From: Asparagopsis taxiformis
Lineage: Eukaryota; Rhodophyta; Florideophyceae; Bonnemaisoniales; Bonnemaisoniaceae
Length of the DNA: 64,000 nucleotides
Assembly (NCBI GenBank): GCA_030407315.1
Contig: JALQPE010002028.1
Coordinates: forward strand, 1 to 64,000
Reading direction: 5' to 3'
The first letter of the stretch is position 1. The number at the start of each line of letters is the position of its first letter. Below are positions 1 through 64,000 of the stretch, piece by piece. The position numbers and the translations under genes are program-made. Below the pieces are notes generated by a model. The model did not search any database. It was not told where the DNA came from and worked only from the letters and a program-made list of their open reading frames with translations.

Positions 1-1299
1 CTAGGAAATGAGAGAAGAAGAAAAAATGATGCTATAGAAAGGAAACAAGTTAGTGACGTTGAATTGGAGAGGGGAAAGGATGGTGATTAGGAGACTAACG
101 TACCTTAACAAATACCATTGCATCCCAAATTGAGATATGTACTCACAGGCAGAAAGAAAATTAGTGGAGAAGTGGTAAGAGAGAAAGATAAATGAAAGTA
201 GAAGTGGAACACTCACCGACTGGAAACCTGAGAAAGAGAAAACGAATAGAAAACTGGGTTAGTGGCGTGAGTTGTGGAAACGTACCATCATGGTTCATAT
301 CCGTCGGAGACAAAGCAACAACTTTGGCCTTGGAAGCCGTATTGATGATCTAAAACTTACGCTTTGGAAGCAGTTTAGATGATCTATACGGCTTCCACGG
401 CCAGGTTGTTTGCTTTGTTTCCGACGGATATGAAGATGGAAACAGGGATTTCCAGAATCTTTCGTTTAAGTAGTACTCTACGGGCGGAAATGACGTGTAG
501 GAGAACAATAGAGGGATGAGTTTGAAACGGAGCGGTGCGATGGGAGGCCCAGAAAAACGATACCTAGGCTGCGAATTACGCTTGGAAGCACATGATCTGG
601 CAGAGGAGGCGCACATTATCGTATCTTCTACCGCCTTTTATTGTCTAGAATGACGTCATCACTACAGAAATATAGGAAAAACACTAGCATATGGGGCCTA
701 CAGGACAGGCGGAGGTGAAGAGTAAGAAAAATGGCGCTTTCCTGGACGAGGAGTCCGCGCTTCCAGTGATGATGTGGATGGTAATATTCGATAACGTCAT
801 TGTATGCTCCGAGTACACTTGGCAGGCAGTCAAAGCGGGCCACGTGGATGGTGGCGGTTAGGAAACAGCAGTGTCGAAGAATTTTTATAATTTTCATGTT
901 TCAAGCGAGCAGTGAGTCTGCATTGCAATATAAAAATGTATCCTAATTAAGATATCACACCGAGTACGATTCAACGAGACAGTGTTTTCACCTTGTGAAT
1001 AGGCCGAGAATATGGTAGAGTATACGAGTAGGAACTACGTGCATGAGAAAATCAGATTCAGTATTAGTGCTTAGAGCATCACTGCGTAACAAACGGAAGT
1101 GGATACGTCTTGGCCAGGATGGTGTTTAGGGAATGCGATACAAGATAGCAAAACGATATTGAGTAGGTCGAGCCCGGATGAAATAGCAATCATTGTGCAT
1201 AAAGTAATGAGCATAGGACAAATCATTGTGGTGAAACAGTTCATTGGATCGAATGAAAGCCAGGAAAGGTTTCTTAATGGTTGAATTTAGTGGCGGAGA
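1..1299. other. no recognisable gene
   Basis: The only structure I see is the inverted repeat at 296-432. Short open frames on both strands show no recognisable domain and read like chance. Confidence 0.5.
296..432. repeat. imperfect inverted repeat (hairpin), about 137 bp
   Basis: The arms begin CATATCCGTCGG and end CCGACGGATATG. Pairing continues inward with a few mismatches through the GGAAGCCGTAT / ATACGGCTTCC blocks, and a short loop lies near 360. It resembles the hairpins that border gene cassettes further right but has a different sequence. It may mark the left border of the oxygenase relic at 1.6-3.64 kb. Confidence 0.8.
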
Positions 1300-1596
1300 A
1301 ATATAATTCTGCACTATAGCGGAGAAGTAGCGGAAAAGAGTAAATCTCCTTCAGCAAGCGAGACATGCATCAATATTGCCCAGTATAGTTCGTCTGAAGT
1401 GCAAGTTGAACCTCGCAAAGTGAATATCAGAGGTCGTTGGCTAGTGGTTGAAGAAGTCTGCAACGATGGAGCAATTCTTGAAAACGGATTTGGCTGCAGA
1501 AAACTATTCCGAACAGGCCAGAGTTCGTGCAGTTCTCTTCGACGGAGAATCTGGCTGGGTGTACGGTGAAATTTTTGTTCAACGGATCGTTTAGGG

Positions 1597-3640
1597 GTGC
1601 CGGACGTCCAAAATTGTGTCAACCTCGAGATGACGGCGTACTACACTTGTAGCCGTTGGTGGGCCGGGCTGAAACCGAACTCGGTTGGTACCATTGGGCA
1701 GGAATGGATTGCTGGTTTGTTGGAAATCTTCGGGTACGTGAAGGAGGTGGCCGAGTATTGGAACGTTTCGGATGTGTTGAGGATGCTGGATGGCTCCATT
1801 CCCAGCGTGGGTGACCCGAGCAAGAGCTTCGACATTCACTCACGCGTTGTCGAAGTTTTTGCGCTGATGGTGCCCAAGAAGGGGTTCTGAGCGGACTTAC
1901 ATCCCAAGGAAGGCCCTCCCAATGGCTCCAAGTTTGAGAACATCTTTCCCAATCGGAAGTCTATGTTTTGAAAGGACGCCAGGAAAATGCTCCTGCGCGT
2001 AACTGGCTACCGCGACATGTAAATGCGGGAACAATTTTACGTGGTGGACCCACACATCCCACATGCTGCGCTCCCAGTCACATGTGGTCATGATTCCGCC
2101 AACCCTTCCCCTTCCATTTCCCTGACCATCCCTTCATCCTCCATTCCTTTGCCTTTGAAGAATCCAATTTAGGTAGTACCACCTCAATTAGATTCTTCCA
2201 GCTATTCCGAGGCTGCCTCTGTTTCTGCCACTACCCCTGTCGTGTCTGCATCGTCCGGAGTGGAAACTTCTGGGAAAGTGATGCCCAAAAGGAGTACCTG
2301 CCTGAAAGAGAGTCGTTCCGGTCGTGGTGGAACAGCGACGGCGGGTGGTGCGAGCCCTGTTCAGGTCGTCGAGCTGGAGAGCGCACCCAAGGATGCGGGT
2401 AAAAGCTCCATCCTTGGGAAGCGCAACTGGGAAACCGCTTCTGCGACGCCCGAGCCCTCTACCAAATTTGGTACTTTTAAAAGAGGAAGCTCAGTGAGAC
2501 TTCATCAAAGTCGTCGTCAAAGAAATCCAAGTCGGCTTCCAGAGGACGTTCTCGGGAGCCGATTCTCCAGTTCGACGACGCCCATGAAAATCCTATTCCC
2601 GACAGTATCGTCGATGAGAATGTGGCCGCCGTTCTCCCCAGCGCAATTGCGTCTGGTAGCCCGATGAAGTACTACATGGAAATTACGACGGTAGAGACGG
2701 TGCGGGCGGAAATAAAGGCGGCAGCATTCCTGGCAGCTGCATCGCCAGGTGCTGAGGACTCGGTGGTGGAATAGTACTTTGCGGTGAAGCGGCGTTGCTG
2801 GACAACATGGGGGTGGTTGTTGTGGAAGGCCTCTTGCAGTCGTCCACGGCTGGTAGCGCGACGCATGACCTCTTCAGTCACTTTTCTCGACAGTTCCAGC
2901 TGGTTGAGGAGGTTGAAAAGCCACAGAGAAACCCTCCCAGCAGTCTGATTCTGATTATGAAGACAGGAAACCACAGGACGAGCCCCCAGATTTCGCCAAG
3001 CCCGGTTTTGATCCTTCGCCGTGGCATTTCATCCACAACGTGGGTGCTGCGAAGGACCGCATAGATGGTGGTCGTGGGCGACTCCCCCTGCCGCGGTGTG
3101 AATTGTGCGACAAGCTGGAGGAGGGGAATTTGGATATGTACAGGAACAAGTTGGTGGCAGAGCTTGCTCTTGGTGTTTGTGCGGATTTCTTGAAGTTGGG
3201 AATGGAGGGTGAGGATCCTGTCTTTTTCCCGAAGACAGGATTACGGCTGCTTCTTAAAACAGATGGGGCTGCGGACCAGGATGGGCACACGGACTTCTGA
3301 GTATCCCAATTTTGAGGAGTCGGACCTACCCAATCCCCATCCTATTTCATGATGTCGAGCGGATCCGATGGGTTCTTTATAGTAGCTGCACCTTATAGTC
3401 ATGTATGCCTGGTCCATACGGACGCCGACATGTGGAAGGTTCCCGTTAACCACTTTTATGTGCCACCCTATTCCGTCTTAGTTGATCGCGGTGACCTTTA
3501 CCATTACGGGGTCGGCTTCAGGTGAGGAGATCTTCCTGTGGGAGCAGAATTTAGTCTATGGTCTGCCCACGCGCGGCCACATCTACTTGAAGACTGAGAA
3601 GGACGTCCTCACGGACCACATCCACACCGTCGAATATTAA
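1597..3640 (+). pseudogene. decayed 2OG-Fe(II) oxygenase-like gene (relative of the genes at 59.6-64 kb)
   Basis: Several reading frames on the plus strand, joined by frameshifts and stops, match the intact genes on the right. A KYYM block near 2666 corresponds to KYYI in the 947-residue gene. PKTGLRLLL lies near 3230-3250, followed by the metal-binding HTD near 3289. The distal YHYG lies near 3502 and the arginine in PTRGH near 3567. After HTD the frame is lost, then resumes with SYFMMSSG and VPPYSVLV, very close to the right-edge gene. The last frame ends with TAA at 3638-3640. Frames at 1597-1890 and 2242-2667 probably represent the helical middle and the Ser/Pro-rich linker, but that part is weak. 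At least four breaks make this a relic. No ParB-like domain could be recovered at its 5' end. Confidence 0.75.
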
Positions 3641-4088
3641 AAGTATGACAGGAGCAATAGATAGCATACGAGAAGTATTAAAACCTATGCTATTGTTCCC
3701 TGCTATGAAGTTCTGTCTTTCTCATCTCAACATTATTCGCTTAGCCCACCTTTCTATTTTCATCTATACATCTGACCTTCATGTCATAGTTTAGTGCTAC
3801 TAAGCCTATTGATTGCTACATTTTTGTATTAGTCTACAACTTTACATGATTTCACTAGCTAGACCGTAGGGGGGACTAGTTTTAGACCTTGACAACCCGT
3901 GAGGTTCGACTATAAGAGACGTTGCTGAGATAACACATGACACAGAATGCTCCTGGAAGCCACTCACAGCCGTACAAACGTTCTGCTGAGCCATGTTCCT
4001 GACTTCCCAATTCCTTGCTCACCCTTCCCTAGGTGGGAGGGGGACGGAACTCTCAGCCCCTTACAGCGGAAGCCGTTTACCGGGGATT
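3641..4088. other. intergenic, no gene seen
   Basis: AT-rich spacer between the oxygenase relic and the first palindrome cluster. No coding, RNA or repeat signal was recognised. Confidence 0.4.
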
Positions 4089-4494
4089 CTTACAGCAAAG
4101 TCATCGTTACGATGACTTTGCTGTAAGAAAGCGTTTCCATTACAGTGGCCAAGAATTTTTTCACCGGGTAAAAAAATCATGGCAGCTGTAATGATTTATT
4201 TTCTTACAGCAAAGTCATCGTAACGATGACTTTGCTGTAAGGAAACGTTTCCATTGCAGTGGCCAAAGAAATTTTACCGGGTAAAAAATCAGCAAGAATT
4301 TTTACCGGGTGAAAAATCGTGGCTGCTGTAATGATTTATTTTCTTACAGCAAAGTCATCGTTACGATGACTTTGCTGTAAGAAAGCGTTTCAATTACAGT
4401 GGCCAAGAATTTTTTTACCGGGTAAAAAATCATGGCTGCTGTAATGATTTATTTTCTTACAGCAAAGTCATCGTAACGATGACTTTGCTGTAAG
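4089..4494. repeat. palindrome cluster I (4 copies of a 39-bp hairpin)
   Basis: Four near-perfect palindromes lie at 4089-4127, 4203-4241, 4343-4381 and 4456-4494. Each has 18-bp arms starting CTTACAGCAAAGTCATCG around a 3-nt centre, TTA or TAA. The spacers are themselves imperfect palindromes: CATTACAG..GGCCA on one side, a central TTTACCGGGTAAA, and GCTGTAATG on the other. The stretch could fold into a chain of alternating hairpins. Confidence 0.9.
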
Positions 4495-5692
4495 CATCCC
4501 TGGTAAATTGCTTCCGCTGTAAGCGGCAGGGACTTCCGTCCTTTTCCGACCTAGGGAAGGGTGAGGAAGGAATTATGAAGTCAGGACAGGAAACAGGGTA
4601 TAGGAATGGTATGGACGGCTGTAGGCGGCATTAGGTAACACATTGTGTTGTTTACACCCGGTTTGAGCTGGGTGTTGTGTCTAGTATGGTTGGAGGAGTG
4701 TACGAAATTTCTACCACGTGGTCGGAAATGGTTCAATTTTCTCACGACAGAGATTCTGACTTTCGAAATTCAAACTCGTTAAAGTGGGCTGGAGTTGGTG
4801 TGAACACCTCCAGGACCTCTGGGAAGGATCTGGTAACACATGTCCTGTGACTGCACGCGGTTATCCTCTCTGAAATCAACCATAGATTATCGGAGGGCAA
4901 AATCTACTCTTGGTGCCTTGTGGCACATTGACAATACAAAACCGTCTGTTTCCAGTTTTTATATACTTTACTCTCGAGTAGATAGGATTTCAGCTGTCCA
5001 AGTAAAGAATGGGCCATATAAATGTTTCATTTCAACACAAGCATTGTGCAATTCAACCTCTTCCAGGTCCAAAAACTTGTCCAGAGTACACTTCCAGGCC
5101 ATCGCCTGGGAGCGTACTCTGGACAATTTTTTGGACTAAGTGCACTTTCAAGTGCATGCACTTGGAGGCATCCAGTCCAAATCTACGTCGTTCCGACAAA
5201 GTTGAATTTTGGCCATGGCCGAAATTCATCATATCTGCAGTTGTGAGAATCTGATGACCAAAAATCGATGCATTCTGCCAGCCCTAATGCGCAAGCCAGA
5301 AGCTTTACGGACAGATAAAACACCTTTCTGTAATCCCCAGAGCCACTCCAGCCCTTATACACTACGGTGTTGAAAAGAGGGCCTCAGACAGTACGGTGAG
5401 ACAGTGATTTTTACTGCCTCACTGTACAATGATCTCAGGAAGTAGGATATTCTCTAAGCCTAGCACGGGAGAGAAAGATGGAAGCGTAGGCATGCAGAAG
5501 TATAGAGGCAATAGTATGTGTAGACTATGGCAGTGGTAGAAAAGTATTTCATGCACGAAAAGGACTGGTAGAGTGACACTAGAGAAGTGATGCTTAGCAG
5601 GAAGGGATGTGGAGATGATGAAGGAGGACAACAGACATGAGATCGAGGGTTGAGACCAACGGCTTACAGACGGAGCAGTTTACCAGGGATGT

Positions 5693-5843
5693 TTACAGCA
5701 AAGTCATCGTTACGATGACTTTGCTGTAAGAAAACAATTCATTACAGTAGCCATGATTTTTTTACCGGGTAAAAAATTCCTGGCCACTGTAATGAAAACG
5801 TTTTCTTACAGCAAAGTCATCGTAACGATGACTTTGCTGTAAG
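5693..5843. repeat. palindrome cluster II (2 copies)
   Basis: Copies of the CTTACAGCAAAGTCATCG palindrome lie at 5693-5729 and 5805-5843. The spacer between them is again palindromic around TTTACCGGGTAAA. Confidence 0.9.
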
Positions 5844-6590
5844 CATCCCTGGTAAACTGCCTCAGCTGTAAGCGGCTGGGAGCTTGGTCCCTCCCTCACC
5901 TTGGGAAGGGTGAGCAAGGAATTGTGAAGCCGTAAAACATGGCAGAGGGATGGTTTGGACGGCTGTTAGCGGTGTTGGGGAGCACTCTGCGTCGTGCTAA
6001 CCCAGTCTGGGCTGGGTGCCCTGCCTGGTACGGCGGGAGGAGTGCACAAAATTTCAAACACAATTTCCTCAAGAGTGAAATTCTGATTGTCGAAACTCAA
6101 CCTCCCTAAAATGAACTAGAGCTGGCATGAGCACCTCCAGGACGTCTGGAAAGGTACTGACAGCACATTTTCGGAGCATTGGCGCAGCTGTTCTCTCTGA
6201 GATCAAGCATAGAGTATCCGTGGCCAGATTCTATTCCTGGTGCCGTGTGGCACAGTGACCACACCAAATCGCCCTTTTTAGCAGACTATAGATTTGAGTT
6301 ACTAGGAATCTAGCTGCCTTCAATACCAACATAGTTGGTAAGTAGGCTAGCCTAGGATTGTAGGAAAATCAGGAAGGATGGGAGGGTAGGTATGCAGCAA
6401 CATGAAGGGGATAGTATGAGTAGATTATGGCGGTGGTAGAGAAGGATTGCACTCACTGAAGGGTCGGCTGGAGTGACACCGGAGTCGACATAGAAGGGAG
6501 GTTGGGATAGGCTGGGATGAAGGAAGACAAGAGACATGAGAGAGAGGGTGAAGCCAGACCGCTTACAGCTGAGGCAGTTTACCGCGGGTG

Positions 6591-6913
6591 CTGACAGCAA
6601 AGTCATCGTTACGATGACTTTGCTGTAAGAAAAGAAAACATTACAGCAGGCACGTTTTTTTTACCCGGTAAAAAAATTCTTGGTGATTTTTTACCCGGTA
6701 AAAATTCTTCGCCTACTGTAATGTTTCCTTTTCTTACAGCAAAGTCATCGTTACGATGACTTTGCTGTAAGAAAACGTTTCATTACAGTAGCCACGATTT
6801 TTTACCCGGTAAAAAAATTCTTGGTGATTTTTTTCACCCGGTAAAATCCTTCGCCCACTGTAATGTTTTCTTTTCTTACAGCAAAGTCATCGTAACGATG
6901 ACTTTGCTGTAAG
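6591..6913. repeat. palindrome cluster III (3 copies)
   Basis: Copies lie at 6591-6629, 6733-6771 and 6875-6913. The spacers carry a TTTTTTACCCGGTAAAAA centre and are inverted-repetitive, as in clusters I and II. Confidence 0.9.
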
Positions 6914-7821
6914 CATCCCTGGTAAACTGCCTCAGCTGTAAGCGTCTGGTACCTTGGTCCCTCTCTCACTTTGGGAAGGGTGAGATAGGAATTTTGAAGT
7001 CGGGAACATTGTGGAAGGATGGTTTCGACGGCTTCGGGCGGCTTTGAAGAGCAATCTGTGTCTTGTTCACCCGGGCTGAACTACCTAAAAAGTTCAGTAT
7101 TGGGAGAGCAGCACGGTAAATTTCGACCACCATTTTCTCACGACAGAGATTCTGGCGGTCGAAATTCAAACTCGTTAAAATGGACTAGAGTTGGTGTGAA
7201 CACCTCCAGGACCTCTGGAAAGGTACTACCTGCACATTTTCCGAGGCTACAAGAAGCCGGTCTCTCCAATATCAAGCATAGATTATCGGTGCGCAAAATC
7301 TACTCCTGGTGCTGTGTAGCACATTGACTATACAAAACCGTCCGTTTTCCGTTATAATAAACTATACTCTCAAGTAGGTAGGAATCTAGATATTCACCTT
7401 ACATCGATGGTTATGAAGTAGGTTAGCCTAGGACTGAAGGACAGAAGGTAAAGGATAGGATGGTAGGCATGGGGTAAAATGAAGGTGGTGGTATGAGTAG
7501 AATACGGAAGTGGTAGACAGGTATTTAATGCACAGGAGGGGCGTGTGAAGTGACACCAGAGGCGCGGTGCGTCACAGGAAGGAAGACTGGAATGATGAAG
7601 GAGAACTAGAGGCATGAGAGATAGGTTGTTGAGGCATGCTTCTAGCTCTATTATATAACTACATTGCTCCTCTATAGGCTACGCAATCCATTCCAGCAGT
7701 TCTAGTTAAAAATGGACTATATGAATGTTTCATTTCAATATCAGCATTGTGCAGTTGAGCCTCTTCAAGGTCCGAAAACTTGTCCAGAGTACGCTTCCAG
7801 GCCACTTGAAGGCATCCAGAA

Positions 7822-8509
7822 CACTTGCACTTCGTTCTTGCAAAGTTCAATTTTGGCTATCACATCTCCAGTTGTGGGAGTCTGGTGACCAAAAGTCGAT
7901 GCATTCTGGAATCCCTACCACGCAATTCAACAGCTTTACGGACACATAAAACACTTTTCCGTACTCCCTAGAGCCACTCCAGCCCTTACGGATCACTTAC
8001 ACTTCGTTCCGACAAAGTTCAATTTTGGCCATCACATCTCCAGTTGTGAGAATCTGGTGACCAAAAATTAGTGAACTCCGGAAGCTGTACCTCGCAAGCC
8101 ACCAGCTTTCAGGGCAAATAAAACCCATTACAGTACTCCCCAGACCCACTCCAACCCTTACAGACCACTTGCACTTCGTTCCGACAAAGTTCAATTTTGG
8201 CCATCACATCTTCAGTTGTGGGAATCTGGTGACCAAAACTCGATGCATTCTGTCAGCCCTAATGCGCAAGCCAGCAGCTTTACGAACTCATAGAACACTT
8301 TTCCGTACTCCCTAGACCCACTCCAACCCTTACAGACCACTTGCACATCATTCGGACAAAGTTCCATTTTGACCATCACATCTCCAGTTGTGAGAATCTG
8401 ATGACCAAAAATCGATGAATTATACCAACCCTTCCACGCAAGCGAGAAAGCTTGAGTGCAATTAAAACAAGTTTTAGTGCTCCCTAGAACCACCCCAACC
8501 GTTTCAGAC
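7822..8509. repeat. tandem repeat, 172-bp unit, four copies
   Basis: The anchor CACTTGCACTTCGTTC, or a close variant, recurs at 7822, 7994, 8166, 8338 and (start of a fifth) 8510, exactly 172 bp apart each time. Each unit carries CAAAGTTCAATTTTGGC followed by an invariant CCAGTTGTG-like block. A related single copy lies near 5185-5365. The array looks satellite-like; the 93- and 65-residue frames inside it are by-products of the repeat. Confidence 0.85.
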
Positions 8510-8614
8510 CACTTTGCAGCCTTTTTCGCGAGGTCCGAAATCGTCTCCTTCTTCCCGAGTGAGAAACATCAGTCCCTCTCATATGCTTACAGAGAAGTTG
8601 GTTTACCATGGTTT

Positions 8615-8849
8615 CTTACAGCAAAGTCATCGTAACGATGACTTTGCTGTAATGTTTTGTTTTCTTACAGCAAAGTCATCGTTACGATGACTTTGCTGTA
8701 ATGTTTTGTTTTCTTACAGCAAAGTCATCGTTACGATGACTTTGCTGTAATGTTTTGTTTTCTTACAGCAAAGTCATCTTAACGATGACTTTGCTGTAAT
8801 GTTTTGTTTTCTTACAGCAAAGTCATCGTTACGATGACTTTGCTGTAAG
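8615..8849. repeat. palindrome array, 49-bp period, five copies
   Basis: Palindromes start at 8615, 8664, 8713, 8762 and 8811, a strict 49-bp period. They are separated by an identical short T-rich linker (ATGTTTTGTTTT). The fourth copy has one substitution in the arm. This is the most regular array of the CTTACAGCAAAGTCATCG hairpin. Confidence 0.95.
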
Positions 8850-8879
8850 CAACCGGGGTAAACTGCCTTTGCTGTAAGA

Positions 8880-9060
8880 AAACTGAATAGCAGTTCCGAC
8901 AGCTTGTCCTGAGAAAGCAAATCCGCCTTAACGATGACTTTGCTGTAAGAAAACAGAGTACTTACAGTTCTGACAGCTTGTCCTGAGAAAGCAAATCCGC
9001 CTTAACGATGACTTTGCTGTAAGAAAACACAGTAATTACAGTTCCGACAGCTTGTCCTGA
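8880..9060. repeat. 74-bp direct repeats carrying half-palindromes
   Basis: After the array, a unit containing GACAGCTTGTCCTGA and the right half-palindrome CGATGACTTTGCTGTAAG occurs twice in full and once in part. The half-palindromes look like decayed hairpins. Confidence 0.75.
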
Positions 9061-9852
9061 AAACCCGTCCTCCCACATAAGTTTATATTCTGTTACCTAC
9101 CCTAGAGCTCTAATGACGTGCCCAGTCCCAAGTTTCGTACCTGGTGCTGGGCAGAATGGCTAATTAGCGTACTTCATTCTAAGGATGAAGTCGACATTCT
9201 GTCGCGTCTGCAGCCATAACATGCTGTTGGCGCCGATTACAGCGGTGATTACACCGTTTGTGACGTAGCCATCGGCGCCGATGATTTATGCGCCGTAACA
9301 CTTCAACGCGCCTACCACACACGCAATGTACTGTCATATTAGGTTTTCTCAAATCCTCGTCCGCCCACACGCTCAATTCATGCATGCATTCCCTCACCGC
9401 CTTCCACTCGCGTCACACGCACCCTTTCGCCCGTCTAAATGCCCCCTTGCCTTGACATCCCTCATATATCAACTGGTTCGACTCGCACCGCGTTGGTCCA
9501 CTTAGCATGACCATAGTCGCCGCGCCCATTCTTCGACCACATTCGCCGTCCAGTCGCGCCCAATCCCAACTGCCGCACACATACATAAACGAGCTTCCCA
9601 TGATCACTTCCGCCCGGGCTGTCCCAACGGGCATACGATGCCATCCATACTCTGTCCGCAGATGAGCTCAACTCCCTTGTGCCAATCACTTGACGCCATT
9701 CGCACCTTCCACACACCCACCTCGCTGTTTCTTACTATCCTTCACACACACCTCGCTCCTGCCCAATCACATCTTCCAGTCTGTCACACTCGGTGATGCC
9801 AATCCGTCCCAGTAACGAGGTCGCAATATCGTCGACCTCGCTATTGAGACAA

Positions 9853-9900
9853 TGTAAACAAAGAGGTTTTTCACCATGGTGAAAAACCTCTTTGTTTACA
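9853..9900. repeat. perfect 48-bp palindrome without a loop
   Basis: The 24-bp arm starts TGTAAACAAAGAGG and meets its exact complement at CCATGG (centre 9876/9877). A second perfect palindrome, GGGTGTGCACACCC, follows at 9903-9916. Confidence 0.95.
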
Positions 9901-12349
9901 TGGGGTGTGCACACCCTGTGATCCATGACTTGACCAACTGAGACCGTGAGCCGGATAACGTTGAAATGTTTATTCTTGAACTGCATCTTGAGATGTATTG
10001 AACACTTGCACAGCAGTCCCCCATCCCTGGACAGCGAGCCAGTCGTTGCACTCGGGTGTCAATCAAGTGAATGCAGTGTGTCAACGTGCCTTGTACAAAA
10101 ACTTGGACCGGCTCTTGCGCCCCTGCCACTGCTCAAGCGTATCCAGATACTTGAGTGTGCCAGTCCAGAGTCTTAATATTCAGGTTGATGCATGTGAGCT
10201 GCCAAAATAGTCCAAATGGAACATATGACGATTTACGCCGAACAAACATGTTGTCCTGCACAGCGTTGTTCTCTAGTGTTGCGCACTACACCATCTATCC
10301 CTTACTATCTAAACGAACAGCTTAAAAATGCTACATCTACAAGCACCAGTGGTGGACTGGGCTCGTCTGTCTTCCAAGAGTTTCCAGAATGGGATGTGGA
10401 TATGGTTATGACTTCAACGACAACAGCGTGTGGTGAATGATGAGCGAAAAGTTTGTTTACTCGTTGCTTTCACTCGCAGTCTGCCCTGCGTCATGGTGCA
10501 ATGCGATACAAATTGCTACTGGGAAAGAAGCTTTACAGAGTGAGGCAATGGTAAGGTGTCGGATACATACCGACGCTTCTCATACAAAGCTATATTTGTA
10601 AAAGTCAGTAGTATACAGTGTACGTGAGCATTGCATTGCATCGCATCTAGTAAGCGCGCACACGAACGCACAAATACAGATGCACGCACTGGCGATTGAT
10701 TCACAACGAGCGCAACTAGTCCACAACAACCATTTGATTGAAGCTCTCCGGGTGATTCTAGCAGCAACGCATCTGCAATGGTTACGACACTAAGCTGTTG
10801 GAAAGGACCTGCAAGCAAGTTTCAAACACAAGGCCACACCAGCAGCAGAAAGAAAAAGTACATTTGTAATGAAATGCCACCGATATATTGCCTCCATCTT
10901 GGTTTCAGTGTTAGTTTGTGTAGAGCTGCCGCTGTGGTGAATAAGAGCGTTCCGTGTTTCAACAAGCGTATTAAGAAATACATATGTGACTGTGAGCGAC
11001 ATGCGGTGGCATGTTGTTGCGTTACAGACGGTTAGATGATGATGTGAGGGAAGCAGCGATGCAAGAACTAGGCGCACATGTAACGCCAACAAAGATGCAC
11101 ACTGTGTTGCATTGAGAGTGCTGCGCGATGTTGGGGCGAGAGAGGAGGTCGACGTGGTGCAGACATCACACATCATTCCATTCAATTATATTCCACCAAT
11201 ACCCGTCAGGTGTATAGAAACTGTATGATTTCTCCCCAGACTCATCTCCCATCACTCCAGTAATCCCACTATCACCATTCCCACTCACGTTTCCATGGTA
11301 CTCATGTACGTCACACATAGCGTAACCCGTCATCTTCTTAGGACCAGGATTGGACAAAGCAGTGGCGTCTTGGAGTCACCGGGACACCATCTGAGAGGTA
11401 GGAGTCTCCCCGACTGGTACTGTGACGAATGTGAACCACATCGGGGGTCATCGTAGTTGACTGTGTAGAGCTCATCGCCATCCCCTCGCTTAGTATCGAG
11501 CATAGCTTGTGAAATTCTAGGAAGCTTACTTGAATTAGATACATTTTTCAGTCCTAATGTTTGTCCATAAAGCTAGGCTCCTCTTCGGCAGTAGGCACGA
11601 GACCGAAATGGGTGAATTGACTCGTGAGAAAGCGAGCAGACGTATCAATCTTTCCGTAACTAGTGACATCGTAATCATATCGTTGAAATAACACGTGTGA
11701 GATTAATGGTGTGACCAGTAAAGATGCATGTACAAACGGATTGCAATGACAGTTGGAAGAACTGCCGGGTCGCTCGAATAGGCCTTCCAGGCTTGCAAAA
11801 AAGTGAGAACGGCACGCGCATTACGCAACGCCGCACGGTTGAGACAGGCGGGAAGATTGACATGCAAAATGGCCAGCATAAACAGGGAGGTCTGCAGAAC
11901 AACGTGGACATTTTGTGCACAAAAGCGGTGCAAAAGCTGTGTCTCGGCGTGTCGAAACTCGAGCACGACCGCCGACATGACGTGAAAAATGTGCACGTGT
12001 TCCTCAGAGAAGACGCGACGGAGGTCGAGCCACCTAGAGTCGCGCAGTGACGATCACACATTTGCCATCGCAAAGTGGCACGCGTGCGCGAAGAAAAAGA
12101 GCCCGGAGGTGGTGAAGGGGGAGCGCGAGCGCGAGAAGCGGGATTCAAAAGGCGTCAATGCGCTGTGCGTCATCGGTGAACATCAACCAATCGGTTTGGA
12201 AGCGACGATGCAGCGTGGTAGCGACGAACAGAAGCGCGTGTGGCGTCGCATTGGTGTCAATCAATTGCGTGCGTATGGACTGTGCGGATTGCCAACTACG
12301 CAAGGCGATGAGATAACGATCCGCTTGCGATACTTGTTTGCCACGGTCG

Positions 12350-12384
12350 AGTGTGGTCAATTGACCACACTAGCATTAATGCTA
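12350..12384. repeat. two adjoining perfect palindromes
   Basis: AGTGTGGTCAA/TTGACCACACT (22 bp, 12350-12371) is followed, sharing one base, by TAGCATTAATGCTA (12371-12384). Confidence 0.85.
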
Positions 12385-12810
12385 CTTGCACATTGGCGAG
12401 AGTGAACTGATGATTGGTTGTCATGAATTGTGGTTGGCGGCTTGATCCATGAAATTTTTTGTTGGATATATTGTTGAAAGCGTGTGTTTTTGTGGTGTGA
12501 GGCGTTTGGAAAATCTTGCAATCAGCCTTTCTGTGCGCCAGAAAAACCCATTTCCGAACAGCTGTCTCAACACACGTTCTGCTCGACAATTGGCTGTTTC
12601 GCATACCGGCGATGTTCACATTGTCAGCATCTCTCACACATGTACAAGTCGCAGGATTCAACATGGAGACGGCACCAGAGGAGATAACAGCTGTTTACGC
12701 TTTGGTTCACTCGGCGCATCGCGACTATGATCGCAAATAGCTCTCGAATTGAGAAAGTAATCAACTATGGAACACTCTTCCGTATCTGTTTCAGTTCCTT
12801 CACGGAAGCC

Positions 12811-13225
12811 TCAGTGATTAGCTCGAAAAGCTCTTTCTGCACCAATTTTGTGCATCGCTGCTCCCATTCGTGAACTCCTATTTATTCCCAACTTCCGTTC
12901 GGAAATTGAGGAATATGACGTCACATTCCTCAGCGATTGCAGGCCCTTCAGCACGATTCTAATTGTCATCGCACTAAAATCGATAGTGTCATCTCCTATC
13001 CCAACTGACATAAACATGATTCTATTCTCTATTGGCAGAATAGGCTTCACTGAGACTAGAAACCTCAATCCCATTCTAGGTCGGTCGATCTGCTATCCTC
13101 TTTCATTTATCCTCCCTCGTACTAACTTCGCTACCTACAAATATCTGTAAAGCTCGACCACAATTACTATCTTCGTATACCACACACCATTACACCATTC
13201 CAATATTTACCTTCACACCAACACT
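12811..13225. other. no recognisable gene
   Basis: Overlapping frames run on both strands (12848-13150 plus, 12811-13074 minus). Neither resembles a known family or has support from a second copy in the window. Confidence 0.35.
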
Positions 13226-13608
13226 ATGCTCCATATTTCCTCTCAAGTCCACTCCACGAGACAGTGTTGTGAACCAATACACGGTACTACCCGCAGACAA
13301 TACAATTTGCTATCTACACTACTGTCTACAGATTTACCCAGACAGTGCAGTAATACAATACAATGCACTGCCTCAGACAGTAAAATGTACTGTCTGCACA
13401 TACTGTCTGGCGGCAACACTTCCGGACAGTAAAATTTACTGTTCTGGACAGTAAATTTTACTGTTTTTGGTACTGCCCAGATTTCGTGCCAGTTTATTGC
13501 TGCAGCAGTATTCTGAAATTTCCAGACAGTAAATTTTACTGTCTCCGCGCACTGTCTTGGCCAGACAGTAATTTTTACTGTCTCAGACAGTAAATTTACT
13601 GTCTTTTT
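13226..13608. repeat. cluster of short ACAGTAAAATTTACTGT-type palindromes
   Basis: Perfect or near-perfect 17-18 bp palindromes of the form ACAGTAAA(A)TTTTACTGT occur near 13426, 13447, 13526, 13564 and 13585. Unpaired ACTGTCTG or CAGACAGT words are scattered over 13300-13430. The cluster lies at the 3' side of the reading frame cut by copia element 1. Confidence 0.85.
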
Positions 13609-13909
13609 TCATTCCCAACACCGTAGTGGAAGGATGAAGGCGGACCCATATGAATGCGGGGAGACCGAAAGCCTGCTATGAAATGCGGCACCAGAGTTAA
13701 TCCACGAAGAAGATGTGAAAGCTTTTAACGACTCATGGCTGGAAGATAGTGATTCCTGTTGGAAAAGGGAACTGAGAGTAGGATCTAGAGGAGAGGCGTG
13801 CCGCCCTGATACCACTCGAAGCTCCACAATACTACCCCCGAAAGCAGGAACCGGAGAGCCATCCTTATCCTCCTCTGCCCTCAGAGTATAGTTTTGTCCT
13901 TTCAGAGAG
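13609..13909 (-). pseudogene. 3' part of a minus-strand reading frame interrupted by copia element 1
   Basis: About 100 codons stay open from the retrotransposon junction to a stop at 13609-13611, ending with LRCWE. If the element and one copy of its GAGAG duplication are ignored, the same frame continues on the other side for about 30 more codons (20482-20570 or so). There it overlaps the end of the hypothetical gene at 20518-21543 in a different frame and begins just after a TAG that could belong to a splice acceptor. This suggests the element landed in a coding exon. The product is Ser-rich with no domain I recognise. A chance open frame is possible. Confidence 0.4.
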
Positions 13910-14397
13910 TGTTGAAGCACTGGAATTGGCCCTGAGGGGCTCAATTACGTGAGAAAACTTTGACCCTCGATTTCTCTATGAAGGAGTGGTCTGAGCGCTC
14001 TGAAACCTATCTCATCGTGTTCAGCGTGCCCGAATTAGTCGGGTAGCAACTTCTCCGAAGCTTCTACGACCTTTCTTCATGGAGATATTAGCGTCTGAAG
14101 TTTCAATTTGTTTGTCATAGTTTCAATTAGTAATTAGAAATGCCAAGATGGGTTGCCATCATGGCAGAGGGAAAATGTTATGATAAGTGTACACGTGTGG
14201 ATGATATGATAGAGAAGCCCACGTGTACCAGATTGGCAGCGGGTGCTTGCTAGGACAGACTGTCAGTGACAGTCTGTCGGGAGCAGCCTTGAACAGGCTG
14301 TCCTTAGCACCGCCGGCGCACCTCGGCGAGAATACAAATTATGTAGTGAGCTCGCAGATTCAGTAAACGCTCGGTAAGCGACCAATTCGTTTCAACA
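13910..14397 (+). repeat. 5' LTR of copia element 1
   Basis: 488 bp, TG...CA ended, indistinguishable from the 3' LTR. It contains the palindromic block GACAGACTGTCAGTGACAGT near 14251 and a CACGTGT / ACACGTG pair near 14192-14225. No confident TATA box is visible. Confidence 0.95.
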
Positions 14398-14413
14398 GGT
14401 TATGGGCCCAGCG
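14398..14413 (+). promoter_or_regulatory. primer-binding site for a half initiator tRNA
   Basis: GGTTATGGGCCCAGCG directly abuts the LTR. It is the exact complement of the anticodon-arm core of eukaryotic initiator tRNA-Met (CTGGGCCCATAACC), not of a tRNA 3' end. Half-tRNA priming of this kind is known from Drosophila copia. The same site follows the 5' LTR of element 2 at 47693. Confidence 0.8.
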
Positions 14414-14609
14414 CGCTCGCTCGGGTCGTTTCTTATTCTCTAGCGCTTTGGTAAGTGCGTCGTTTGCGTCGGCGTTCTCTTACATATTTCGTCTCGTTTC
14501 TCGCCTCGTTCTCTCTTCTCTTCGTCTACTCGCTTTTCTTCCGTTCTGCGCCTTCCCGCGCTTCCGCGGTCTTCCTGGGCGTCTCCTCCACGCTCCCCCG
14601 ACGATCGCC

Positions 14610-14798
14610 GCGCACCTCTGTCGCCGCCGCGCACCTCTGTCGCCGCCGCGCACCTCTGTCGCCGCCGCGCACCTCTGTCGCCGCCGCGCACCTCTGTCGC
14701 CGCCGCGCACCTCTGTCGCCGCCGCGCACCTCTGTCGCCGCCGCGCACCTCTGTCGCCGCCGCGCACCTCTGTCGCCGCCGCGCACCTCTGTCGCCGC
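14610..14798. repeat. 19-bp GC-rich minisatellite, about 10 copies
   Basis: Unit GCGCACCTCTGTCGCCGCC, tandem and almost invariant. It lies in the leader of element 1 and is absent from the same place in element 2. Because 19 is not a multiple of 3, it opens all frames on both strands, so the 95-164 codon frames here are artefacts. Confidence 0.95.
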
Positions 14799-14951
14799 TC
14801 CGCGCCGACACTGTGTCATCCTGTCACTGACACTGACATCCTGTCATCCACACTGTGTCACACTGACACTCTGTCATCTTGCCATCCGTTTCCGGGTCAT
14901 CGTCATCAGGTGACATCATTCTTTTATCTGGGGTTCGCGTAAGAAAAAGTT

Positions 14952-15031
14952 TGGCCAGCGGCGTTGCTGGGGTTTGAACCAAGGATCTATACATCGCCGT
15001 GGACCGTCCAACCGACTCGGCTACCGGGCCA
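14952..15031 (-). other. tRNA-like module with A and B boxes, element 1 leader
   Basis: On the minus strand TAGCCGAGTCGG fits the pol III A box, and GGTTCAAACCC, about 40 nt downstream, fits the B box. The acceptor and T stems do not pair canonically, so it is tRNA-like rather than a sound tRNA. A different tRNA-like sequence occupies the same slot in element 2 (48088-48168). Both are followed on the plus strand by the shared TACTGGAATCGAC segment. Confidence 0.45.
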
Positions 15032-15211
15032 TTCAAGGCCCAATTACTGGAATCGACCTTTGCTTTTATATTGGCTAGTCTATACCTTTCTCAACTCGGT
15101 CCTGCTCTTGTAAGACAGTGACCTTGTCCTGATCGGTATAGCGTTATAGCCTTTACATATCACCGAATAAACTCATCAAACGTTTGGTTTTATTGTCAAC
15201 TGTTTCCACAA

Positions 15212-15308
15212 GTAAGTTTATACCTTTCACCTTTCGGTCTATTTCAAGGTTTAGACCTTAGTATTGATCGGTATAACTTCTAACTCTCTTGTTCTCTTCT
15301 CTCTGCAG
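15212..15308 (+). other. 97-nt intron whose removal creates the start codon
   Basis: Donor A|GTAAGT at 15212 and acceptor TCTCTGCAG ending at 15308, with a pyrimidine-rich stretch and CTAAC (possible branch point) before it. The last exon base (A, 15211) joins TG at 15309-15310 to make ATG TCT AGC. Element 2 has the same 97-nt interval (48339-48435) and again makes ATG by splicing. Confidence 0.75.
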
Positions 15309-15727
15309 TGTCTAGCAGTGACGAAGACCGCGTGGAACCGCGCACCGACGAGCAGCCTCCCAGGCTTCGTCGCGAGGGGGAGTCTCTTCAAGACCGGGTC
15401 TTCCGCAAAGCCTACAGCATCGCCGAAAGGAGGGATAACAAGAAGAAGTACGCCGCTCACAAGAAGGCAAACCGCTCGAGGTGCCATCACTGCAACGTCT
15501 TTCTCAACTCCGCCGAGTCTAGAGTCGCACACTTCAGCGGCTCTAGACATAAGAAGACTATCGAACGCCTCAAGGAAGGTGGTCTCAAGGTCTGCAAGCC
15601 CTGCGGTGTCATCGTTCGCACCCAGAGCGAGTTCGACAACCACCTCCGCGGTAGTCGCCACCGTGGCATCGAGAAGACTCTCAAAGCCGCTAAAGCCTCT
15701 AAGGCTTCTTCCTCCTCCGATAAGTAG
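15309..15727 (+). CDS. extra copia gene: two U1/matrin-type C2H2 zinc fingers
   Basis: A 139-residue protein encoded upstream of gag-pol. No ATG exists at its start in genomic DNA; splicing of the intron at 15212-15308 supplies it. It holds two zinc fingers of the form CX2CX12HX5H: C59, C62, H75, H81 and C96, C99, H112, H118. This is the spacing of U1C/matrin/JAZ-type fingers, which in known proteins bind double-stranded or structured RNA. A basic, charged region (RRDNKKKYAA) precedes the fingers, and a Lys/Ser-rich tail ends in SSSSDK. The same gene in element 2 (48436-48854) keeps all eight metal ligands, suggesting selection. Canonical copia elements lack such a gene. A role in RNA packaging, export or splicing control is a guess. 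Confidence 0.85.
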
Positions 15728-15911
15728 TACTCCTCTTCTCTAGACACAATAGAAATCTAGCTGATTTCTCTTTGATAAACCTTGTTTTCTTGTTCTCCAC
15801 TCATCTTGCTCTTAGCTAAAAGTCTTTATCCTATAGATCCCAGCTTGGTCCTAGACGACTATCGGTTGTCCACTTGGGAAGGGTCGAACAGATAAGACAT
15901 AATACAGAGCC

Positions 15912-18900
15912 ATGGAGAGCAATTCATCCGGCATTCGCATTGAAAAGCTGGACTACTCCAACTTCCACTCATGGAAGCAAAAGATGGAGCTCATCCTCGG
16001 ACACCGCGAGGTGGACGAAATGATCGATCCTGACCTACGTCCTCCACGCCCGGCAGAACAGGAAGCACTGTCCAAGTGGCTTCGCAAAGACAAAACTGCT
16101 CGGATGACCATCGGGATCACGTTGTCTGATGAGATGCTCAAGAACGTCTCACACACCACTACTGCTCTGGAAATGTGGCAGGAGATCTGTAACGTGCACC
16201 AAAGGCACACTCTCCTAAACAAACTAGCTGCAAGGCGTGATTTCTATACTGCCACTATGAAGCCCGGTGAACAGATGCTCGTCTACATTAATCGTGTTCG
16301 ACAGATGGCCTCGGTCCTCAGCTCTATGGGCGTGATCATCGACGACAAGGAAATGGCTATGGCTGTCCTCAATGGCCTTCCTTCTTCCTTCCAGACACTC
16401 ATTACTGCTCTTGATGCTATAGGTGATGAGGATCCTACATTCACCTTCGACAAAGTCCGAAGTCTCCTTCTTCAGGAGGAACGTAGAGCTTCTATTTTGA
16501 AACCTGGAAGCTCTTCTTCTGACTCAGCTGCATTATTATCCAGGTCTGGGAAACAGCCCGGCAGTAACCGAAAGAAATGCACTCATTGCGGTCGTACCAA
16601 CCACACTGAACCGTATTGTTGGCAAAAGTATGGCCGTCCATCCCGCTCTCGGCCTGCACGGTCTAAACCTTCTGCCATGGTTACTCTCACCGATTCAGAA
16701 GGCAATCCTCCATCAAACTCTGTTTCCGCGTCTACTTTCCATAATGATGAAGAGAAAGAGTATGTTTGCCTCATGTCAACTACTCCTGGATCTCTTCATA
16801 CATCAACTTGGTACATAGACTCTGCTGCCACCTCTCACATGACCTTCGATCGCTCCATGTTTGTTTCCTATAAGGAAATAACACCGTTCTCCGTAACTCT
16901 GGGAGATAAGTCTACCTCAATGGCAGTCGGCCGTGGTGATGTTCGTTTAATGATCTCTCTATATGGGGAAATAAAACAGTGCATACTTCGTGACGTCCTC
17001 CACGTTCCCTCTTTTGTATTTTCTCTCATCTCCGTCAGCACCCTCACTACTCGAGGCATATCGGTGCAGTTCAATAACAATACAGTCATCCTGACTCAGA
17101 ACAACAAACCGATAGCCACTGGACGGAGAAGCAAGGGACTCTATGCCATTGATCTCTTCTCGTCAGAGGCCCCAAAAGATCATGTGCAGCAAACAGCCTG
17201 TGTGGCCTCGCTACAGCTCTGGCACGAGCGGCTCGGGCATGTCAACAAATCCGGTATCTCACGCATGGAACAGCTATCTGCCGTGAAGGGCCTCCGAATC
17301 AAATCTCAGAAATCAGATGCAGGTGCCCCATGTGAAGGATGCATAACCGGCAAAATGCCCCGAGCAGCTATTCCAAAGCTCTCTGAAACGAGAGCATCTG
17401 AGCTACTCCAGTTGGTTCACACAGATCTGGCAGGGCCGATGGAAGTACTCTCGAAAGGGGGAGCTCGATACTTTGTGACATTCATCGATGACAAGTCCCG
17501 ATGGCTAACGGTATACCCGCTCCACCGTAAGTCCGATTGCTTCGACTCCTTCCAGAGATTCCTGCGCATGGCTGAAACGCAAACTGGTTGTAAACTCCGC
17601 CAACTACGCTCGGATGGAGGGGGAGAGTTCTTCTCAAACGACTTTACCTCCTTCCTCGACAGCCAAGGAATCAAACGTCAGACCACCTGCGCATACACTC
17701 CACAACAGAATGGTGTGGCAGAGAGAATGAACAGAACCCTCAAAGATCAAATTCGTGCCATGCTCCATCACAGCAACACCCCATTCGAGTTCTGGGCAGA
17801 AGCACTCTCCTGTGCTGCCTACATTCGTAACCGTGACACCAGCCGCTCCCTGCCAACAGGAAATACTCCGTATGAGATCTGGTATGGTAGGAAACCGAGT
17901 ATTGCTCATATGCGAACGTTCGGAAGTAGATGCTGGTACAAAACGCCTGATAAACTTCTTCAGACCCTTGATTTGCGGGCAAAGGAAGCAATTATGCTTG
18001 GATACGCAAGCTCCCAGAAAGCCTACAAACTATGGGACACAGCAAATGAAAAGGTCGTTGTGTCGCGAGACGTAGTGTTCGACGAGCTGCAGAAGAAGCG
18101 TTTACCATCTTCTGATACAGACTACAACAGCGTTGATGCTGCTCCTGAGTCCAATACTGAGCCATGGGATGGAGACAGCAAGTCTGGTCTCTCTACCAAA
18201 CAGGATACTCCTCCTTCATCCCATTCGGACTCTGACTCTGACACCAACGCTCCACAACCTCAATCTCCTCCACCAACTCCCTCAGCATCTACTGATGAGT
18301 CTCTCCTTAACGCTCCGCGTAAATCTTCTCGATCTCGTAAACCTCCGGGTGAGTGGTGGAAAACAACTGCCCTTGTCTCCACTACTGCTGATACCACTCC
18401 GGAACATCTTCTTACCTTCACTGAGGTGACCAAGGGGGAGGAAAAAGATCTCTGGATTGAGGCCATTCAGTCCGAGATGGATTCCCTCGAAGCAAATAGC
18501 ACCTGGATTCTGGTCCCCCGCAGTGAAGCTCTCAACCTCCTCACTTCGAAGTGGGTCTTCAAACGCAAAGATGTTGTGAGTGAAACTGGTGAGCACTCGA
18601 TCAAACACAAAGCTCGACTCGTAACTCGAGGATTCCAGCAGAAGTACGGCATCGACTACTCCGAGACTTATGCCCCCGTTGTCCAGTTCTGTACCCTTCG
18701 CATGTTCTTTGCGCTCACTGTCCACCACGATTTGCACTGCGACCAAATGGACGTCAAAACAGCCTTTCTCTACGGAGATCTCGAGCAGGACATCTTCATG
18801 GAGCAGCCGGAGGGATTCATCGACTCGAAGCATCCAGACCATGTCTGCAAACTGCAAAAGGCTCTATACGGACTCAAACAAGCTCCGAGGCAGTGGCATG

Positions 18901-19994
18901 CTAAGATCGATGACTTTCTCATTTCACAGCTCGACTTCCAGAGCTCTCCGTACGATCCATGTTTCTATGTCAGGTATCGTGACGACTCTATGATCATCAT
19001 TGCACTATACGTCGACGATATTCTTCTTGCTTCAAGCAGTAGAGATATGTTGGATGAGCTGAAAGCAGAGTTCAGCAAGCGTTTCGAGATGAAGGATTGT
19101 GGTAGAGCTCGGGTATGTCTTGGACTAGAGATTGCGCGCAACACCTCCAAAGGACTGCTACACTTGAACCAGTCTCGCTACGCTGAGAAGGTATTGGAAC
19201 GGTTTGGAATGGAAAATGCAAGTCCGGTTGTTACGCCAATGCAAGCTCAGATCTCCGTCGCGGATACAGAAACTGAGCCCATCGACTCTACGCTCTATCG
19301 CAGAGCAATTGGCAGCCTGATGTACCTAGCGGTGGGAACTCGCCCTGACATCGCATTTGCCGTTGGGAGACTTGCACAGTTCGTTGAGGCCCCGACAAAA
19401 GCTCTCTGGGTAGCCGTTAAACGTGTCCTACGCTACATCGCTGGTACACGGGACTTTGGCGTGATGTATAAAGCTACAGCAACACTTGCACCAGTCGGGT
19501 ACAGCGACTCGGACTGGGGCGGTTGTACTATCAACCGGAAGTCGACCAGTGGCTATGTCTTCAAGATGGCTGGAGGAGCGGTGAGCTGGAAGTCTCGTAA
19601 GCAAAGCTGCGTAGCCCAGTCTTCCTCAGAAGCCGAATACATGGCTCTCAGTGCAGCAGTGAAGGAGGCAATCTGGCTGAGAAACATCGTTGGTTTCAGC
19701 AGCAGTACAAATCCTGCAGATCCTATCCTCATCAATGTGGATAATCAAGGATCTATCAAAATGGCTAGGAACGATGCTTCTGGAACCCGCACAAAGCATA
19801 TCGACATTCGGTATCACTTTGTCCGGGATTGCCTCCTCGAAGGAATGTTCGATATCGACTACTGTCCAACATCTGATATGGTAGCGGATGTCCTCACTAA
19901 GCCTCTGCAAAGGATTCAGTTCGTCAAGCTTCGTGAACTTATGGGGGTAACTACCAAATCATTAATCGAGAAGGTCAAAGAGGGGGAGTGTTGA
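15912..19994 (+). CDS. copia gag-pol polyprotein, intact
   Basis: 1360 residues in one frame. The capsid-like gag region covers about 1-215. A zinc knuckle follows at about 222-235 (CTHCGRTNHTEPYC, CX2CX4HX4C). The aspartic protease site is DSAAT near 302. Integrase comes next: HERLGH..CEGC zinc site at about 437-476, then the DDE residues in HTDLAG (505), SDGGGEF (567) and GVAERMNR (about 600). Reverse transcriptase has KWVFKRK near 880 and the catalytic YVDDILL near 1034. RNase H has YSDSDWGG (about 1197), SSSEAEYMAL (1238) and VDNQGS. No frameshift separates gag from pol. The start was chosen at the only ATG before the conserved gag N terminus, also used in element 2. The TGA stop is the TGTTGA of the 3' LTR itself. 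Confidence 0.97.
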   Translation: MESNSSGIRIEKLDYSNFHSWKQKMELILGHREVDEMIDPDLRPPRPAEQEALSKWLRKDKTARMTIGITLSDEMLKNVSHTTTALEMWQEICNVHQRHTLLNKLAARRDFYTATMKPGEQMLVYINRVRQMASVLSSMGVIIDDKEMAMAVLNGLPSSFQTLITALDAIGDEDPTFTFDKVRSLLLQEERRASILKPGSSSSDSAALLSRSGKQPGSNRKKCTHCGRTNHTEPYCWQKYGRPSRSRPARSKPSAMVTLTDSEGNPPSNSVSASTFHNDEEKEYVCLMSTTPGSLHTSTWYIDSAATSHMTFDRSMFVSYKEITPFSVTLGDKSTSMAVGRGDVRLMISLYGEIKQCILRDVLHVPSFVFSLISVSTLTTRGISVQFNNNTVILTQNNKPIATGRRSKGLYAIDLFSSEAPKDHVQQTACVASLQLWHERLGHVNKSGISRMEQLSAVKGLRIKSQKSDAGAPCEGCITGKMPRAAIPKLSETRASELLQLVHTDLAGPMEVLSKGGARYFVTFIDDKSRWLTVYPLHRKSDCFDSFQRFLRMAETQTGCKLRQLRSDGGGEFFSNDFTSFLDSQGIKRQTTCAYTPQQNGVAERMNRTLKDQIRAMLHHSNTPFEFWAEALSCAAYIRNRDTSRSLPTGNTPYEIWYGRKPSIAHMRTFGSRCWYKTPDKLLQTLDLRAKEAIMLGYASSQKAYKLWDTANEKVVVSRDVVFDELQKKRLPSSDTDYNSVDAAPESNTEPWDGDSKSGLSTKQDTPPSSHSDSDSDTNAPQPQSPPPTPSASTDESLLNAPRKSSRSRKPPGEWWKTTALVSTTADTTPEHLLTFTEVTKGEEKDLWIEAIQSEMDSLEANSTWILVPRSEALNLLTSKWVFKRKDVVSETGEHSIKHKARLVTRGFQQKYGIDYSETYAPVVQFCTLRMFFALTVHHDLHCDQMDVKTAFLYGDLEQDIFMEQPEGFIDSKHPDHVCKLQKALYGLKQAPRQWHAKIDDFLISQLDFQSSPYDPCFYVRYRDDSMIIIALYVDDILLASSSRDMLDELKAEFSKRFEMKDCGRARVCLGLEIARNTSKGLLHLNQSRYAEKVLERFGMENASPVVTPMQAQISVADTETEPIDSTLYRRAIGSLMYLAVGTRPDIAFAVGRLAQFVEAPTKALWVAVKRVLRYIAGTRDFGVMYKATATLAPVGYSDSDWGGCTINRKSTSGYVFKMAGGAVSWKSRKQSCVAQSSSEAEYMALSAAVKEAIWLRNIVGFSSSTNPADPILINVDNQGSIKMARNDASGTRTKHIDIRYHFVRDCLLEGMFDIDYCPTSDMVADVLTKPLQRIQFVKLRELMGVTTKSLIEKVKEGEC

Positions 19995-20476
19995 AGCACT
20001 GGAATTGGCCCTGAGGGGCTCAATTACGTGAGAAAACTTTGACCCTCGATTTCTCTATGAAGGAGTGGTCTGAGCGCTCTGAAACCTATCTCATCGTGTT
20101 CAGCGTGCCCGAATTAGTCGGGTAGCAACTTCTCCGAAGCTTCTACGACCTTTCTTCATGGAGATATTAGCGTCTGAAGTTTCAATTTGTTTGTCATAGT
20201 TTCAATTAGTAATTAGAAATGCCAAGATGGGTTGCCATCATGGCAGAGGGAAAATGTTATGATAAGTGTACACGTGTGGATGATATGATAGAGAAGCCCA
20301 CGTGTACCAGATTGGCAGCGGGTGCTTGCTAGGACAGACTGTCAGTGACAGTCTGTCGGGAGCAGCCTTGAACAGGCTGTCCTTAGCACCGCCGGCGCAC
20401 CTCGGCGAGAATACAAATTATGTAGTGAGCTCGCAGATTCAGTAAACGCTCGGTAAGCGACCAATTCGTTTCAACA
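19989..20476 (+). repeat. 3' LTR of copia element 1
   Basis: 488 bp, with no difference seen from the 5' LTR. It is preceded by the polypurine tract AAAGAGGGGGAG and followed by the target duplication GAGAG (20477-20481). Confidence 0.95.
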
Positions 20477-20517
20477 GAGAGTACTCTCTGAATTTTCCTA
20501 TCCTGGATGTACACACA

Positions 20518-21543
20518 TTACCATGCTGATTGGCCTGTTGTTGCTCGTTCGACCCGGCTTCTTCGTAAAATTGCGGAGGAAGCTACACGGGCTGCACTGC
20601 GCTCTACGCTTACAGGAAAATAAACGGTTTCTGAACGCAACCATGCATTGTAGAATAGCCACGGTCTCACCTTACGCACTAATGTCGAATAATGAGGCAG
20701 ACATTGCTGAACATGTTTATTCGTTGAGCCTTTTCTCGCGAAATCGAACAAAACACGATCTTCCTGCAAGCTAGCGGCAGTACTTTTTATGGAACTTGTC
20801 AGCTTTGCGACATTATACAGCGTAGTCCATTGTGTCATGTAATTGCGAGCTTTGGCTGGATTGGACGTATTGAAGATGAAAGGAGAAGAGATGAGAAGTT
20901 TAGACTCTATCTCCTCCTGTAGTAGCAGGTCTTTATCATTCGACACGGTATCATGTTCTGAGAATACATCATCGGGTTCATCAGAACTATCGTGATGGAA
21001 TTCAGTAGGAACTGTCGCAACAGCAGAAGCAGGTTCACTCCTAGAAGGAAGTATCATATCACAATGGTCGGGAATGGTGGATAGGTTTTCAACTGCTGGA
21101 GGTGGCAGGGTGTTTCCCTCTTCGCTTTTTGCGTACTCCAGAGAGACAGTGGTATCCATGGGTACCAGAGCAATAGCATGCAAGCTATTGTTCCCAGTTG
21201 TAGACGTATCCAGGACAGGTGAGGAAGGGGGTGTTGCATCTGGGAGCCGGTGGTTGATAGCATTTGGATTCTGGGGAATGTTCAAAGTGCTGTCATGGTC
21301 TATTTGTGGGGGAGGAAGAGGGTTTTGCATTGGTCTCCAGCCCATGTGATGGACGGAGAAAGGGTCAGAAACTGTTCTGGTAGTCGAACGCCGAGCCCGA
21401 TTACGACCAGGGTATACATTGTTGTATCGTAGTCGTAGGCCAGTCCTAGACTTTCTCGGTCTTGCCATGTCTCGATGACTGAAAATTTGCAGGCTCTGAT
21501 ATGTGTGTGAGGGACCGCGTGTAGGCCTTGCTGTAGTGAGCAT
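20518..21543 (-). CDS. hypothetical protein, hairpin-bordered
   Basis: About 341 residues from the ATG at 21543; a second in-frame ATG at 21468 begins MARPRKSRTG and may be the real start. The frame stays open upstream to 21642 without another ATG. The N terminus is very basic (RPRKSR, RNRARRSTTR), suggesting nuclear location or nucleic-acid binding. A long acidic Ser/Pro/Asp-rich middle follows, then about 115 more regular residues (NPAKARNYMTQWTTLYNVAK and onward). I recognise no family. A 140-bp hairpin (21684-21823) sits just upstream, as for the other cassettes. The 3' end lies 40 bp from copia element 1. A second frame overlapping the last codons continues across the insertion site, so the present C terminus may not be the original one. 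Confidence 0.5.
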   Translation of the reverse strand: MLTTARPTRGPSHTYQSLQIFSHRDMARPRKSRTGLRLRYNNVYPGRNRARRSTTRTVSDPFSVHHMGWRPMQNPLPPPQIDHDSTLNIPQNPNAINHRLPDATPPSSPVLDTSTTGNNSLHAIALVPMDTTVSLEYAKSEEGNTLPPPAVENLSTIPDHCDMILPSRSEPASAVATVPTEFHHDSSDEPDDVFSEHDTVSNDKDLLLQEEIESKLLISSPFIFNTSNPAKARNYMTQWTTLYNVAKLTSSIKSTAASLQEDRVLFDFARKGSTNKHVQQCLPHYSTLVRKVRPWLFYNAWLRSETVYFPVSVERSAARVASSAILRRSRVERATTGQSAW

Positions 21544-21683
21544 AGAAACGAAACACACAGATGTAAAGCTGTAGAAAGGGAGAACATGAATGAGTCGACC
21601 GTTACAGTCTAATAGTTTAACTATGACCTTGCTCAGTTGCACATGCGACTATACTACCCATAAACAGCAATCATTCATGGAAC

Positions 21684-21823
21684 GGGAGATGTTGAAATTT
21701 GATAATTTTTTCGCTCCGAAATTACTGCAGTAAAAAGTGATCTAGGTTGGTGCACTTTGCTAGATCGCTTTTTACTGCAGTAATTTCGGAGTGTAAAAAA
21801 TTACCAAATTTAAACATCTCCCT
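21684..21823. repeat. hairpin family H1, copy 1
   Basis: Inverted repeat GGGAGATGTT...AACATCTCCC around AATTACTGCAGTAAAAAG arms and a loop with TGCACTTTGC. One of seven H1 hairpins in 21.7-33.3 kb. The words CATGGAACGGGAGATG precede both this copy and the next. Confidence 0.9.
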
Positions 21824-22580
21824 GAGCTTCCGGGCGCCGAACTTGGGCTTTTCCAACAACCTGCACCGGAATTAGCCCCATATGCAGCGCTTGAGTTCCG
21901 TGGGGCGCTCGGGACATCACTTGCTCGGAGGCTGTTATACACGCACGTTCACTTCCCAACCTTGGAGAGGAATTTCTGCGAGCACATTGAACGCGTTAAC
22001 ATCAAGGTGTATGCTGTACTTTGTACTCCGTGGGCATCATTTATGCTTTTCTGTAATCATAGTTGTAGCTTTAGTCGTATACGACTCTAATGTGTTATAT
22101 CGAGAGGGGAAGGTACGTACAGGGTAATCTCAATAGGTCATTAGGAGTATTATTGTCATAGGACCCATTCCGCAGTATATTACATGTCTATATATAGATT
22201 ATCTAGGAAGTGAAGTCGACGAGACAAACTACCAGGTAAAATAGACCAAACTTCTTTAAAGCTTCACTTCATGTACCCTACGTATGGGGTAGCTCCTATT
22301 TGGAAAGACTTGGATAGTGCATATTGCATTCCAGCCGCAGCAGGAATTCAAAAGTCTTACACGTATGTTTAATGGCTGCGATGCCTAGTCGGAATTCGGA
22401 ATGTATCGTTTACCTATAGGAATGTTGTACAAACTAGTGATTTCAAAATAATGTTGTGCTCTGTGAAGTGTTACAACATGACTGACTTTGTTGAAACAGT
22501 GATAGCTCAACCGTGCTTACGTGGCCAGGTTCCCTGGTTTGAGCTCGTCTGTAAACGCGGTATCCATGGAACGGGAGATG
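21824..22580. other. spacer between two H1 hairpins, no gene seen
   Basis: AT-rich; one short frame (21882-22127) contains a hydrophobic stretch but has no recognisable relative. Confidence 0.4.
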
Positions 22581-22703
22581 TAAAAAATTGGTAATTTTTT
22601 TCGCTCCGAAATTACTGCAGTAAAAAGTGATCTAGGTTGGTGCACTTTGCTAGATCGCTTTTTACAGCTGTAATTTCGGAGCGAAAAAAATTACCAAATT
22701 TTA
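22581..22703. repeat. hairpin family H1, copy 2 (3' border of the oxygenase cassette)
   Basis: Arms of GGTAATTTTTTTCGCTCCGA type pair with the complement ending ATTACCAAATTTTA. It lies about 225 bp past the stop of the oxygenase gene; copy 3 lies at the other end of that gene. Confidence 0.92.
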
Positions 22704-22927
22704 GGACCTCAACGCCAGGGGTCCAGGGCCCTTCGCGACTTACGAAGGCACACTGGTTGCAACTAGTATACTACCATTCTTTACCTTGCCATGCACCAGA
22801 AGGGGCGAGGGCAGAGGACTATCAACGGAAGGAGATTCTGACAAACTACAAGTAGACTATAGGAATGTGGGAGAACATGGGAACAAGAGAAATATCAATT
22901 TAGAGCAAGTTATAGTTCATATGCTAT

Positions 22928-24499
22928 CTATTCAACTGTAATATACTCTTCGCTACTACTTCCCTCTTCCTTATCACTATCCGACCCGTAGTCGTGATCG
23001 AAATCGTAGGACTCCGGCAGAGCATTGGGGTCGTCACCCAGCCCTGGTGCATAAACTAGGTCGTTGACGAGCTCAGAGGAGACACGCGCAGCCATCGTAT
23101 GGACTCGAATATGGTGACCATACGGCATTCCAGTGTTGGAAAGCCTGGTCTTCACGAAATCGTGGTCCTGCCATCCTGGACCTGCATGTTCCAAGTCTCC
23201 ACGAGAGACAAACACAGAGAAGGGAGGAATCCAGACCAACTTGGGAATGAGATGGGGCCAGACGTCCAGGAAGGCCTTACGTGGGGAGTTGAGGAAGGTA
23301 TGACTGCGAGGTCGTACCAGAATCGGGGAACCCACTGCACCAGTTGCAATGAATGCATAGTCAGGATCTGGTGCAGGTTTACCGTAGTATCGGTTGGGTT
23401 CCCCTGGCGGTGGACCGGGGTATATGAAGTCCAGATGAGGTATCTGACGATCACAGCACGACCCTGTGAGCAGCATCCGAAGACCTGTTCTGCCAAACCT
23501 GAGCTTGGAGCCTTCCTTGAATCCCTTCAATGAAGAAACGGAATCTTCTAAGTGGAGCTTTTCTGCTATAATAGCGAGCAGAACATCCACAGAGACCTTA
23601 TCGTGAGCTATTGGACCAGACGCAAGCGTGTCCAGGTCTTCGACAACGGCCTTGCAGGGGGTCATGTACCGTTGCCGAGACGGCCCCCCTTCTGCATCCT
23701 TGGCTGTAGAACCGGAATTGAGAATCGAAATCCACACACCTTCCTCGTTTTCCGAGAACTTGTTGGCGAAGGCTGACAGAAAGTCGTGGATACTAGACCG
23801 CACTTCCTTAGCTCCTAGTATGTTCTCCAGGACAACATATCCATCAGAATCAATACTAGCCCTTGCCCGCTCGAAATACACAGCCCTCTCGATGGACGAA
23901 GAACCAGCCATGGCGTCAATATCCTCCCTCAGTTCCTCCACCTCCCCTTCCGTCAACAAGAACCCAGAGTGGTGTTCAGGATGAAGTAGGCTCGAAACTG
24001 AACGGACGAACGATTCAGCTTCGGCCACGGAAGTATTCTCCAGGAGGTAGGCAGGTGGACTCGGCTGTTCGTCCTCGTACCGGTGGACCAGAAACCCCTT
24101 CGAAGTCACCTTCGATTTCGTGGGGGTTTCTTCCTCCTCCTCACTCTCACCTTCATTGTCACACTCCTTCTCACCCGAAGACGGGGGTTGACCAGGAAGC
24201 GGAAAGGAGGGAGGAGGGGAAGAAGTGCTGCCAAGAGCGATGAGCTTCTCTGCAACGGCAGCACTTCTGGTCTTCGACCGAGTAACACGGGCCGGAAGCG
24301 GACTAAAGGTATCGTCCCTTTTCCTCTTTTCCCCTCGGCGGGTACTCTTGGAGGGTTTCTTGACCTTAGACCTTGGCCAGCGATATCGGAGTCTTCTCTC
24401 CCACGGTGCTCCGCTTGCTCTTGTCCCCGCCTTCCCCCCTGTCTTGTTGTGGATCCTCCCTTGCGAAAAGGATTAAACTTATCACCATCCTACGCTTCT
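22928..24499 (-). CDS. C-terminal 2OG-Fe(II) oxygenase-like part of a split ParB/oxygenase gene
   Basis: This frame is open from just after a TAG at about 24500 (a possible splice acceptor) to a stop at 22928. No ATG fits a separate start; the 393 codons from 24109 begin at GTG. The fold-defining residues can be lined up with the intact gene at 59.6 kb: HLD (metal ligands, in QIPHLDF), the distal histidine in GDLEHAG, and the arginine in HHIRVH, probably binding 2-oxoglutarate. A Lys/Arg-rich stretch (KRKRDD) and an acidic, Ser-rich segment precede it. The C terminus is acidic (SDSDKEEGSSSEE). The metal set looks intact, but upstream breaks may leave the gene dead. The substrate is unknown; a DNA base is inferred from the setting. 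Confidence 0.65.
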
Positions 24500-25687
24500 T
24501 GTAACGTGACCCCTGTAAGAGGGGTCCAAGAAGGGGCGTCATTGGGTTGACGACCATCATAGCACCGACGGGAGCAGACGAAGACCATATGGTCTTCGTC
24601 TGCTCCCGTCGGTGAGCGAGACATATGTCTCGCTCACCTTGATTCAGGTACTTGATGGGGATGAGATGGTGGACGCGGGGATAGTCGCACAGATTGTGAA
24701 CTGGCTTAGAGTTGCATGCTGTGCATTTGTGCACAGCGGCAGAGCCGGGAAAGCGACAGTGCAGTCCAAGAGAGCAAGGGAAGGGGCGTGGAGTAGTTTC
24801 GTCGGCCGGAATGCGAATGGCACGCGAAACGGGATACTCCGCACCACCCCCCAACGGTTCAGAGACTTCCGCAGTTTCGGGGTTCTGCTGTTCACCCATA
24901 GGAGTGGGGGGAACTGGAGCAGGGGAGGGTGGTGACACAGCCATAGGAGACTTGGGGGGAGAAGATGGAACCCGGGCAGCGGAGCGGAGGGTGTTGAGAC
25001 AGCCATGGGAGACTGAGCAGGAGAGGGATGAGGAGAAGGGGTGGTGGGATTGCCTGAGGACCCGGGAGCATTCTGCTGCGTTTGTTCAGGTGGAACAGCA
25101 GCAGAAATGTCCAAGGGACCAGTTTCATCCTCTGGGAGGGTCTCAGAGGGAAGGGGGACAGGGAGAGGCTCGATGATAGTTTCTCCGAACTGTGTCGGAG
25201 AACGATCCTTGCCAGGCACTTGCGATGGTGATCCTGGCGGAGGGAAAGGTGAAAGAGGAGCACTCGTTGAAGCCCTCGCACCCTCCTCCATTACCACGTC
25301 ATTGGCTGGAGTGGTATTCGCAGCAGAGTCCAACGGCTCAGTACGAGGAGGAGTCTGTTGCTTCGGTGCAACAATGAAACGATGCTGGATGACCGAACGG
25401 AAATCTTCTATACGAAGATCTTGGTTCTCCGTTCTCTTCGGCACCGGCTCCTCCTCGTACTGAACCATACGCTTGAACACGGATTTCCAGGTCGGGATCA
25501 TTTCCTTTCCATCCGGTTCAAGGTCTTCCAAGTCTGCCAATTGCTCCGTACTGAGGTCAACCATGGGTGCTAGTTCACGGATGACCTCGTAGAAATCTCT
25601 AACGTAATTGAGATATGTACGGAGCTGGAGACCTGGGATACGTCCAAACGAATGCATCAGCAGCACAGACCGGTAGTGAAGAGGCAT
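24366..25687 (-). CDS. middle part of the split ParB/oxygenase gene (frame broken near 24.95 kb)
   Basis: Two overlapping frames: 25687-24644, then 24944-24366. The first starts with helical sequence (SFGRIPGLQLRTYLNYVRDF) and runs into a Pro/Ser-rich linker. There the sensible frame moves to the second within G/C homopolymers at 24905-24960. The second frame then has a Cys/His-rich block (CSLGLHC, KCTACN, VHNLC, CLAHRRE) that may bind zinc; it occupies the place of the CTACSGPACC cluster in the 947-residue gene. After KYLNQ a GTGAGC donor-like site is followed by two perfect palindromes (24563-24638), so an intron may start there. Homopolymer sequencing error, real decay or unrecognised splicing are all possible. 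Confidence 0.45.
24563..24638. repeat. two overlapping perfect palindromes (52 and 28 bp)
   Basis: 24563-24614 is a 52-bp perfect palindrome starting CACCGACGGGAGCAGACG with CATATG at its centre. 24611-24638 is a 28-bp palindrome starting GGTGAGCGAGAC, also centred on CATATG. On the minus strand the second begins with a GTGAGC splice donor after AATCAAG, so both may lie inside an intron of the oxygenase gene. Confidence 0.9.
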
Positions 25688-25698
25688 TTGACCATCAA

Positions 25699-26749
25699 TT
25701 AACTAGCACGGTCTTCAGCCTTCGTGAATGCTGTGTCTTTTAGGACCAGAAGGCTGATGCCGACCTCGTTCTCCTTCCTCCCGGAAGCCATCTTGTAGGC
25801 TGCGTACGTGCGAGGCGAACGTCGCATATTCATAGCCACATTGACGATGGACGTCACTGTACTCTTCCGGAGGATGCCAGAAAAATGACGTTGGAAGAAC
25901 CAGCTAGACAGCTGCGAAGCCGTCATGTTGGCCAGATTCCTATCCCCAGGTTGAGCGTACTTGAGGTTGCAATTGTATATGCTAATGATAGCATGTATAC
26001 GATCCCGGATGGTGGTTGGCAAAACAGTGTGAACAAGCTCATTCAACCGCTGACTGAGGTAAAGGACATCCTCCGTAGTCATTGGCGTACCATCCGGCCT
26101 CAAGGCTTCCTGGACAGGAACGTTGTCCACCACGGAAGCTAGACGCTCAACCTGTTCCTCCTTCCCCTATAAGAAAATGAATATGTACCCAGGATATACC
26201 TCAGATGAGCCTATGATGTACGTGATATCTCTACTGTGCGCAAGAGATACTTCGCTGATTTCCCAAAGATGAGCGTAAAGACATCTCAGGTCCATCTTTG
26301 GTGTATCGCTATGCGGCCATCAGCTGAAGAGCGATTGTTCCTTATCGGTACATCATAGAAACACCATGTCTGTCATATGTTCATCATACGGCCATCATTG
26401 GTACATCTTCGAGTCTTACTGGGTTCGCCCGCACCAGAGCTCCACGACGATGAAGACCGTCCGCTATGTAGTAGCGTGTTCCATCGGGCCCAAATGGTAG
26501 ATTTACCACAGTCATGGAGCCCACAGAAGAGGTCTGAAAGCCTTCGAGAACCATCTTCTGGAACAGCACTTCAACATGAGAGACATCAACCTCGCGGGAT
26601 GTTTCTTCCGTGGCATGAATGTCAGCGATCGGAAGTTTCGTTTCCCTGAATAGGTAGTTCGAAAGCGAGGTGCCAGTGCGGGACATGGCAGGGATGGTGA
26701 GCTCTCGAGCTGCACTGGTGGTCGACTGAGGGATAGTACGCGGAGGCAT
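25699..26749 (-). CDS. N-terminal ParB-like part of the split ParB/oxygenase gene (two exons)
   Basis: Exon 1 (26749-26420) starts at MPPRTIPQS and carries a ParB/sulfiredoxin-like signature, YYIADGLHRRGAL, comparable to VLDGAHRSK in the methyltransferase at 55.4 kb. A 253-nt intron (26419-26167) has clean GTAAGA and TTTTCTTATAG borders. It joins ANP to GKEEQVERL in phase 0, so exon 2 (26166-25699) continues in frame. Exon 2 is helical (RDRIHAIISIYN, SWFFQRHFSGIL) and ends at a TAA at 25699. There the next frame resumes after a short overlap with stops in both, probably a lesion. The ParB-like fold in known proteins binds or cleaves DNA or nucleotides; here it may target the oxygenase to DNA. 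Confidence 0.6.
26167..26419 (-). other. spliceosomal intron, 253 nt
   Basis: Minus-strand donor CCCA|GTAAGA at 26419 and acceptor CATTTTCTTATAG ending at 26167. Removal keeps the frame (phase 0) between the ParB-like exon and the helical exon; the intron has stops in that frame. Confidence 0.7.
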
Positions 26750-27247
26750 GTTGTTTTTGCCGAGTGGGTAGCGCGGAAGTGTAGTGAGAAAGAGAGGGGA
26801 TAGGAGAATAGAGATGGTTGAGGAGAGATAGACTGTCGCTTTAGAGAGAAAGTGGGAGGGAGAGTGTGGTGGATAGTGCCAGGGAGATTGGCAATGAAGT
26901 GGTAGAGAGGATCCCTGAAAGGTTGGCAGAGAGAGGTAGGTAGAGGTGGAGAGATTGGTGTAGGGAGTGAAAGAAAGAAAGAGAGTGAGAGCGGAACAGT
27001 GCGTCTCGTAGGGGGAAGTCCTTGATCGGGATTGATTTTCAGGTGCAGAAGAAGCAGAGAGAGTAGTAGATGAGTAGGAGCCGAGAAAGAAGAAGTGGAT
27101 GGTCGTGTAAGGTATGCACTTGAAGGTTGTCCAAACAGGACCGTGGGACAGCACAATATAACAACTAATGCGCAAAATATCCGCCGGTTGCGTCCTAATC
27201 AATCAGAACTCATATTGAACGGTCATGGAGAGAATGGAGGATGGGCA

Positions 27248-27370
27248 TTAAATTTGGTAATTTTTTTCGCTCTGAAATTACTGCAGTAAAAAGTGATCTA
27301 GCTTTGTGCACTTAGGTAGATCACGTTTTACTGCAGTAATTTCAGAGCGAAAAAAATTACCAAATTTTAA
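27248..27370. repeat. hairpin family H1, copy 3 (5' border of the oxygenase cassette)
   Basis: TTAAATTTGGTAATTTTTTT...ATTACCAAATTTTAA, with CTGCAGTAA arms. It lies about 500 bp upstream of the ParB-like ATG. Confidence 0.92.
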
Positions 27371-27384
27371 GCGCATCTTGAGCT

Positions 27385-28062
27385 GACCCGTGGCGCCTTT
27401 TCGGCGACTGCTCTAGTCTGCACTAAACACGACCGTTGCTTCGATGATTTTATTGAGCAAAACAGAATGGCTTACGTTTACTTTCTACAATAAACGGTCG
27501 TTGACGCAGCTTGACTGTGTCTATCAAGTTGTATGCGTCACTGCCAATGTGCCCATTTCAGCTGGCTCAGAGTTATTCATCGAGTACGGACACGAAATAC
27601 TTTTCTGTGTAACCAGTACCCTGTCAGGAGAAATGTTGAGAAGTAAATGTTTTCCCATCTTCCTTTACACCCTGTTCATAGCCTTGTAGTTCAAGTACGT
27701 GTATGTGAGCCAGGAGGGAAATCCTTGCACAGGTCCACTAAACGACGTAAAATCCGAGCGTAAAATTTAGTAATTGTTTTGGCTGTGAAATTACTGCAGT
27801 AAAAAGCGATCTAGCTTGTACACTTAGGTAGATCGCTTTTTACTGCATGCAGTACTGCAGTAATTTCAGAGCCAAAAAAAATTACCAAATTTTTTACAGT
27901 CTAGCTTGTGGCGGCTGTGGTGCCTTTTCGGCGACTGCTCTAGTCTGAGCTCTAGTCTGCACTCAACACGACCGTTGCTTCAATGATGTCATTAAGCAAA
28001 ACGGTATGGCTTACGTTTACTTTCTACAATAAACGGTCTTTGACGCAGCTCAACTGTGTATG
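27385..28062. repeat. direct repeat pair, about 140 bp (27385-27520 and 27917-28062)
   Basis: Both copies share CTTTTCGGCGACTGCTCTAG, ACGACCGTTGCTTC and CTTTCTACAATAAACGGTC. Each directly follows an H1 hairpin (27248-27370 and 27761-27896), so the repeating unit is hairpin plus tail. Confidence 0.85.
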
Positions 28063-28749
28063 ATGGTTCTGTACCACACCTTGTGGGTGTTACGATTGTT
28101 TGCTCGCAAGCGCAAGTAGCTCCACTAAGGGAGGAACAGACCAGAACATGTATTCGTGGTCATGCTTCGTGCATTACCATACGGTGCATTTAGATTAGTT
28201 CATGTACATCCGGGTGAATATAGCGATGGAAAAGTAGAGGAACAACTACATTGCATTGCTCGCTAGCTTGCGTTCCGATGGTTGAGATGCCGGAAACAGA
28301 GGGTATTGGTCCGCGGTATGAGGGGAGATGTGCAAGGCAAGTGCCACAGGCGCCACAGGCGCCACAAGCTAGACTGTAAAATTTGGTAATTTTTTTGGCT
28401 CTGAAATTACTGCAGTACTGCATGCAGAAAAAAGCGATCTACCTAAGTGCACAAGCTAGATCGCTTTTTACTGCAGTAATTTCACAGCCAAAAAAATACC
28501 AAATTTTACGCTCGGATTTTACGTCGTGTAGTGGACCTGTGCAAGGATTTCCCTCCTGGCTCACATACACGTACTTGAACTACAAGGCTATGAACAGAGT
28601 TTAAAGGAAGATGGGAAAAAATTTACTTCTCAACATTTCTCCTGACAGGGTACTGGTTACACGGAAAAGTATTCGTGTCCATACTCGATGAATAACTCTG
28701 AGCCAGCTGAAATGGGCACATTGGCAGTGACGCATACAACTTGATAGGT
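27521..28749. repeat. 1.2-kb inverted duplication containing the SET 3' end and two H1 hairpins
   Basis: 27521-27896 is an inverted copy of 28377-28749, nearly identical with one single-base indel and a few substitutions. The left arm therefore carries a backward copy of the last SET codons (VVCVTANVPISAGSELFIEY) plus its 3' flank, and each arm ends in an H1 hairpin (27761-27896, 28377-28508). The 480-bp centre has the second direct repeat and no gene. Confidence 0.9.
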
Positions 28750-29349
28750 TGATACAGAGGTCTCATCAAGAACTTCTTGTATGGGGGAAGAGAAACTAAC
28801 ATTAGCAGAACGCGACGGACGCTCAGTTCCCTCCGCTGGGTCCACAAACGTTGGGTCGTTGATTTTCGATGCCGCACAATACTCGAATGGAACAATGAAG
28901 ATTGGACTTTCAGACGTGGATGGCATCAGACATTTCACATTTGCATCCTTAATTTGAACAGCGTACTTCTGGAAACGCTCAATTGAGAAGGAAGTAGGTC
29001 CAGTACCGAAAGTCTTCAACTTCGCCTTGTACAAATCCTTGTAAACCACAGATCCGAAATAGTACCCTACGATATCCCCAGGATCAATATCCACTCTTGC
29101 AAACAGGCCGTCACCAGCCGAAGGAATCGTTGACGCTGCGACGTATACATTGTGTGCCATCGCGTCTATTGACAGCAGGGTTTTAATATCCACGGTAGAT
29201 AACAAACCCAGCAGCGATTGTGGCCACTTATCAATGGGTTGTTCTGTCAACTTCTTGTGCTGGTCCGGAATGCACCAGATGCCAGTAAGAAAGCTGATGA
29301 GGTGGGGCGGAAGTTTGGTTGAAATGGGCACTTTTGAGGTTGTCTTCAA
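28657..29349 (-). CDS. SET-domain protein or SET part of a methyltransferase-SET fusion (copy 1)
   Basis: A SET-like fold is indicated by VAASTIPSAGDGLFARVDI followed by PGDIVGYYFG, then INDPTF..SANVSFS in place of the usual NHSC..PN, then VPISAGSELFIEYGHEY. Known SET proteins methylate lysines with S-adenosylmethionine. The usual NHS motif is not canonical here. No ATG lies at the conserved start: the first in-frame ATG is at 29160 (MAHNVYVAAS). Conserved residues lie upstream of it, and the frame stays open back into the methyltransferase frame. A fusion with the preceding methyltransferase is therefore likely, with a frameshift between them. The homologue at 58347-58940 keeps the same order. 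Confidence 0.7.
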   Translation of the reverse strand: MKTTSKVPISTKLPPHLISFLTGIWCIPDQHKKLTEQPIDKWPQSLLGLLSTVDIKTLLSIDAMAHNVYVAASTIPSAGDGLFARVDIDPGDIVGYYFGSVVYKDLYKAKLKTFGTGPTSFSIERFQKYAVQIKDANVKCLMPSTSESPIFIVPFEYCAASKINDPTFVDPAEGTERPSRSANVSFSSPIQEVLDETSVSTYQVVCVTANVPISAGSELFIEYGHEYFSV

Positions 29350-32140
29350 TGATGAACTCTCTTCCGAAGTTCCCAGACGAGCAGAAGCCAGCTGCTGTAG
29401 GGCAGTTGTGGACTGCTGGGCAAGTTCCCAATAGAGACCTGGTGGAGAAATGCGACGTTGACTCTAGGAAGAGACAGTTCGTAGCAATCCTTGAACTTCT
29501 CACACCCGACAAACCTCCTGTACTGACCATGGTGCATCGTCAGGCATGCAACAGCAGTGGAGAAAGTTCCAGCAAACATGTCAACAACCAAGTCGCCCTG
29601 GTTTGAGAAACGCCCAATGAGCTCTTGCATGAGAGCGACGGTCTTCTGCTCGGGGCGCAACGTAACCTTCTTCTTGTCCTTGTCCATATATTTCACCGTC
29701 TCCGACGCAGTGATCCGCGGGATGTTGTCGATGACATTTGTCCAAGCCTTGAATCTAGAAGGTATGTATCCGGCATTTCGGTAATTAACCATCCCCCAGC
29801 CTTCTCTCCCCTTGCCGAGCTTGGTGGCATGTACGACCAACTCCACCATATTCAACAAACTTGTCGTGATACGATACGGGGGGATGTGAAATGTGTCGGA
29901 CTCCGAGTACACACAATAGGCTGCGAATCAACGGCAAACATAGGATAGCCGGCAGAGTACTTCACTTTGCGGAGCTCGTAAACCCAATTGTAGAACAGAG
30001 CAGCAGATGTGAATATGAGAACATGACCACCCTTGCGCGTCACCTTGGAAATTTCAGCTACCGTGTCTTCGATTTCTTCCTGACGGAGGACATCGTAACC
30101 AGAGTTTCCTCTGCCGGACATACGCCTAGTATTGTACGGCGGGTCAGTGAGGACCAACTGAGCACTTTCCCGGATTTGCGGCTTTCCAGGATTGTCAACG
30201 GCGTCGTAGTTTTTCAGAAGGTCTCGGAAACTACAGTTGAATGTATGTAGGAAACATCCTTTCATGTTCTCCAGTTCCGCAGGAATTAACACTTCCTCTT
30301 CGACCCGCATGGAGTTCACATCAGCTTCGTTTGGACCGGTGCTGCTGCTAGCCGGGTTAGCCCCTGAGCTTGCTGCACCGATCGTACTGACCTCTAGACG
30401 CCTACGCTTAGTCGGGTTCGCTGCCACGGCTTCCGACACCTGTCGGGTTACCGAAGATTCCCGCAGTGGAGAAGCTGTCGTCTCCATTTCTCTGAACAGC
30501 TCCTCATTTGGGTCGGGCGTTGATTGCGGCTCTTCTGTGAGGCTGAACGCTGTTAGCTGCCTTTCTACCATCGCCAGTGCCGGAATAGTCGTGAACCTCC
30601 CGGAAACCGGGGAACCGGGGGATGGCTGGAAGCTCTGTATGAACGGTATATCTTGCGGAGCCGAAACAGATAGGTCGAACAATTTGTCATTGCGACATAT
30701 TGCCATTAAGTGTTCCCAGAATGACTTTGCACAGAGGCGCATTTGATCGTCTTGCAGCAGCGTACGATGGACAGCAGCACTTGAAATGCTTGCCGAGTGT
30801 TGCACTCTTCGAACAGCTCCTCTGCCATGCAACAAGGTCTTCAGCTCTCGAAGCGGTGAAAAGCCCCTATTTTCCGAGTCCAGGACGTGGTACGTAAACA
30901 GTCTCTGGTCGTAAAGAAGGTAAGGTTGTAGGAGCTCTTCTGCACCGCCTGACCCCAAGGATTTTGCCAACTCATCCCATGCTGCCAGAACCTGATGAAC
31001 CCCATATCCCAGACGCTGTGCCGTAAAAGGACTGTCCTTCTTGATTAGCGCTGTCAATCTAGCCGCAGACCTGGTTCTTGTCCGTTGTCGTGGGCGCGTT
31101 TCTACTCGCAACTTCCAGTCTCGATCCATCTGAATCAATCCCATGAGAAATACAACTTTCCGGAAAGACGGGGAATATCTTGGAGTTGCCCAGTTACCAT
31201 GATCTGTAGCCCTTTCCTGAACGTGTGAAACAAAGAATTGACAAGCCAGAGTTTGCCTGGAGTACGCATCTCGTCCAATAGCTGTCCTTTCCTGTGTGTT
31301 ATGGTTGTGGTATTCATAGAACACTGGACCTGAGGGACGAGGACTCTGGGAGCTTTTCGTTGAAATTTCTACACCCCTTGGCTCATCACGCTCATTGATG
31401 TACACCGGAATAAAGAACGATACCGACAAATCCTGCATCCCACAGCTGGTAAGAAACAGATCCCATACTCTTGTATCAAGCTCTGTATTGCCATCATCAC
31501 CAGTACTCGTGAAGTTCCGCACTGATTGCACAATGTTAAACGTGTGGCGGTGGTACGCATATGAAAACCACCTGTCAACGATTACGATGGCTTCTAGAGA
31601 TGGTAGATTGAATCTGTACAGACTGCCCACAGCCCTTCGGAACGCTGAGAGTGAACGTTCTTCGAGTGGAACGTTATCCTCGTCCTTCTCTCTATTATGC
31701 CAGCAGTCCCGCATGTAAGCTACAATTGACACACTTTCGTAGAACGGAATTGTCCTTTCGCTCTCCAGAATGTGATAGAGAATCAAGGCAAGCGTATGCG
31801 GTTTGGAGGAAATAGACTCATAGCACATGCGGAGTAAATACCTTGAAGTCTTGGTTCGGGGGCGTGACAATACCTCTTCGCACACGTCCATACCTCCAAC
31901 CAGGGTAACGTCCCCGTTTTCCGCTATGGTACCGTGCAGATAGAGAGCATCGAAGTTTAGGTGCGTTCCACGGGGAATATCAGAGGCAGGAGTGGTAGCC
32001 CCTTCAATCGCTGGAATTGAAACAGCGCGCGCCGGATCCACCCAGAGAATTGTTCCGTCTCCGTACAAATCATGCGGTTCTAATGGTCCATTTTCGGTGC
32101 GTGTTACGACGAGCCCATGTCGCCGTCGTACTTCTGCCAT
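29346..32140 (-). pseudogene. ParB-like/DNA methyltransferase gene, frameshifted (copy 1)
   Basis: The start at 32140 (MAEVRRRHG) was preferred to the ATG at 32251. The N-terminal region is ParB-like but its signature is degenerate (VGGMDVCEEVL instead of DGAHRS). A long helical middle and a basic KRRRLEV near residue 610 follow. The catalytic part has DPPYNTR (motif IV) near residue 665. Near 29925 a GTGTGTAC run marks a shift by two bases, after which the second frame gives GREGWGMVNYRN and VVDMFAGTFSTAVA (motif I). Motif IV before motif I is the permuted order of beta-class enzymes that make N6-methyladenine or N4-methylcytosine. The first frame stops at 29852 and the second at 29346. Sequencing error or programmed shift remain possible. 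H1 hairpins border the cassette at 28377-28508 and 32500-32616. Confidence 0.75.
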
Positions 32141-32251
32141 TACTTGTGAGGTGAAGAGAAAAGGGAGAGCAGGGAGAATGGAAAAAGATGAGTGCGGAAA
32201 GTTTTCGACGATCAAAGGACGGACTGGAAGTCCACGCCCTCCAAAGTCCAC

Positions 32252-33170
32252 GCGGCGCCAATAAATTCGAAATCGGAAATTCTGGAACCTACACGCCGCC
32301 GATATCTCGCGAGAAGACTTGAGGATGGCGACAGAACCCAGAGTTGTATTGCAGGGATTAGAGTAGGGGTTTGTACTAATTTGGAAGGGGTGCGTAAGTC
32401 GCTTGCACTCTGTGCCAGTAAACTAACTTCAACGAGCGCGAATGGCAAGGAGATAGTAGAGAAATAATAGTAGCAAGACTCGTTCTCGATTCACAATTGA
32501 AATTTGGTAATTTTTTTCGCTCTGAAATTACTGCAGTAAAAAGTGATCTAACAAAGTGCACTTGGCTAGATCACTTTTTGCTGCAGTAATTTCAGAATGA
32601 AAAATTTCCAAATTTAAAGCACCGCACACCGCGCTAATCGTTCATGCTTTATTCCAGGACTAACCAACTGAAACGTCTGACTAGTTTATGGAACGATATA
32701 GATTTCATCAGATTCTTCTTTTGCGAATAAATCTTGCTGGGAGTTCCCAGTTTTGGATATCGATCGTTAAACTAGTCTAGACTTTTAACTAACTTCGCGG
32801 ACGTCCTACGATACATTCCAGCGCATGATGATGGCGTCGTACTGCTGTTCAGCATGCTGACAAGTGCACTAGTGTGTAAAATTGCGCAATGTTATACATG
32901 TGTGCTGCAGAGTAAGGGGGCTATCACTTGCTCTGCTTATTGCACTCTGCGCATATTGGAATGCACAGAGCAAAAAAGTTAGCTTTGCTGTCGTTAACAT
33001 TGCGGGGCACCGATGTGCTCTGCTACGTACAAATTCGCAGTCTTGTATTACCAAAGTATACGGCCGAATAGCTCACCGAGGTTCCCAGTGCCGCACCTTC
33101 ACAGTCCCTGAGCAGAATAAGCGGTGGTAAAATACTACGTCATGTATTGTTGGCCGTCATGGTTTGTACA
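32252..33170. other. spacer with H1 hairpin, no gene
   Basis: Holds the H1 hairpin at 32500-32616, about 360 bp upstream of the methyltransferase ATG. The frames here are short; one is merely the translation of the hairpin arm. Confidence 0.5.
32500..32616. repeat. hairpin family H1, copy 6 (5' border of methyltransferase cassette 1)
   Basis: AAATTTGGTAATTTTTTTCG arm pairing with a slightly degenerate right arm ending TTTCCAAATTT; CTGCAGTAA in both arms. The most degenerate copy of the family. Confidence 0.88.
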
Positions 33171-33294
33171 GTTGAAATTTGGTAATTTTTACGGCCTGAA
33201 ATTACTGCAGTAAAAAGCGATCTAGCAAAGTGCACAATGGTAGATCGCTTTTTACTGCAGCAATTTCAGACCATAAAAATTACCAAATTTCAAC
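33171..33294. repeat. hairpin family H1, copy 7 (5' border of the A/B pair)
   Basis: GTTGAAATTTGGTAATTTTT ... CCAAATTTCAAC, with CTGCAGTAA / CTGCAGCAA arms. It lies 230 bp before the family A start. Confidence 0.92.
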
Positions 33295-33523
33295 TCGAGC
33301 CTACATTGCTGGTTTCACTGCTTCTCAGTATGCCGAGGACCGTTACAGCCCTCATATTTCGTAACGGCACTACCATTGCACTTGTCCGTTACATGATTGG
33401 TCTGCTTACGACAGACATTTCCCTCGAGTCTTTCTATTTATCTTTCTCGTTGGATAATCAATTTGCTCGTGCACCTCAATTCTCCTCTCCCGGACGTGGA
33501 ACATCCCATCATTTTGAGCTGAA

Positions 33524-35206
33524 ATGCGAGATGAATTATCATTGTCAAGGTTTGCAAAGTTTGAGGAACAGTTTGCATCCCTCGAACAGTATATGCGCGA
33601 CTCCCTTTCGTCCATTGAAATGGAGCTTGCTTGCATTCGGTACATGACCTCGGCTGCTGCAGGGACAAACACTGTACCTTCAGTAGTTCTCGAGGAGAGA
33701 TCAAGAAAATCAGGTCAAATTACCACTCTAGTGTCCTCTATGTTCAACAATAGGCATGTGACATCTAGATTAGTCGCTTTCCGAACCGTTGCAGAGCTTA
33801 CCAAAACTTCAGTGGATCCCAGTTTGCTCAGGAACTTGAATGCAAAGTCTGACGAAACCGCGCAAGTGAAGTCCTGTACAACATTGCTACTTGCTGCATT
33901 GTCGTTTTCGCAGACTTCCAGTTCTAATGCAGAGGTAAGACAATCCAATAAATCTCTAATTGGCACTGCGGTTGGGAAACGGCATATATTCTTAAAACGC
34001 TCTATTGTCGGAACAGCATTTATTTCGATGGCGAATGACAGAATTGTACGATGGAAGGACTCGGCCACCAGGAATGCCGGCATCCTGGACCCTGGCGAAG
34101 AAGAGGACTTGAACAGCAATACTATCTCAAGAGATTATGCACTACGGAATGCAACAATTGTGCCCATCGATAAACCATCTTGGCTGCACATTTCGCAGCG
34201 CGCTCTTTTGCATGCTATGGATATTTCGATGCCCACGGAGGCGGAACGCAAAATAGAACAGATCACGAGTTTGCAGGTTGGATCTTCGAAGCGTCGGCGA
34301 CTGTCTGGTTCAAAAGGAGAAGCACGCCGTGCATCTACGTCCTCCTCTTCGTCTTCCGCTATGCCCAACCTGTCACTGTCGGATATACAATCCATTCCGA
34401 TCATTACCTCTGCTCTACGGCAGCTCACCCAGTTCTTCAACAGTTCCCGTAAGCAAATGAAAATGGAATTAGTCAAGCAAGCATTCTTCCTCATCCACCG
34501 AGATATGAAGGCAACTATTGGTGTTCCACTCGACTCTGATGTGTCAACGTCGGACATGTGTCCACCTGACTCAATTCTGGCAACGTCGAAAGCTTACGGA
34601 ACAGGAGAAGACGCTCTGAAAGTGTATTCAAAAAATGATTCCATCTTCTCAAATTTCATTCTCAGTCGTCCCGAGCTCCACGTTCAGGTTACTTACAAAG
34701 TTCAGGTAAGCGGCGGTATCGCTAATGGAAACATTACAACTGCGCAGAATCCGGTGGAGAAATTGGCTGTATGTTCATTCTCTTTTCTTACTTTAGCTAT
34801 GATATTGTTATGCAGTTTCTGTCAATGCACACAACTGGAGATGCTTTGTCATGAGCCCCATGCCATTCAAGCTTGTTATCAGATAGCAATATGTCTCCAA
34901 GGTTTATTCAATGCGGCCCTCAGCAAGTTACCTACACCTCAGTTCGGGAAAGATGGATTCCCTTTGCGAGTTGCATGGGGGCATCTAGAGCTGCGGGACT
35001 ACCTCATGGGAGGTGATTGCCTGTTCGGAATCATCAGAAAGAAGAGAAATCTCACTGCTGAAGAATATGAGTCTGTACGTTTCGATTCAAGCATCGTACA
35101 AACCGAACTTTCCTTTGAAAACACGGCAGACAGGCGCGTTTCCAATCCTGATTGCGTCCCTCTACAGGAGGATGACGAGCTTGGTATTTCTCTAATTGAT
35201 GTGTAG
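33524..35206 (+). CDS. family A protein, copy 1 (function unknown)
   Basis: 560 residues. I do not recognise the family, but a second full-length copy at 38134-39777 shows it is a real gene. Shared features: an N-terminal amphipathic helix that may form a coiled coil (FAKFEEQFASLEQYM); AGTNTVPS; KRSIVGTAF.SMAND with RWKDS; and LDPGEEEDLN. A basic cluster (SSKRRRLSG, about 254-262) could be a nuclear signal. FFNSSRKQ is followed by a hydrophobic helix. Near the C terminus are DGFPL, LELRDYL.GG and IRKKRN, then the invariant end LQEDDELGISL. It faces family B gene copy 1 (35344-37038) tail to tail, 137 bp apart, and an H1 hairpin lies upstream. The recurring partnership suggests the two products act together. 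Confidence 0.85.
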   Translation: MRDELSLSRFAKFEEQFASLEQYMRDSLSSIEMELACIRYMTSAAAGTNTVPSVVLEERSRKSGQITTLVSSMFNNRHVTSRLVAFRTVAELTKTSVDPSLLRNLNAKSDETAQVKSCTTLLLAALSFSQTSSSNAEVRQSNKSLIGTAVGKRHIFLKRSIVGTAFISMANDRIVRWKDSATRNAGILDPGEEEDLNSNTISRDYALRNATIVPIDKPSWLHISQRALLHAMDISMPTEAERKIEQITSLQVGSSKRRRLSGSKGEARRASTSSSSSSAMPNLSLSDIQSIPIITSALRQLTQFFNSSRKQMKMELVKQAFFLIHRDMKATIGVPLDSDVSTSDMCPPDSILATSKAYGTGEDALKVYSKNDSIFSNFILSRPELHVQVTYKVQVSGGIANGNITTAQNPVEKLAVCSFSFLTLAMILLCSFCQCTQLEMLCHEPHAIQACYQIAICLQGLFNAALSKLPTPQFGKDGFPLRVAWGHLELRDYLMGGDCLFGIIRKKRNLTAEEYESVRFDSSIVQTELSFENTADRRVSNPDCVPLQEDDELGISLIDV

Positions 35207-35343
35207 TACTGCTTTGATTAGAAACTTTATATCGGTATGATTCATTAGTAGTTCTAGGAAAAGTCCCAACGCTCAACTAGTTCTGCTTTGCAATGCATGC
35301 ATCATCTGCATTAAAGTATTTCTGATTCATCCAACTGCTGGCA

Positions 35344-37038
35344 TCATTTAATGTACTCCTCTGCCTTTTTCTCTGACGCACTATACCCTACCACTTCGTT
35401 CACTACATCTTCTGTTATCAACTTGTCTATACGACAAGGTTCTTCCACACCACGGAATACGACGTACGGCATATGAACTCTCAGAGATCCCCACAGTACA
35501 TCCCCCGCCTTTCCTCGCTTTCTTTGCATCGCAGGCTCCCATTCTATACGGAAACATTTCTTTCCTTCGCTTTTCCACCCTTCCAGACTCCCTTCACCGT
35601 CGCTCCTCCCGTGCACATCACATGTCAAAGGACATTTCTGCAGCTCCATTCCGTGCACGTATTCACCTTGCACCACAGCACTATTTTTTCGAATTAGACA
35701 CCACACGTTTGATGTTGTTTCCGCACTGCAGAATGAGCTACTGCCAATTGCAACAGATGTCGACTGTGCTTCCATCATTCCCGAGCACAATATCGTACCA
35801 AACAACCGCAAACCACATGACCTCGCCGAACCGTTCACGTAACTAAACTCTTCATTGTCCTCCACTTCCGAGTTGCTGATGTTACGCCTTTGAACCAGAC
35901 ACTCGGTTCGCCATCGGTGCCCCAATCCTAGCAGATCTGATAGTGTTGCAAAACTGGAACACGTAATGTTCAAAGCTTCCCCACCAATTCCATCCACTGC
36001 CGCGTGAAGCCCTGGGTACAATTTGTAATACCCCCCTCCATATATTTCTGCTGTTCCCTTTAGCATTTCCCGGAATAACTCAGTGCTCAATGAGATGGGA
36101 ATCTGCACCGGTCCACTAATAGCCGTTCCACTTGTACATGCACCGTCAATCTCACTATGTGGGTAGCCGCCATCTGAGTTTGACAAAGTTCTTCGATTAA
36201 CCTGTGCCACAACTTTCTCTACCGCACGCTGTAAGAGCATCAATAAAACCTTACCAGCTGATACTGTTGATCCACAATTTCGAACCATTCCGCTCCAACC
36301 AAGCCGACACTCGCTACCATTTCCAGAAAGCATTATGTTTTCTAGTGTTCTCAGCCTTGTCTCCGTACTACCGTATGTGTTGGCGTCAAGTGCTGATTCC
36401 ACTTTTTGCTTCTTCCTTTGCGGTGATATCGCTTCAGATTCTCCATCTGATTGTTCATGAAATTCTACTCCCACCGCTTCGTAGTCCACAACCTCTCTGT
36501 TGCTCCTTCGCCACTGTGTCGGTGGCTGACCCCCGGACATTAACTTACTTCCCATCAGAAATTTTACATGTTCGTAGGAAACACAAGGGTAATTCCTTTC
36601 AGGGATAGCATCATATAACAATCTGCCTTCCGCAACCACCATTTCATCGTGCCTTGGCTTCACAGCATCCGAGTACCGCCACTTTGATACTTCCATCACT
36701 GCAATATCCTTTTCCTCCGTCGTCAACCTCACAATTGCATCACCCACATCCTGTCCATTGTGCTCCACCACACCAGGCGTGTACACGCCATCTCCTCTGT
36801 CTACATCGATGCGGTCTCCCACTGACGGCTTACCACTGCAGACAGGATACTGCTCAGGAAGTTTGATTTCCACAACAGTAGCCCTCCACCATATTGCGTC
36901 ATCACCCGCTTGGAACCATACGTCTATTTGCGTGCCGACACAGGGAAGTGCATCTACGGCCGCTGCTCGCTCACGCTCACGGCCAGCTTTCGCTTTTTCG
37001 CTCTGTCGCCTAATTCGCAATGATTCACGCCTAGTCAT
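35344..37038 (-). CDS. family B protein, copy 1 (Tudor-like N terminus)
   Basis: 564 residues, ATG at 37038. After a basic start (RRESLRIRRQSEKAKAGRE) come two beta-rich modules. One is at about 34-60 (GTQIDVWF..WWRATVVEI) and one at about 73-126 (GDRIDVDRGDGVYTPGVVEH.. through MEVSKWRYSDAV). Their pattern resembles tandem Tudor/Agenet domains, which in known proteins read methylated histone tails. Basic residues (RKKQK) follow, then a family-specific region with FREMLKGTAEIYG and LHAAVDG. The C-terminal block has IGSSSFC, VVQGEYV and GSLRVHMPYV. Family members lie at 39928-41667 and, truncated, at 53602-54711. The Tudor assignment rests on motif appearance only. It is convergent with family A copy 1. 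Confidence 0.85.
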   Translation of the reverse strand: MTRRESLRIRRQSEKAKAGRERERAAAVDALPCVGTQIDVWFQAGDDAIWWRATVVEIKLPEQYPVCSGKPSVGDRIDVDRGDGVYTPGVVEHNGQDVGDAIVRLTTEEKDIAVMEVSKWRYSDAVKPRHDEMVVAEGRLLYDAIPERNYPCVSYEHVKFLMGSKLMSGGQPPTQWRRSNREVVDYEAVGVEFHEQSDGESEAISPQRKKQKVESALDANTYGSTETRLRTLENIMLSGNGSECRLGWSGMVRNCGSTVSAGKVLLMLLQRAVEKVVAQVNRRTLSNSDGGYPHSEIDGACTSGTAISGPVQIPISLSTELFREMLKGTAEIYGGGYYKLYPGLHAAVDGIGGEALNITCSSFATLSDLLGLGHRWRTECLVQRRNISNSEVEDNEEFSYVNGSARSCGLRLFGTILCSGMMEAQSTSVAIGSSSFCSAETTSNVWCLIRKNSAVVQGEYVHGMELQKCPLTCDVHGRSDGEGSLEGWKSEGKKCFRIEWEPAMQRKRGKAGDVLWGSLRVHMPYVVFRGVEEPCRIDKLITEDVVNEVVGYSASEKKAEEYIK

Positions 37039-37087
37039 AGTTGCTCCACGAAATAAAGATACTACAACGCACTATCTGCAATTTTGT

Positions 37088-37312
37088 TTAGGACACGCCT
37101 TCGTCGACTTCTTCACTAGATACTACTTCACCCATGTCTGTAACGTCCAATTTTTTCATTTTTATAGTATGATACGAAATCACTACCATGTTCCCTACTG
37201 CCATACAAGTTGTCAAACACTCTACTACTGCGTTCAAGATACTAGTCACGCTTAAAGCCAGGGCGAAACTCACTATTCCGGCCAATCCTATGTATGCGGG
37301 GAGTGACTTCAT
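37088..37312 (-). CDS. small hypothetical membrane protein
   Basis: 74 residues with two hydrophobic stretches (IVSFALALSVTSIL, TTCMAVGNMVVISY) and a polar acidic tail (GEVVSSEEVDEG). It lies just upstream of the family B gene on the same strand. It has no second copy in the window and no recognised family; a chance frame is quite possible. Confidence 0.25.
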   Translation of the reverse strand: MKSLPAYIGLAGIVSFALALSVTSILNAVVECLTTCMAVGNMVVISYHTIKMKKLDVTDMGEVVSSEEVDEGVS

Positions 37313-38133
37313 TAAAAAATTTAGCGACTTTGATAATAACTATGCTGTAGTATCTGTGCTAAAAGTCACATAGATGGTTCCATTATGTACTAAGTAATAC
37401 TAGAAAAACTAAACTCAAGTACAACTGCCTACTATTTCCACCATACCCTACCTATGGTACAACAATGGCCATATCGAGATTAGCTAGTTAACGTCATACA
37501 CTCTGCATTTCGCCTCTTCCATATGATATCATATTCCTCATGGACGCCCAAAACGTGACGCCATCGAAGGGTATGGCGCGTTGGAACAGTCAGTACCAGT
37601 CCATCACTCTAGCCTCACTACACTGCTACGACTGCCATCTGTACTACAGACCAGCGTAACCATCCAAGTTCATGGTTTGAGTCCAACATGGTACTGTCAC
37701 ACATATGGTTCCCCCGTTCCGTCATTCCAGCATGAAAATTATAAAAATCGTGGAATATGCCACCTCTGGTCACCGTCATAACCAACGCGACGTGTCCTTG
37801 TCCTTTCCATTGTTATTTTTCCGTACAGTACTGGAAAATTCCACCATGTCACAGTGCTTATACCCACTCCCACGGCGCAGTTTCATTCCACTATATTCTT
37901 TACGGTATTTCCACTATTTATCTATAGCACGGCGCCGGTAATTTCTGGGATTTTTTGATGGTTTGTCATTCCACTAATTTCTAATGGTCCAGACCATGAA
38001 ATTTGCTGGTTTTTCAAAAAATTGCTTATCCTGTGAGAAGTAAACTGCCTGCCTCGTCGTCCCCTCCACTACATATTGCTCCGAGCATATTCCGTCGGTT
38101 CGCTCCTTTCACTCGCAAGATGTTCTCTCCTTC
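37313..38133. other. spacer between A/B pair 1 and pair 2
   Basis: AT-rich, no gene seen. TTTTTTGATGGTTT at 37951-37964 is matched in inverse orientation at 42842-42855, beyond pair 2, and both are followed by loosely similar AAAATTGCTTA-type sequence. Confidence 0.4.
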
Positions 38134-39777
38134 ATGGCTCCTCCCAACAATGCTGAACTCCTCCGCGAGATTGAAGCGCGATTCTCCGCTCTTCTTCAAA
38201 AGTTCCTCGCTCCCATCCAGGATGAACTGGCCGCTCTACGTTACCTTTCTTCCCTCCTCGCCGGTACCAACACTGTTCCAGCCGCCAATACTGAGGACCC
38301 ATGTAGGAATGTTCATATTGCCTGTCAGCTTGTGAACAGCATTTTCAGCAACAAAGGAACCGTCTCTCGCTTCGTGGCTCACTGCACGGTCAAGGAGTTG
38401 GCCAGGACTGGCGCTCCGTTCGAGACCAGCAATTCTAGTTCCTCCCATCCTTCCGACTCCTGTCCAACTCTGATCCTCGCTGCACTGTCGTTTTCCCAAT
38501 TCTCTTCCACTACCGCAGACTCCGCAAAGTCCAAGCGTTCCATCATTTCAACCCCCGTAGGGAAGAAGCACGTCTATTTGAAGCGCTCAATCGTCGGTTC
38601 CGCTTTCTTCTCAATGGCCAACGACCAGGTCGTCAGGTGGAAGGACTCGACATCACGTAAAGCCGGCAACGTAGACCCTGGAGAAGAGGATGACCTCAAC
38701 ATGTCGACAGCCATCCGCAGCTACCCCCTCCGCAACGCCACCGTTGTAACTCAGGATAAGCCCGCCTGGGTGCGCCTCCCGCCTCATGCTCTTCGTGAAG
38801 CCTTTGCACTGGCAATGCCCACCGACGAAGACAACATCGTTGTGCCTCCTTCAAAGCGGAAGCGACTATCTACCGGCACCGATGGAGACTCCATCCGAGC
38901 TCCCCCCGCCTCTTCCTCGACATCCAGAAATTCCGCTATCGCTGCAGCAGATACTGGACCCGTTATGTTGGCTACGTCCGCGCTGCGTGCCCTTACAAAG
39001 TTCTTTAACAACTCTAGAAAAACTTTGAAACAAGAACTTCTCAAATCATGTTTCTTTCTTCTTCACCAAGATTTCGACGCCGTTATTCTCGACAACTCCC
39101 CAGATAGTAATCAAGCATCGTTCATGACGTTTAATAACGACTTTCCCCTTCGTTGCAATGATTCTATTCCTACCACTGCTAGGGCGTACGGGAACAGTGC
39201 AGAAGCAAACAAGGTATATGAAGAAAACGACAGAATCTTCAATACTTTCACACTCGACTGTCAGGAGCTCATTATTCAGGTCATCTATACAGTTTCTGTC
39301 AAAGACTCTGTGGCCGACTCCTCTCCTTCTCGTTCCTCACAGCAAAGAAAAGCTCTGACCAAATTCTCCTTCCTCACCACTGCAATGGTACTACTTACCA
39401 GTTTCTGCCAATGCCCTCAACGCCATCTTCTCTGCTACAATTCGGAAGCTAGTCTTGCCTCTTACAAGATAGCGATATGCTTAAAATCACTATTCTGCAC
39501 AATGATAGAATCCGATGAATATGGTAGAGATGGCTTCCCGCTTGTTGGAAGTCACGGATGCCTTGACCTCCGCGACTATATTCCTGGTGGAGAACTACTC
39601 TCCAGCTTCATTCGAAAGAAGAAGAATATATCCGCCCACGAATATGATGCAATCAAATTCGACAGAACAGATATTCGTTCCATAGCAACTGAGGACCTCG
39701 ATCCTCCCTGCAACGTTACAGAAGACTATCAAGCTTTGCAGGAGGATGACGAGCTTGGAATATCCCTCGTCATGTGA
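38134..39777 (+). CDS. family A protein, copy 2 (function unknown)
   Basis: 547 residues, clearly homologous over its length to 33524-35206. It shares the N-terminal helix (SALLQKFLAPIQDELAALRY), AGTNTVP, KRSIVGSAFFSMAND, RWKDS, DPGEEDDLN and FFNNSRK. DGFPL, LDLRDYIPGG, IRKKKN and the C-terminal QEDDELGISL are also shared. A basic cluster (PSKRKRLST, about 239) may direct it to the nucleus. Base composition differs from copy 1: third positions are richer in C and T. The copies are therefore old and neither is a recent duplication. The stop TGA lies within a 24-bp palindrome (39769-39792). It faces family B copy 2. Confidence 0.85.
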   Translation: MAPPNNAELLREIEARFSALLQKFLAPIQDELAALRYLSSLLAGTNTVPAANTEDPCRNVHIACQLVNSIFSNKGTVSRFVAHCTVKELARTGAPFETSNSSSSHPSDSCPTLILAALSFSQFSSTTADSAKSKRSIISTPVGKKHVYLKRSIVGSAFFSMANDQVVRWKDSTSRKAGNVDPGEEDDLNMSTAIRSYPLRNATVVTQDKPAWVRLPPHALREAFALAMPTDEDNIVVPPSKRKRLSTGTDGDSIRAPPASSSTSRNSAIAAADTGPVMLATSALRALTKFFNNSRKTLKQELLKSCFFLLHQDFDAVILDNSPDSNQASFMTFNNDFPLRCNDSIPTTARAYGNSAEANKVYEENDRIFNTFTLDCQELIIQVIYTVSVKDSVADSSPSRSSQQRKALTKFSFLTTAMVLLTSFCQCPQRHLLCYNSEASLASYKIAICLKSLFCTMIESDEYGRDGFPLVGSHGCLDLRDYIPGGELLSSFIRKKKNISAHEYDAIKFDRTDIRSIATEDLDPPCNVTEDYQALQEDDELGISLVM

Positions 39778-39824
39778 CTTAGGTCACATGACTAAGGGGA
39801 AAGGAGAATTCTCCTTTCCCCTTA
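39769..39824. terminator. two perfect palindromes between convergent genes
   Basis: GTCATGTGACTTAGGTCACATGAC-type palindrome at 39769-39792 (near-perfect) and a perfect 32-bp palindrome at 39793-39824 starting TAAGGGGAAAGGAGAA. They sit exactly between the 3' ends of family A and B copy 2 and could serve both transcripts as a 3'-end or pause structure; that role is inferred. Confidence 0.55.
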
Positions 39825-39927
39825 TACCTAGTAGCTTCAAACTATAATGTAAACTGTAGTCTTCTTTGAAACCTTCAAACCTTTACCGTTCTCCTTTCAT
39901 ATTCTACTCATCCATTTTTTTATCATT

Positions 39928-41667
39928 TTATATCAGGTACTTCTCGGCTAGCTTTTCCATTCTTTCCGCCCCTACGGCCCTGTTCACTACTTCTTCGGAC
40001 ATCAGTCTGGTTATCCTTCGCGGTTCTTCAACACCATGGATTAAAAAATATGGTACGTAAACTCGCAAACAACCCCACTGCCCCTCTCTATCCCTTCCAC
40101 TTTTCCTCTGCCCAACAGGCTCCCATTCCACCCGGAAACTCTTCACAACTCCGTTCCTTCGAGTTCTTCCTCCATTGTCACATACACTGCGAACCTCTGA
40201 GTGAATTGGGAATGCCCCCTCCCGACTCTCAACCTCTATCTTCGAAACGTACTGTCCCTGCACTATTGTGCGATCCCGTCGAACTGCACACTGTGCAGAT
40301 TGTTCCCTCCGCAACGCACAGAACATGCTGCTCCCGATGCTCATCGATACCGGTCCATTCTCACTATTCCCTCCATCATCCTCACAAAGTGCCTTCCGTA
40401 ATATTTGCAGGCTGCTCTGCTTCCACAAGCTCTCTCCATTCGCTTCTTCTTCATCTTTCCCGTCAGTAGCAGACACGTTACGGGTGTGCATAAGCATTTC
40501 ACTGCGCTGCAATAAAGATATTCCTAGCATGTCGGATAGCACAGCAAAGTTGCTGCAAACCACTGTGATCGCTTCGTTTCCTGTTCCATGCACTGCCGAG
40601 TGTAAACTAGGATACACATCGTACCGACCTTCACCGTATATGTCTATTGTTCCCTTCAGTAACTCTCTGAATATCCCGCTGCACAATGCAGCAGGAACTT
40701 GTATCGGAGAGGTCACCAGATTTCCGCACATCATAGCTCCGTCCACCATACTTGTAGAGAACACGCGACTAGAGCTTCCAGTCGGTATTCGTACAGCCTG
40801 TTCTACCATCTTCTCCACTCCTCTCCGCATCATCGACAACGGCATCAGACCAACATTATCGACGATGCTGCTGGAACAATTAAACTTCCCAGCGTCCAAC
40901 AACGACATTGCGTACTCCAGAACTCGCACCCTGGTCTCCAGCTGCCTCTCATTCGACGTCCTCTGTGCCCTCACTTCTCCATCTTCGGTTTTAACATGCT
41001 TGTAACCCGGCTCCCCAGCTTTCCGACTATCCTCAGCGCTACTGTAGCTGGACTCCTCCGACAGTTCAATCTCCTCCCGCTCATCGTGACCGTCAACGTT
41101 TCCGACAGAGCATTTTCCTCTGCGCCACGCAGTCGGCTGCTGTCCGGCGCACATAATTCTCCGCCCTAGTAGGAACGTTCCATCATCATACCCCACGCAG
41201 GTATATCCCTTTTCGGGCATTGCATCGTACAGAATCCTGCCTTCAGCGATGATCTCTTCCTCGAATTTCGGCTGCACGCTACCCGAAAAGCTCCAAGACC
41301 TTACATCCGAAAACGCCACCTTTCTCCCAACTTGTATAATATGGATCATGATCACCGACGCGCCGTCTCCATCCTTAGCGTCCCTAGATTCCACGACCCC
41401 GGGCACGTACACTCCACTTTCCCTCTCCACGTCTACGAGGGCTCCTGGCGGAGGAGCTCCCGTGCATACTGGAAACTCTTCGGGGAGGCTCAGCGACACC
41501 ACCTTCCCGCCCCACCACATCCCCACACCAGACACCTCAAACCACACTTCGATCCTAGAGCCGACTTTCGGCAGGTCTTCGATACCGAGTACCCTCTCTT
41601 GGGCACGGTTCGCAATCGCTTTTTCGCTCTTGCACCTAATCCTCGCTGACTCACGCCTGTTCGTCAT
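39928..41667 (-). CDS. family B protein, copy 2 (Tudor-like N terminus)
   Basis: 579 residues, ATG at 41667. Same layout as copy 1: basic start (RRESARIRCKSEKAIANR), first Tudor-like module at about 35-60 (GSRIEVWF..WWGGKVVSL), and second at about 74-130 (VDVERESGVYVPGVVES..SWSFSGSV). An acidic Ser-rich linker follows. The core has FRELLKGTIDIYGEG and LHSAVHGTGNEA, and the C-terminal block has IGSSMFC, IVQGQYV and GCLRVYVPYFL. Copy 1, copy 2 and the truncated copy near 54 kb share these blocks although spacer residues have drifted, indicating selection on the protein. Convergent with family A copy 2, 150 bp apart. Its function is unknown; a chromatin-reader role is inferred from the Tudor-like part. 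Confidence 0.85.
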   Translation of the reverse strand: MTNRRESARIRCKSEKAIANRAQERVLGIEDLPKVGSRIEVWFEVSGVGMWWGGKVVSLSLPEEFPVCTGAPPPGALVDVERESGVYVPGVVESRDAKDGDGASVIMIHIIQVGRKVAFSDVRSWSFSGSVQPKFEEEIIAEGRILYDAMPEKGYTCVGYDDGTFLLGRRIMCAGQQPTAWRRGKCSVGNVDGHDEREEIELSEESSYSSAEDSRKAGEPGYKHVKTEDGEVRAQRTSNERQLETRVRVLEYAMSLLDAGKFNCSSSIVDNVGLMPLSMMRRGVEKMVEQAVRIPTGSSSRVFSTSMVDGAMMCGNLVTSPIQVPAALCSGIFRELLKGTIDIYGEGRYDVYPSLHSAVHGTGNEAITVVCSNFAVLSDMLGISLLQRSEMLMHTRNVSATDGKDEEEANGESLWKQSSLQILRKALCEDDGGNSENGPVSMSIGSSMFCALRREQSAQCAVRRDRTIVQGQYVSKIEVESREGAFPIHSEVRSVCDNGGRTRRNGVVKSFRVEWEPVGQRKSGRDREGQWGCLRVYVPYFLIHGVEEPRRITRLMSEEVVNRAVGAERMEKLAEKYLI

Positions 41668-43003
41668 GATTCCCCTTCCAAATTAGTTCTAATGCTAGAG
41701 AAGACGACAATTTAACAATGTAGTTGATGCAATACCAACTTTTCACTACGGCGATACAGCCTCATATATGTGTACATAATCATGATGAATCATCTACTCC
41801 GTAACGTCATTACGTTTACCACGAAATGGCATGACTCGCTGATCGATTCTTTCATACTCAACTTACTCGAGCAAAACTCAATCCGGCATGTCAACTAGCC
41901 CGGATTGCGATGCTGACCATTTTTAATTTCAATTTTTTTCACATTCGCTTCTAATTACCCATTATAGCTCCCGATCACACGTGTGTAGTACTCCATTTCG
42001 TGATTGGCAATTCAAATTAATTTTGCCCATCCTCAGCCACTTCCCTCTCGAGAGTATATATAGAGTCTCTGGGTACTACTGCGCCAAGGTCTCATACGTA
42101 AATAGTGCCTCTGGCTACAACGACCCTTACGCGGGCTCCCACGCACCAGATTCTTATGCGAAGCGGGAGGATCCAGACGGGTCTGGTTCTTCTCGCTTCG
42201 CGTAAGAATCTGGTGCATGGGAGCGTGCGTAGGGGTCGTTCAAAATCGATCTTGGTAACTGTAAGAATTCCGGTTCTACTTATTCGTATGCATACCGGGT
42301 GGAATTATTGGATTGCCAATCTGCAGATATGCAGATTATGACCGCGACGCCAAACCATTTCCTGACCTACTGTACAATGTCAATCCCTCCACTCTTCATT
42401 GTAATTCCCGTATTCACTACGGCTCCACCACCCAAATGACCTCCCTTCCAGCACTACCATACTATACTACCTATCAATTATTTCCTAGCTTTCACCTTCT
42501 CACCTACCTTAACATAGGATATTTCCCTCGCTCACCGCAACGCCAGAATATATTCCAAGAAACAATTTCATACATGCACCTAGCCTACAAGCAGCTCACC
42601 CCAAGACATTGCTCATGCGTAAGTTCATTTACACCATGTCCTAAACTACACCTACTGTAATGGAACCACGAAAACCAGCGAAACCAGCCTCCCAAACTAG
42701 TCCATGCACTGGTTTCAACCACCCTCCGTACTGTATCCGTCGCTGGTTTTCCATTCCCGTCATTCCATAGCCGAAATTACTAATTTCAATGGTTTTTTCC
42801 ACCCACTGCCGGCCGCCAGCGTATGGACGGGCGCAAATCTAAAACCATCAAAAAAGCATGCCCAACTGCAGTACAGAACCAGCCTTTCAACCTGGCCTGG
42901 CCAATACTTTCCTCTGTTTTTTCCAATAAAATTTACAAATTTTGCTCTGGCCGGCTATTCCATCCAAATCTACTGGTTCAAACCAGTGACATCAATGGTT
43001 TTC
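41668..43003. other. spacer with a hairpin, no gene recognised
   Basis: Contains the 122-bp hairpin at 42119-42240. Beyond it lie C/T-rich stretches with repeated TGGTTT and AAACCA words. Open frames in 42.3-43.0 kb lack any recognisable domain. Confidence 0.4.
42119..42240. repeat. 122-bp hairpin bordering A/B pair 2
   Basis: 60-bp arms starting AACGACCCTTACGCGGGC and ending GTAGGGGTCGTT, with few mismatches and a 2-nt loop. It is unrelated in sequence to H1 but occupies the matching position, upstream of family B copy 2. Confidence 0.92.
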
Positions 43004-44872
43004 TTAAAAATTGCTCATGCTGTGGCGTTCCGTTGCCAAGCGGGCAGTCAGGCCCAACGTCTGGGCCCTGAAATCTTCGGCTGCGCGAGCCACGGACGTG
43101 ATAAGGGAACGAATAACCCAACCGTCCGCACGAGGCGGAGCGGCCATCGACGTACCGAGAAGCCGACGGGCATCCTCATCGGAGATGCGGTCGTCCAGGC
43201 TCACGAAGCGAGGCATACGTTCGGCCAACGTGGCCGCTTCCGAACGACCGACACGGGCAACGTCGCCCCCTTCCGTAGCCTCGCGTGGCACGATCTCACG
43301 AGGATCCGGCGCACGCGGCGCTTCGTCTTGATGGCCACGACGGCCAGAACGTGACCCGCGAGGTCGATTGCCGCCACCGAGGCCGCCAAAGTAGCCAGAA
43401 CGATTGCCACGACAGCGTTCGGCTCGGGAAGCGTCCCGCGGTACGTATGCGCCGTCGCTGCGTACCTGAACGAACTCTTGGTTATCCCCGGTCGCGTAAT
43501 CCGGGCGGACCACACGATACTCCGGTCCCAACGCAAGGGCGCCGCGAGTCTCCGCCACAACGCTGGTGACGGAGACGAACATGTCGGAACCTTCCACCGG
43601 CATTGCACGAAGCAATTCGTAATCTAATCTGCCAGGTAGTCCAGCGTGGACTCCGGCAGTAGGCGCGCGCGCCCAAACATACGATGCTCTACGAAAAGAG
43701 AGCAAGCGAACATCGCTGCATGTTCAACGTCCACCGCCGTGAGGAAACATTCCTTCACCGCCGCAGGCGCGTCCTGCATGGCTCCGGTGAAATAGTGTAC
43801 CACGCGAGGTAACAACGTAGACGACCCGCGGGGATACGGATAGGCGCCCACCACGTCTGGCAACGTCGGGAAGTAATTCCCACCCGGAACGCCTAGCGAG
43901 GTAGACGCGTGCGACACGCGGAAGTCGTCTGCGTCGGCGTAACGAAGCGCAAAGTAGTCGTCGTACGATACGACACGGTTGGCCATCACGCTCAACGATA
44001 GCGCGGTCTTCCACTCGGCACGCTGCCGTTCCGTCAGTGTCCGCGGACACACGTACACGGACGCCAGCGCAGTGAACGGCGGTTCCTCGGGCGTCCCCTT
44101 CCATAAGTACGCGTCCATAATGTCTACGTAGACCGCATCGTCGGCGTCGCGCAACCACGAGCGGTCGCAACGAATCAACACCGGGATCTGGTAACGAACC
44201 GATCCCGCAGGCCCGTTGGCGAAACAACGCCCGGCACGACACCCCCACGAATCTTCGGCAACGCGCATGTATTCGAGCACTGCGCGTGCGTCCAAACGAT
44301 CTTTGGCCAGCGTGGCCAAGTCCTCGTCCGACACGGCCTCCCGAGGTAGCACCGCCCACGCGTGGGACAGGGAACTCGCGTCGAGCGCGACTCCGTTGCG
44401 GTCGGAGGTTCCGACGGTTCCCGCGAGAACGTCCAGCCCCGATGAGTCCCGACAGGGAGATTGGGTTGAACCCTCACGAGGTTCTCCGACACGCGACGCT
44501 GCCTCAGCACGATGCAAACGTGCGGCCGCGGCCATCGCAGCCACCCCCACGACCAGAGGGCACGACCTCCGGCACTATGGGCGACTCCGGACTTGAGATG
44601 GACGCCGCGGCGTCGCCATCAGCAGGGGCAGCGGCCCCTGCAGCCTCGACAGGCGGAACGGGAGCCATCGGGCGCGACGATGAGGCAACAGCCTGCGGAG
44701 CAACGGCTTGAACCGCCCCACCGGACGGGGCGGGCGCGACGGACGCTTCCGTCGCTGGCGGCACACCGACCCTGGCGAGGGAGGGAGCGCCCTGTGAAGG
44801 GTTCCTCGCTCCACCTCCAGCAGAGCAGGCGGGCCGCAGAGTGTTGGTATCGGTGCTACGCGTCGTAACCAT
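43004..44872 (-). pseudogene. GC-rich broken gene of unknown family (possibly retroelement gag)
   Basis: A coding-looking GC-rich stretch on the minus strand, in three frames. The first runs from ATG 44872 (MVTTRSTDTNTL) through an Ala/Pro-rich part. A shift near 44.53 kb leads to about 290 residues ending at STLDYLAD, including YQIPVLIRCD and VYVCPRTLTERQ. Another shift near 43.64 kb leads to a basic Arg/Gly-rich tail (GNRSGYFGGLGGGNRPRGSR) and a helical end. An Arg/Gly tail after a folded middle would suit a gag or other RNA-binding protein, but I see no zinc knuckle or pol. The shifts may be decay. Confidence 0.4.
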
Positions 44873-46430
44873 CGTGGTTACGCTGTACGCAATATTTACG
44901 ACGAGTGCAACGAGCACGAAGACGAAAGCCACGCGGGCGAGACGAAACGAGAGAACGAGGAGAGCGGAAGCAGCCAGGAGTACCCAGCGGGGGAAAAGGG
45001 GGATGCGAAAAGGAAAGGCAACGGCCTGGATGACGACGATGGAGGAAGGGTAAGCGACGACCGATATCACGTTAAGCCGCGGCTTAAATAACCTTCGGAC
45101 AACCGTTGTCGCAATGCCCGCTGGCAGATTCACGAAATGGCCGCGGCCTGCGTACGTATCACGCTGAATCGAAGCACACCCGCGTGGTGGAATTGGACAC
45201 TGCATTCGATTGCAGAAAACGCCTAAGCGAGGCATTGACGAACGATGCCAACTGTAGCAGGTAGAAATCCGCTGGAGCGGCAAACCACCCGACAGGTGTC
45301 CCGAGCCTCGGTAGAGGAAGTGGTAGAGCAGATGAACCTTATAGGTACCCAGCGGGTAGTCTCGTAAGAGAGAAGGTGTCGTTACCCGGAGGGGGTTGTG
45401 CGACAAAGGGGTGCACACGCGAGAGGCGTATGGATAGAGCGAGTGACGTAATCCGTCGAGCTGTTGGCTAACCCTAAGGTTTTCCCGGAGAGGGGTTGAA
45501 CAATAGGTATGCGAACACTGTTCCAGTGGGTCGTAATTCCACTTGAGTTTACGTTACTCTAGAAACCGTGCCTACTGGCTATTCCAGTGGCATATTTATA
45601 CTATGTCTACTGTAAGCTAGGGTTAGTGGTTAGGAATAAATATCCAGTTAGTGACTAATCAGAACCCAATTACTGGCGCTCGCCTACCCGCGATGTCATT
45701 GCCAATAGGCTTACATTGTAATGTATGGCTGATCAGCCTGAGTTAAAATTTGCCCCTTTTGGGGTCTTGGCCGGGGCCGATAGGCCCGAATAGGGTGTTT
45801 ACAGCCTTGGGCTTGTGCCAATTACTGGAAACACGCCCAGTTGGCTGGTGCCTTCTGATTGGCACATCCCGTAAGTGGGTACCCAATAGGGAAGCGACAC
45901 GACTCTGGTTGAGAGGACCGCCAGGCGGTATGACATGGCCCCCTCCTGAGAGGTTTGTCGTCCCGACAACATTAGAAAAATTACAAGTTTTGGGCTATAG
46001 CCGTTGCATTTTCTGCATTCAGATTTTCCCGCGCCCAGCGTGTGTTCGATAATTTCGTTTAGTCTATCCGACTCTTCCGGAAGTCCACCGACCGTTTCCC
46101 ATTGGAATCAAGACCTGTTACAGGTTCACCATCGCTCTAACGTGAAATAGCGTATTCACCCCCTCGGTGTCCAACTGCGTCCAAGCATTCGCGTCCTTTC
46201 CATTATCCCTCAAAGGGTTTTTGCGTCCATCTGCTAAATAATTAGCCGCGTGATCGCACGAGCGGTGCCAATTCGAGGCTTGCATTCGTCATTCTGGCCA
46301 ATTGCCTCGCGATCCCCTTTCTGGGTTGAATAACGCAGCTCCCTCCCGGAGACTTAAGCCAATAGGCCATTTGTTCGTCCCGCTTCAGGGTTTTTATCTA
46401 CGTCCTTCATCGCCTCTACTGGCTTTTAAG
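44873..46430. other. spacer between divergent GC-rich frames, no gene recognised
   Basis: Lies between the broken minus-strand gene and the plus-strand gene at 46431. It may hold a promoter or LTR-like region, but I could not define repeat ends. Confidence 0.35.
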
Positions 46431-47198
46431 ATGACCCCTCGCGCTCCGATTCAATTCGAATCCTCCGAAGAGGAAGGGGACAATATGGGTTCGCCCAACC
46501 GCCCAACCACACGCTCCAGCGTCCGACGTCCCACGACTCGCCACCAAACTTCCTCCTCCCGCACAGGGGCTCCGCCAACACCGGCTAAGTCTTCGTCGAC
46601 TCCCGCGGCACGCGCGCCGTCAGCCACCGCGGCTCAAGCGCAGACGCGAACGCGTTCGACTGCCGCCAAAGGCACCGCTGATCCAGCGTCGCCTGCTGGC
46701 AAGGTTGTGAACACACAAGCACGTTCCGAAGAGACGGTCCCCCCTACCAGGGCAAGCGCACAAGAGCGCGACTCTGTTCCGGCTGAATCGCCTGCTTCCC
46801 CGAAGCCTTCCACTCCAGTGGCCAGTGTCAAACCGTCATCGGCTAATCCGCCGTCACGCGAAGGTGAGCCATCTAAGGCCACCGGTCCGTCTCCAAAGGG
46901 AGCTATGCCGGCCAACACCGATGAGGTGATAGAAGTCGTCGCCGAGGGAGGCGCTACGCTCAGGCCAACAAGGCAACCGAACGTCAGGCCTTCGCCAAGT
47001 TCTCGTCCGATTACTTCTCGTCCTTCCGCCCCTGCGGCTCATACCTCTTCTGGTCGTGACGCTTCAGCGAATCCCTATGAGGACTATGGTCGCCGCAACC
47101 AGCAGATACTGGCGGACGCTCGAAAACGTAGGGAGGAAGTGTTGCGCCGCGAAGCCGCTCGAGCGGAAGCCGAGAAGGCAGCAGCCGAAAAAGGCTAA
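46431..47198 (+). CDS. low-complexity hypothetical protein
   Basis: About 255 residues from MTPRAPIQFESSEEEGDN. Almost entirely Pro/Ser/Thr/Ala/Arg-rich, with an Arg/Ala/Glu-rich charged helix at the end (RRNQQILADARKRREEVLRREAARAEAE, read in parts). It stops at TAA 5 bp before the LTR of copia element 2. It may be the N-terminal part of a larger gene or retroelement protein cut off by later rearrangement. No family recognised. GC content resembles the neighbouring broken gene, not the cassettes. Confidence 0.4.
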   Translation: MTPRAPIQFESSEEEGDNMGSPNRPTTRSSVRRPTTRHQTSSSRTGAPPTPAKSSSTPAARAPSATAAQAQTRTRSTAAKGTADPASPAGKVVNTQARSEETVPPTRASAQERDSVPAESPASPKPSTPVASVKPSSANPPSREGEPSKATGPSPKGAMPANTDEVIEVVAEGGATLRPTRQPNVRPSPSSRPITSRPSAPAAHTSSGRDASANPYEDYGRRNQQILADARKRREEVLRREAARAEAEKAAAEKG

Positions 47199-47203
47199 TA
47201 CTC

Positions 47204-47692
47204 TGTTGACTCACTGAGAATGGCCCTGGTAGGCCTAATTCCGTGAGAAAACTTTGACCCTCGATTTCTCTATGAAGGAGTGGTCTGAGCGCTCTGACAC
47301 CTATCTCATCGTATTCAGCGTGCCCGAATTAATCGGGTAGCAACTTCTCCGGGGCTCCTACGACACTCCATTACGGAGTAACTGGCCTCTGAAGTTTCAA
47401 TTTGTTTGTCATAGTTTCAATTAGTAATTAGAAATGCCAGGATGGGTTGCCATCATGGCAGAGGGAAAAATGTTATGATAAGTGTACACGTGTGGATGAT
47501 ATGATAGAGAAGCCCACGTGTACCAGATTGGCAGCGGGTGCTTGCTAGGACAGACTGTCAGTGACAGTCTGTCTGGAGCAGCCTTGAACAGGCTGTCCTT
47601 AGCACCGCCGGCGCACCTCGGCGAGAATACAAATTATGTAGTGAGCTCGCAGATTCTGTAAACGCTCGGTAAGCGACCAAACTTTATCAACA
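47204..47692 (+). repeat. 5' LTR of copia element 2 (mosaic)
   Basis: 489 bp. Positions about 47360-47398 (GGGGCTCCTACGACACTCC and on) differ strongly from both the 3' LTR and element 1, while the rest is nearly identical. Confidence 0.9.
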
Positions 47693-47706
47693 GGTTATGG
47701 GCCCAG
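47693..47706 (+). promoter_or_regulatory. primer-binding site, element 2
   Basis: GGTTATGGGCCCAG abuts the LTR, as in element 1; complementary to the anticodon arm of initiator tRNA-Met. Confidence 0.75.
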
Positions 47707-48087
47707 TGCGCTCGCTCGGGTCGTTTCTTAATCTCTAGCGCTGCGGTGAGTGTCTCTTTCGCGTCGGCGTGTGTCTTACCTTTCTCGCCTTGTTTCTTCT
47801 CGTTTTGTCTTCTTTCCTGCGCGTCCTCCTGCTCCCGTTCTGCGCCTCCGTGCGCTTTCGCTCGCCTGCGCGTCGCGTTCGTCGCGCTCCCTCCTGCGGG
47901 ACCGCGGTCTTCCTCGCCACCCGGCGTCCGTCTCGCTGACGCTCGGCGTACCATCGTGTCATCTGACTGTCACAGTGACAACATCTACTGCCATCGTGAC
48001 ACAAAAATTCTGGCATCAAGTGACATCTCTTGGAACACATCAGATCTTTCGCTGGAGCTATCTCGCGCCAAATACAAAAATTTCACC

Positions 48088-48168
48088 CCGCTCTCGCTGG
48101 GACTCGAACGCACGACCGCGAGATTCCGTGCTGCACAGCACGGCTTAACCGCTGAGCTACTGGCCCAC
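48088..48168 (-). other. tRNA-like module with A and B boxes, element 2 leader
   Basis: On the minus strand TAGCTCAGCGG is a good A box and GTTCGAGTCCC a good B box. The putative anticodon arm is a long perfect hairpin (CCGTGCTG/CAGCACGG), and the acceptor and T stems do not pair as in a true tRNA. It differs in sequence from the element 1 module but holds the same position. Confidence 0.5.
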
Positions 48169-48338
48169 TTAAGGCCAACATACTGGAATCGACTGCTCCT
48201 GATAAAAGACTTGTTTATACCTTTCTCAACTCGGTTCTGCTCTTGTAAGTCAGCAACCTTGTCCTGATCGGTATAGCATTAATAAGTCACACAAAAATAA
48301 ACTTCTGCATTGGTTAACCTACTCATTCATCTTCAAAA

Positions 48339-48435
48339 GTAAGTTATACCTTTCATCTTTCGGTCAATTTCAAGGTTTAGACCTTAGTACTGATCGGTAT
48401 AACTGCTAACCTCTTCTCTCTCTCTATCTCCATAG
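48339..48435 (+). other. 97-nt intron creating the start codon, element 2
   Basis: Donor A|GTAAGT at 48339, acceptor CTCCATAG ending 48435. Exon base A48338 joins TG at 48436-48437 to give ATG TCT AGT. Same length and effect as in element 1. Confidence 0.75.
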
Positions 48436-48854
48436 TGTCTAGTAGTGACGAGGATCGCATCGAGCCGAATAACGAGCAGCCGGCTCCGAGGCTTCGACGC
48501 GACGGTGAGTCTCTTCGCGACCGCGTATTCCGAAAGGCGTATAGCATCGCCGAGAGAAGGGACAATAAGAAGAAATACGCCGCTCACAAGGCTGCAAACC
48601 GTTCCAGGTGCTCTCACTGCAACGTATATCTCAATTCCGCCGAGTCCAGAGCTGCTCATCTCAACGGATCCAGACACAAGAAAACCATCGAGCGCCTCAA
48701 GGAGGGTCCTCTAAAAGTTTGCAGGCCCTGTGGTGTCATCGTCCGGACTCAGAGTGAGTTCGACAACCATCTTCGCGGCAACCGCCATCGCAGTATTGCG
48801 AAGGCCCTGGAAATCACCAAAGCTTCCAAAGCTTCTTCTTCCTCCGATAAGTAG
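48436..48854 (+). CDS. zinc-finger gene of copia element 2
   Basis: 139 residues, collinear with the element 1 protein and with the same two CX2CX12HX5H fingers (CSHCNVYLNS...H..H; CRPCGVIVRT...H..H). It remains open although gag-pol of the same element is dead. Replacements between the copies are mostly conservative (VEPRTD/IEPNN, VFLNS/VYLNS). The start depends on the intron at 48339-48435. Confidence 0.8.
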
Positions 48855-49039
48855 TTTCTCTCTCTCCTCTAGACACTAGAAATCTAGCTGATTTCGTATC
48901 GTTAAACCTTGCTTTCTTGTTCTCCATCCACTTCGCTCTTAGCTAGACAGTCTCTATCCTATAGATCCCAGCTTGGTTCTCGACGACTATCGGTTGTCCA
49001 CTTGGGAAGGGTCGAACAGATAAGACTTACTGCAGAGCC

Positions 49040-52000
49040 ATGGAGAGTAATACTTCTGGCATCCGCATCGAGAAGCTGGATTATTCAAACTTCCACTCAT
49101 GGAAGCAGAAGATGGAACTCATCCTCGGCCACCGCGAGGTGGACGACATGATTGATCCTAATCTTCGCCCTAGACGTCCGACAGACCAAGAAGAGCTCTT
49201 AAAATGGCTCCGCAAAGACAAGTCAGCTCGAATGGCCATCGGAATTACCTTGTCGGATGAAATGCTCAAAAACGTTGCACACACCACAACTGCCTTAGAA
49301 ATGTGGCAAGAGATCTGCAAAGTGCATCAAAGGCACACTCTCCTAAACAAACTCGCTGCAAGGCGCGACTTTTACACAGCGACTATGAAGCCAGGTGAAC
49401 AGATGCTCGTATACATCAACCGTGTTCGACAAATGGCAACGGTACTATCAGCAATGGGGGTCGACATTGATGATAAAGAAATGGCTATGGCTGTTCTCAA
49501 TGGCCTCCCATCTTCCTTCCAGACGCTGATAACCGCTCTTGATGCAATTGGAGATGAAGATCCTACCTTCACATTCGACAAAGTTCGCAGTCTCCTCCTT
49601 CAGGAAGAACGCAGGGCAGCTATTTTAAAACCGGGAAGTTCCTCAACAGACACAGCCGCTCTACTTTCCAAGTCTGGAAAACAGTTTGGGAACAACCGGA
49701 AGAAGTGTACCCATTGCGGTCGAACAAATCACACCGAGCCATATTGCTGGCAGAAGTATGGAAGACCATCTCGCTCCCGCTCGAATAATAAACCACGCAG
49801 TTCTCCGAACTTGTCTCTGGCGCAGGGGAATATTGGCTCTATGGCAGCCGTAGCCACCGAGACTGAACCGAGGAATGATGAAGAAAAGGAGTACGTCTGC
49901 CTTTTGTCAGCCTGTTCGGATTCAGCTAAGTCGGTACAAATCACATCTACATAGTACATCGACTCCGCTGCTACCTCACAAATGACCTTCGATCGCTCAA
50001 TGTTTGTCTCGTACCGTTCCGTTACCCCGTTCCAAGTGATTCTCGGAGACAAATCCACTTCTGTAGCAGTAGGATGTGGCGATGTCAAACTGTCACTACT
50101 TGTCTATTGGAAGGCAAAAATCTGCATACTCCGGGACGTTCTCCACGTCCCCTCCTTCGTATTCTCACTAATATCTGTTAGTACTCTCACGGCTAGAGGC
50201 ATTGGAGTTCAGTTCACGAACAATGCAGTCCTCTTAACCCAAAACGGGGAATCAATAGCTACTGGCCATAGACGCCACGGGCTCTATGCAATTGACCTCT
50301 ACATGCCCTCCAGAAATAAACAACAGCCCTTTGAGTTAGCTTGCATCGCGTCACTGCAGCTGTGGCATGAGCGACTTGGGCATGTTCACAAAAACGGAAT
50401 CTCTCGTATGGCAAAGACATCAGCGGTCAAAGGACTCCGAATCAAACCTGAGCAGTCCCCACCTGAAAATCTATGTGAAGGGTGTGTTACTGGTAAAATG
50501 CCTCGTGCTGCTATCCCGAAATTCTCCGAGACAAGAGTCTCCGAGCTTCTCCAACTGATCCACACAGATCTGGCAGGGCCAATGGAAATACGTTCGAAAG
50601 GGGGAGCTCGATACTTCGTGACCTTCATCGATGATAAGTCTCGCTACCTAACTGTGTATCCGCTCCATCGTAAGTCGGATTGTTTCGATGCATTCCAACG
50701 ATTTCTGCGCCTCACTGAAACTCAAACAGGATGCAAACTTCGTCAACTACGCTCAGACGGAGGGGGAGAGTACTTCTCAAACGAATTCAGCTCTTTCCTT
50801 GAAGACAGGGGTATCCAACGTCAAACTACCTGTGCCTACACTCCCCAACAAAACGGAGTTGCGGAACGCATGAATCGCACCCTTAAGGAACATATGCGAG
50901 CCATGCTTCTCCACAATTCCACTCCATTGGAGTTCTGGGCGGAAGCACTTTCTTGTGCTTCCTACATTCGAAATCGTCTCACCAGTCGTGCTATCCCCGC
51001 TGGAGCCACTCCATATGAGCTATGGTATGGGCGGAAGCCAAACATTGCACACCTGCGAACATTTGGAAGCATTTGTTGGTACAAACTGCCGAACACACAT
51101 CTCCAAGCGCTCGATTCTCGTGCTGTTCAGGCTATCATGCTAGGGTATGCAACATCACAGAAGGCATATAAACTGTGGGATCTAATGAATGAGAAAATAG
51201 TTGTCTCTCGCGATGTCGTTTTCGAGGAGACGAGGTCGAGGAAACTACCGTCACATCTAGACATTACTGGAGCTGATGTCAGTCTAGAAGATACCTCACA
51301 AGACCCAATGAGGGAAAAACCTTATGGAGGAACTCCCAGAAATGAATCCTCTTCCTCCCATTCAGGTTCAGATTCGGACCATATTTCACCTCAGTCACCT
51401 CCGCCAACGCCATCCTACAATCAAGATGCCTCGTTACTCAATGCTCCCCGTAAATCGTCTCGCACCCGCAAACCTCCGAGTGAGTGGTGGAAAACCACTG
51501 CACTCGTCACTACCGCGCCGATCCTACTCCAGAACACCTCCTCACCTTCACTGAGGTGACCAAGGGGGAGGAGAAAGACCTTTGGATCGGTGCCATTCAG
51601 TCTGAAATGAATTCCCTTTATACAAACCGCACCTGGATTTTGGTCCCTCGCAGTGAAGCTGTCAACCTACTTTCATCCAAATGGGTGTTCAAACGCAAAG
51701 ATGTTGTCAGTGAAACTGGTGAGCACTCGGTCAAACATAAAGCTCGCCTGGTAACTCGGGGATTCCAGCAGAAGTACGGTGTTGACTATGCTGAAACATA
51801 TGCACCGGTTGTCAAGTTCTGCACTATTCGCATGTTCTTCGCTCTCACTGTCCATCACGACCTCCATTGCGATCAAATGGACGTCAAGACAGCTTTCCTC
51901 TACGGAGACCTCGAACAAGACATATACATGGAACAACCGGAGGGCTTTGTCGACCCGAAGTATCCTAATCATGTTTGCAAACTGCAGAAAGCTTTGTATG

Positions 52001-53124
52001 GACTAAAACAGGCTCCGAGGCAATGGCACGCAAAGATCGACGAGTTTCTCATTTCAGAACTAGAATTCCAGAGTTCTCCGTACGACCCATGTTTCTACGT
52101 GAGGTACCGTAAAGATTCGATGATAGTCATTGCCCTCTACGTTGATGACCTCCTTATCGCTTCAAGCAGCAGAGACATGTTGAACGAGCTGAAGGCTGAG
52201 TTCAGTAGACGCTTCGAAATGAAAGATTGTGGGAAAGCTAGAGTGTGCCTCGGGCTGGAAATCGTAAGGGACTCACCTAGAGGACTACTTCATTTGAATC
52301 AAACTCGGTACGCTGAAAAGGTATTGGAACGATTCGGCATGGAGAACTCAAGCCCTGCTGCAACCCCTATGCAGGCTCAGATTTCCATCAGTGATACTGA
52401 AACAGAGGCCATCGACTCTACATTATACCGCAAAGCCATTGGAAGCTTGATGTATCTCGCAGTGGGAACTCGCCCCGACATCGCATTTGCTGTTGGAAGA
52501 CTTGCCCAATTCGTGGAGACTCCAACCAAATCTCTCTGGGTTGCTGTCAAGCGTGTTCTAAGATACATTTCTGGTACTCGAAGCCTTGGTGTGCTGTACA
52601 GGGCATCGAAGCCTCTGTCACCTGTCGGATATAGTGACTCAGATTGGGGTGGTTGTACGATCAATCGGAAATCCACCAGCGGATACGTGTTCATGATGGC
52701 TGGAGCAGCGGTGAGCTGGAAATCTCACAAACAGAGTTGTGTAGCGCAATCCTCCTCCGAAGCTGAATATATGGCTCTCAGCGCTGCGGTGAAGGAAGCT
52801 ATTTGGTTGAGTAATATTGTTGGGTTTGGCTGTGGAAGCAGCTCGGCGGATCCGATCCTAATCAATGTCGACAACCAAGATTCCATCAAGATGGCTAGGA
52901 ACGATGCCTCAGGAACTCGTACCAAACACATCGACATTCGGTATCACTTCGTCCGAGACAGCTTACTCAAGACGTTGTTCGGCATTGACTACTGTCCCAC
53001 ATCAGATATGGCGGCAAATCTGTTAACCAAGCTTCTGCAACGAGTTCAATTTATCAAGCTCCGGGAAATGATCGGCGTGTCAGATATTTCATCCCTCGAG
53101 CAGGTCAAAGAGGGGGAGTGTTGA
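49040..53124 (+). pseudogene. copia gag-pol, disrupted (element 2)
   Basis: Collinear with the intact gene at 15912-19994. Gag and zinc knuckle (CTHCGRTNHTEPYC) are open from ATG 49040. At 49952-49954 TAG replaces the TGG (Trp) codon just before the protease motif, where element 1 has WYIDSAAT. The frame then runs through protease, integrase (HERLGH, CEGC, DLAGPM, SDGGGEY, GVAERMNR) to about 51515, where one base is missing relative to element 1. After this the last 546-codon frame carries reverse transcriptase (YVDDLLIASS) and RNase H (YSDSDWGG, SSEAEYMAL). VDNQD and TKLLQR replace VDNQG and TKPLQR. Two independent lesions make the element unable to make its own polyprotein. Confidence 0.95.
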
Positions 53125-53607
53125 CTCACTGAGAATGGGCCTGGTAGGCCTAATTCCGTGAGAAAACTTTGACCCTCGATTTCTCTATGAAGGAGTGGTC
53201 TGAGCGCTCTGACACCTATCTCATCGTGTTCAGCGTGCCCGAATTAGTCGGGTAGCAACTTCTCCAAAGCTTCTACGACCTTTCTTCATGGAGATAATAG
53301 CGTCTGAAGTTTCAATTTGTTTGTCATAGTTTCAATTAGTAATTAGAAATGCCAGGATGGGTTGCCATCATGGCAGAGGGAAAAATGTTATGATAAGTGT
53401 ACACGTGTGGATGATATGATAGAGAAGCCCACGTGTACCAGATTGGCAGCGGGTGCTTGCTAGGACAGACTGTCAGTGACAGTCTGTCTGGAGCAGCCTT
53501 GAACAGGCTGTCCTTAGCACCGCCGGCGCACCTCGGCGAGAATACAAATTATGTAGTGAGCTCGCAGACTCAGTAAACGCTCGGTAGGCGACCAAACTTT
53601 ATCAACA
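53119..53607 (+). repeat. 3' LTR of copia element 2
   Basis: 489 bp. It resembles the element 1 LTR in the patch where the 5' LTR of element 2 diverges (AAAGCTTCTACGACC). Read on the minus strand, its end supplies the final Cys codon and TGA of the truncated family B gene. Confidence 0.9.
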
Positions 53608-54711
53608 TTCTCGACTTGAGAGGACGCGAGCTTCCAAAGGATACGAATAGCTGCAATTGACATAGTCGTATTCATCAGATTCTCGAGTAAGAACGACAGT
53701 ACTACTCATGTTTTCAGATCTCCTGTATAAAGAGGAACCAACAAGAACAGCCTTTGTAGATGGAATAGAATCTTCTGAAGCACTGTCTGCTAGAGTTCCC
53801 AAAACTCTAATGACAGAAGACCCAGAATCGTGTCGTGTTTTCTTCCACTTGAGAATAGTAGAGTTCGTGCATGTAAACATGGAAGGAGCTAAAGTACTGC
53901 AGAGGTCATAGTATGTTCCAAAGTGGATCGATAGCTCTTTATCTCTCCCAGTTGAAATTCGAACCGCCTCGACGCTCGGCAGGAAAATTGTGTTTGGGTT
54001 GTTCTTCTCTTCGCATAGCCGGGAAAGTTCTGAAAACAGTTCAAGCGAGCAATCTGCTCTTGCCGTCACACAGTCTTGCACCAAGGAGCTCACTTCCCGG
54101 CCTGTTTCAGACTTCGTGATTTTGGAGGACAGGGGTTTGTCCAGTTTTAAGCCAACTCTCTGGAACAGGTAGTCGCACACAATGTTTCCGAAGATGGGTC
54201 CAGTAGCGCTTAATGAACTGCGACAGTTGAGAATCTGCCTTTCGAGGTAGGATACCTTTTGAAACAGCTTGGATATGTCCTCATTGATGTTAGGACCAGG
54301 AGGACTCTCATCGCAAACTAAGCGCGGCTCGGACATGGATCGACTCAACATGTTTTGTTTGCAGTCTTTTTTATGGAAACTGTCTTCACCCGCAGACGAG
54401 ATCGTCTGCTCTAGTACTAGTTGCTCTCCAAACCTCCAACGTAGCATGTTTCCAGAGTCAATGTCCAGCAGCGAATTGTTCTTGAATAATTTTGCTGTAG
54501 AGACTGACTGGTCGAAACCGTGTTCAGATTGATATTGCAGCGTAACAAACAAGTTTCCAGTCAAACGATGTTCTCCGGACGCGTCCGGCTTGGCAGTACT
54601 CAAAACTTTGGCGCCCCACCAAACCTTTTTCTGTTTCCTTCCTCTCGTTTGTAAACTCCATTCTACTTCAATGACTGATCCTTCGGAGACAAAGTCTGTT
54701 GGGTCTTGCAT
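53602..54711 (-). pseudogene. family B gene, copy 3, C terminus lost at copia element 2
   Basis: 369 codons, ATG at 54711. The Tudor-like start is recognisable (GSVIEVEW..VWWGAKVLS), then FGEQLVLEQ, LFSELSRLCEEKNN and IHFGTYYDLCS. VLVGSSLYRR follows, matching IGSSSFC/IGSSMFC in copies 1 and 2. About 90-100 residues that end the other copies (GSLRVHMPYV and onward) are missing. The last two codons, TGT TGA, come from the LTR end, so the present stop is borrowed. No remainder of the gene and no family A partner were found on the other side of the element. Copy 3 is the most divergent and shortest, also in its middle. Confidence 0.7.
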
Positions 54712-55442
54712 AATGGGTATTCCCAGGAAAAGAATGGAAGAGGTATCGACTGAGGAAACAGGAAAGATGACGAAACTGTACAGCTTGTATCCGTGTGGAA
54801 TGATAGAGAGAAAATTGGTAGGTTACTATTTTTATACTTGCATAACTCGTAACGGTTATAAATTACTAACAACTGTCCCAAGCGACATGGGAGACCAACA
54901 TCGTGATGATCATCTCTCTTGAACATTCATCACCATATAATAAAGATCTTATTCCGAGCTGCTCGAAGCCATTACCAGTAGATTGGGTGTATTTTTCGCT
55001 GTGGCAATATAACGGAACCTAGACGTGTATGTATAAACAGACGCAGGGATCGAGAATGATGCAGTGAAATCAATGTGTATATTTATATACTGGTTGTAAG
55101 AACGAGTCTACAAGTTCGAACAGAAGATGAAGTCCTCTCAAGAGATTGGTTTTGAAATCTCCGATGGCAGATTTCAAACTCAATCTCTCGAGGGGACTTC
55201 AAATTCAAAACAAAAATGGAAATGTCCGTTGGCGAAATAATTGTATTGAAAGGCCGCCGAAGAACCTAATTATTCCTCATTACGTACCCTACCTAGCCAA
55301 AGTATACCTGAAAATATTCAGGTTAACTCTTTAACTGTGCATTTAAGGTTTATCAAGATTGTTGCCGAAGGTTTTTAACGGCAGGTAGGAGAGAAGATTG
55401 TTTTCTGCTGGTGGCTGATTGAGGTGAAGAATCTATTTCTCG
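54712..55442. other. intergenic region between divergent cassettes
   Basis: Upstream of both family B copy 3 (minus) and the methyltransferase (plus), so it must hold two promoters; TTTTTATACTTG near 54830 and TATATTTATATAC near 55076 are TATA-like. A hairpin lies at 55129-55200. Confidence 0.4.
55129..55200. repeat. 72-bp hairpin bordering methyltransferase cassette 2
   Basis: GAAGTCCTCTCAAGAGATTG pairs with CAATCTCTCGAGGGGACTTC, and TTTGAAATCT with AGATTTCAAA, around a short loop. Sequence unlike H1 but in the same position relative to the gene. Confidence 0.9.
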
Positions 55443-58328
55443 ATGGCCTCTGAGAAGAGAAATCCAGCGAGCACCTCTCGGCGTCCCCTTCATGGTGAGC
55501 GGCGCAATGGGCTATTGCACATCGACCCATTCAAGATCAAAAGATATGTCGAGATCCGAGAAATCGACTGCAGGCACGTCGATGTTATTGCCGAGAGCAT
55601 TCAGGTTTACGGCTACAATGACAACAACCCAATTACCGGTCGGATCATTGCCGGTGAGGTAGAGGTGCTGGATGGTGCGCATCGTTCGAAAACTGTAATC
55701 AAGCTCATAGAGAACGGTGAGCTTCCGCGTGATTTCACTGTTCCTATGATTGAAGAAGAAGTCGACATATCTCCGATTACAAGTGCTGCTTTCCTTCTAG
55801 ATAGTGTGAAAGCATCAAACGCGAACGATATGGCATCCAGGCAGAAGAGGATGACTTTCATTGAGTACCTGAATCTTACTTTGGATCTTAGAGATGGGTA
55901 CTGGGAGCGAAACGCAGGTGAAAAACAAGGAAGCTCAAGCATGGTTACAATTCGCGACGTGAATATGCCATCCATTAGGCGATGGCTCGCCGTGGGATCT
56001 CAGCGCGAAGATTTGGCAGAAACTGTGCTGAGGCAGCCACAGTACGAGAGTTGCTTGTCAATTCTTCGTGTGCTTCGCCCCTACAGTCGCATAGAAGAAC
56101 CCAATCCCAAAATGGTTCGCTGTCTGTGGCAGTTGTTCTGTATTGTATGGGGAAGGCCGGTGGAAGTTCAGAACAATTTTGCGATGAAGGAGTTTCCCAC
56201 ATCTCTCGAGAAAAGAGCATCAGTCGGCGAGCAGTTGTTTGGGATGTCTACAAGTGGTGAAATTGCTTCTCCATTGTGTCGCGAAGTCCTCACCTGTGAG
56301 TATTTTCGTTCTGGAAGAAGTGCACAGGGTAGAACATTAACAGAAGAAGACAAATTATTTGGAAGGCTGATGTTTATGATTTCATTTGTGCACATTGCCC
56401 TCACTAGACGCAGAAATGCACCCATTCGCCGGGGTAGGAAGCGTCGTAGAACTGGGAGGGATACAGAGACTTCTACATTCGCCCCTTTCCAGCGCACAAG
56501 AGCAAACGGAGAGTCTGTGGGTGTCGTTTTGGAAAGGGTCATGTCTGCCTGGGATACAACAGCGATGATTCTGGGCTTCGAAAGCGCCTACATGATGTGT
56601 CGCCCATACATGTTTTTCGACTCTGAGAAATTCCAATTCATCTGTCTTGCTAATCGTACTGACGGGTGGGCACATCCTGACCACTACTCAGATCTTCTGC
56701 TTCCGTCCCCGGTAGTGAAACTCCGCGAGAATGCAGGTTATCCAGGCACTTTGGATATCTCTGTTGATGCAAGGTTGAGGTCTTTGACAGAAGCCGTACT
56801 AGTGTCTGTGTATGACTGTATGATAGGCATTGATGTATTTGGATCAAGTACGAACCAGATGGAAGGGCTGCGCACTAAATTTTTCCATCAGCCTGACCGG
56901 TTTGGATTGAACGCCTTCATCGAAGCAAGAATTGAACAATCCATCGCACTGGATGGTCACGAAAGACTCAAGGTATGGAAGAACTGGAACCGTGAAATGC
57001 GTGTGAAGCCAGTTGATGTCTGCGACTTGAAAATTCTCTACGAGACTGAACAGCGCAACGCAGCATCCAGATCTCTTTCTCGTCTTGAGTCGAATGAATC
57101 AATGCAGCACAGCACTCGCCGTTTAGGTACAGGTGGAAGGAAACCTACCAATGACTCTGGATCCCAGTATACATCCAGCATGGATGGGAGGGCTTCGTCC
57201 GCAATGGACACGGTTATGCAAGATGTTGCGGAGGATACACCGTCAGCGGAGGCAGTGGGTGAGGAAGAGGGGGTACCGGATCATATTGTGCAATTGAAAA
57301 AGGTCATGAAGAGATTTTGCGTGGCTTACAACTGTACAGCCTCGAGGTTAGTGCACCAGGTTAACACTGATTCCATTGGCATGCTTTCAGGGAATACTAT
57401 TGGTGGACAAGCACAACTTGTGCTCACAGATCCACCCTTCAACACGCGGAGGGAGAAAGGCAAGACCAATTCAGAGTATGATGACATCAATAGCGCACAA
57501 ATGTTTCGTACTGGAAAGGACATTTCTCGAATGCTGCGCCCTGGAGGACATGCCCTGATATTTTCCAGTATCAAACAGTTGGTTGGGTGGGGAGAAGCTC
57601 TTCAAAATGCAGAAAGCGGGGAACAATCCATGCGTACAGACGATGTTCCTCTCATTCTAAGCCGTCGTCCCTACGTATTCATCCAAAACCCAATGAACAA
57701 ATCGTGTTCATTACACAACATTCACGAGTTTGTTGTGCACAGTTTCAAACGTGGGATGGGAGCTGCCGCGTTTGAAATGGTTGATTATTCGTTGCATAAC
57801 CGTGACCTTTCACGACATCCTGGGTACGTGAACGCAATCGACAACTGCCCAAAGCTCGGACCTGGTGAGTCATTGAACTTCGAAGACAAAAGGCTACGTG
57901 CGGAGCAGAAGCCTCTGTCCATACTTCGAGAGCTTATTTCAAGGTTTTCAAAGCCAGGAGACATTGTGGTAGATCTATTCTCCGGAACGTATTCTACTGC
58001 AATAGCTTGCATGACAATGAGAGATGGTCTGTATCGCAAGTTTATTGGATGTGAAAAAGACGCCACATGCCATGGATCAGCTCAGCCGTTGTTGCTGGAT
58101 TGCTTTGTTAGGCAAGGTCGAGATGGAGTTTTTGGGGAGGCAACCAAAAATGACATATCGAGTATTCTCGCTAACAAAGAATGGAATTACTCGATAAGGA
58201 GCAATGTAGGGAGTGAAAGACTTCGACATCGAAGTGATGCGCCTGATGGATTCCCGTCGGTATCTTCACTACCACTGCATATGTTGCGATTTGTCTCCTC
58301 TGTTGCGCGGGATCAAAGCATGCTCTGA
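55443..58328 (+). CDS. ParB-like/DNA methyltransferase (beta class), copy 2
   Basis: 961 residues, the intact counterpart of 29346-32140. Residues about 30-110 are ParB-like (IREIDCRHVDVIAESI, then VEVLDGAHRSKTVIKL). A helical region with basic RRGRKRRRTGRD near 335 and an acidic, Ser-rich linker follow. The methyltransferase part has DPPFNTRREKG near 661 (motif IV), GGHALIFSS, and IVVDLFSGTYSTAIACM near 842 (motif I). In known beta-class enzymes this order goes with amino methylation of adenine or cytosine. DPPF for DPPY is tolerated in some family members. ParB-methyltransferase fusions are otherwise known mainly from bacteria and phages, so acquisition by transfer is likely. TGA (58326-58328) is followed in the same frame by the SET gene. 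Confidence 0.85.
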   Translation: MASEKRNPASTSRRPLHGERRNGLLHIDPFKIKRYVEIREIDCRHVDVIAESIQVYGYNDNNPITGRIIAGEVEVLDGAHRSKTVIKLIENGELPRDFTVPMIEEEVDISPITSAAFLLDSVKASNANDMASRQKRMTFIEYLNLTLDLRDGYWERNAGEKQGSSSMVTIRDVNMPSIRRWLAVGSQREDLAETVLRQPQYESCLSILRVLRPYSRIEEPNPKMVRCLWQLFCIVWGRPVEVQNNFAMKEFPTSLEKRASVGEQLFGMSTSGEIASPLCREVLTCEYFRSGRSAQGRTLTEEDKLFGRLMFMISFVHIALTRRRNAPIRRGRKRRRTGRDTETSTFAPFQRTRANGESVGVVLERVMSAWDTTAMILGFESAYMMCRPYMFFDSEKFQFICLANRTDGWAHPDHYSDLLLPSPVVKLRENAGYPGTLDISVDARLRSLTEAVLVSVYDCMIGIDVFGSSTNQMEGLRTKFFHQPDRFGLNAFIEARIEQSIALDGHERLKVWKNWNREMRVKPVDVCDLKILYETEQRNAASRSLSRLESNESMQHSTRRLGTGGRKPTNDSGSQYTSSMDGRASSAMDTVMQDVAEDTPSAEAVGEEEGVPDHIVQLKKVMKRFCVAYNCTASRLVHQVNTDSIGMLSGNTIGGQAQLVLTDPPFNTRREKGKTNSEYDDINSAQMFRTGKDISRMLRPGGHALIFSSIKQLVGWGEALQNAESGEQSMRTDDVPLILSRRPYVFIQNPMNKSCSLHNIHEFVVHSFKRGMGAAAFEMVDYSLHNRDLSRHPGYVNAIDNCPKLGPGESLNFEDKRLRAEQKPLSILRELISRFSKPGDIVVDLFSGTYSTAIACMTMRDGLYRKFIGCEKDATCHGSAQPLLLDCFVRQGRDGVFGEATKNDISSILANKEWNYSIRSNVGSERLRHRSDAPDGFPSVSSLPLHMLRFVSSVARDQSML

Positions 58329-58346
58329 AGACTTGCCGAAGTCCCA

Positions 58347-58940
58347 ATGAATGAATGGGGCGTAGAAGATTTAGGCAAGGTTTTCTCTGTTGACCCTGAG
58401 ATGATCCTTGCAGTAGATGCCTCCTTTCACAACGTTATTGTTGCTGCATCGACAGTTCGAGAGGGAGGATTGGGGGGTTTTGCCGCAGAAGATTTAGAGA
58501 GGGGCTCTGTTGTTGGATGGTATAATGGGACAATTTTATACGGGAAGATTGGGGAGAATGAACCGCAACGCAGTCGCTTGTACGGACCGGACGGGTTCGG
58601 TTGTACTGGTGAAAGATTCCAAAACTTCAATATGGAGATGGAGACCAGTGTCATCGGAGAAGAAGCACCGGTCGACAAGATATATCTTGTACCAGCGGAA
58701 TACAATGTCTGCAGCTACCTCAACGACAGTAGGACCATTGACGGAATGGAGAGAGTTGCAAATGTGCAACGCAGAAAAAATGCGGAGTTCCGAGTTCACA
58801 AAGACGTCAATCCTACTTGCGACTTCAAGTATGCAGTAGCAAAACCTGATCTCATCCTAGCGCAGGTTGTAGTAGATGTTCGAGCTGGGGAAGATATATT
58901 CGTTGACTATGGATCGCGCTACTGGACTGCAGAGAAGTAG
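58347..58940 (+). CDS. SET-domain protein (copy 2), in frame with the methyltransferase
   Basis: 197 residues. SET-like blocks: VAASTVREGGLGGFAAEDL, then RGSVVGWYNG (about 52-61). YLNDSRTIDG..ANVQ (about 113) replaces the NHSC..PN motif, and VRAGEDIFVDYGSRYW lies at the end. It starts 18 nt after the methyltransferase stop and in the same frame, so only one TGA (CTC TGA AGA) and six codons separate the two. Either the SET part is made by readthrough or reinitiation, or an ancestral fusion was split by a nonsense mutation. Copy 1 at 28657-29349 keeps the same order. Lysine methylation is the known activity of the superfamily; the substrate here is unknown and the changed NHS motif leaves activity uncertain. 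Confidence 0.75.
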   Translation: MNEWGVEDLGKVFSVDPEMILAVDASFHNVIVAASTVREGGLGGFAAEDLERGSVVGWYNGTILYGKIGENEPQRSRLYGPDGFGCTGERFQNFNMEMETSVIGEEAPVDKIYLVPAEYNVCSYLNDSRTIDGMERVANVQRRKNAEFRVHKDVNPTCDFKYAVAKPDLILAQVVVDVRAGEDIFVDYGSRYWTAEK

Positions 58941-59630
58941 GACAGTTTAGGCGTCCAATTACAGATATCAAGAGTACCATCAGTAATAAAAAGTCTTGCA
59001 TCTGAACTCGTACAACGTTGTAATACTACAATCTACCTGAGCGATAATAGCAGACTTTCATTTGCTGAGCGGTGCGAGTCAGCCCACGCCCAATGATAGT
59101 GCTGCACCTGGGCTTTGCCATGCCAAAATAATACCGGGTATTATTTTGGGTATGGCCAGCCCAAGTGCAGCTCGGCCATTGGCTGTCATGAACGCAGCGG
59201 TAGCCAATGGAATTGCTGCACCTGGGCTTTGCCATGCCAAAATAATACCCGGTATTATTTTGGGTGTGGCCAGCCCAAGTGCAGCCACGCTATTGGCTGC
59301 CAGGTTTGCATCTCAACTATAGTTATTATACTAAGTAGAACAATCCAAGACCTTGGTTACTCGAGTGATGTGGAATTGTGGCAGTCTTGCAAAACTGTGC
59401 CATGCATGTAGGAAAGGAAAAGAGATGAGTCTGTACGATGTAGGGTGTAGAAGCTATGCTGGGTGAGAGGTAGAGGAACTCTAATAGTGCAGTAGACTGA
59501 CCGTGCTAATATTTTCAAAGTCATGAATAGGAGTAGATTTAGTTGTGGTAAAGGAAGTATACTACCGAAGCTAGCTTAGGATTAGCAGATGCTGCCTGTA
59601 GAGGGAGAGGCAAAGCAGTATTCTTGCAGA
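58941..59630. other. spacer with hairpins between cassettes
   Basis: Holds the hairpin block at 59101-59285. The remainder is AT-rich and shows no gene; it is the 3' flank of both neighbours. Confidence 0.5.
59101..59285. repeat. hairpin family H2: two copies plus a palindromic spacer
   Basis: 59101-59171 and 59215-59285 are nearly identical 71-bp hairpins starting GCTGCACCTGGGCTTTGCCA, with the centre AATACCGGGTATT in one and AATACCCGGTATT in the other. The 53 bp spanning 59167-59219 form a third hairpin (GGCCATTGGCT / AGCCAATGG). A related hairpin lies at 62905-62998, on the other side of the oxygenase gene. Confidence 0.93.
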
Positions 59631-62474
59631 TTATCGCGCACTAGGTGCATCCCAGTAGTTGACTGTTTCGATAGAATCCGCCAATTCTTCTTCGTCACTT
59701 AAAAGGTAGAGATGAGAACGAACCGGAAGACCATATGTTAGGCGATTTTCCGCTGAACTACTGAATCCTTTGCCTCCATGGTAGAAGTCACCACGACCGA
59801 TGAAGAGAGAATACGGTGGCACGTATATGTCCATAACAGGCGTCTTGTACTTCTCAGCGTCTGCACGCGTCAAACAGACGTGGCTGAAATACGCTCCACG
59901 AAGCCAGAACCCATCAGCCGCGCTTGCCATCAGAAAGTACGATCTTCCAGGAGGGAAATCGGAATCATTGATGACCACCGGTAGGTCTGTGTGCAAGTCT
60001 TGATCTGGAGCACCATCAGAGGTCAGCAAAAGACGTAAACCCGTTTTAGGAAAGGCCACAGGCTCATGGATTCCTAGGCCCAAGTACATTAGCTCGGCAC
60101 AGATTGCTTTGCCGACCTCGAGAATCATCTTGTTCTTGAATTGATGTTCATCCACCTGCTCGAGATCGTCGCAAATCTTCTTCCTTGAGATAGAGAACCT
60201 TCCCAAACGAGAGGCCTGTTGCTCTGCTGTTACCTCACCCTTGTTTCGAATCTGATGCCAGGGATCATTGGAACTGTCTTCAGCAAAAGAATGAACAGGT
60301 TTGAACTTCTGGGCGAAGAACGTGAACAGTTCATGTGCTGCGTTGCCCACTGTCGAAGAACAGAAGATACCACTGAGTACATGGGCACCCAAGAGATTGA
60401 GAGTTGACCTAGCTGTTGCAAAGAACTTCTCTGCACAACAAGCTGGACCACTGCACGCCGTACAATTCATATCGACAGCAGCTGCACTCAAAATCTCCTG
60501 TCGGATTGTTTCGTACAGCTTGCTGTCGATATAGTACTTGACCCTAGAGTCTGACGGTATGGTGTTCGGGAGGATATCCATAATCCGTTCATCGACTACC
60601 CTGTCGGGGAGGGGATTTTCGTGCTCATCGCTGAACAATGGAATCTCCTCGGTTGAACGTTTAACCGTACGGTTAACTTCCAGTCTTCTGTGCTTCGGAA
60701 GGGGCTCTTCGGACTCTTCTACCTCCGACTCTGCCTCGTTGTCGCCAACCCGTGAACTCTCCGTTCTCTGCCGTTTCGACCTGCGAAGTGTCTCGACTGG
60801 CTCATTCACCGCAAGCGGTGGTGCATTGTTGAGAGGGAGACGGAGGAGAACAGATCCCAATTGCTTCTCAGAACCTGCCACAGTGGCATCAGGGGTTCCT
60901 TGAGCCTGCTCAACTGCAGGAACGGAAGTGGCAGGAGCAGGAGGGGTGGAAGGGGCGGGAACGGAAGTGGCAGGAGCAGGAGGGGCAGTAGGAGCAGGGG
61001 TAGAAGGAGTAGAAGGAGTAGAATGAGCACGAGGAGCAGGAGGGGTAGAAGGGGCAGGAGGAGTAGGACCAGAACGGGTAGAACGGGTAGAAGGGGTAGA
61101 AGGCTCATCTGATTGGGGCGTAGATGGCTTCGGCGCATCTTCAGATGGCTGTTCATTGTGAACAATGACCCTTTGGTCTTCTTCCATGTCCACAACGCCC
61201 GTGGAAAAGCGAAGCTGCTCATACATTTCGTCGGAGACGAGAGCATGCTTCGTACCGCTGTTGTCGTCGGTATTGAAGTACAGGAGGGTCTCAGCGATAC
61301 TGTTCGCAATGACAGTCTCCTTTCCTGACCCAGTGTTCTTGAGCTCGGAGTAGAAATGCTCGAGCGGAGGCTCCATCATTTTATGAGCAGCAACCGGCTC
61401 AGAGATCTTGAACACTTCAATTAAAACACGAACGAAAGGATAACCAAATCCTCTTGTCGTCCTGCTCAACTGACGCAGATCTCTCATGCGAGTCCAGAGA
61501 GCTGTGATCAGCAAGATGAACCTTTGCTGATACTCCGAGCCGCGACGGAAGTCTGCCATGAAAACGAGATCCATGTTGCAGCCATACATGTCTACGGACT
61601 GCTTGAAGACATCGTCGTTGATGTCACGGCCTTCTTTAACGGCCCTTTCCTGTTCCGCAGCGAGAATGTCCTTGGTGAACATGCTCGGTACGGAACTCCA
61701 GAACTCAAGCGCTTTGTTGTTCACAGTCCGGAAGCCTTTCGCAGCAGTCACGTGCTTGTTGATGGCTTGGTAGCCCAGTTTCGATATCGACAACTGGCTG
61801 TCCATGATGACCTGAATGCACTTCCGATTCGGTTCACCCAGCATGTCCTTGGTCGTGAGCAGTTGGACCACAGAACACACTCGGTCTGCCAAAGAAACAA
61901 GGGCAACATCATGTGTGAGTGTGTTTGCTTGAATGGACAGCCCGAGTACTTCAAAAGGTGTGAAGTACTCATCGGAGACTTCTTCTGTCCCTGGGCGCCT
62001 AATCAAAGCCACATCGATGTTCCTGAATGAAGCAGCATACGGATGTTGCCCTTCCGGGTCTTCACGAATGCACTTCTGGAGAGCCGCAACGCAATGGCCA
62101 CCATCGATGTAGAACGTTTGAAGGGTGGGGGTTGTGCTGCCTTCACTAGGAAGGAGCATTTTGCAGGCAAGGATTCGGGAGATTGAGGAGGTGAATCCTT
62201 CCCTCAGGAACTTCTCCTTCAGCTCAAGCACTCTCCCTTCCCTAATATGACGAGAGAATAGGGGAGGTCTGTGCAAATCCAAGGGAGACAACCTGTGGTC
62301 AGCTTTGGGACAGTCTGACAACTGAACCTCGGCGGTGACAGAGTTATCGTGACCAGGGCTGCGAGAAGGGGCGCGAGAGCGAGAAGGGGCGCGAGAGCGA
62401 GCGGAGGCCCGACCGCGAGTCGAAGCGCGAGCAGGGGCGGGGGCAGAGGGTTTGGAGCGAGTGCGAGGAGCCAT
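59631..62474 (-). CDS. ParB-like/2OG-Fe(II) oxygenase fusion protein, intact
   Basis: 947 residues, ATG at 62474. The N terminus is Arg/Ser/Pro-rich (RASARSRAPSRS). ParB-like signature FYIDGGHCVAAL lies near 120-131, followed by a long helical region to about 440. A Thr/Ser/Pro linker (STPSTPSTPAPT) runs to about 540, then basic RRSKRQR. A Cys cluster CTACSGPACC lies near 668. The C-terminal oxygenase domain has PKTGLRLLL, the metal ligands HTD near 829-831, the distal histidine in GDFYHGG near 894, and the arginine in LPVRSH near 915. This HxD...H...R set defines 2OG-Fe(II) oxygenases, the superfamily that includes the TET/JBP base hydroxylases and AlkB. Relatives: 1.6-3.64 kb (relic), 22.9-26.7 kb (broken) and the right-edge gene. 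Oxidation of methylated DNA is inferred from the methyltransferase neighbours and is untested. Confidence 0.8.
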   Translation of the reverse strand: MAPRTRSKPSAPAPARASTRGRASARSRAPSRSRAPSRSPGHDNSVTAEVQLSDCPKADHRLSPLDLHRPPLFSRHIREGRVLELKEKFLREGFTSSISRILACKMLLPSEGSTTPTLQTFYIDGGHCVAALQKCIREDPEGQHPYAASFRNIDVALIRRPGTEEVSDEYFTPFEVLGLSIQANTLTHDVALVSLADRVCSVVQLLTTKDMLGEPNRKCIQVIMDSQLSISKLGYQAINKHVTAAKGFRTVNNKALEFWSSVPSMFTKDILAAEQERAVKEGRDINDDVFKQSVDMYGCNMDLVFMADFRRGSEYQQRFILLITALWTRMRDLRQLSRTTRGFGYPFVRVLIEVFKISEPVAAHKMMEPPLEHFYSELKNTGSGKETVIANSIAETLLYFNTDDNSGTKHALVSDEMYEQLRFSTGVVDMEEDQRVIVHNEQPSEDAPKPSTPQSDEPSTPSTRSTRSGPTPPAPSTPPAPRAHSTPSTPSTPAPTAPPAPATSVPAPSTPPAPATSVPAVEQAQGTPDATVAGSEKQLGSVLLRLPLNNAPPLAVNEPVETLRRSKRQRTESSRVGDNEAESEVEESEEPLPKHRRLEVNRTVKRSTEEIPLFSDEHENPLPDRVVDERIMDILPNTIPSDSRVKYYIDSKLYETIRQEILSAAAVDMNCTACSGPACCAEKFFATARSTLNLLGAHVLSGIFCSSTVGNAAHELFTFFAQKFKPVHSFAEDSSNDPWHQIRNKGEVTAEQQASRLGRFSISRKKICDDLEQVDEHQFKNKMILEVGKAICAELMYLGLGIHEPVAFPKTGLRLLLTSDGAPDQDLHTDLPVVINDSDFPPGRSYFLMASAADGFWLRGAYFSHVCLTRADAEKYKTPVMDIYVPPYSLFIGRGDFYHGGKGFSSSAENRLTYGLPVRSHLYLLSDEEELADSIETVNYWDAPSAR

Positions 62475-63385
62475 TAAAGGATGAGGGAAAGCAGAAATGG
62501 AGAGAAGCTTGATTGAGTGTACGACCCCGATAACGACGATACAGAGACGATTAAGATAGATTTATTTCGCTACTGCAGTCTGATAAAGGATCAAACGTGA
62601 ACAATCCGTTTCAACTCTGATTTCAATTTTTTGTTTATTTCTAGACCACTTGACTCAGATCAAGAGTAATACTCGAAATTCAGTTAATTTCTGCGGCCAA
62701 ATACAATCGCTATACGACGAGTTCATACTCAAAGTGGCTAAACAGGTACGAGTTGGTCATGGTGATTACCCCAAAACCACTCAATTAATAACTACATAAT
62801 GCTTAAGTCACATACTTCCCAGCATTTTGCACCAACTCGTGGAGCTGATGCGTACATACCAAATGCGTCTGTATTCAACATGAACCACGAATAAGTGGGC
62901 TTCGGCCAATGAGTGCACTGCATCTGGCTTGAGAAACTAGGACTAATACCCGGTAATATTTTGGCCTCCCAAAAGCCAGGTGCACCAACGCCATTGGCTG
63001 AGGTTATCCGGACTACCCCCGGGCAATGGGGTTGGTGCACTTGGTCTACACCCACCCAACTTTATACCCGGCCACACTCCTACTGTTCTCAGGAACTGAA
63101 AATTTTGCCGGGGATAGTAAACGATGTAATATAATACCAGGTTTTACTATCTGCTATCGATTCTTGCATCTACTGAAGAGGTTTAGAATTTGCAGCTCTT
63201 GTAGGTAGACCTTTCTTTGGAGAATAGCTTTCTGCATGTGGTGTTTGTTACATTTGTGAAGTTGATCGGACTATATAAAGAATCCATGCAGTATCTCTTT
63301 TATCATGTTCTATTGGAATTGTGTTTATTACTCTACGGATTCATACCCAACTAAGGCTTCAACACGGCTGGACAGATGCCCTTCA
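62475..63385. other. spacer with an H2-like hairpin between two oxygenase genes
   Basis: Promoter region of the 947-residue gene and 3' flank of the right-edge gene. Contains the hairpin at 62905-62998 and, after it, further ACCCGG/CCGGG words without a clear second hairpin. No gene. Confidence 0.45.
62905..62998. repeat. hairpin family H2, divergent copy
   Basis: GCCAATG...CATTGGC outer arms, TGCA..CTGGCTT pairing with AAGCCAG.TGCA, centre AATACCCGGTAATATT. It borders the oxygenase cassette opposite to 59101-59285. Confidence 0.8.
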
Positions 63386-64000
63386 TCACTTCAATTTCGA
63401 ATTGCCCTCCCAATGTCCAACGACATATTCTCCTTCTTCACTTTGATGCTGCTCAGTTTTGAGGAATATGTGAGATCGGATCGGTAACTTGTATTGAAGA
63501 CCCTTATCGCTCTCAAAGCCTTCCTCGTGGTGATAAACATCCCCTCGGCAGACAAGAACAGAATATGGTGGTACTTCACACCTCTTCATTGGAACTCTGT
63601 ATAACTCTTTGTTGGGATGGGATAAACAGACATGACTGTAGGGTGCAAGCACGAGGCCGAATCCATCTGCGCCGCTTGACATCATGAAGTAGGATGGCGG
63701 AGAAGGGGGACTGTTAACTTCATCTATTCCCACTTCATAGTCTGTATGTCCAGCACGAGGTTTAGTCCGCTCTCCAGTCAGCACTAAAGTAGTTCCAGTG
63801 CTGGGGAAGGCCATCGGGTCCTTCCCACTAGTCCTCAATTCCAAACCTTCCGCACAAATACCTAGACCGAGCTCAACAATCATCTTCTTCAGATAGAGAT
63901 TATTATTGTTATCCTCGAGGTCATCACATAAGCTCTTCCGCTTTGTTATAAAGATTCCTCTGCCCTTCTCACCTTCTTCATCAGAGTTTTTCCCATCCAT
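63386..64000 (-). CDS. 2OG-Fe(II) oxygenase-like protein, C-terminal part (runs off the window)
   Basis: 204 codons up to the window edge, where an ATG happens to fall; the gene almost certainly continues. It keeps the metal ligands (AGHTDYE), SYFMMSSGADGFG, VPPYSVLVCRGD, the distal histidine in DVYHHEEG and the arginine in LPIRSHIFL. Among the four relatives it is closest to the relic at 1.6-3.64 kb. It follows the same direction as the 947-residue gene, with an H2 hairpin between them. If complete it should show a ParB-like domain about 2 kb beyond the window. Confidence 0.75.
   Translation of the reverse strand: MDGKNSDEEGEKGRGIFITKRKSLCDDLEDNNNNLYLKKMIVELGLGICAEGLELRTSGKDPMAFPSTGTTLVLTGERTKPRAGHTDYEVGIDEVNSPPSPPSYFMMSSGADGFGLVLAPYSHVCLSHPNKELYRVPMKRCEVPPYSVLVCRGDVYHHEEGFESDKGLQYKLPIRSHIFLKTEQHQSEEGEYVVGHWEGNSKLK

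Follow-up and report, generated by a model that had tools for sequence, protein, structure and literature searches.

Giant repeats with putative epigenetic cargo in a red alga, one of them a CACTA/EnSpm-like transposon

Giant EnSpm elements with accessory genes have been described from red algae (Bostrychia, Petroll et al. 2025), according to the accessible portion of PMC12477816, where relatives of the Ectocarpus-type ParB-methyltransferase are also reported from transposons of red algae. The element that we call E2, part of which lies in a 64,000-nucleotide stretch of Asparagopsis taxiformis DNA (the window), resembles the Bostrychia elements in coming from a red alga, in being of EnSpm type, in its very large size and in carrying several accessory genes. 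This likeness is one of description rather than of gene-by-gene comparison, and the SET fusion, oxygenase-like paralogues, A/B pair and palindromic array of E2 may occur in Bostrychia too. Sola1-1_Ec32 of Ectocarpus, as presented in the same portion of PMC12477816, is a 21.5-kb DNA transposon that, like E2, encodes an amino-methyltransferase, here a 1104-aa ParB-like plus N4/N6 amino-methyltransferase protein; in contrast to E2 it belongs to another transposase superfamily, and the passages that describe it mention neither SET nor an oxygenase. In fungi, TET/JBP genes have been captured by EnSpm, Plavaka and other elements, and SET genes are found in HarbingerS and MuDR (Kojima 2025, accessible text of PMC12730594); the same text recounts that phage DNA is hypermodified by methylation followed by oxidation. 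The TET/JBP-carrying EnSpm, Plavaka and Kyakuja elements carry a DNA-oxidising dioxygenase, to which the oxygenase-like proteins of E2 may correspond, and share with E2 CMCT-type termini and short target duplications. However, their cargo is TET/JBP whereas the E2 proteins OX and X have no Pfam match, and in that text the word ParB occurs zero times and no DNA methyltransferase cargo is described. Bdelloid rotifer N4CMT is, like the E2 enzyme, a bacterial-type amino-methyltransferase in a eukaryote that is tied to histone-methylation machinery, but it belongs to the host, where it reportedly contributes to transposon silencing, and is not transposon cargo (PMC8885841, accessible part).

Because giant red-algal EnSpm elements and algal ParB-methyltransferase transposons are already in print, we regard E2 as a rich form of known elements. 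A preliminary description of this locus had proposed an undescribed mobile or selfish system made of hairpin-bordered cassettes. The word "undescribed" must be given up for giant EnSpm elements with accessory genes and for algal ParB-amino-methyltransferase transposon proteins, both of which are reported in the accessible part of PMC12477816, and it may be kept for the rest. None of the literature titles that we surveyed names a SET-fused methyltransferase and an oxygenase in one transposon, which is weak evidence, as it concerns titles and a survey with subscription papers largely outside it. We think it probable that the locus consists of giant repeats, at least one of which, E2, is a CACTA/EnSpm-like transposon with epigenetic cargo that likely serves self-marking, either against silencing or for the transposase. 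If methyltransferase-SET and oxygenase-like proteins do travel in one transposon, they would make up a self-contained epigenetic system in a single mobile unit. Since the copies read are near-identical and their methyltransferase-SET frame is mostly open, E2 offers a tractable test case for two questions: do transposons write marks themselves, instead of merely erasing those of the host, and does 6mA or 4mC serve as a genuine mark in red algae?

Repeat families in the window

Our searches of the alga's own genome used a 141.5-Mb assembly of 3156 contigs, in which the window lies on contig C1902. The "cassettes" of the preliminary description prove to be fragments of large repeats that are present in many copies and fall into at least three families, E1, E2 and E3. 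Two of these (E1, 20477..38035; E3, 38036..43022) make up the stretch from 20.5 to 43 kb and abut exactly at 38035/38036, and the stretch from 53.6 to 64 kb is a single E2 element, cut short on one side by a copia element and on the other by the end of the window. With positions 37600-38500 as DNA query, the 40 scored places comprised the window itself, 21 E1-type and 18 E3-type places. All 21 E1-type matches end between 38035 and 38039 (at 38035 in 13, 38036 in 6, and 38038 and 38039 in 1 each), and the match begins at 38036 in 18 of 18 E3-type places; since places other than the window match one side of the joint only, two high-copy families must abut here.

The left side of E1 is cut by copia 1 (15010-20476), whose 3′ end lies at 20476 and for which a 5′ LTR was sought and not found; the right terminus of E1 is at 38035. 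Thirty-two listed places match from 20524 through the end of the query, and in many of them the 51-bp piece that reaches up to the copia joint (20475-20525) is offset by ∼127 bp. The span from a 20524-type start to the right end, compared by hand, is 17.2-17.3 kb in five contigs (C1847, C2941, C2746, C544 and C1986) and 17.5 kb in the window, suggesting that the inner content of E1 is probably shared. In the window copy it includes an oxygenase-like protein (22928..24109, minus strand, 393 aa) that finds the E2 proteins OX (5e-13) and X (1e-19) by tblastn, an ORF with a D-G-L-H-R motif (26384..27202, minus strand) that looks ParB-like by eye and has no Pfam match, and a methyltransferase plus SET region (28657..32251, minus strand) that is split into three frames in this copy and matches PF01555 (4.5e-11) and PF00856 (2.4e-6). 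Two further genes follow, A1 (33524..35206, plus strand, 560 aa), which is weakly related to gene A of E2 (3e-10), and B1 (35344..37038, minus strand, 564 aa).

E3 ends near 43022, as similarity among the four copies read is lost just past GCTCATGCTG, and its left part is absent in the window. It carries A2 (38134..39777, plus strand, 547 aa), to which A1 is 43% identical, and B2 (39928..41667, minus strand, 579 aa), to which B1 is 37% identical. At least 78 matches to B2 were found in the genome, and two groups can be told apart, one of 51 rows at 68-100% and one of 27 at 38-41% that is B1-like; the matches listed do not include the window's own B1. No transposase was seen in the available parts of E1 and E3. 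E1 and E3 are further high-copy families, related repeats that carry related A/B pairs. The two A/B pairs of the preliminary description stand; its third B is gene B of E2, discussed below, for which BLAST detects no similarity to B1 or B2.

Between E3 and E2 lies a repeated gag-like gene (45253-47190) that is 84.5% identical to the gene that hosts the E2 insertion in contig C2634. Copia 2 (47204-53607) has this gene on one side and gene B of E2 on the other, and these mismatched flanks point to ectopic recombination or an assembly joint. Elsewhere in the window, perfect direct repeats with a step of 19 bp occupy 14606-14798.

Genes of E2 and their possible functions

The genes of E2 are arranged in the order A (+), B (-), methyltransferase-SET (+), OX (-), X (-) and Y, and all six are open when the copies in C285 and C2634 are taken together. 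The truncated copy in the window (53608..64000) is 96-99% identical to these two, piecewise. Gene A, on the plus strand, encodes the 507-aa relative of A1 mentioned above. Gene B (53602..54711, or from 53608, minus strand) has lost its 3′ part at copia 2 and is 96.5% identical to the 462-aa B over 368 residues; a forced alignment with B1 and B2 gives 23% identity, and a Pfam search did not confirm the Tudor assignment made previously.

Methyltransferase-SET (55443..58940, plus strand) is frame-broken in the window, where it is read as 961 plus 197 aa, and is 1169 aa long in most other copies. A single frame of 1168-1169 codons spans both domains in 27 of the 30 copies read, the other three having early stops (at 961 in the window copy, 1021 in L008 and 1135 in L009). 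What had been taken for a methyltransferase-plus-SET pair is therefore one gene, broken in the window, with both domains as proposed. The open frames show recent intactness, not function. N6_N4_Mtase and SET matches do occur twice in the window, as claimed, the second SET match falling just below the Pfam cut-off in the broken copy and above it in an intact one. In beta-class methyltransferases a DPPF/Y motif stands ahead of F-x-G. The intact E2 protein matches PF01555 (N6_N4_Mtase) at 1.2e-13 and has DPPF followed by DLFSGT, a combination that identifies it as a predicted beta-class DNA amino-methyltransferase. Six database relatives, 24-43% identical, all have the methyltransferase domain, and SET is annotated in three of them (P0002, P0004 and P0005) and also matched by profile in P0003, so that the architecture is not private to E2.

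OX (59631..62474, minus strand, 947 aa) consists of an N-terminal part with a D-G-x-H motif and an oxygenase-like C-terminal part; it is 949 aa long in C285, where the motif reads D-G-G-H-R, and broken in C2634. X is represented in the window by the C-terminal 204 aa (63386..64000, minus strand; 98% identical) of an OX paralogue that has 1174 aa in C2634; in C285 its frame begins at a later ATG and gives 1111 aa. The two paralogues are 37% identical over the C-terminal part and 32% over an N-terminal part. 2OG/Fe(II) oxygenases are characterised by an HxD...H facial triad and a downstream R. In OX, X and the 393-aa E1 protein the corresponding residues, H231-x-D233, H302 and R322, are invariant, which makes all three candidate members of this class. 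The four related oxygenase-like stretches reported previously are borne out by tblastn, the relic at 2.5-3.6 kb included. The more specific labels "ParB-like", "Tudor" and "TET/JBP" have no Pfam support: no E1 or E2 protein has a Pfam match to ParB, which rests on D-G-A/G/L-H-R motifs read by eye, and Pfam and PDB sequence searches with proteins of the OX/X type gave no match to an oxygenase or to TET/JBP. A search for OX homologues returned nothing at E ≤ 0.001, OX itself included, perhaps because low-complexity words were drawn.

The last gene, Y, on the minus strand in C2634, encodes a 1233-aa transposase, of which C285 has a shorter 1090-aa frame near the contig end. A predicted structure model of Y resembles RAG1/Transib. 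Across an alignment of 11 sequences D601, C620-x2-C623 and E909/E913 are invariant, and some of these residues may be catalytic. CACTA/EnSpm elements in the wide CMCT sense have an H(3-4)H motif ahead of the last E; in Y, H888 is invariant and H896 nearly so, but seven residues separate them. One of the 11 members matches PF18759 (5e-4), and Foldseek with Y gave no match at E ≤ 0.001. On contig C1931 two copies of the E2 transposase gene (111837-115535 and 126615-130313) are oppositely oriented and lie ∼11 kb apart.

We propose that E2 moves as a unit by means of its own transposase, which has a predicted RAG1/Transib fold and, if the chemistry of its enzyme class and family holds, would cut at the CACTA-type terminal inverted repeats and leave 2-bp target duplications. 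As cargo it would carry a SET-fused DNA amino-methyltransferase specific for N6-adenine or N4-cytosine, together with two large proteins that have an oxygenase-like part and the A/B pair. By analogy with their families, the methyltransferase would write 6mA or 4mC, SET would methylate a lysine, and OX and X would oxidise a base or a protein. Most likely these products either mark E2 itself, DNA and chromatin alike, to counter silencing by the host, or label the DNA for the transposase. Two-step DNA hypermodification, methylation and then oxidation, is a known phage strategy. It is possible, though less probable, that the E2 cargo hypermodifies the DNA of the element in two such steps, for transposition or protection and not for anti-silencing; writer and oxygenase-like genes do occur together in E2 and likewise in the E1 of the window, but the oxygenase fold was not confirmed by Pfam or PDB sequence searches. 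A bolder proposal, which we consider doubtful, is that the write-and-oxidise machinery is complete in both E2 and E1, where methyltransferase-SET would mark DNA and chromatin and OX/X would oxidise the mark to a base new to eukaryotes, read only by the element's own transposase or its A/B proteins.

Hairpins and palindromic arrays

The hairpins emphasised in the preliminary description are strong and lie where they were reported, but their supposed role as borders is not supported: the hairpins are internal to the elements, and the ends of E2 are terminal inverted repeats. H1 with its flanks (33150..33310) is a fixed internal part of E1, within which four further hairpins of the same family are found (21692..21813, 22583..22702, 27240..27377 and 32513..32604), and another hairpin (42119..42240) lies inside E3. 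The H2 palindromic array (59090..59301) separates the 3′ end of the methyltransferase-SET gene from that of OX, a position that suggests termination or insulation. A second E2 palindrome (62942..63071, boundaries approximate and taken from alignment to another copy) lies between OX and X and is related to the first at 74-76% in that copy. Both palindromes are thus arrays within the element that occupy intergenic stretches, and they probably act as transcription stops or insulators.

It is very unlikely that the hairpins are themselves mobile borders, as MITE or fold-back units carrying single cassettes would have. Such units could account for hairpins that flank OX and other genes on both sides and for the many copies of H1 and H2, as well as for the observation that, among the matches listed, 21 of 40 H2 contigs have neither a methyltransferase nor a Y copy (19 have a listed methyltransferase copy). 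However, H1 matches together with its flanks, in 40 scored copies at 98-100% (of 752 candidates), and its distances are constant: 2.19-2.20 kb to a B1-like gene in 11 of the 12 contigs that have both (63.8 kb in the twelfth, C1844) and 4.42-4.47 kb to the right end of E1 in 17 of 17. H2 likewise occupies one fixed place in 30 of 30 E2 copies, 0.8 kb beyond the 961-aa frame, with 1 to 6 units of ∼114 bp in the 1.5 kb read; longer arrays occur elsewhere, for example ∼4 kb on C718. The ends of the mobile unit have no hairpins, and a hairpin-bordered cassette of MITE type can be set aside for E2. A scan of the window for long-range terminal repeats returned mostly hairpin arms and weak pairs. Away from the genes of the preliminary description, nested inverted repeats at 3997-8878 include the window's longest ones, at 4.0-6.9 kb, and several repeats of a 41-42-bp palindrome (CTTACAGCAAAGTCATCG...).

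Precise ends, empty sites and recent copies of E2

The anatomy and mobility of E2 uphold the earlier suggestion of a mobile, selfish system: it is a transposon whose ends are precise and whose target duplications are short, with empty sites in the genome and many copies of recent origin. Read at length in C285 and C2634, which share the unit, it measures 23,741 bp (∼23.7 kb) in C2634, from CACTACTGAGTTTGAGAT to ATTTCAGACACAGTAGTG. It ends in CACTA-type terminal inverted repeats, CACTACTG...CAGTAGTG, and TACTGC/GCAGTA is frequent in its terminal stretches, with 12 occurrences in the first 500 bp and 18 in the last 1.3 kb. Subterminal repeats are typical of CACTA elements. Left termini were read in ten more copies, eight with flanks and two at contig ends. 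Among ten right-end stretches the terminus is visible in four (C1572, C522, C2142 and C2115) and absent in another four (C385, C2295, C706 and C388); C2680 ends inside the terminus and C1579 stops short of it. A 2-bp target duplication is present in all three copies with both ends read (GT in C2634, TA in C2142 and CA in C2115). Class membership follows from these features in part: CACTA/EnSpm in the wide CMCT sense, as defined in the accessible text of PMC12730594, has CA..TG termini and target duplications of 2 to 5 bp, and E2 has both. The 3-bp duplication of canonical EnSpm was found in none of the three copies, and the E2 termini differ from the TGT..ACA or CATCA..TGATG of Plavaka.

Empty and filled sites, whose comparison between strains had been recommended, could be compared within the alga's own genome. 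When the flanks of the C2634 copy were joined with one GT removed (400 bases) and used as a query, the joint was spanned in 40 of 40 scored places (of 302 candidates) at 94-100% identity, 13 of them perfect and at top score. The insertion in C2634 is thus precise, and its empty site exists as a repeated gag-like gene. The paralogue in the window was considered as the empty site and rejected, since its homology ends at 47190, short of the joint.

With the 961-aa methyltransferase frame as query, 48 scored matches, the window's own included, cover the full query at 99-100% (of 3438 first-look candidates). Thirty copies were read with 1.5-kb flanks. Apart from the window copy and the reference, the 28 copies differ from the reference by 0-2 bases per 2,895; the window copy is 12 bases shorter in the region compared. 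That the E2 copies are an assembly artefact or a haplotype duplication of one locus is scarcely credible: copies are near-identical and several contigs break off within the element or at its edge, but all 10 left ends with flanking sequence (the eight above, C285 and C2634) have distinct flanks, the 2-bp duplications agree in three of three, and an empty site exists elsewhere. For E3, the flank is the same in two copies (L067 and L068), which may represent a single locus twice.

The contigs C1572 and C522 stop at the E2 terminus, within one base, indicating that the assembly breaks at the element. The genome also contains 13 matches to the phycobilisome linker family (10 contigs) and 10 to the chlorophyll-binding family (8 contigs), which point to a red alga and led us to drop a fungal host, considered at first. 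As both families also match in a Synechococcus control, they do not on their own exclude contamination; an argument against it is that C1598 and C38 carry both, C1598 together with one of the gag-like repeat genes. Thirty-six matches to Transposase_21 (CACTA type) were found, several on frames of ∼1000 aa, and further EnSpm families are therefore probably present in this genome.
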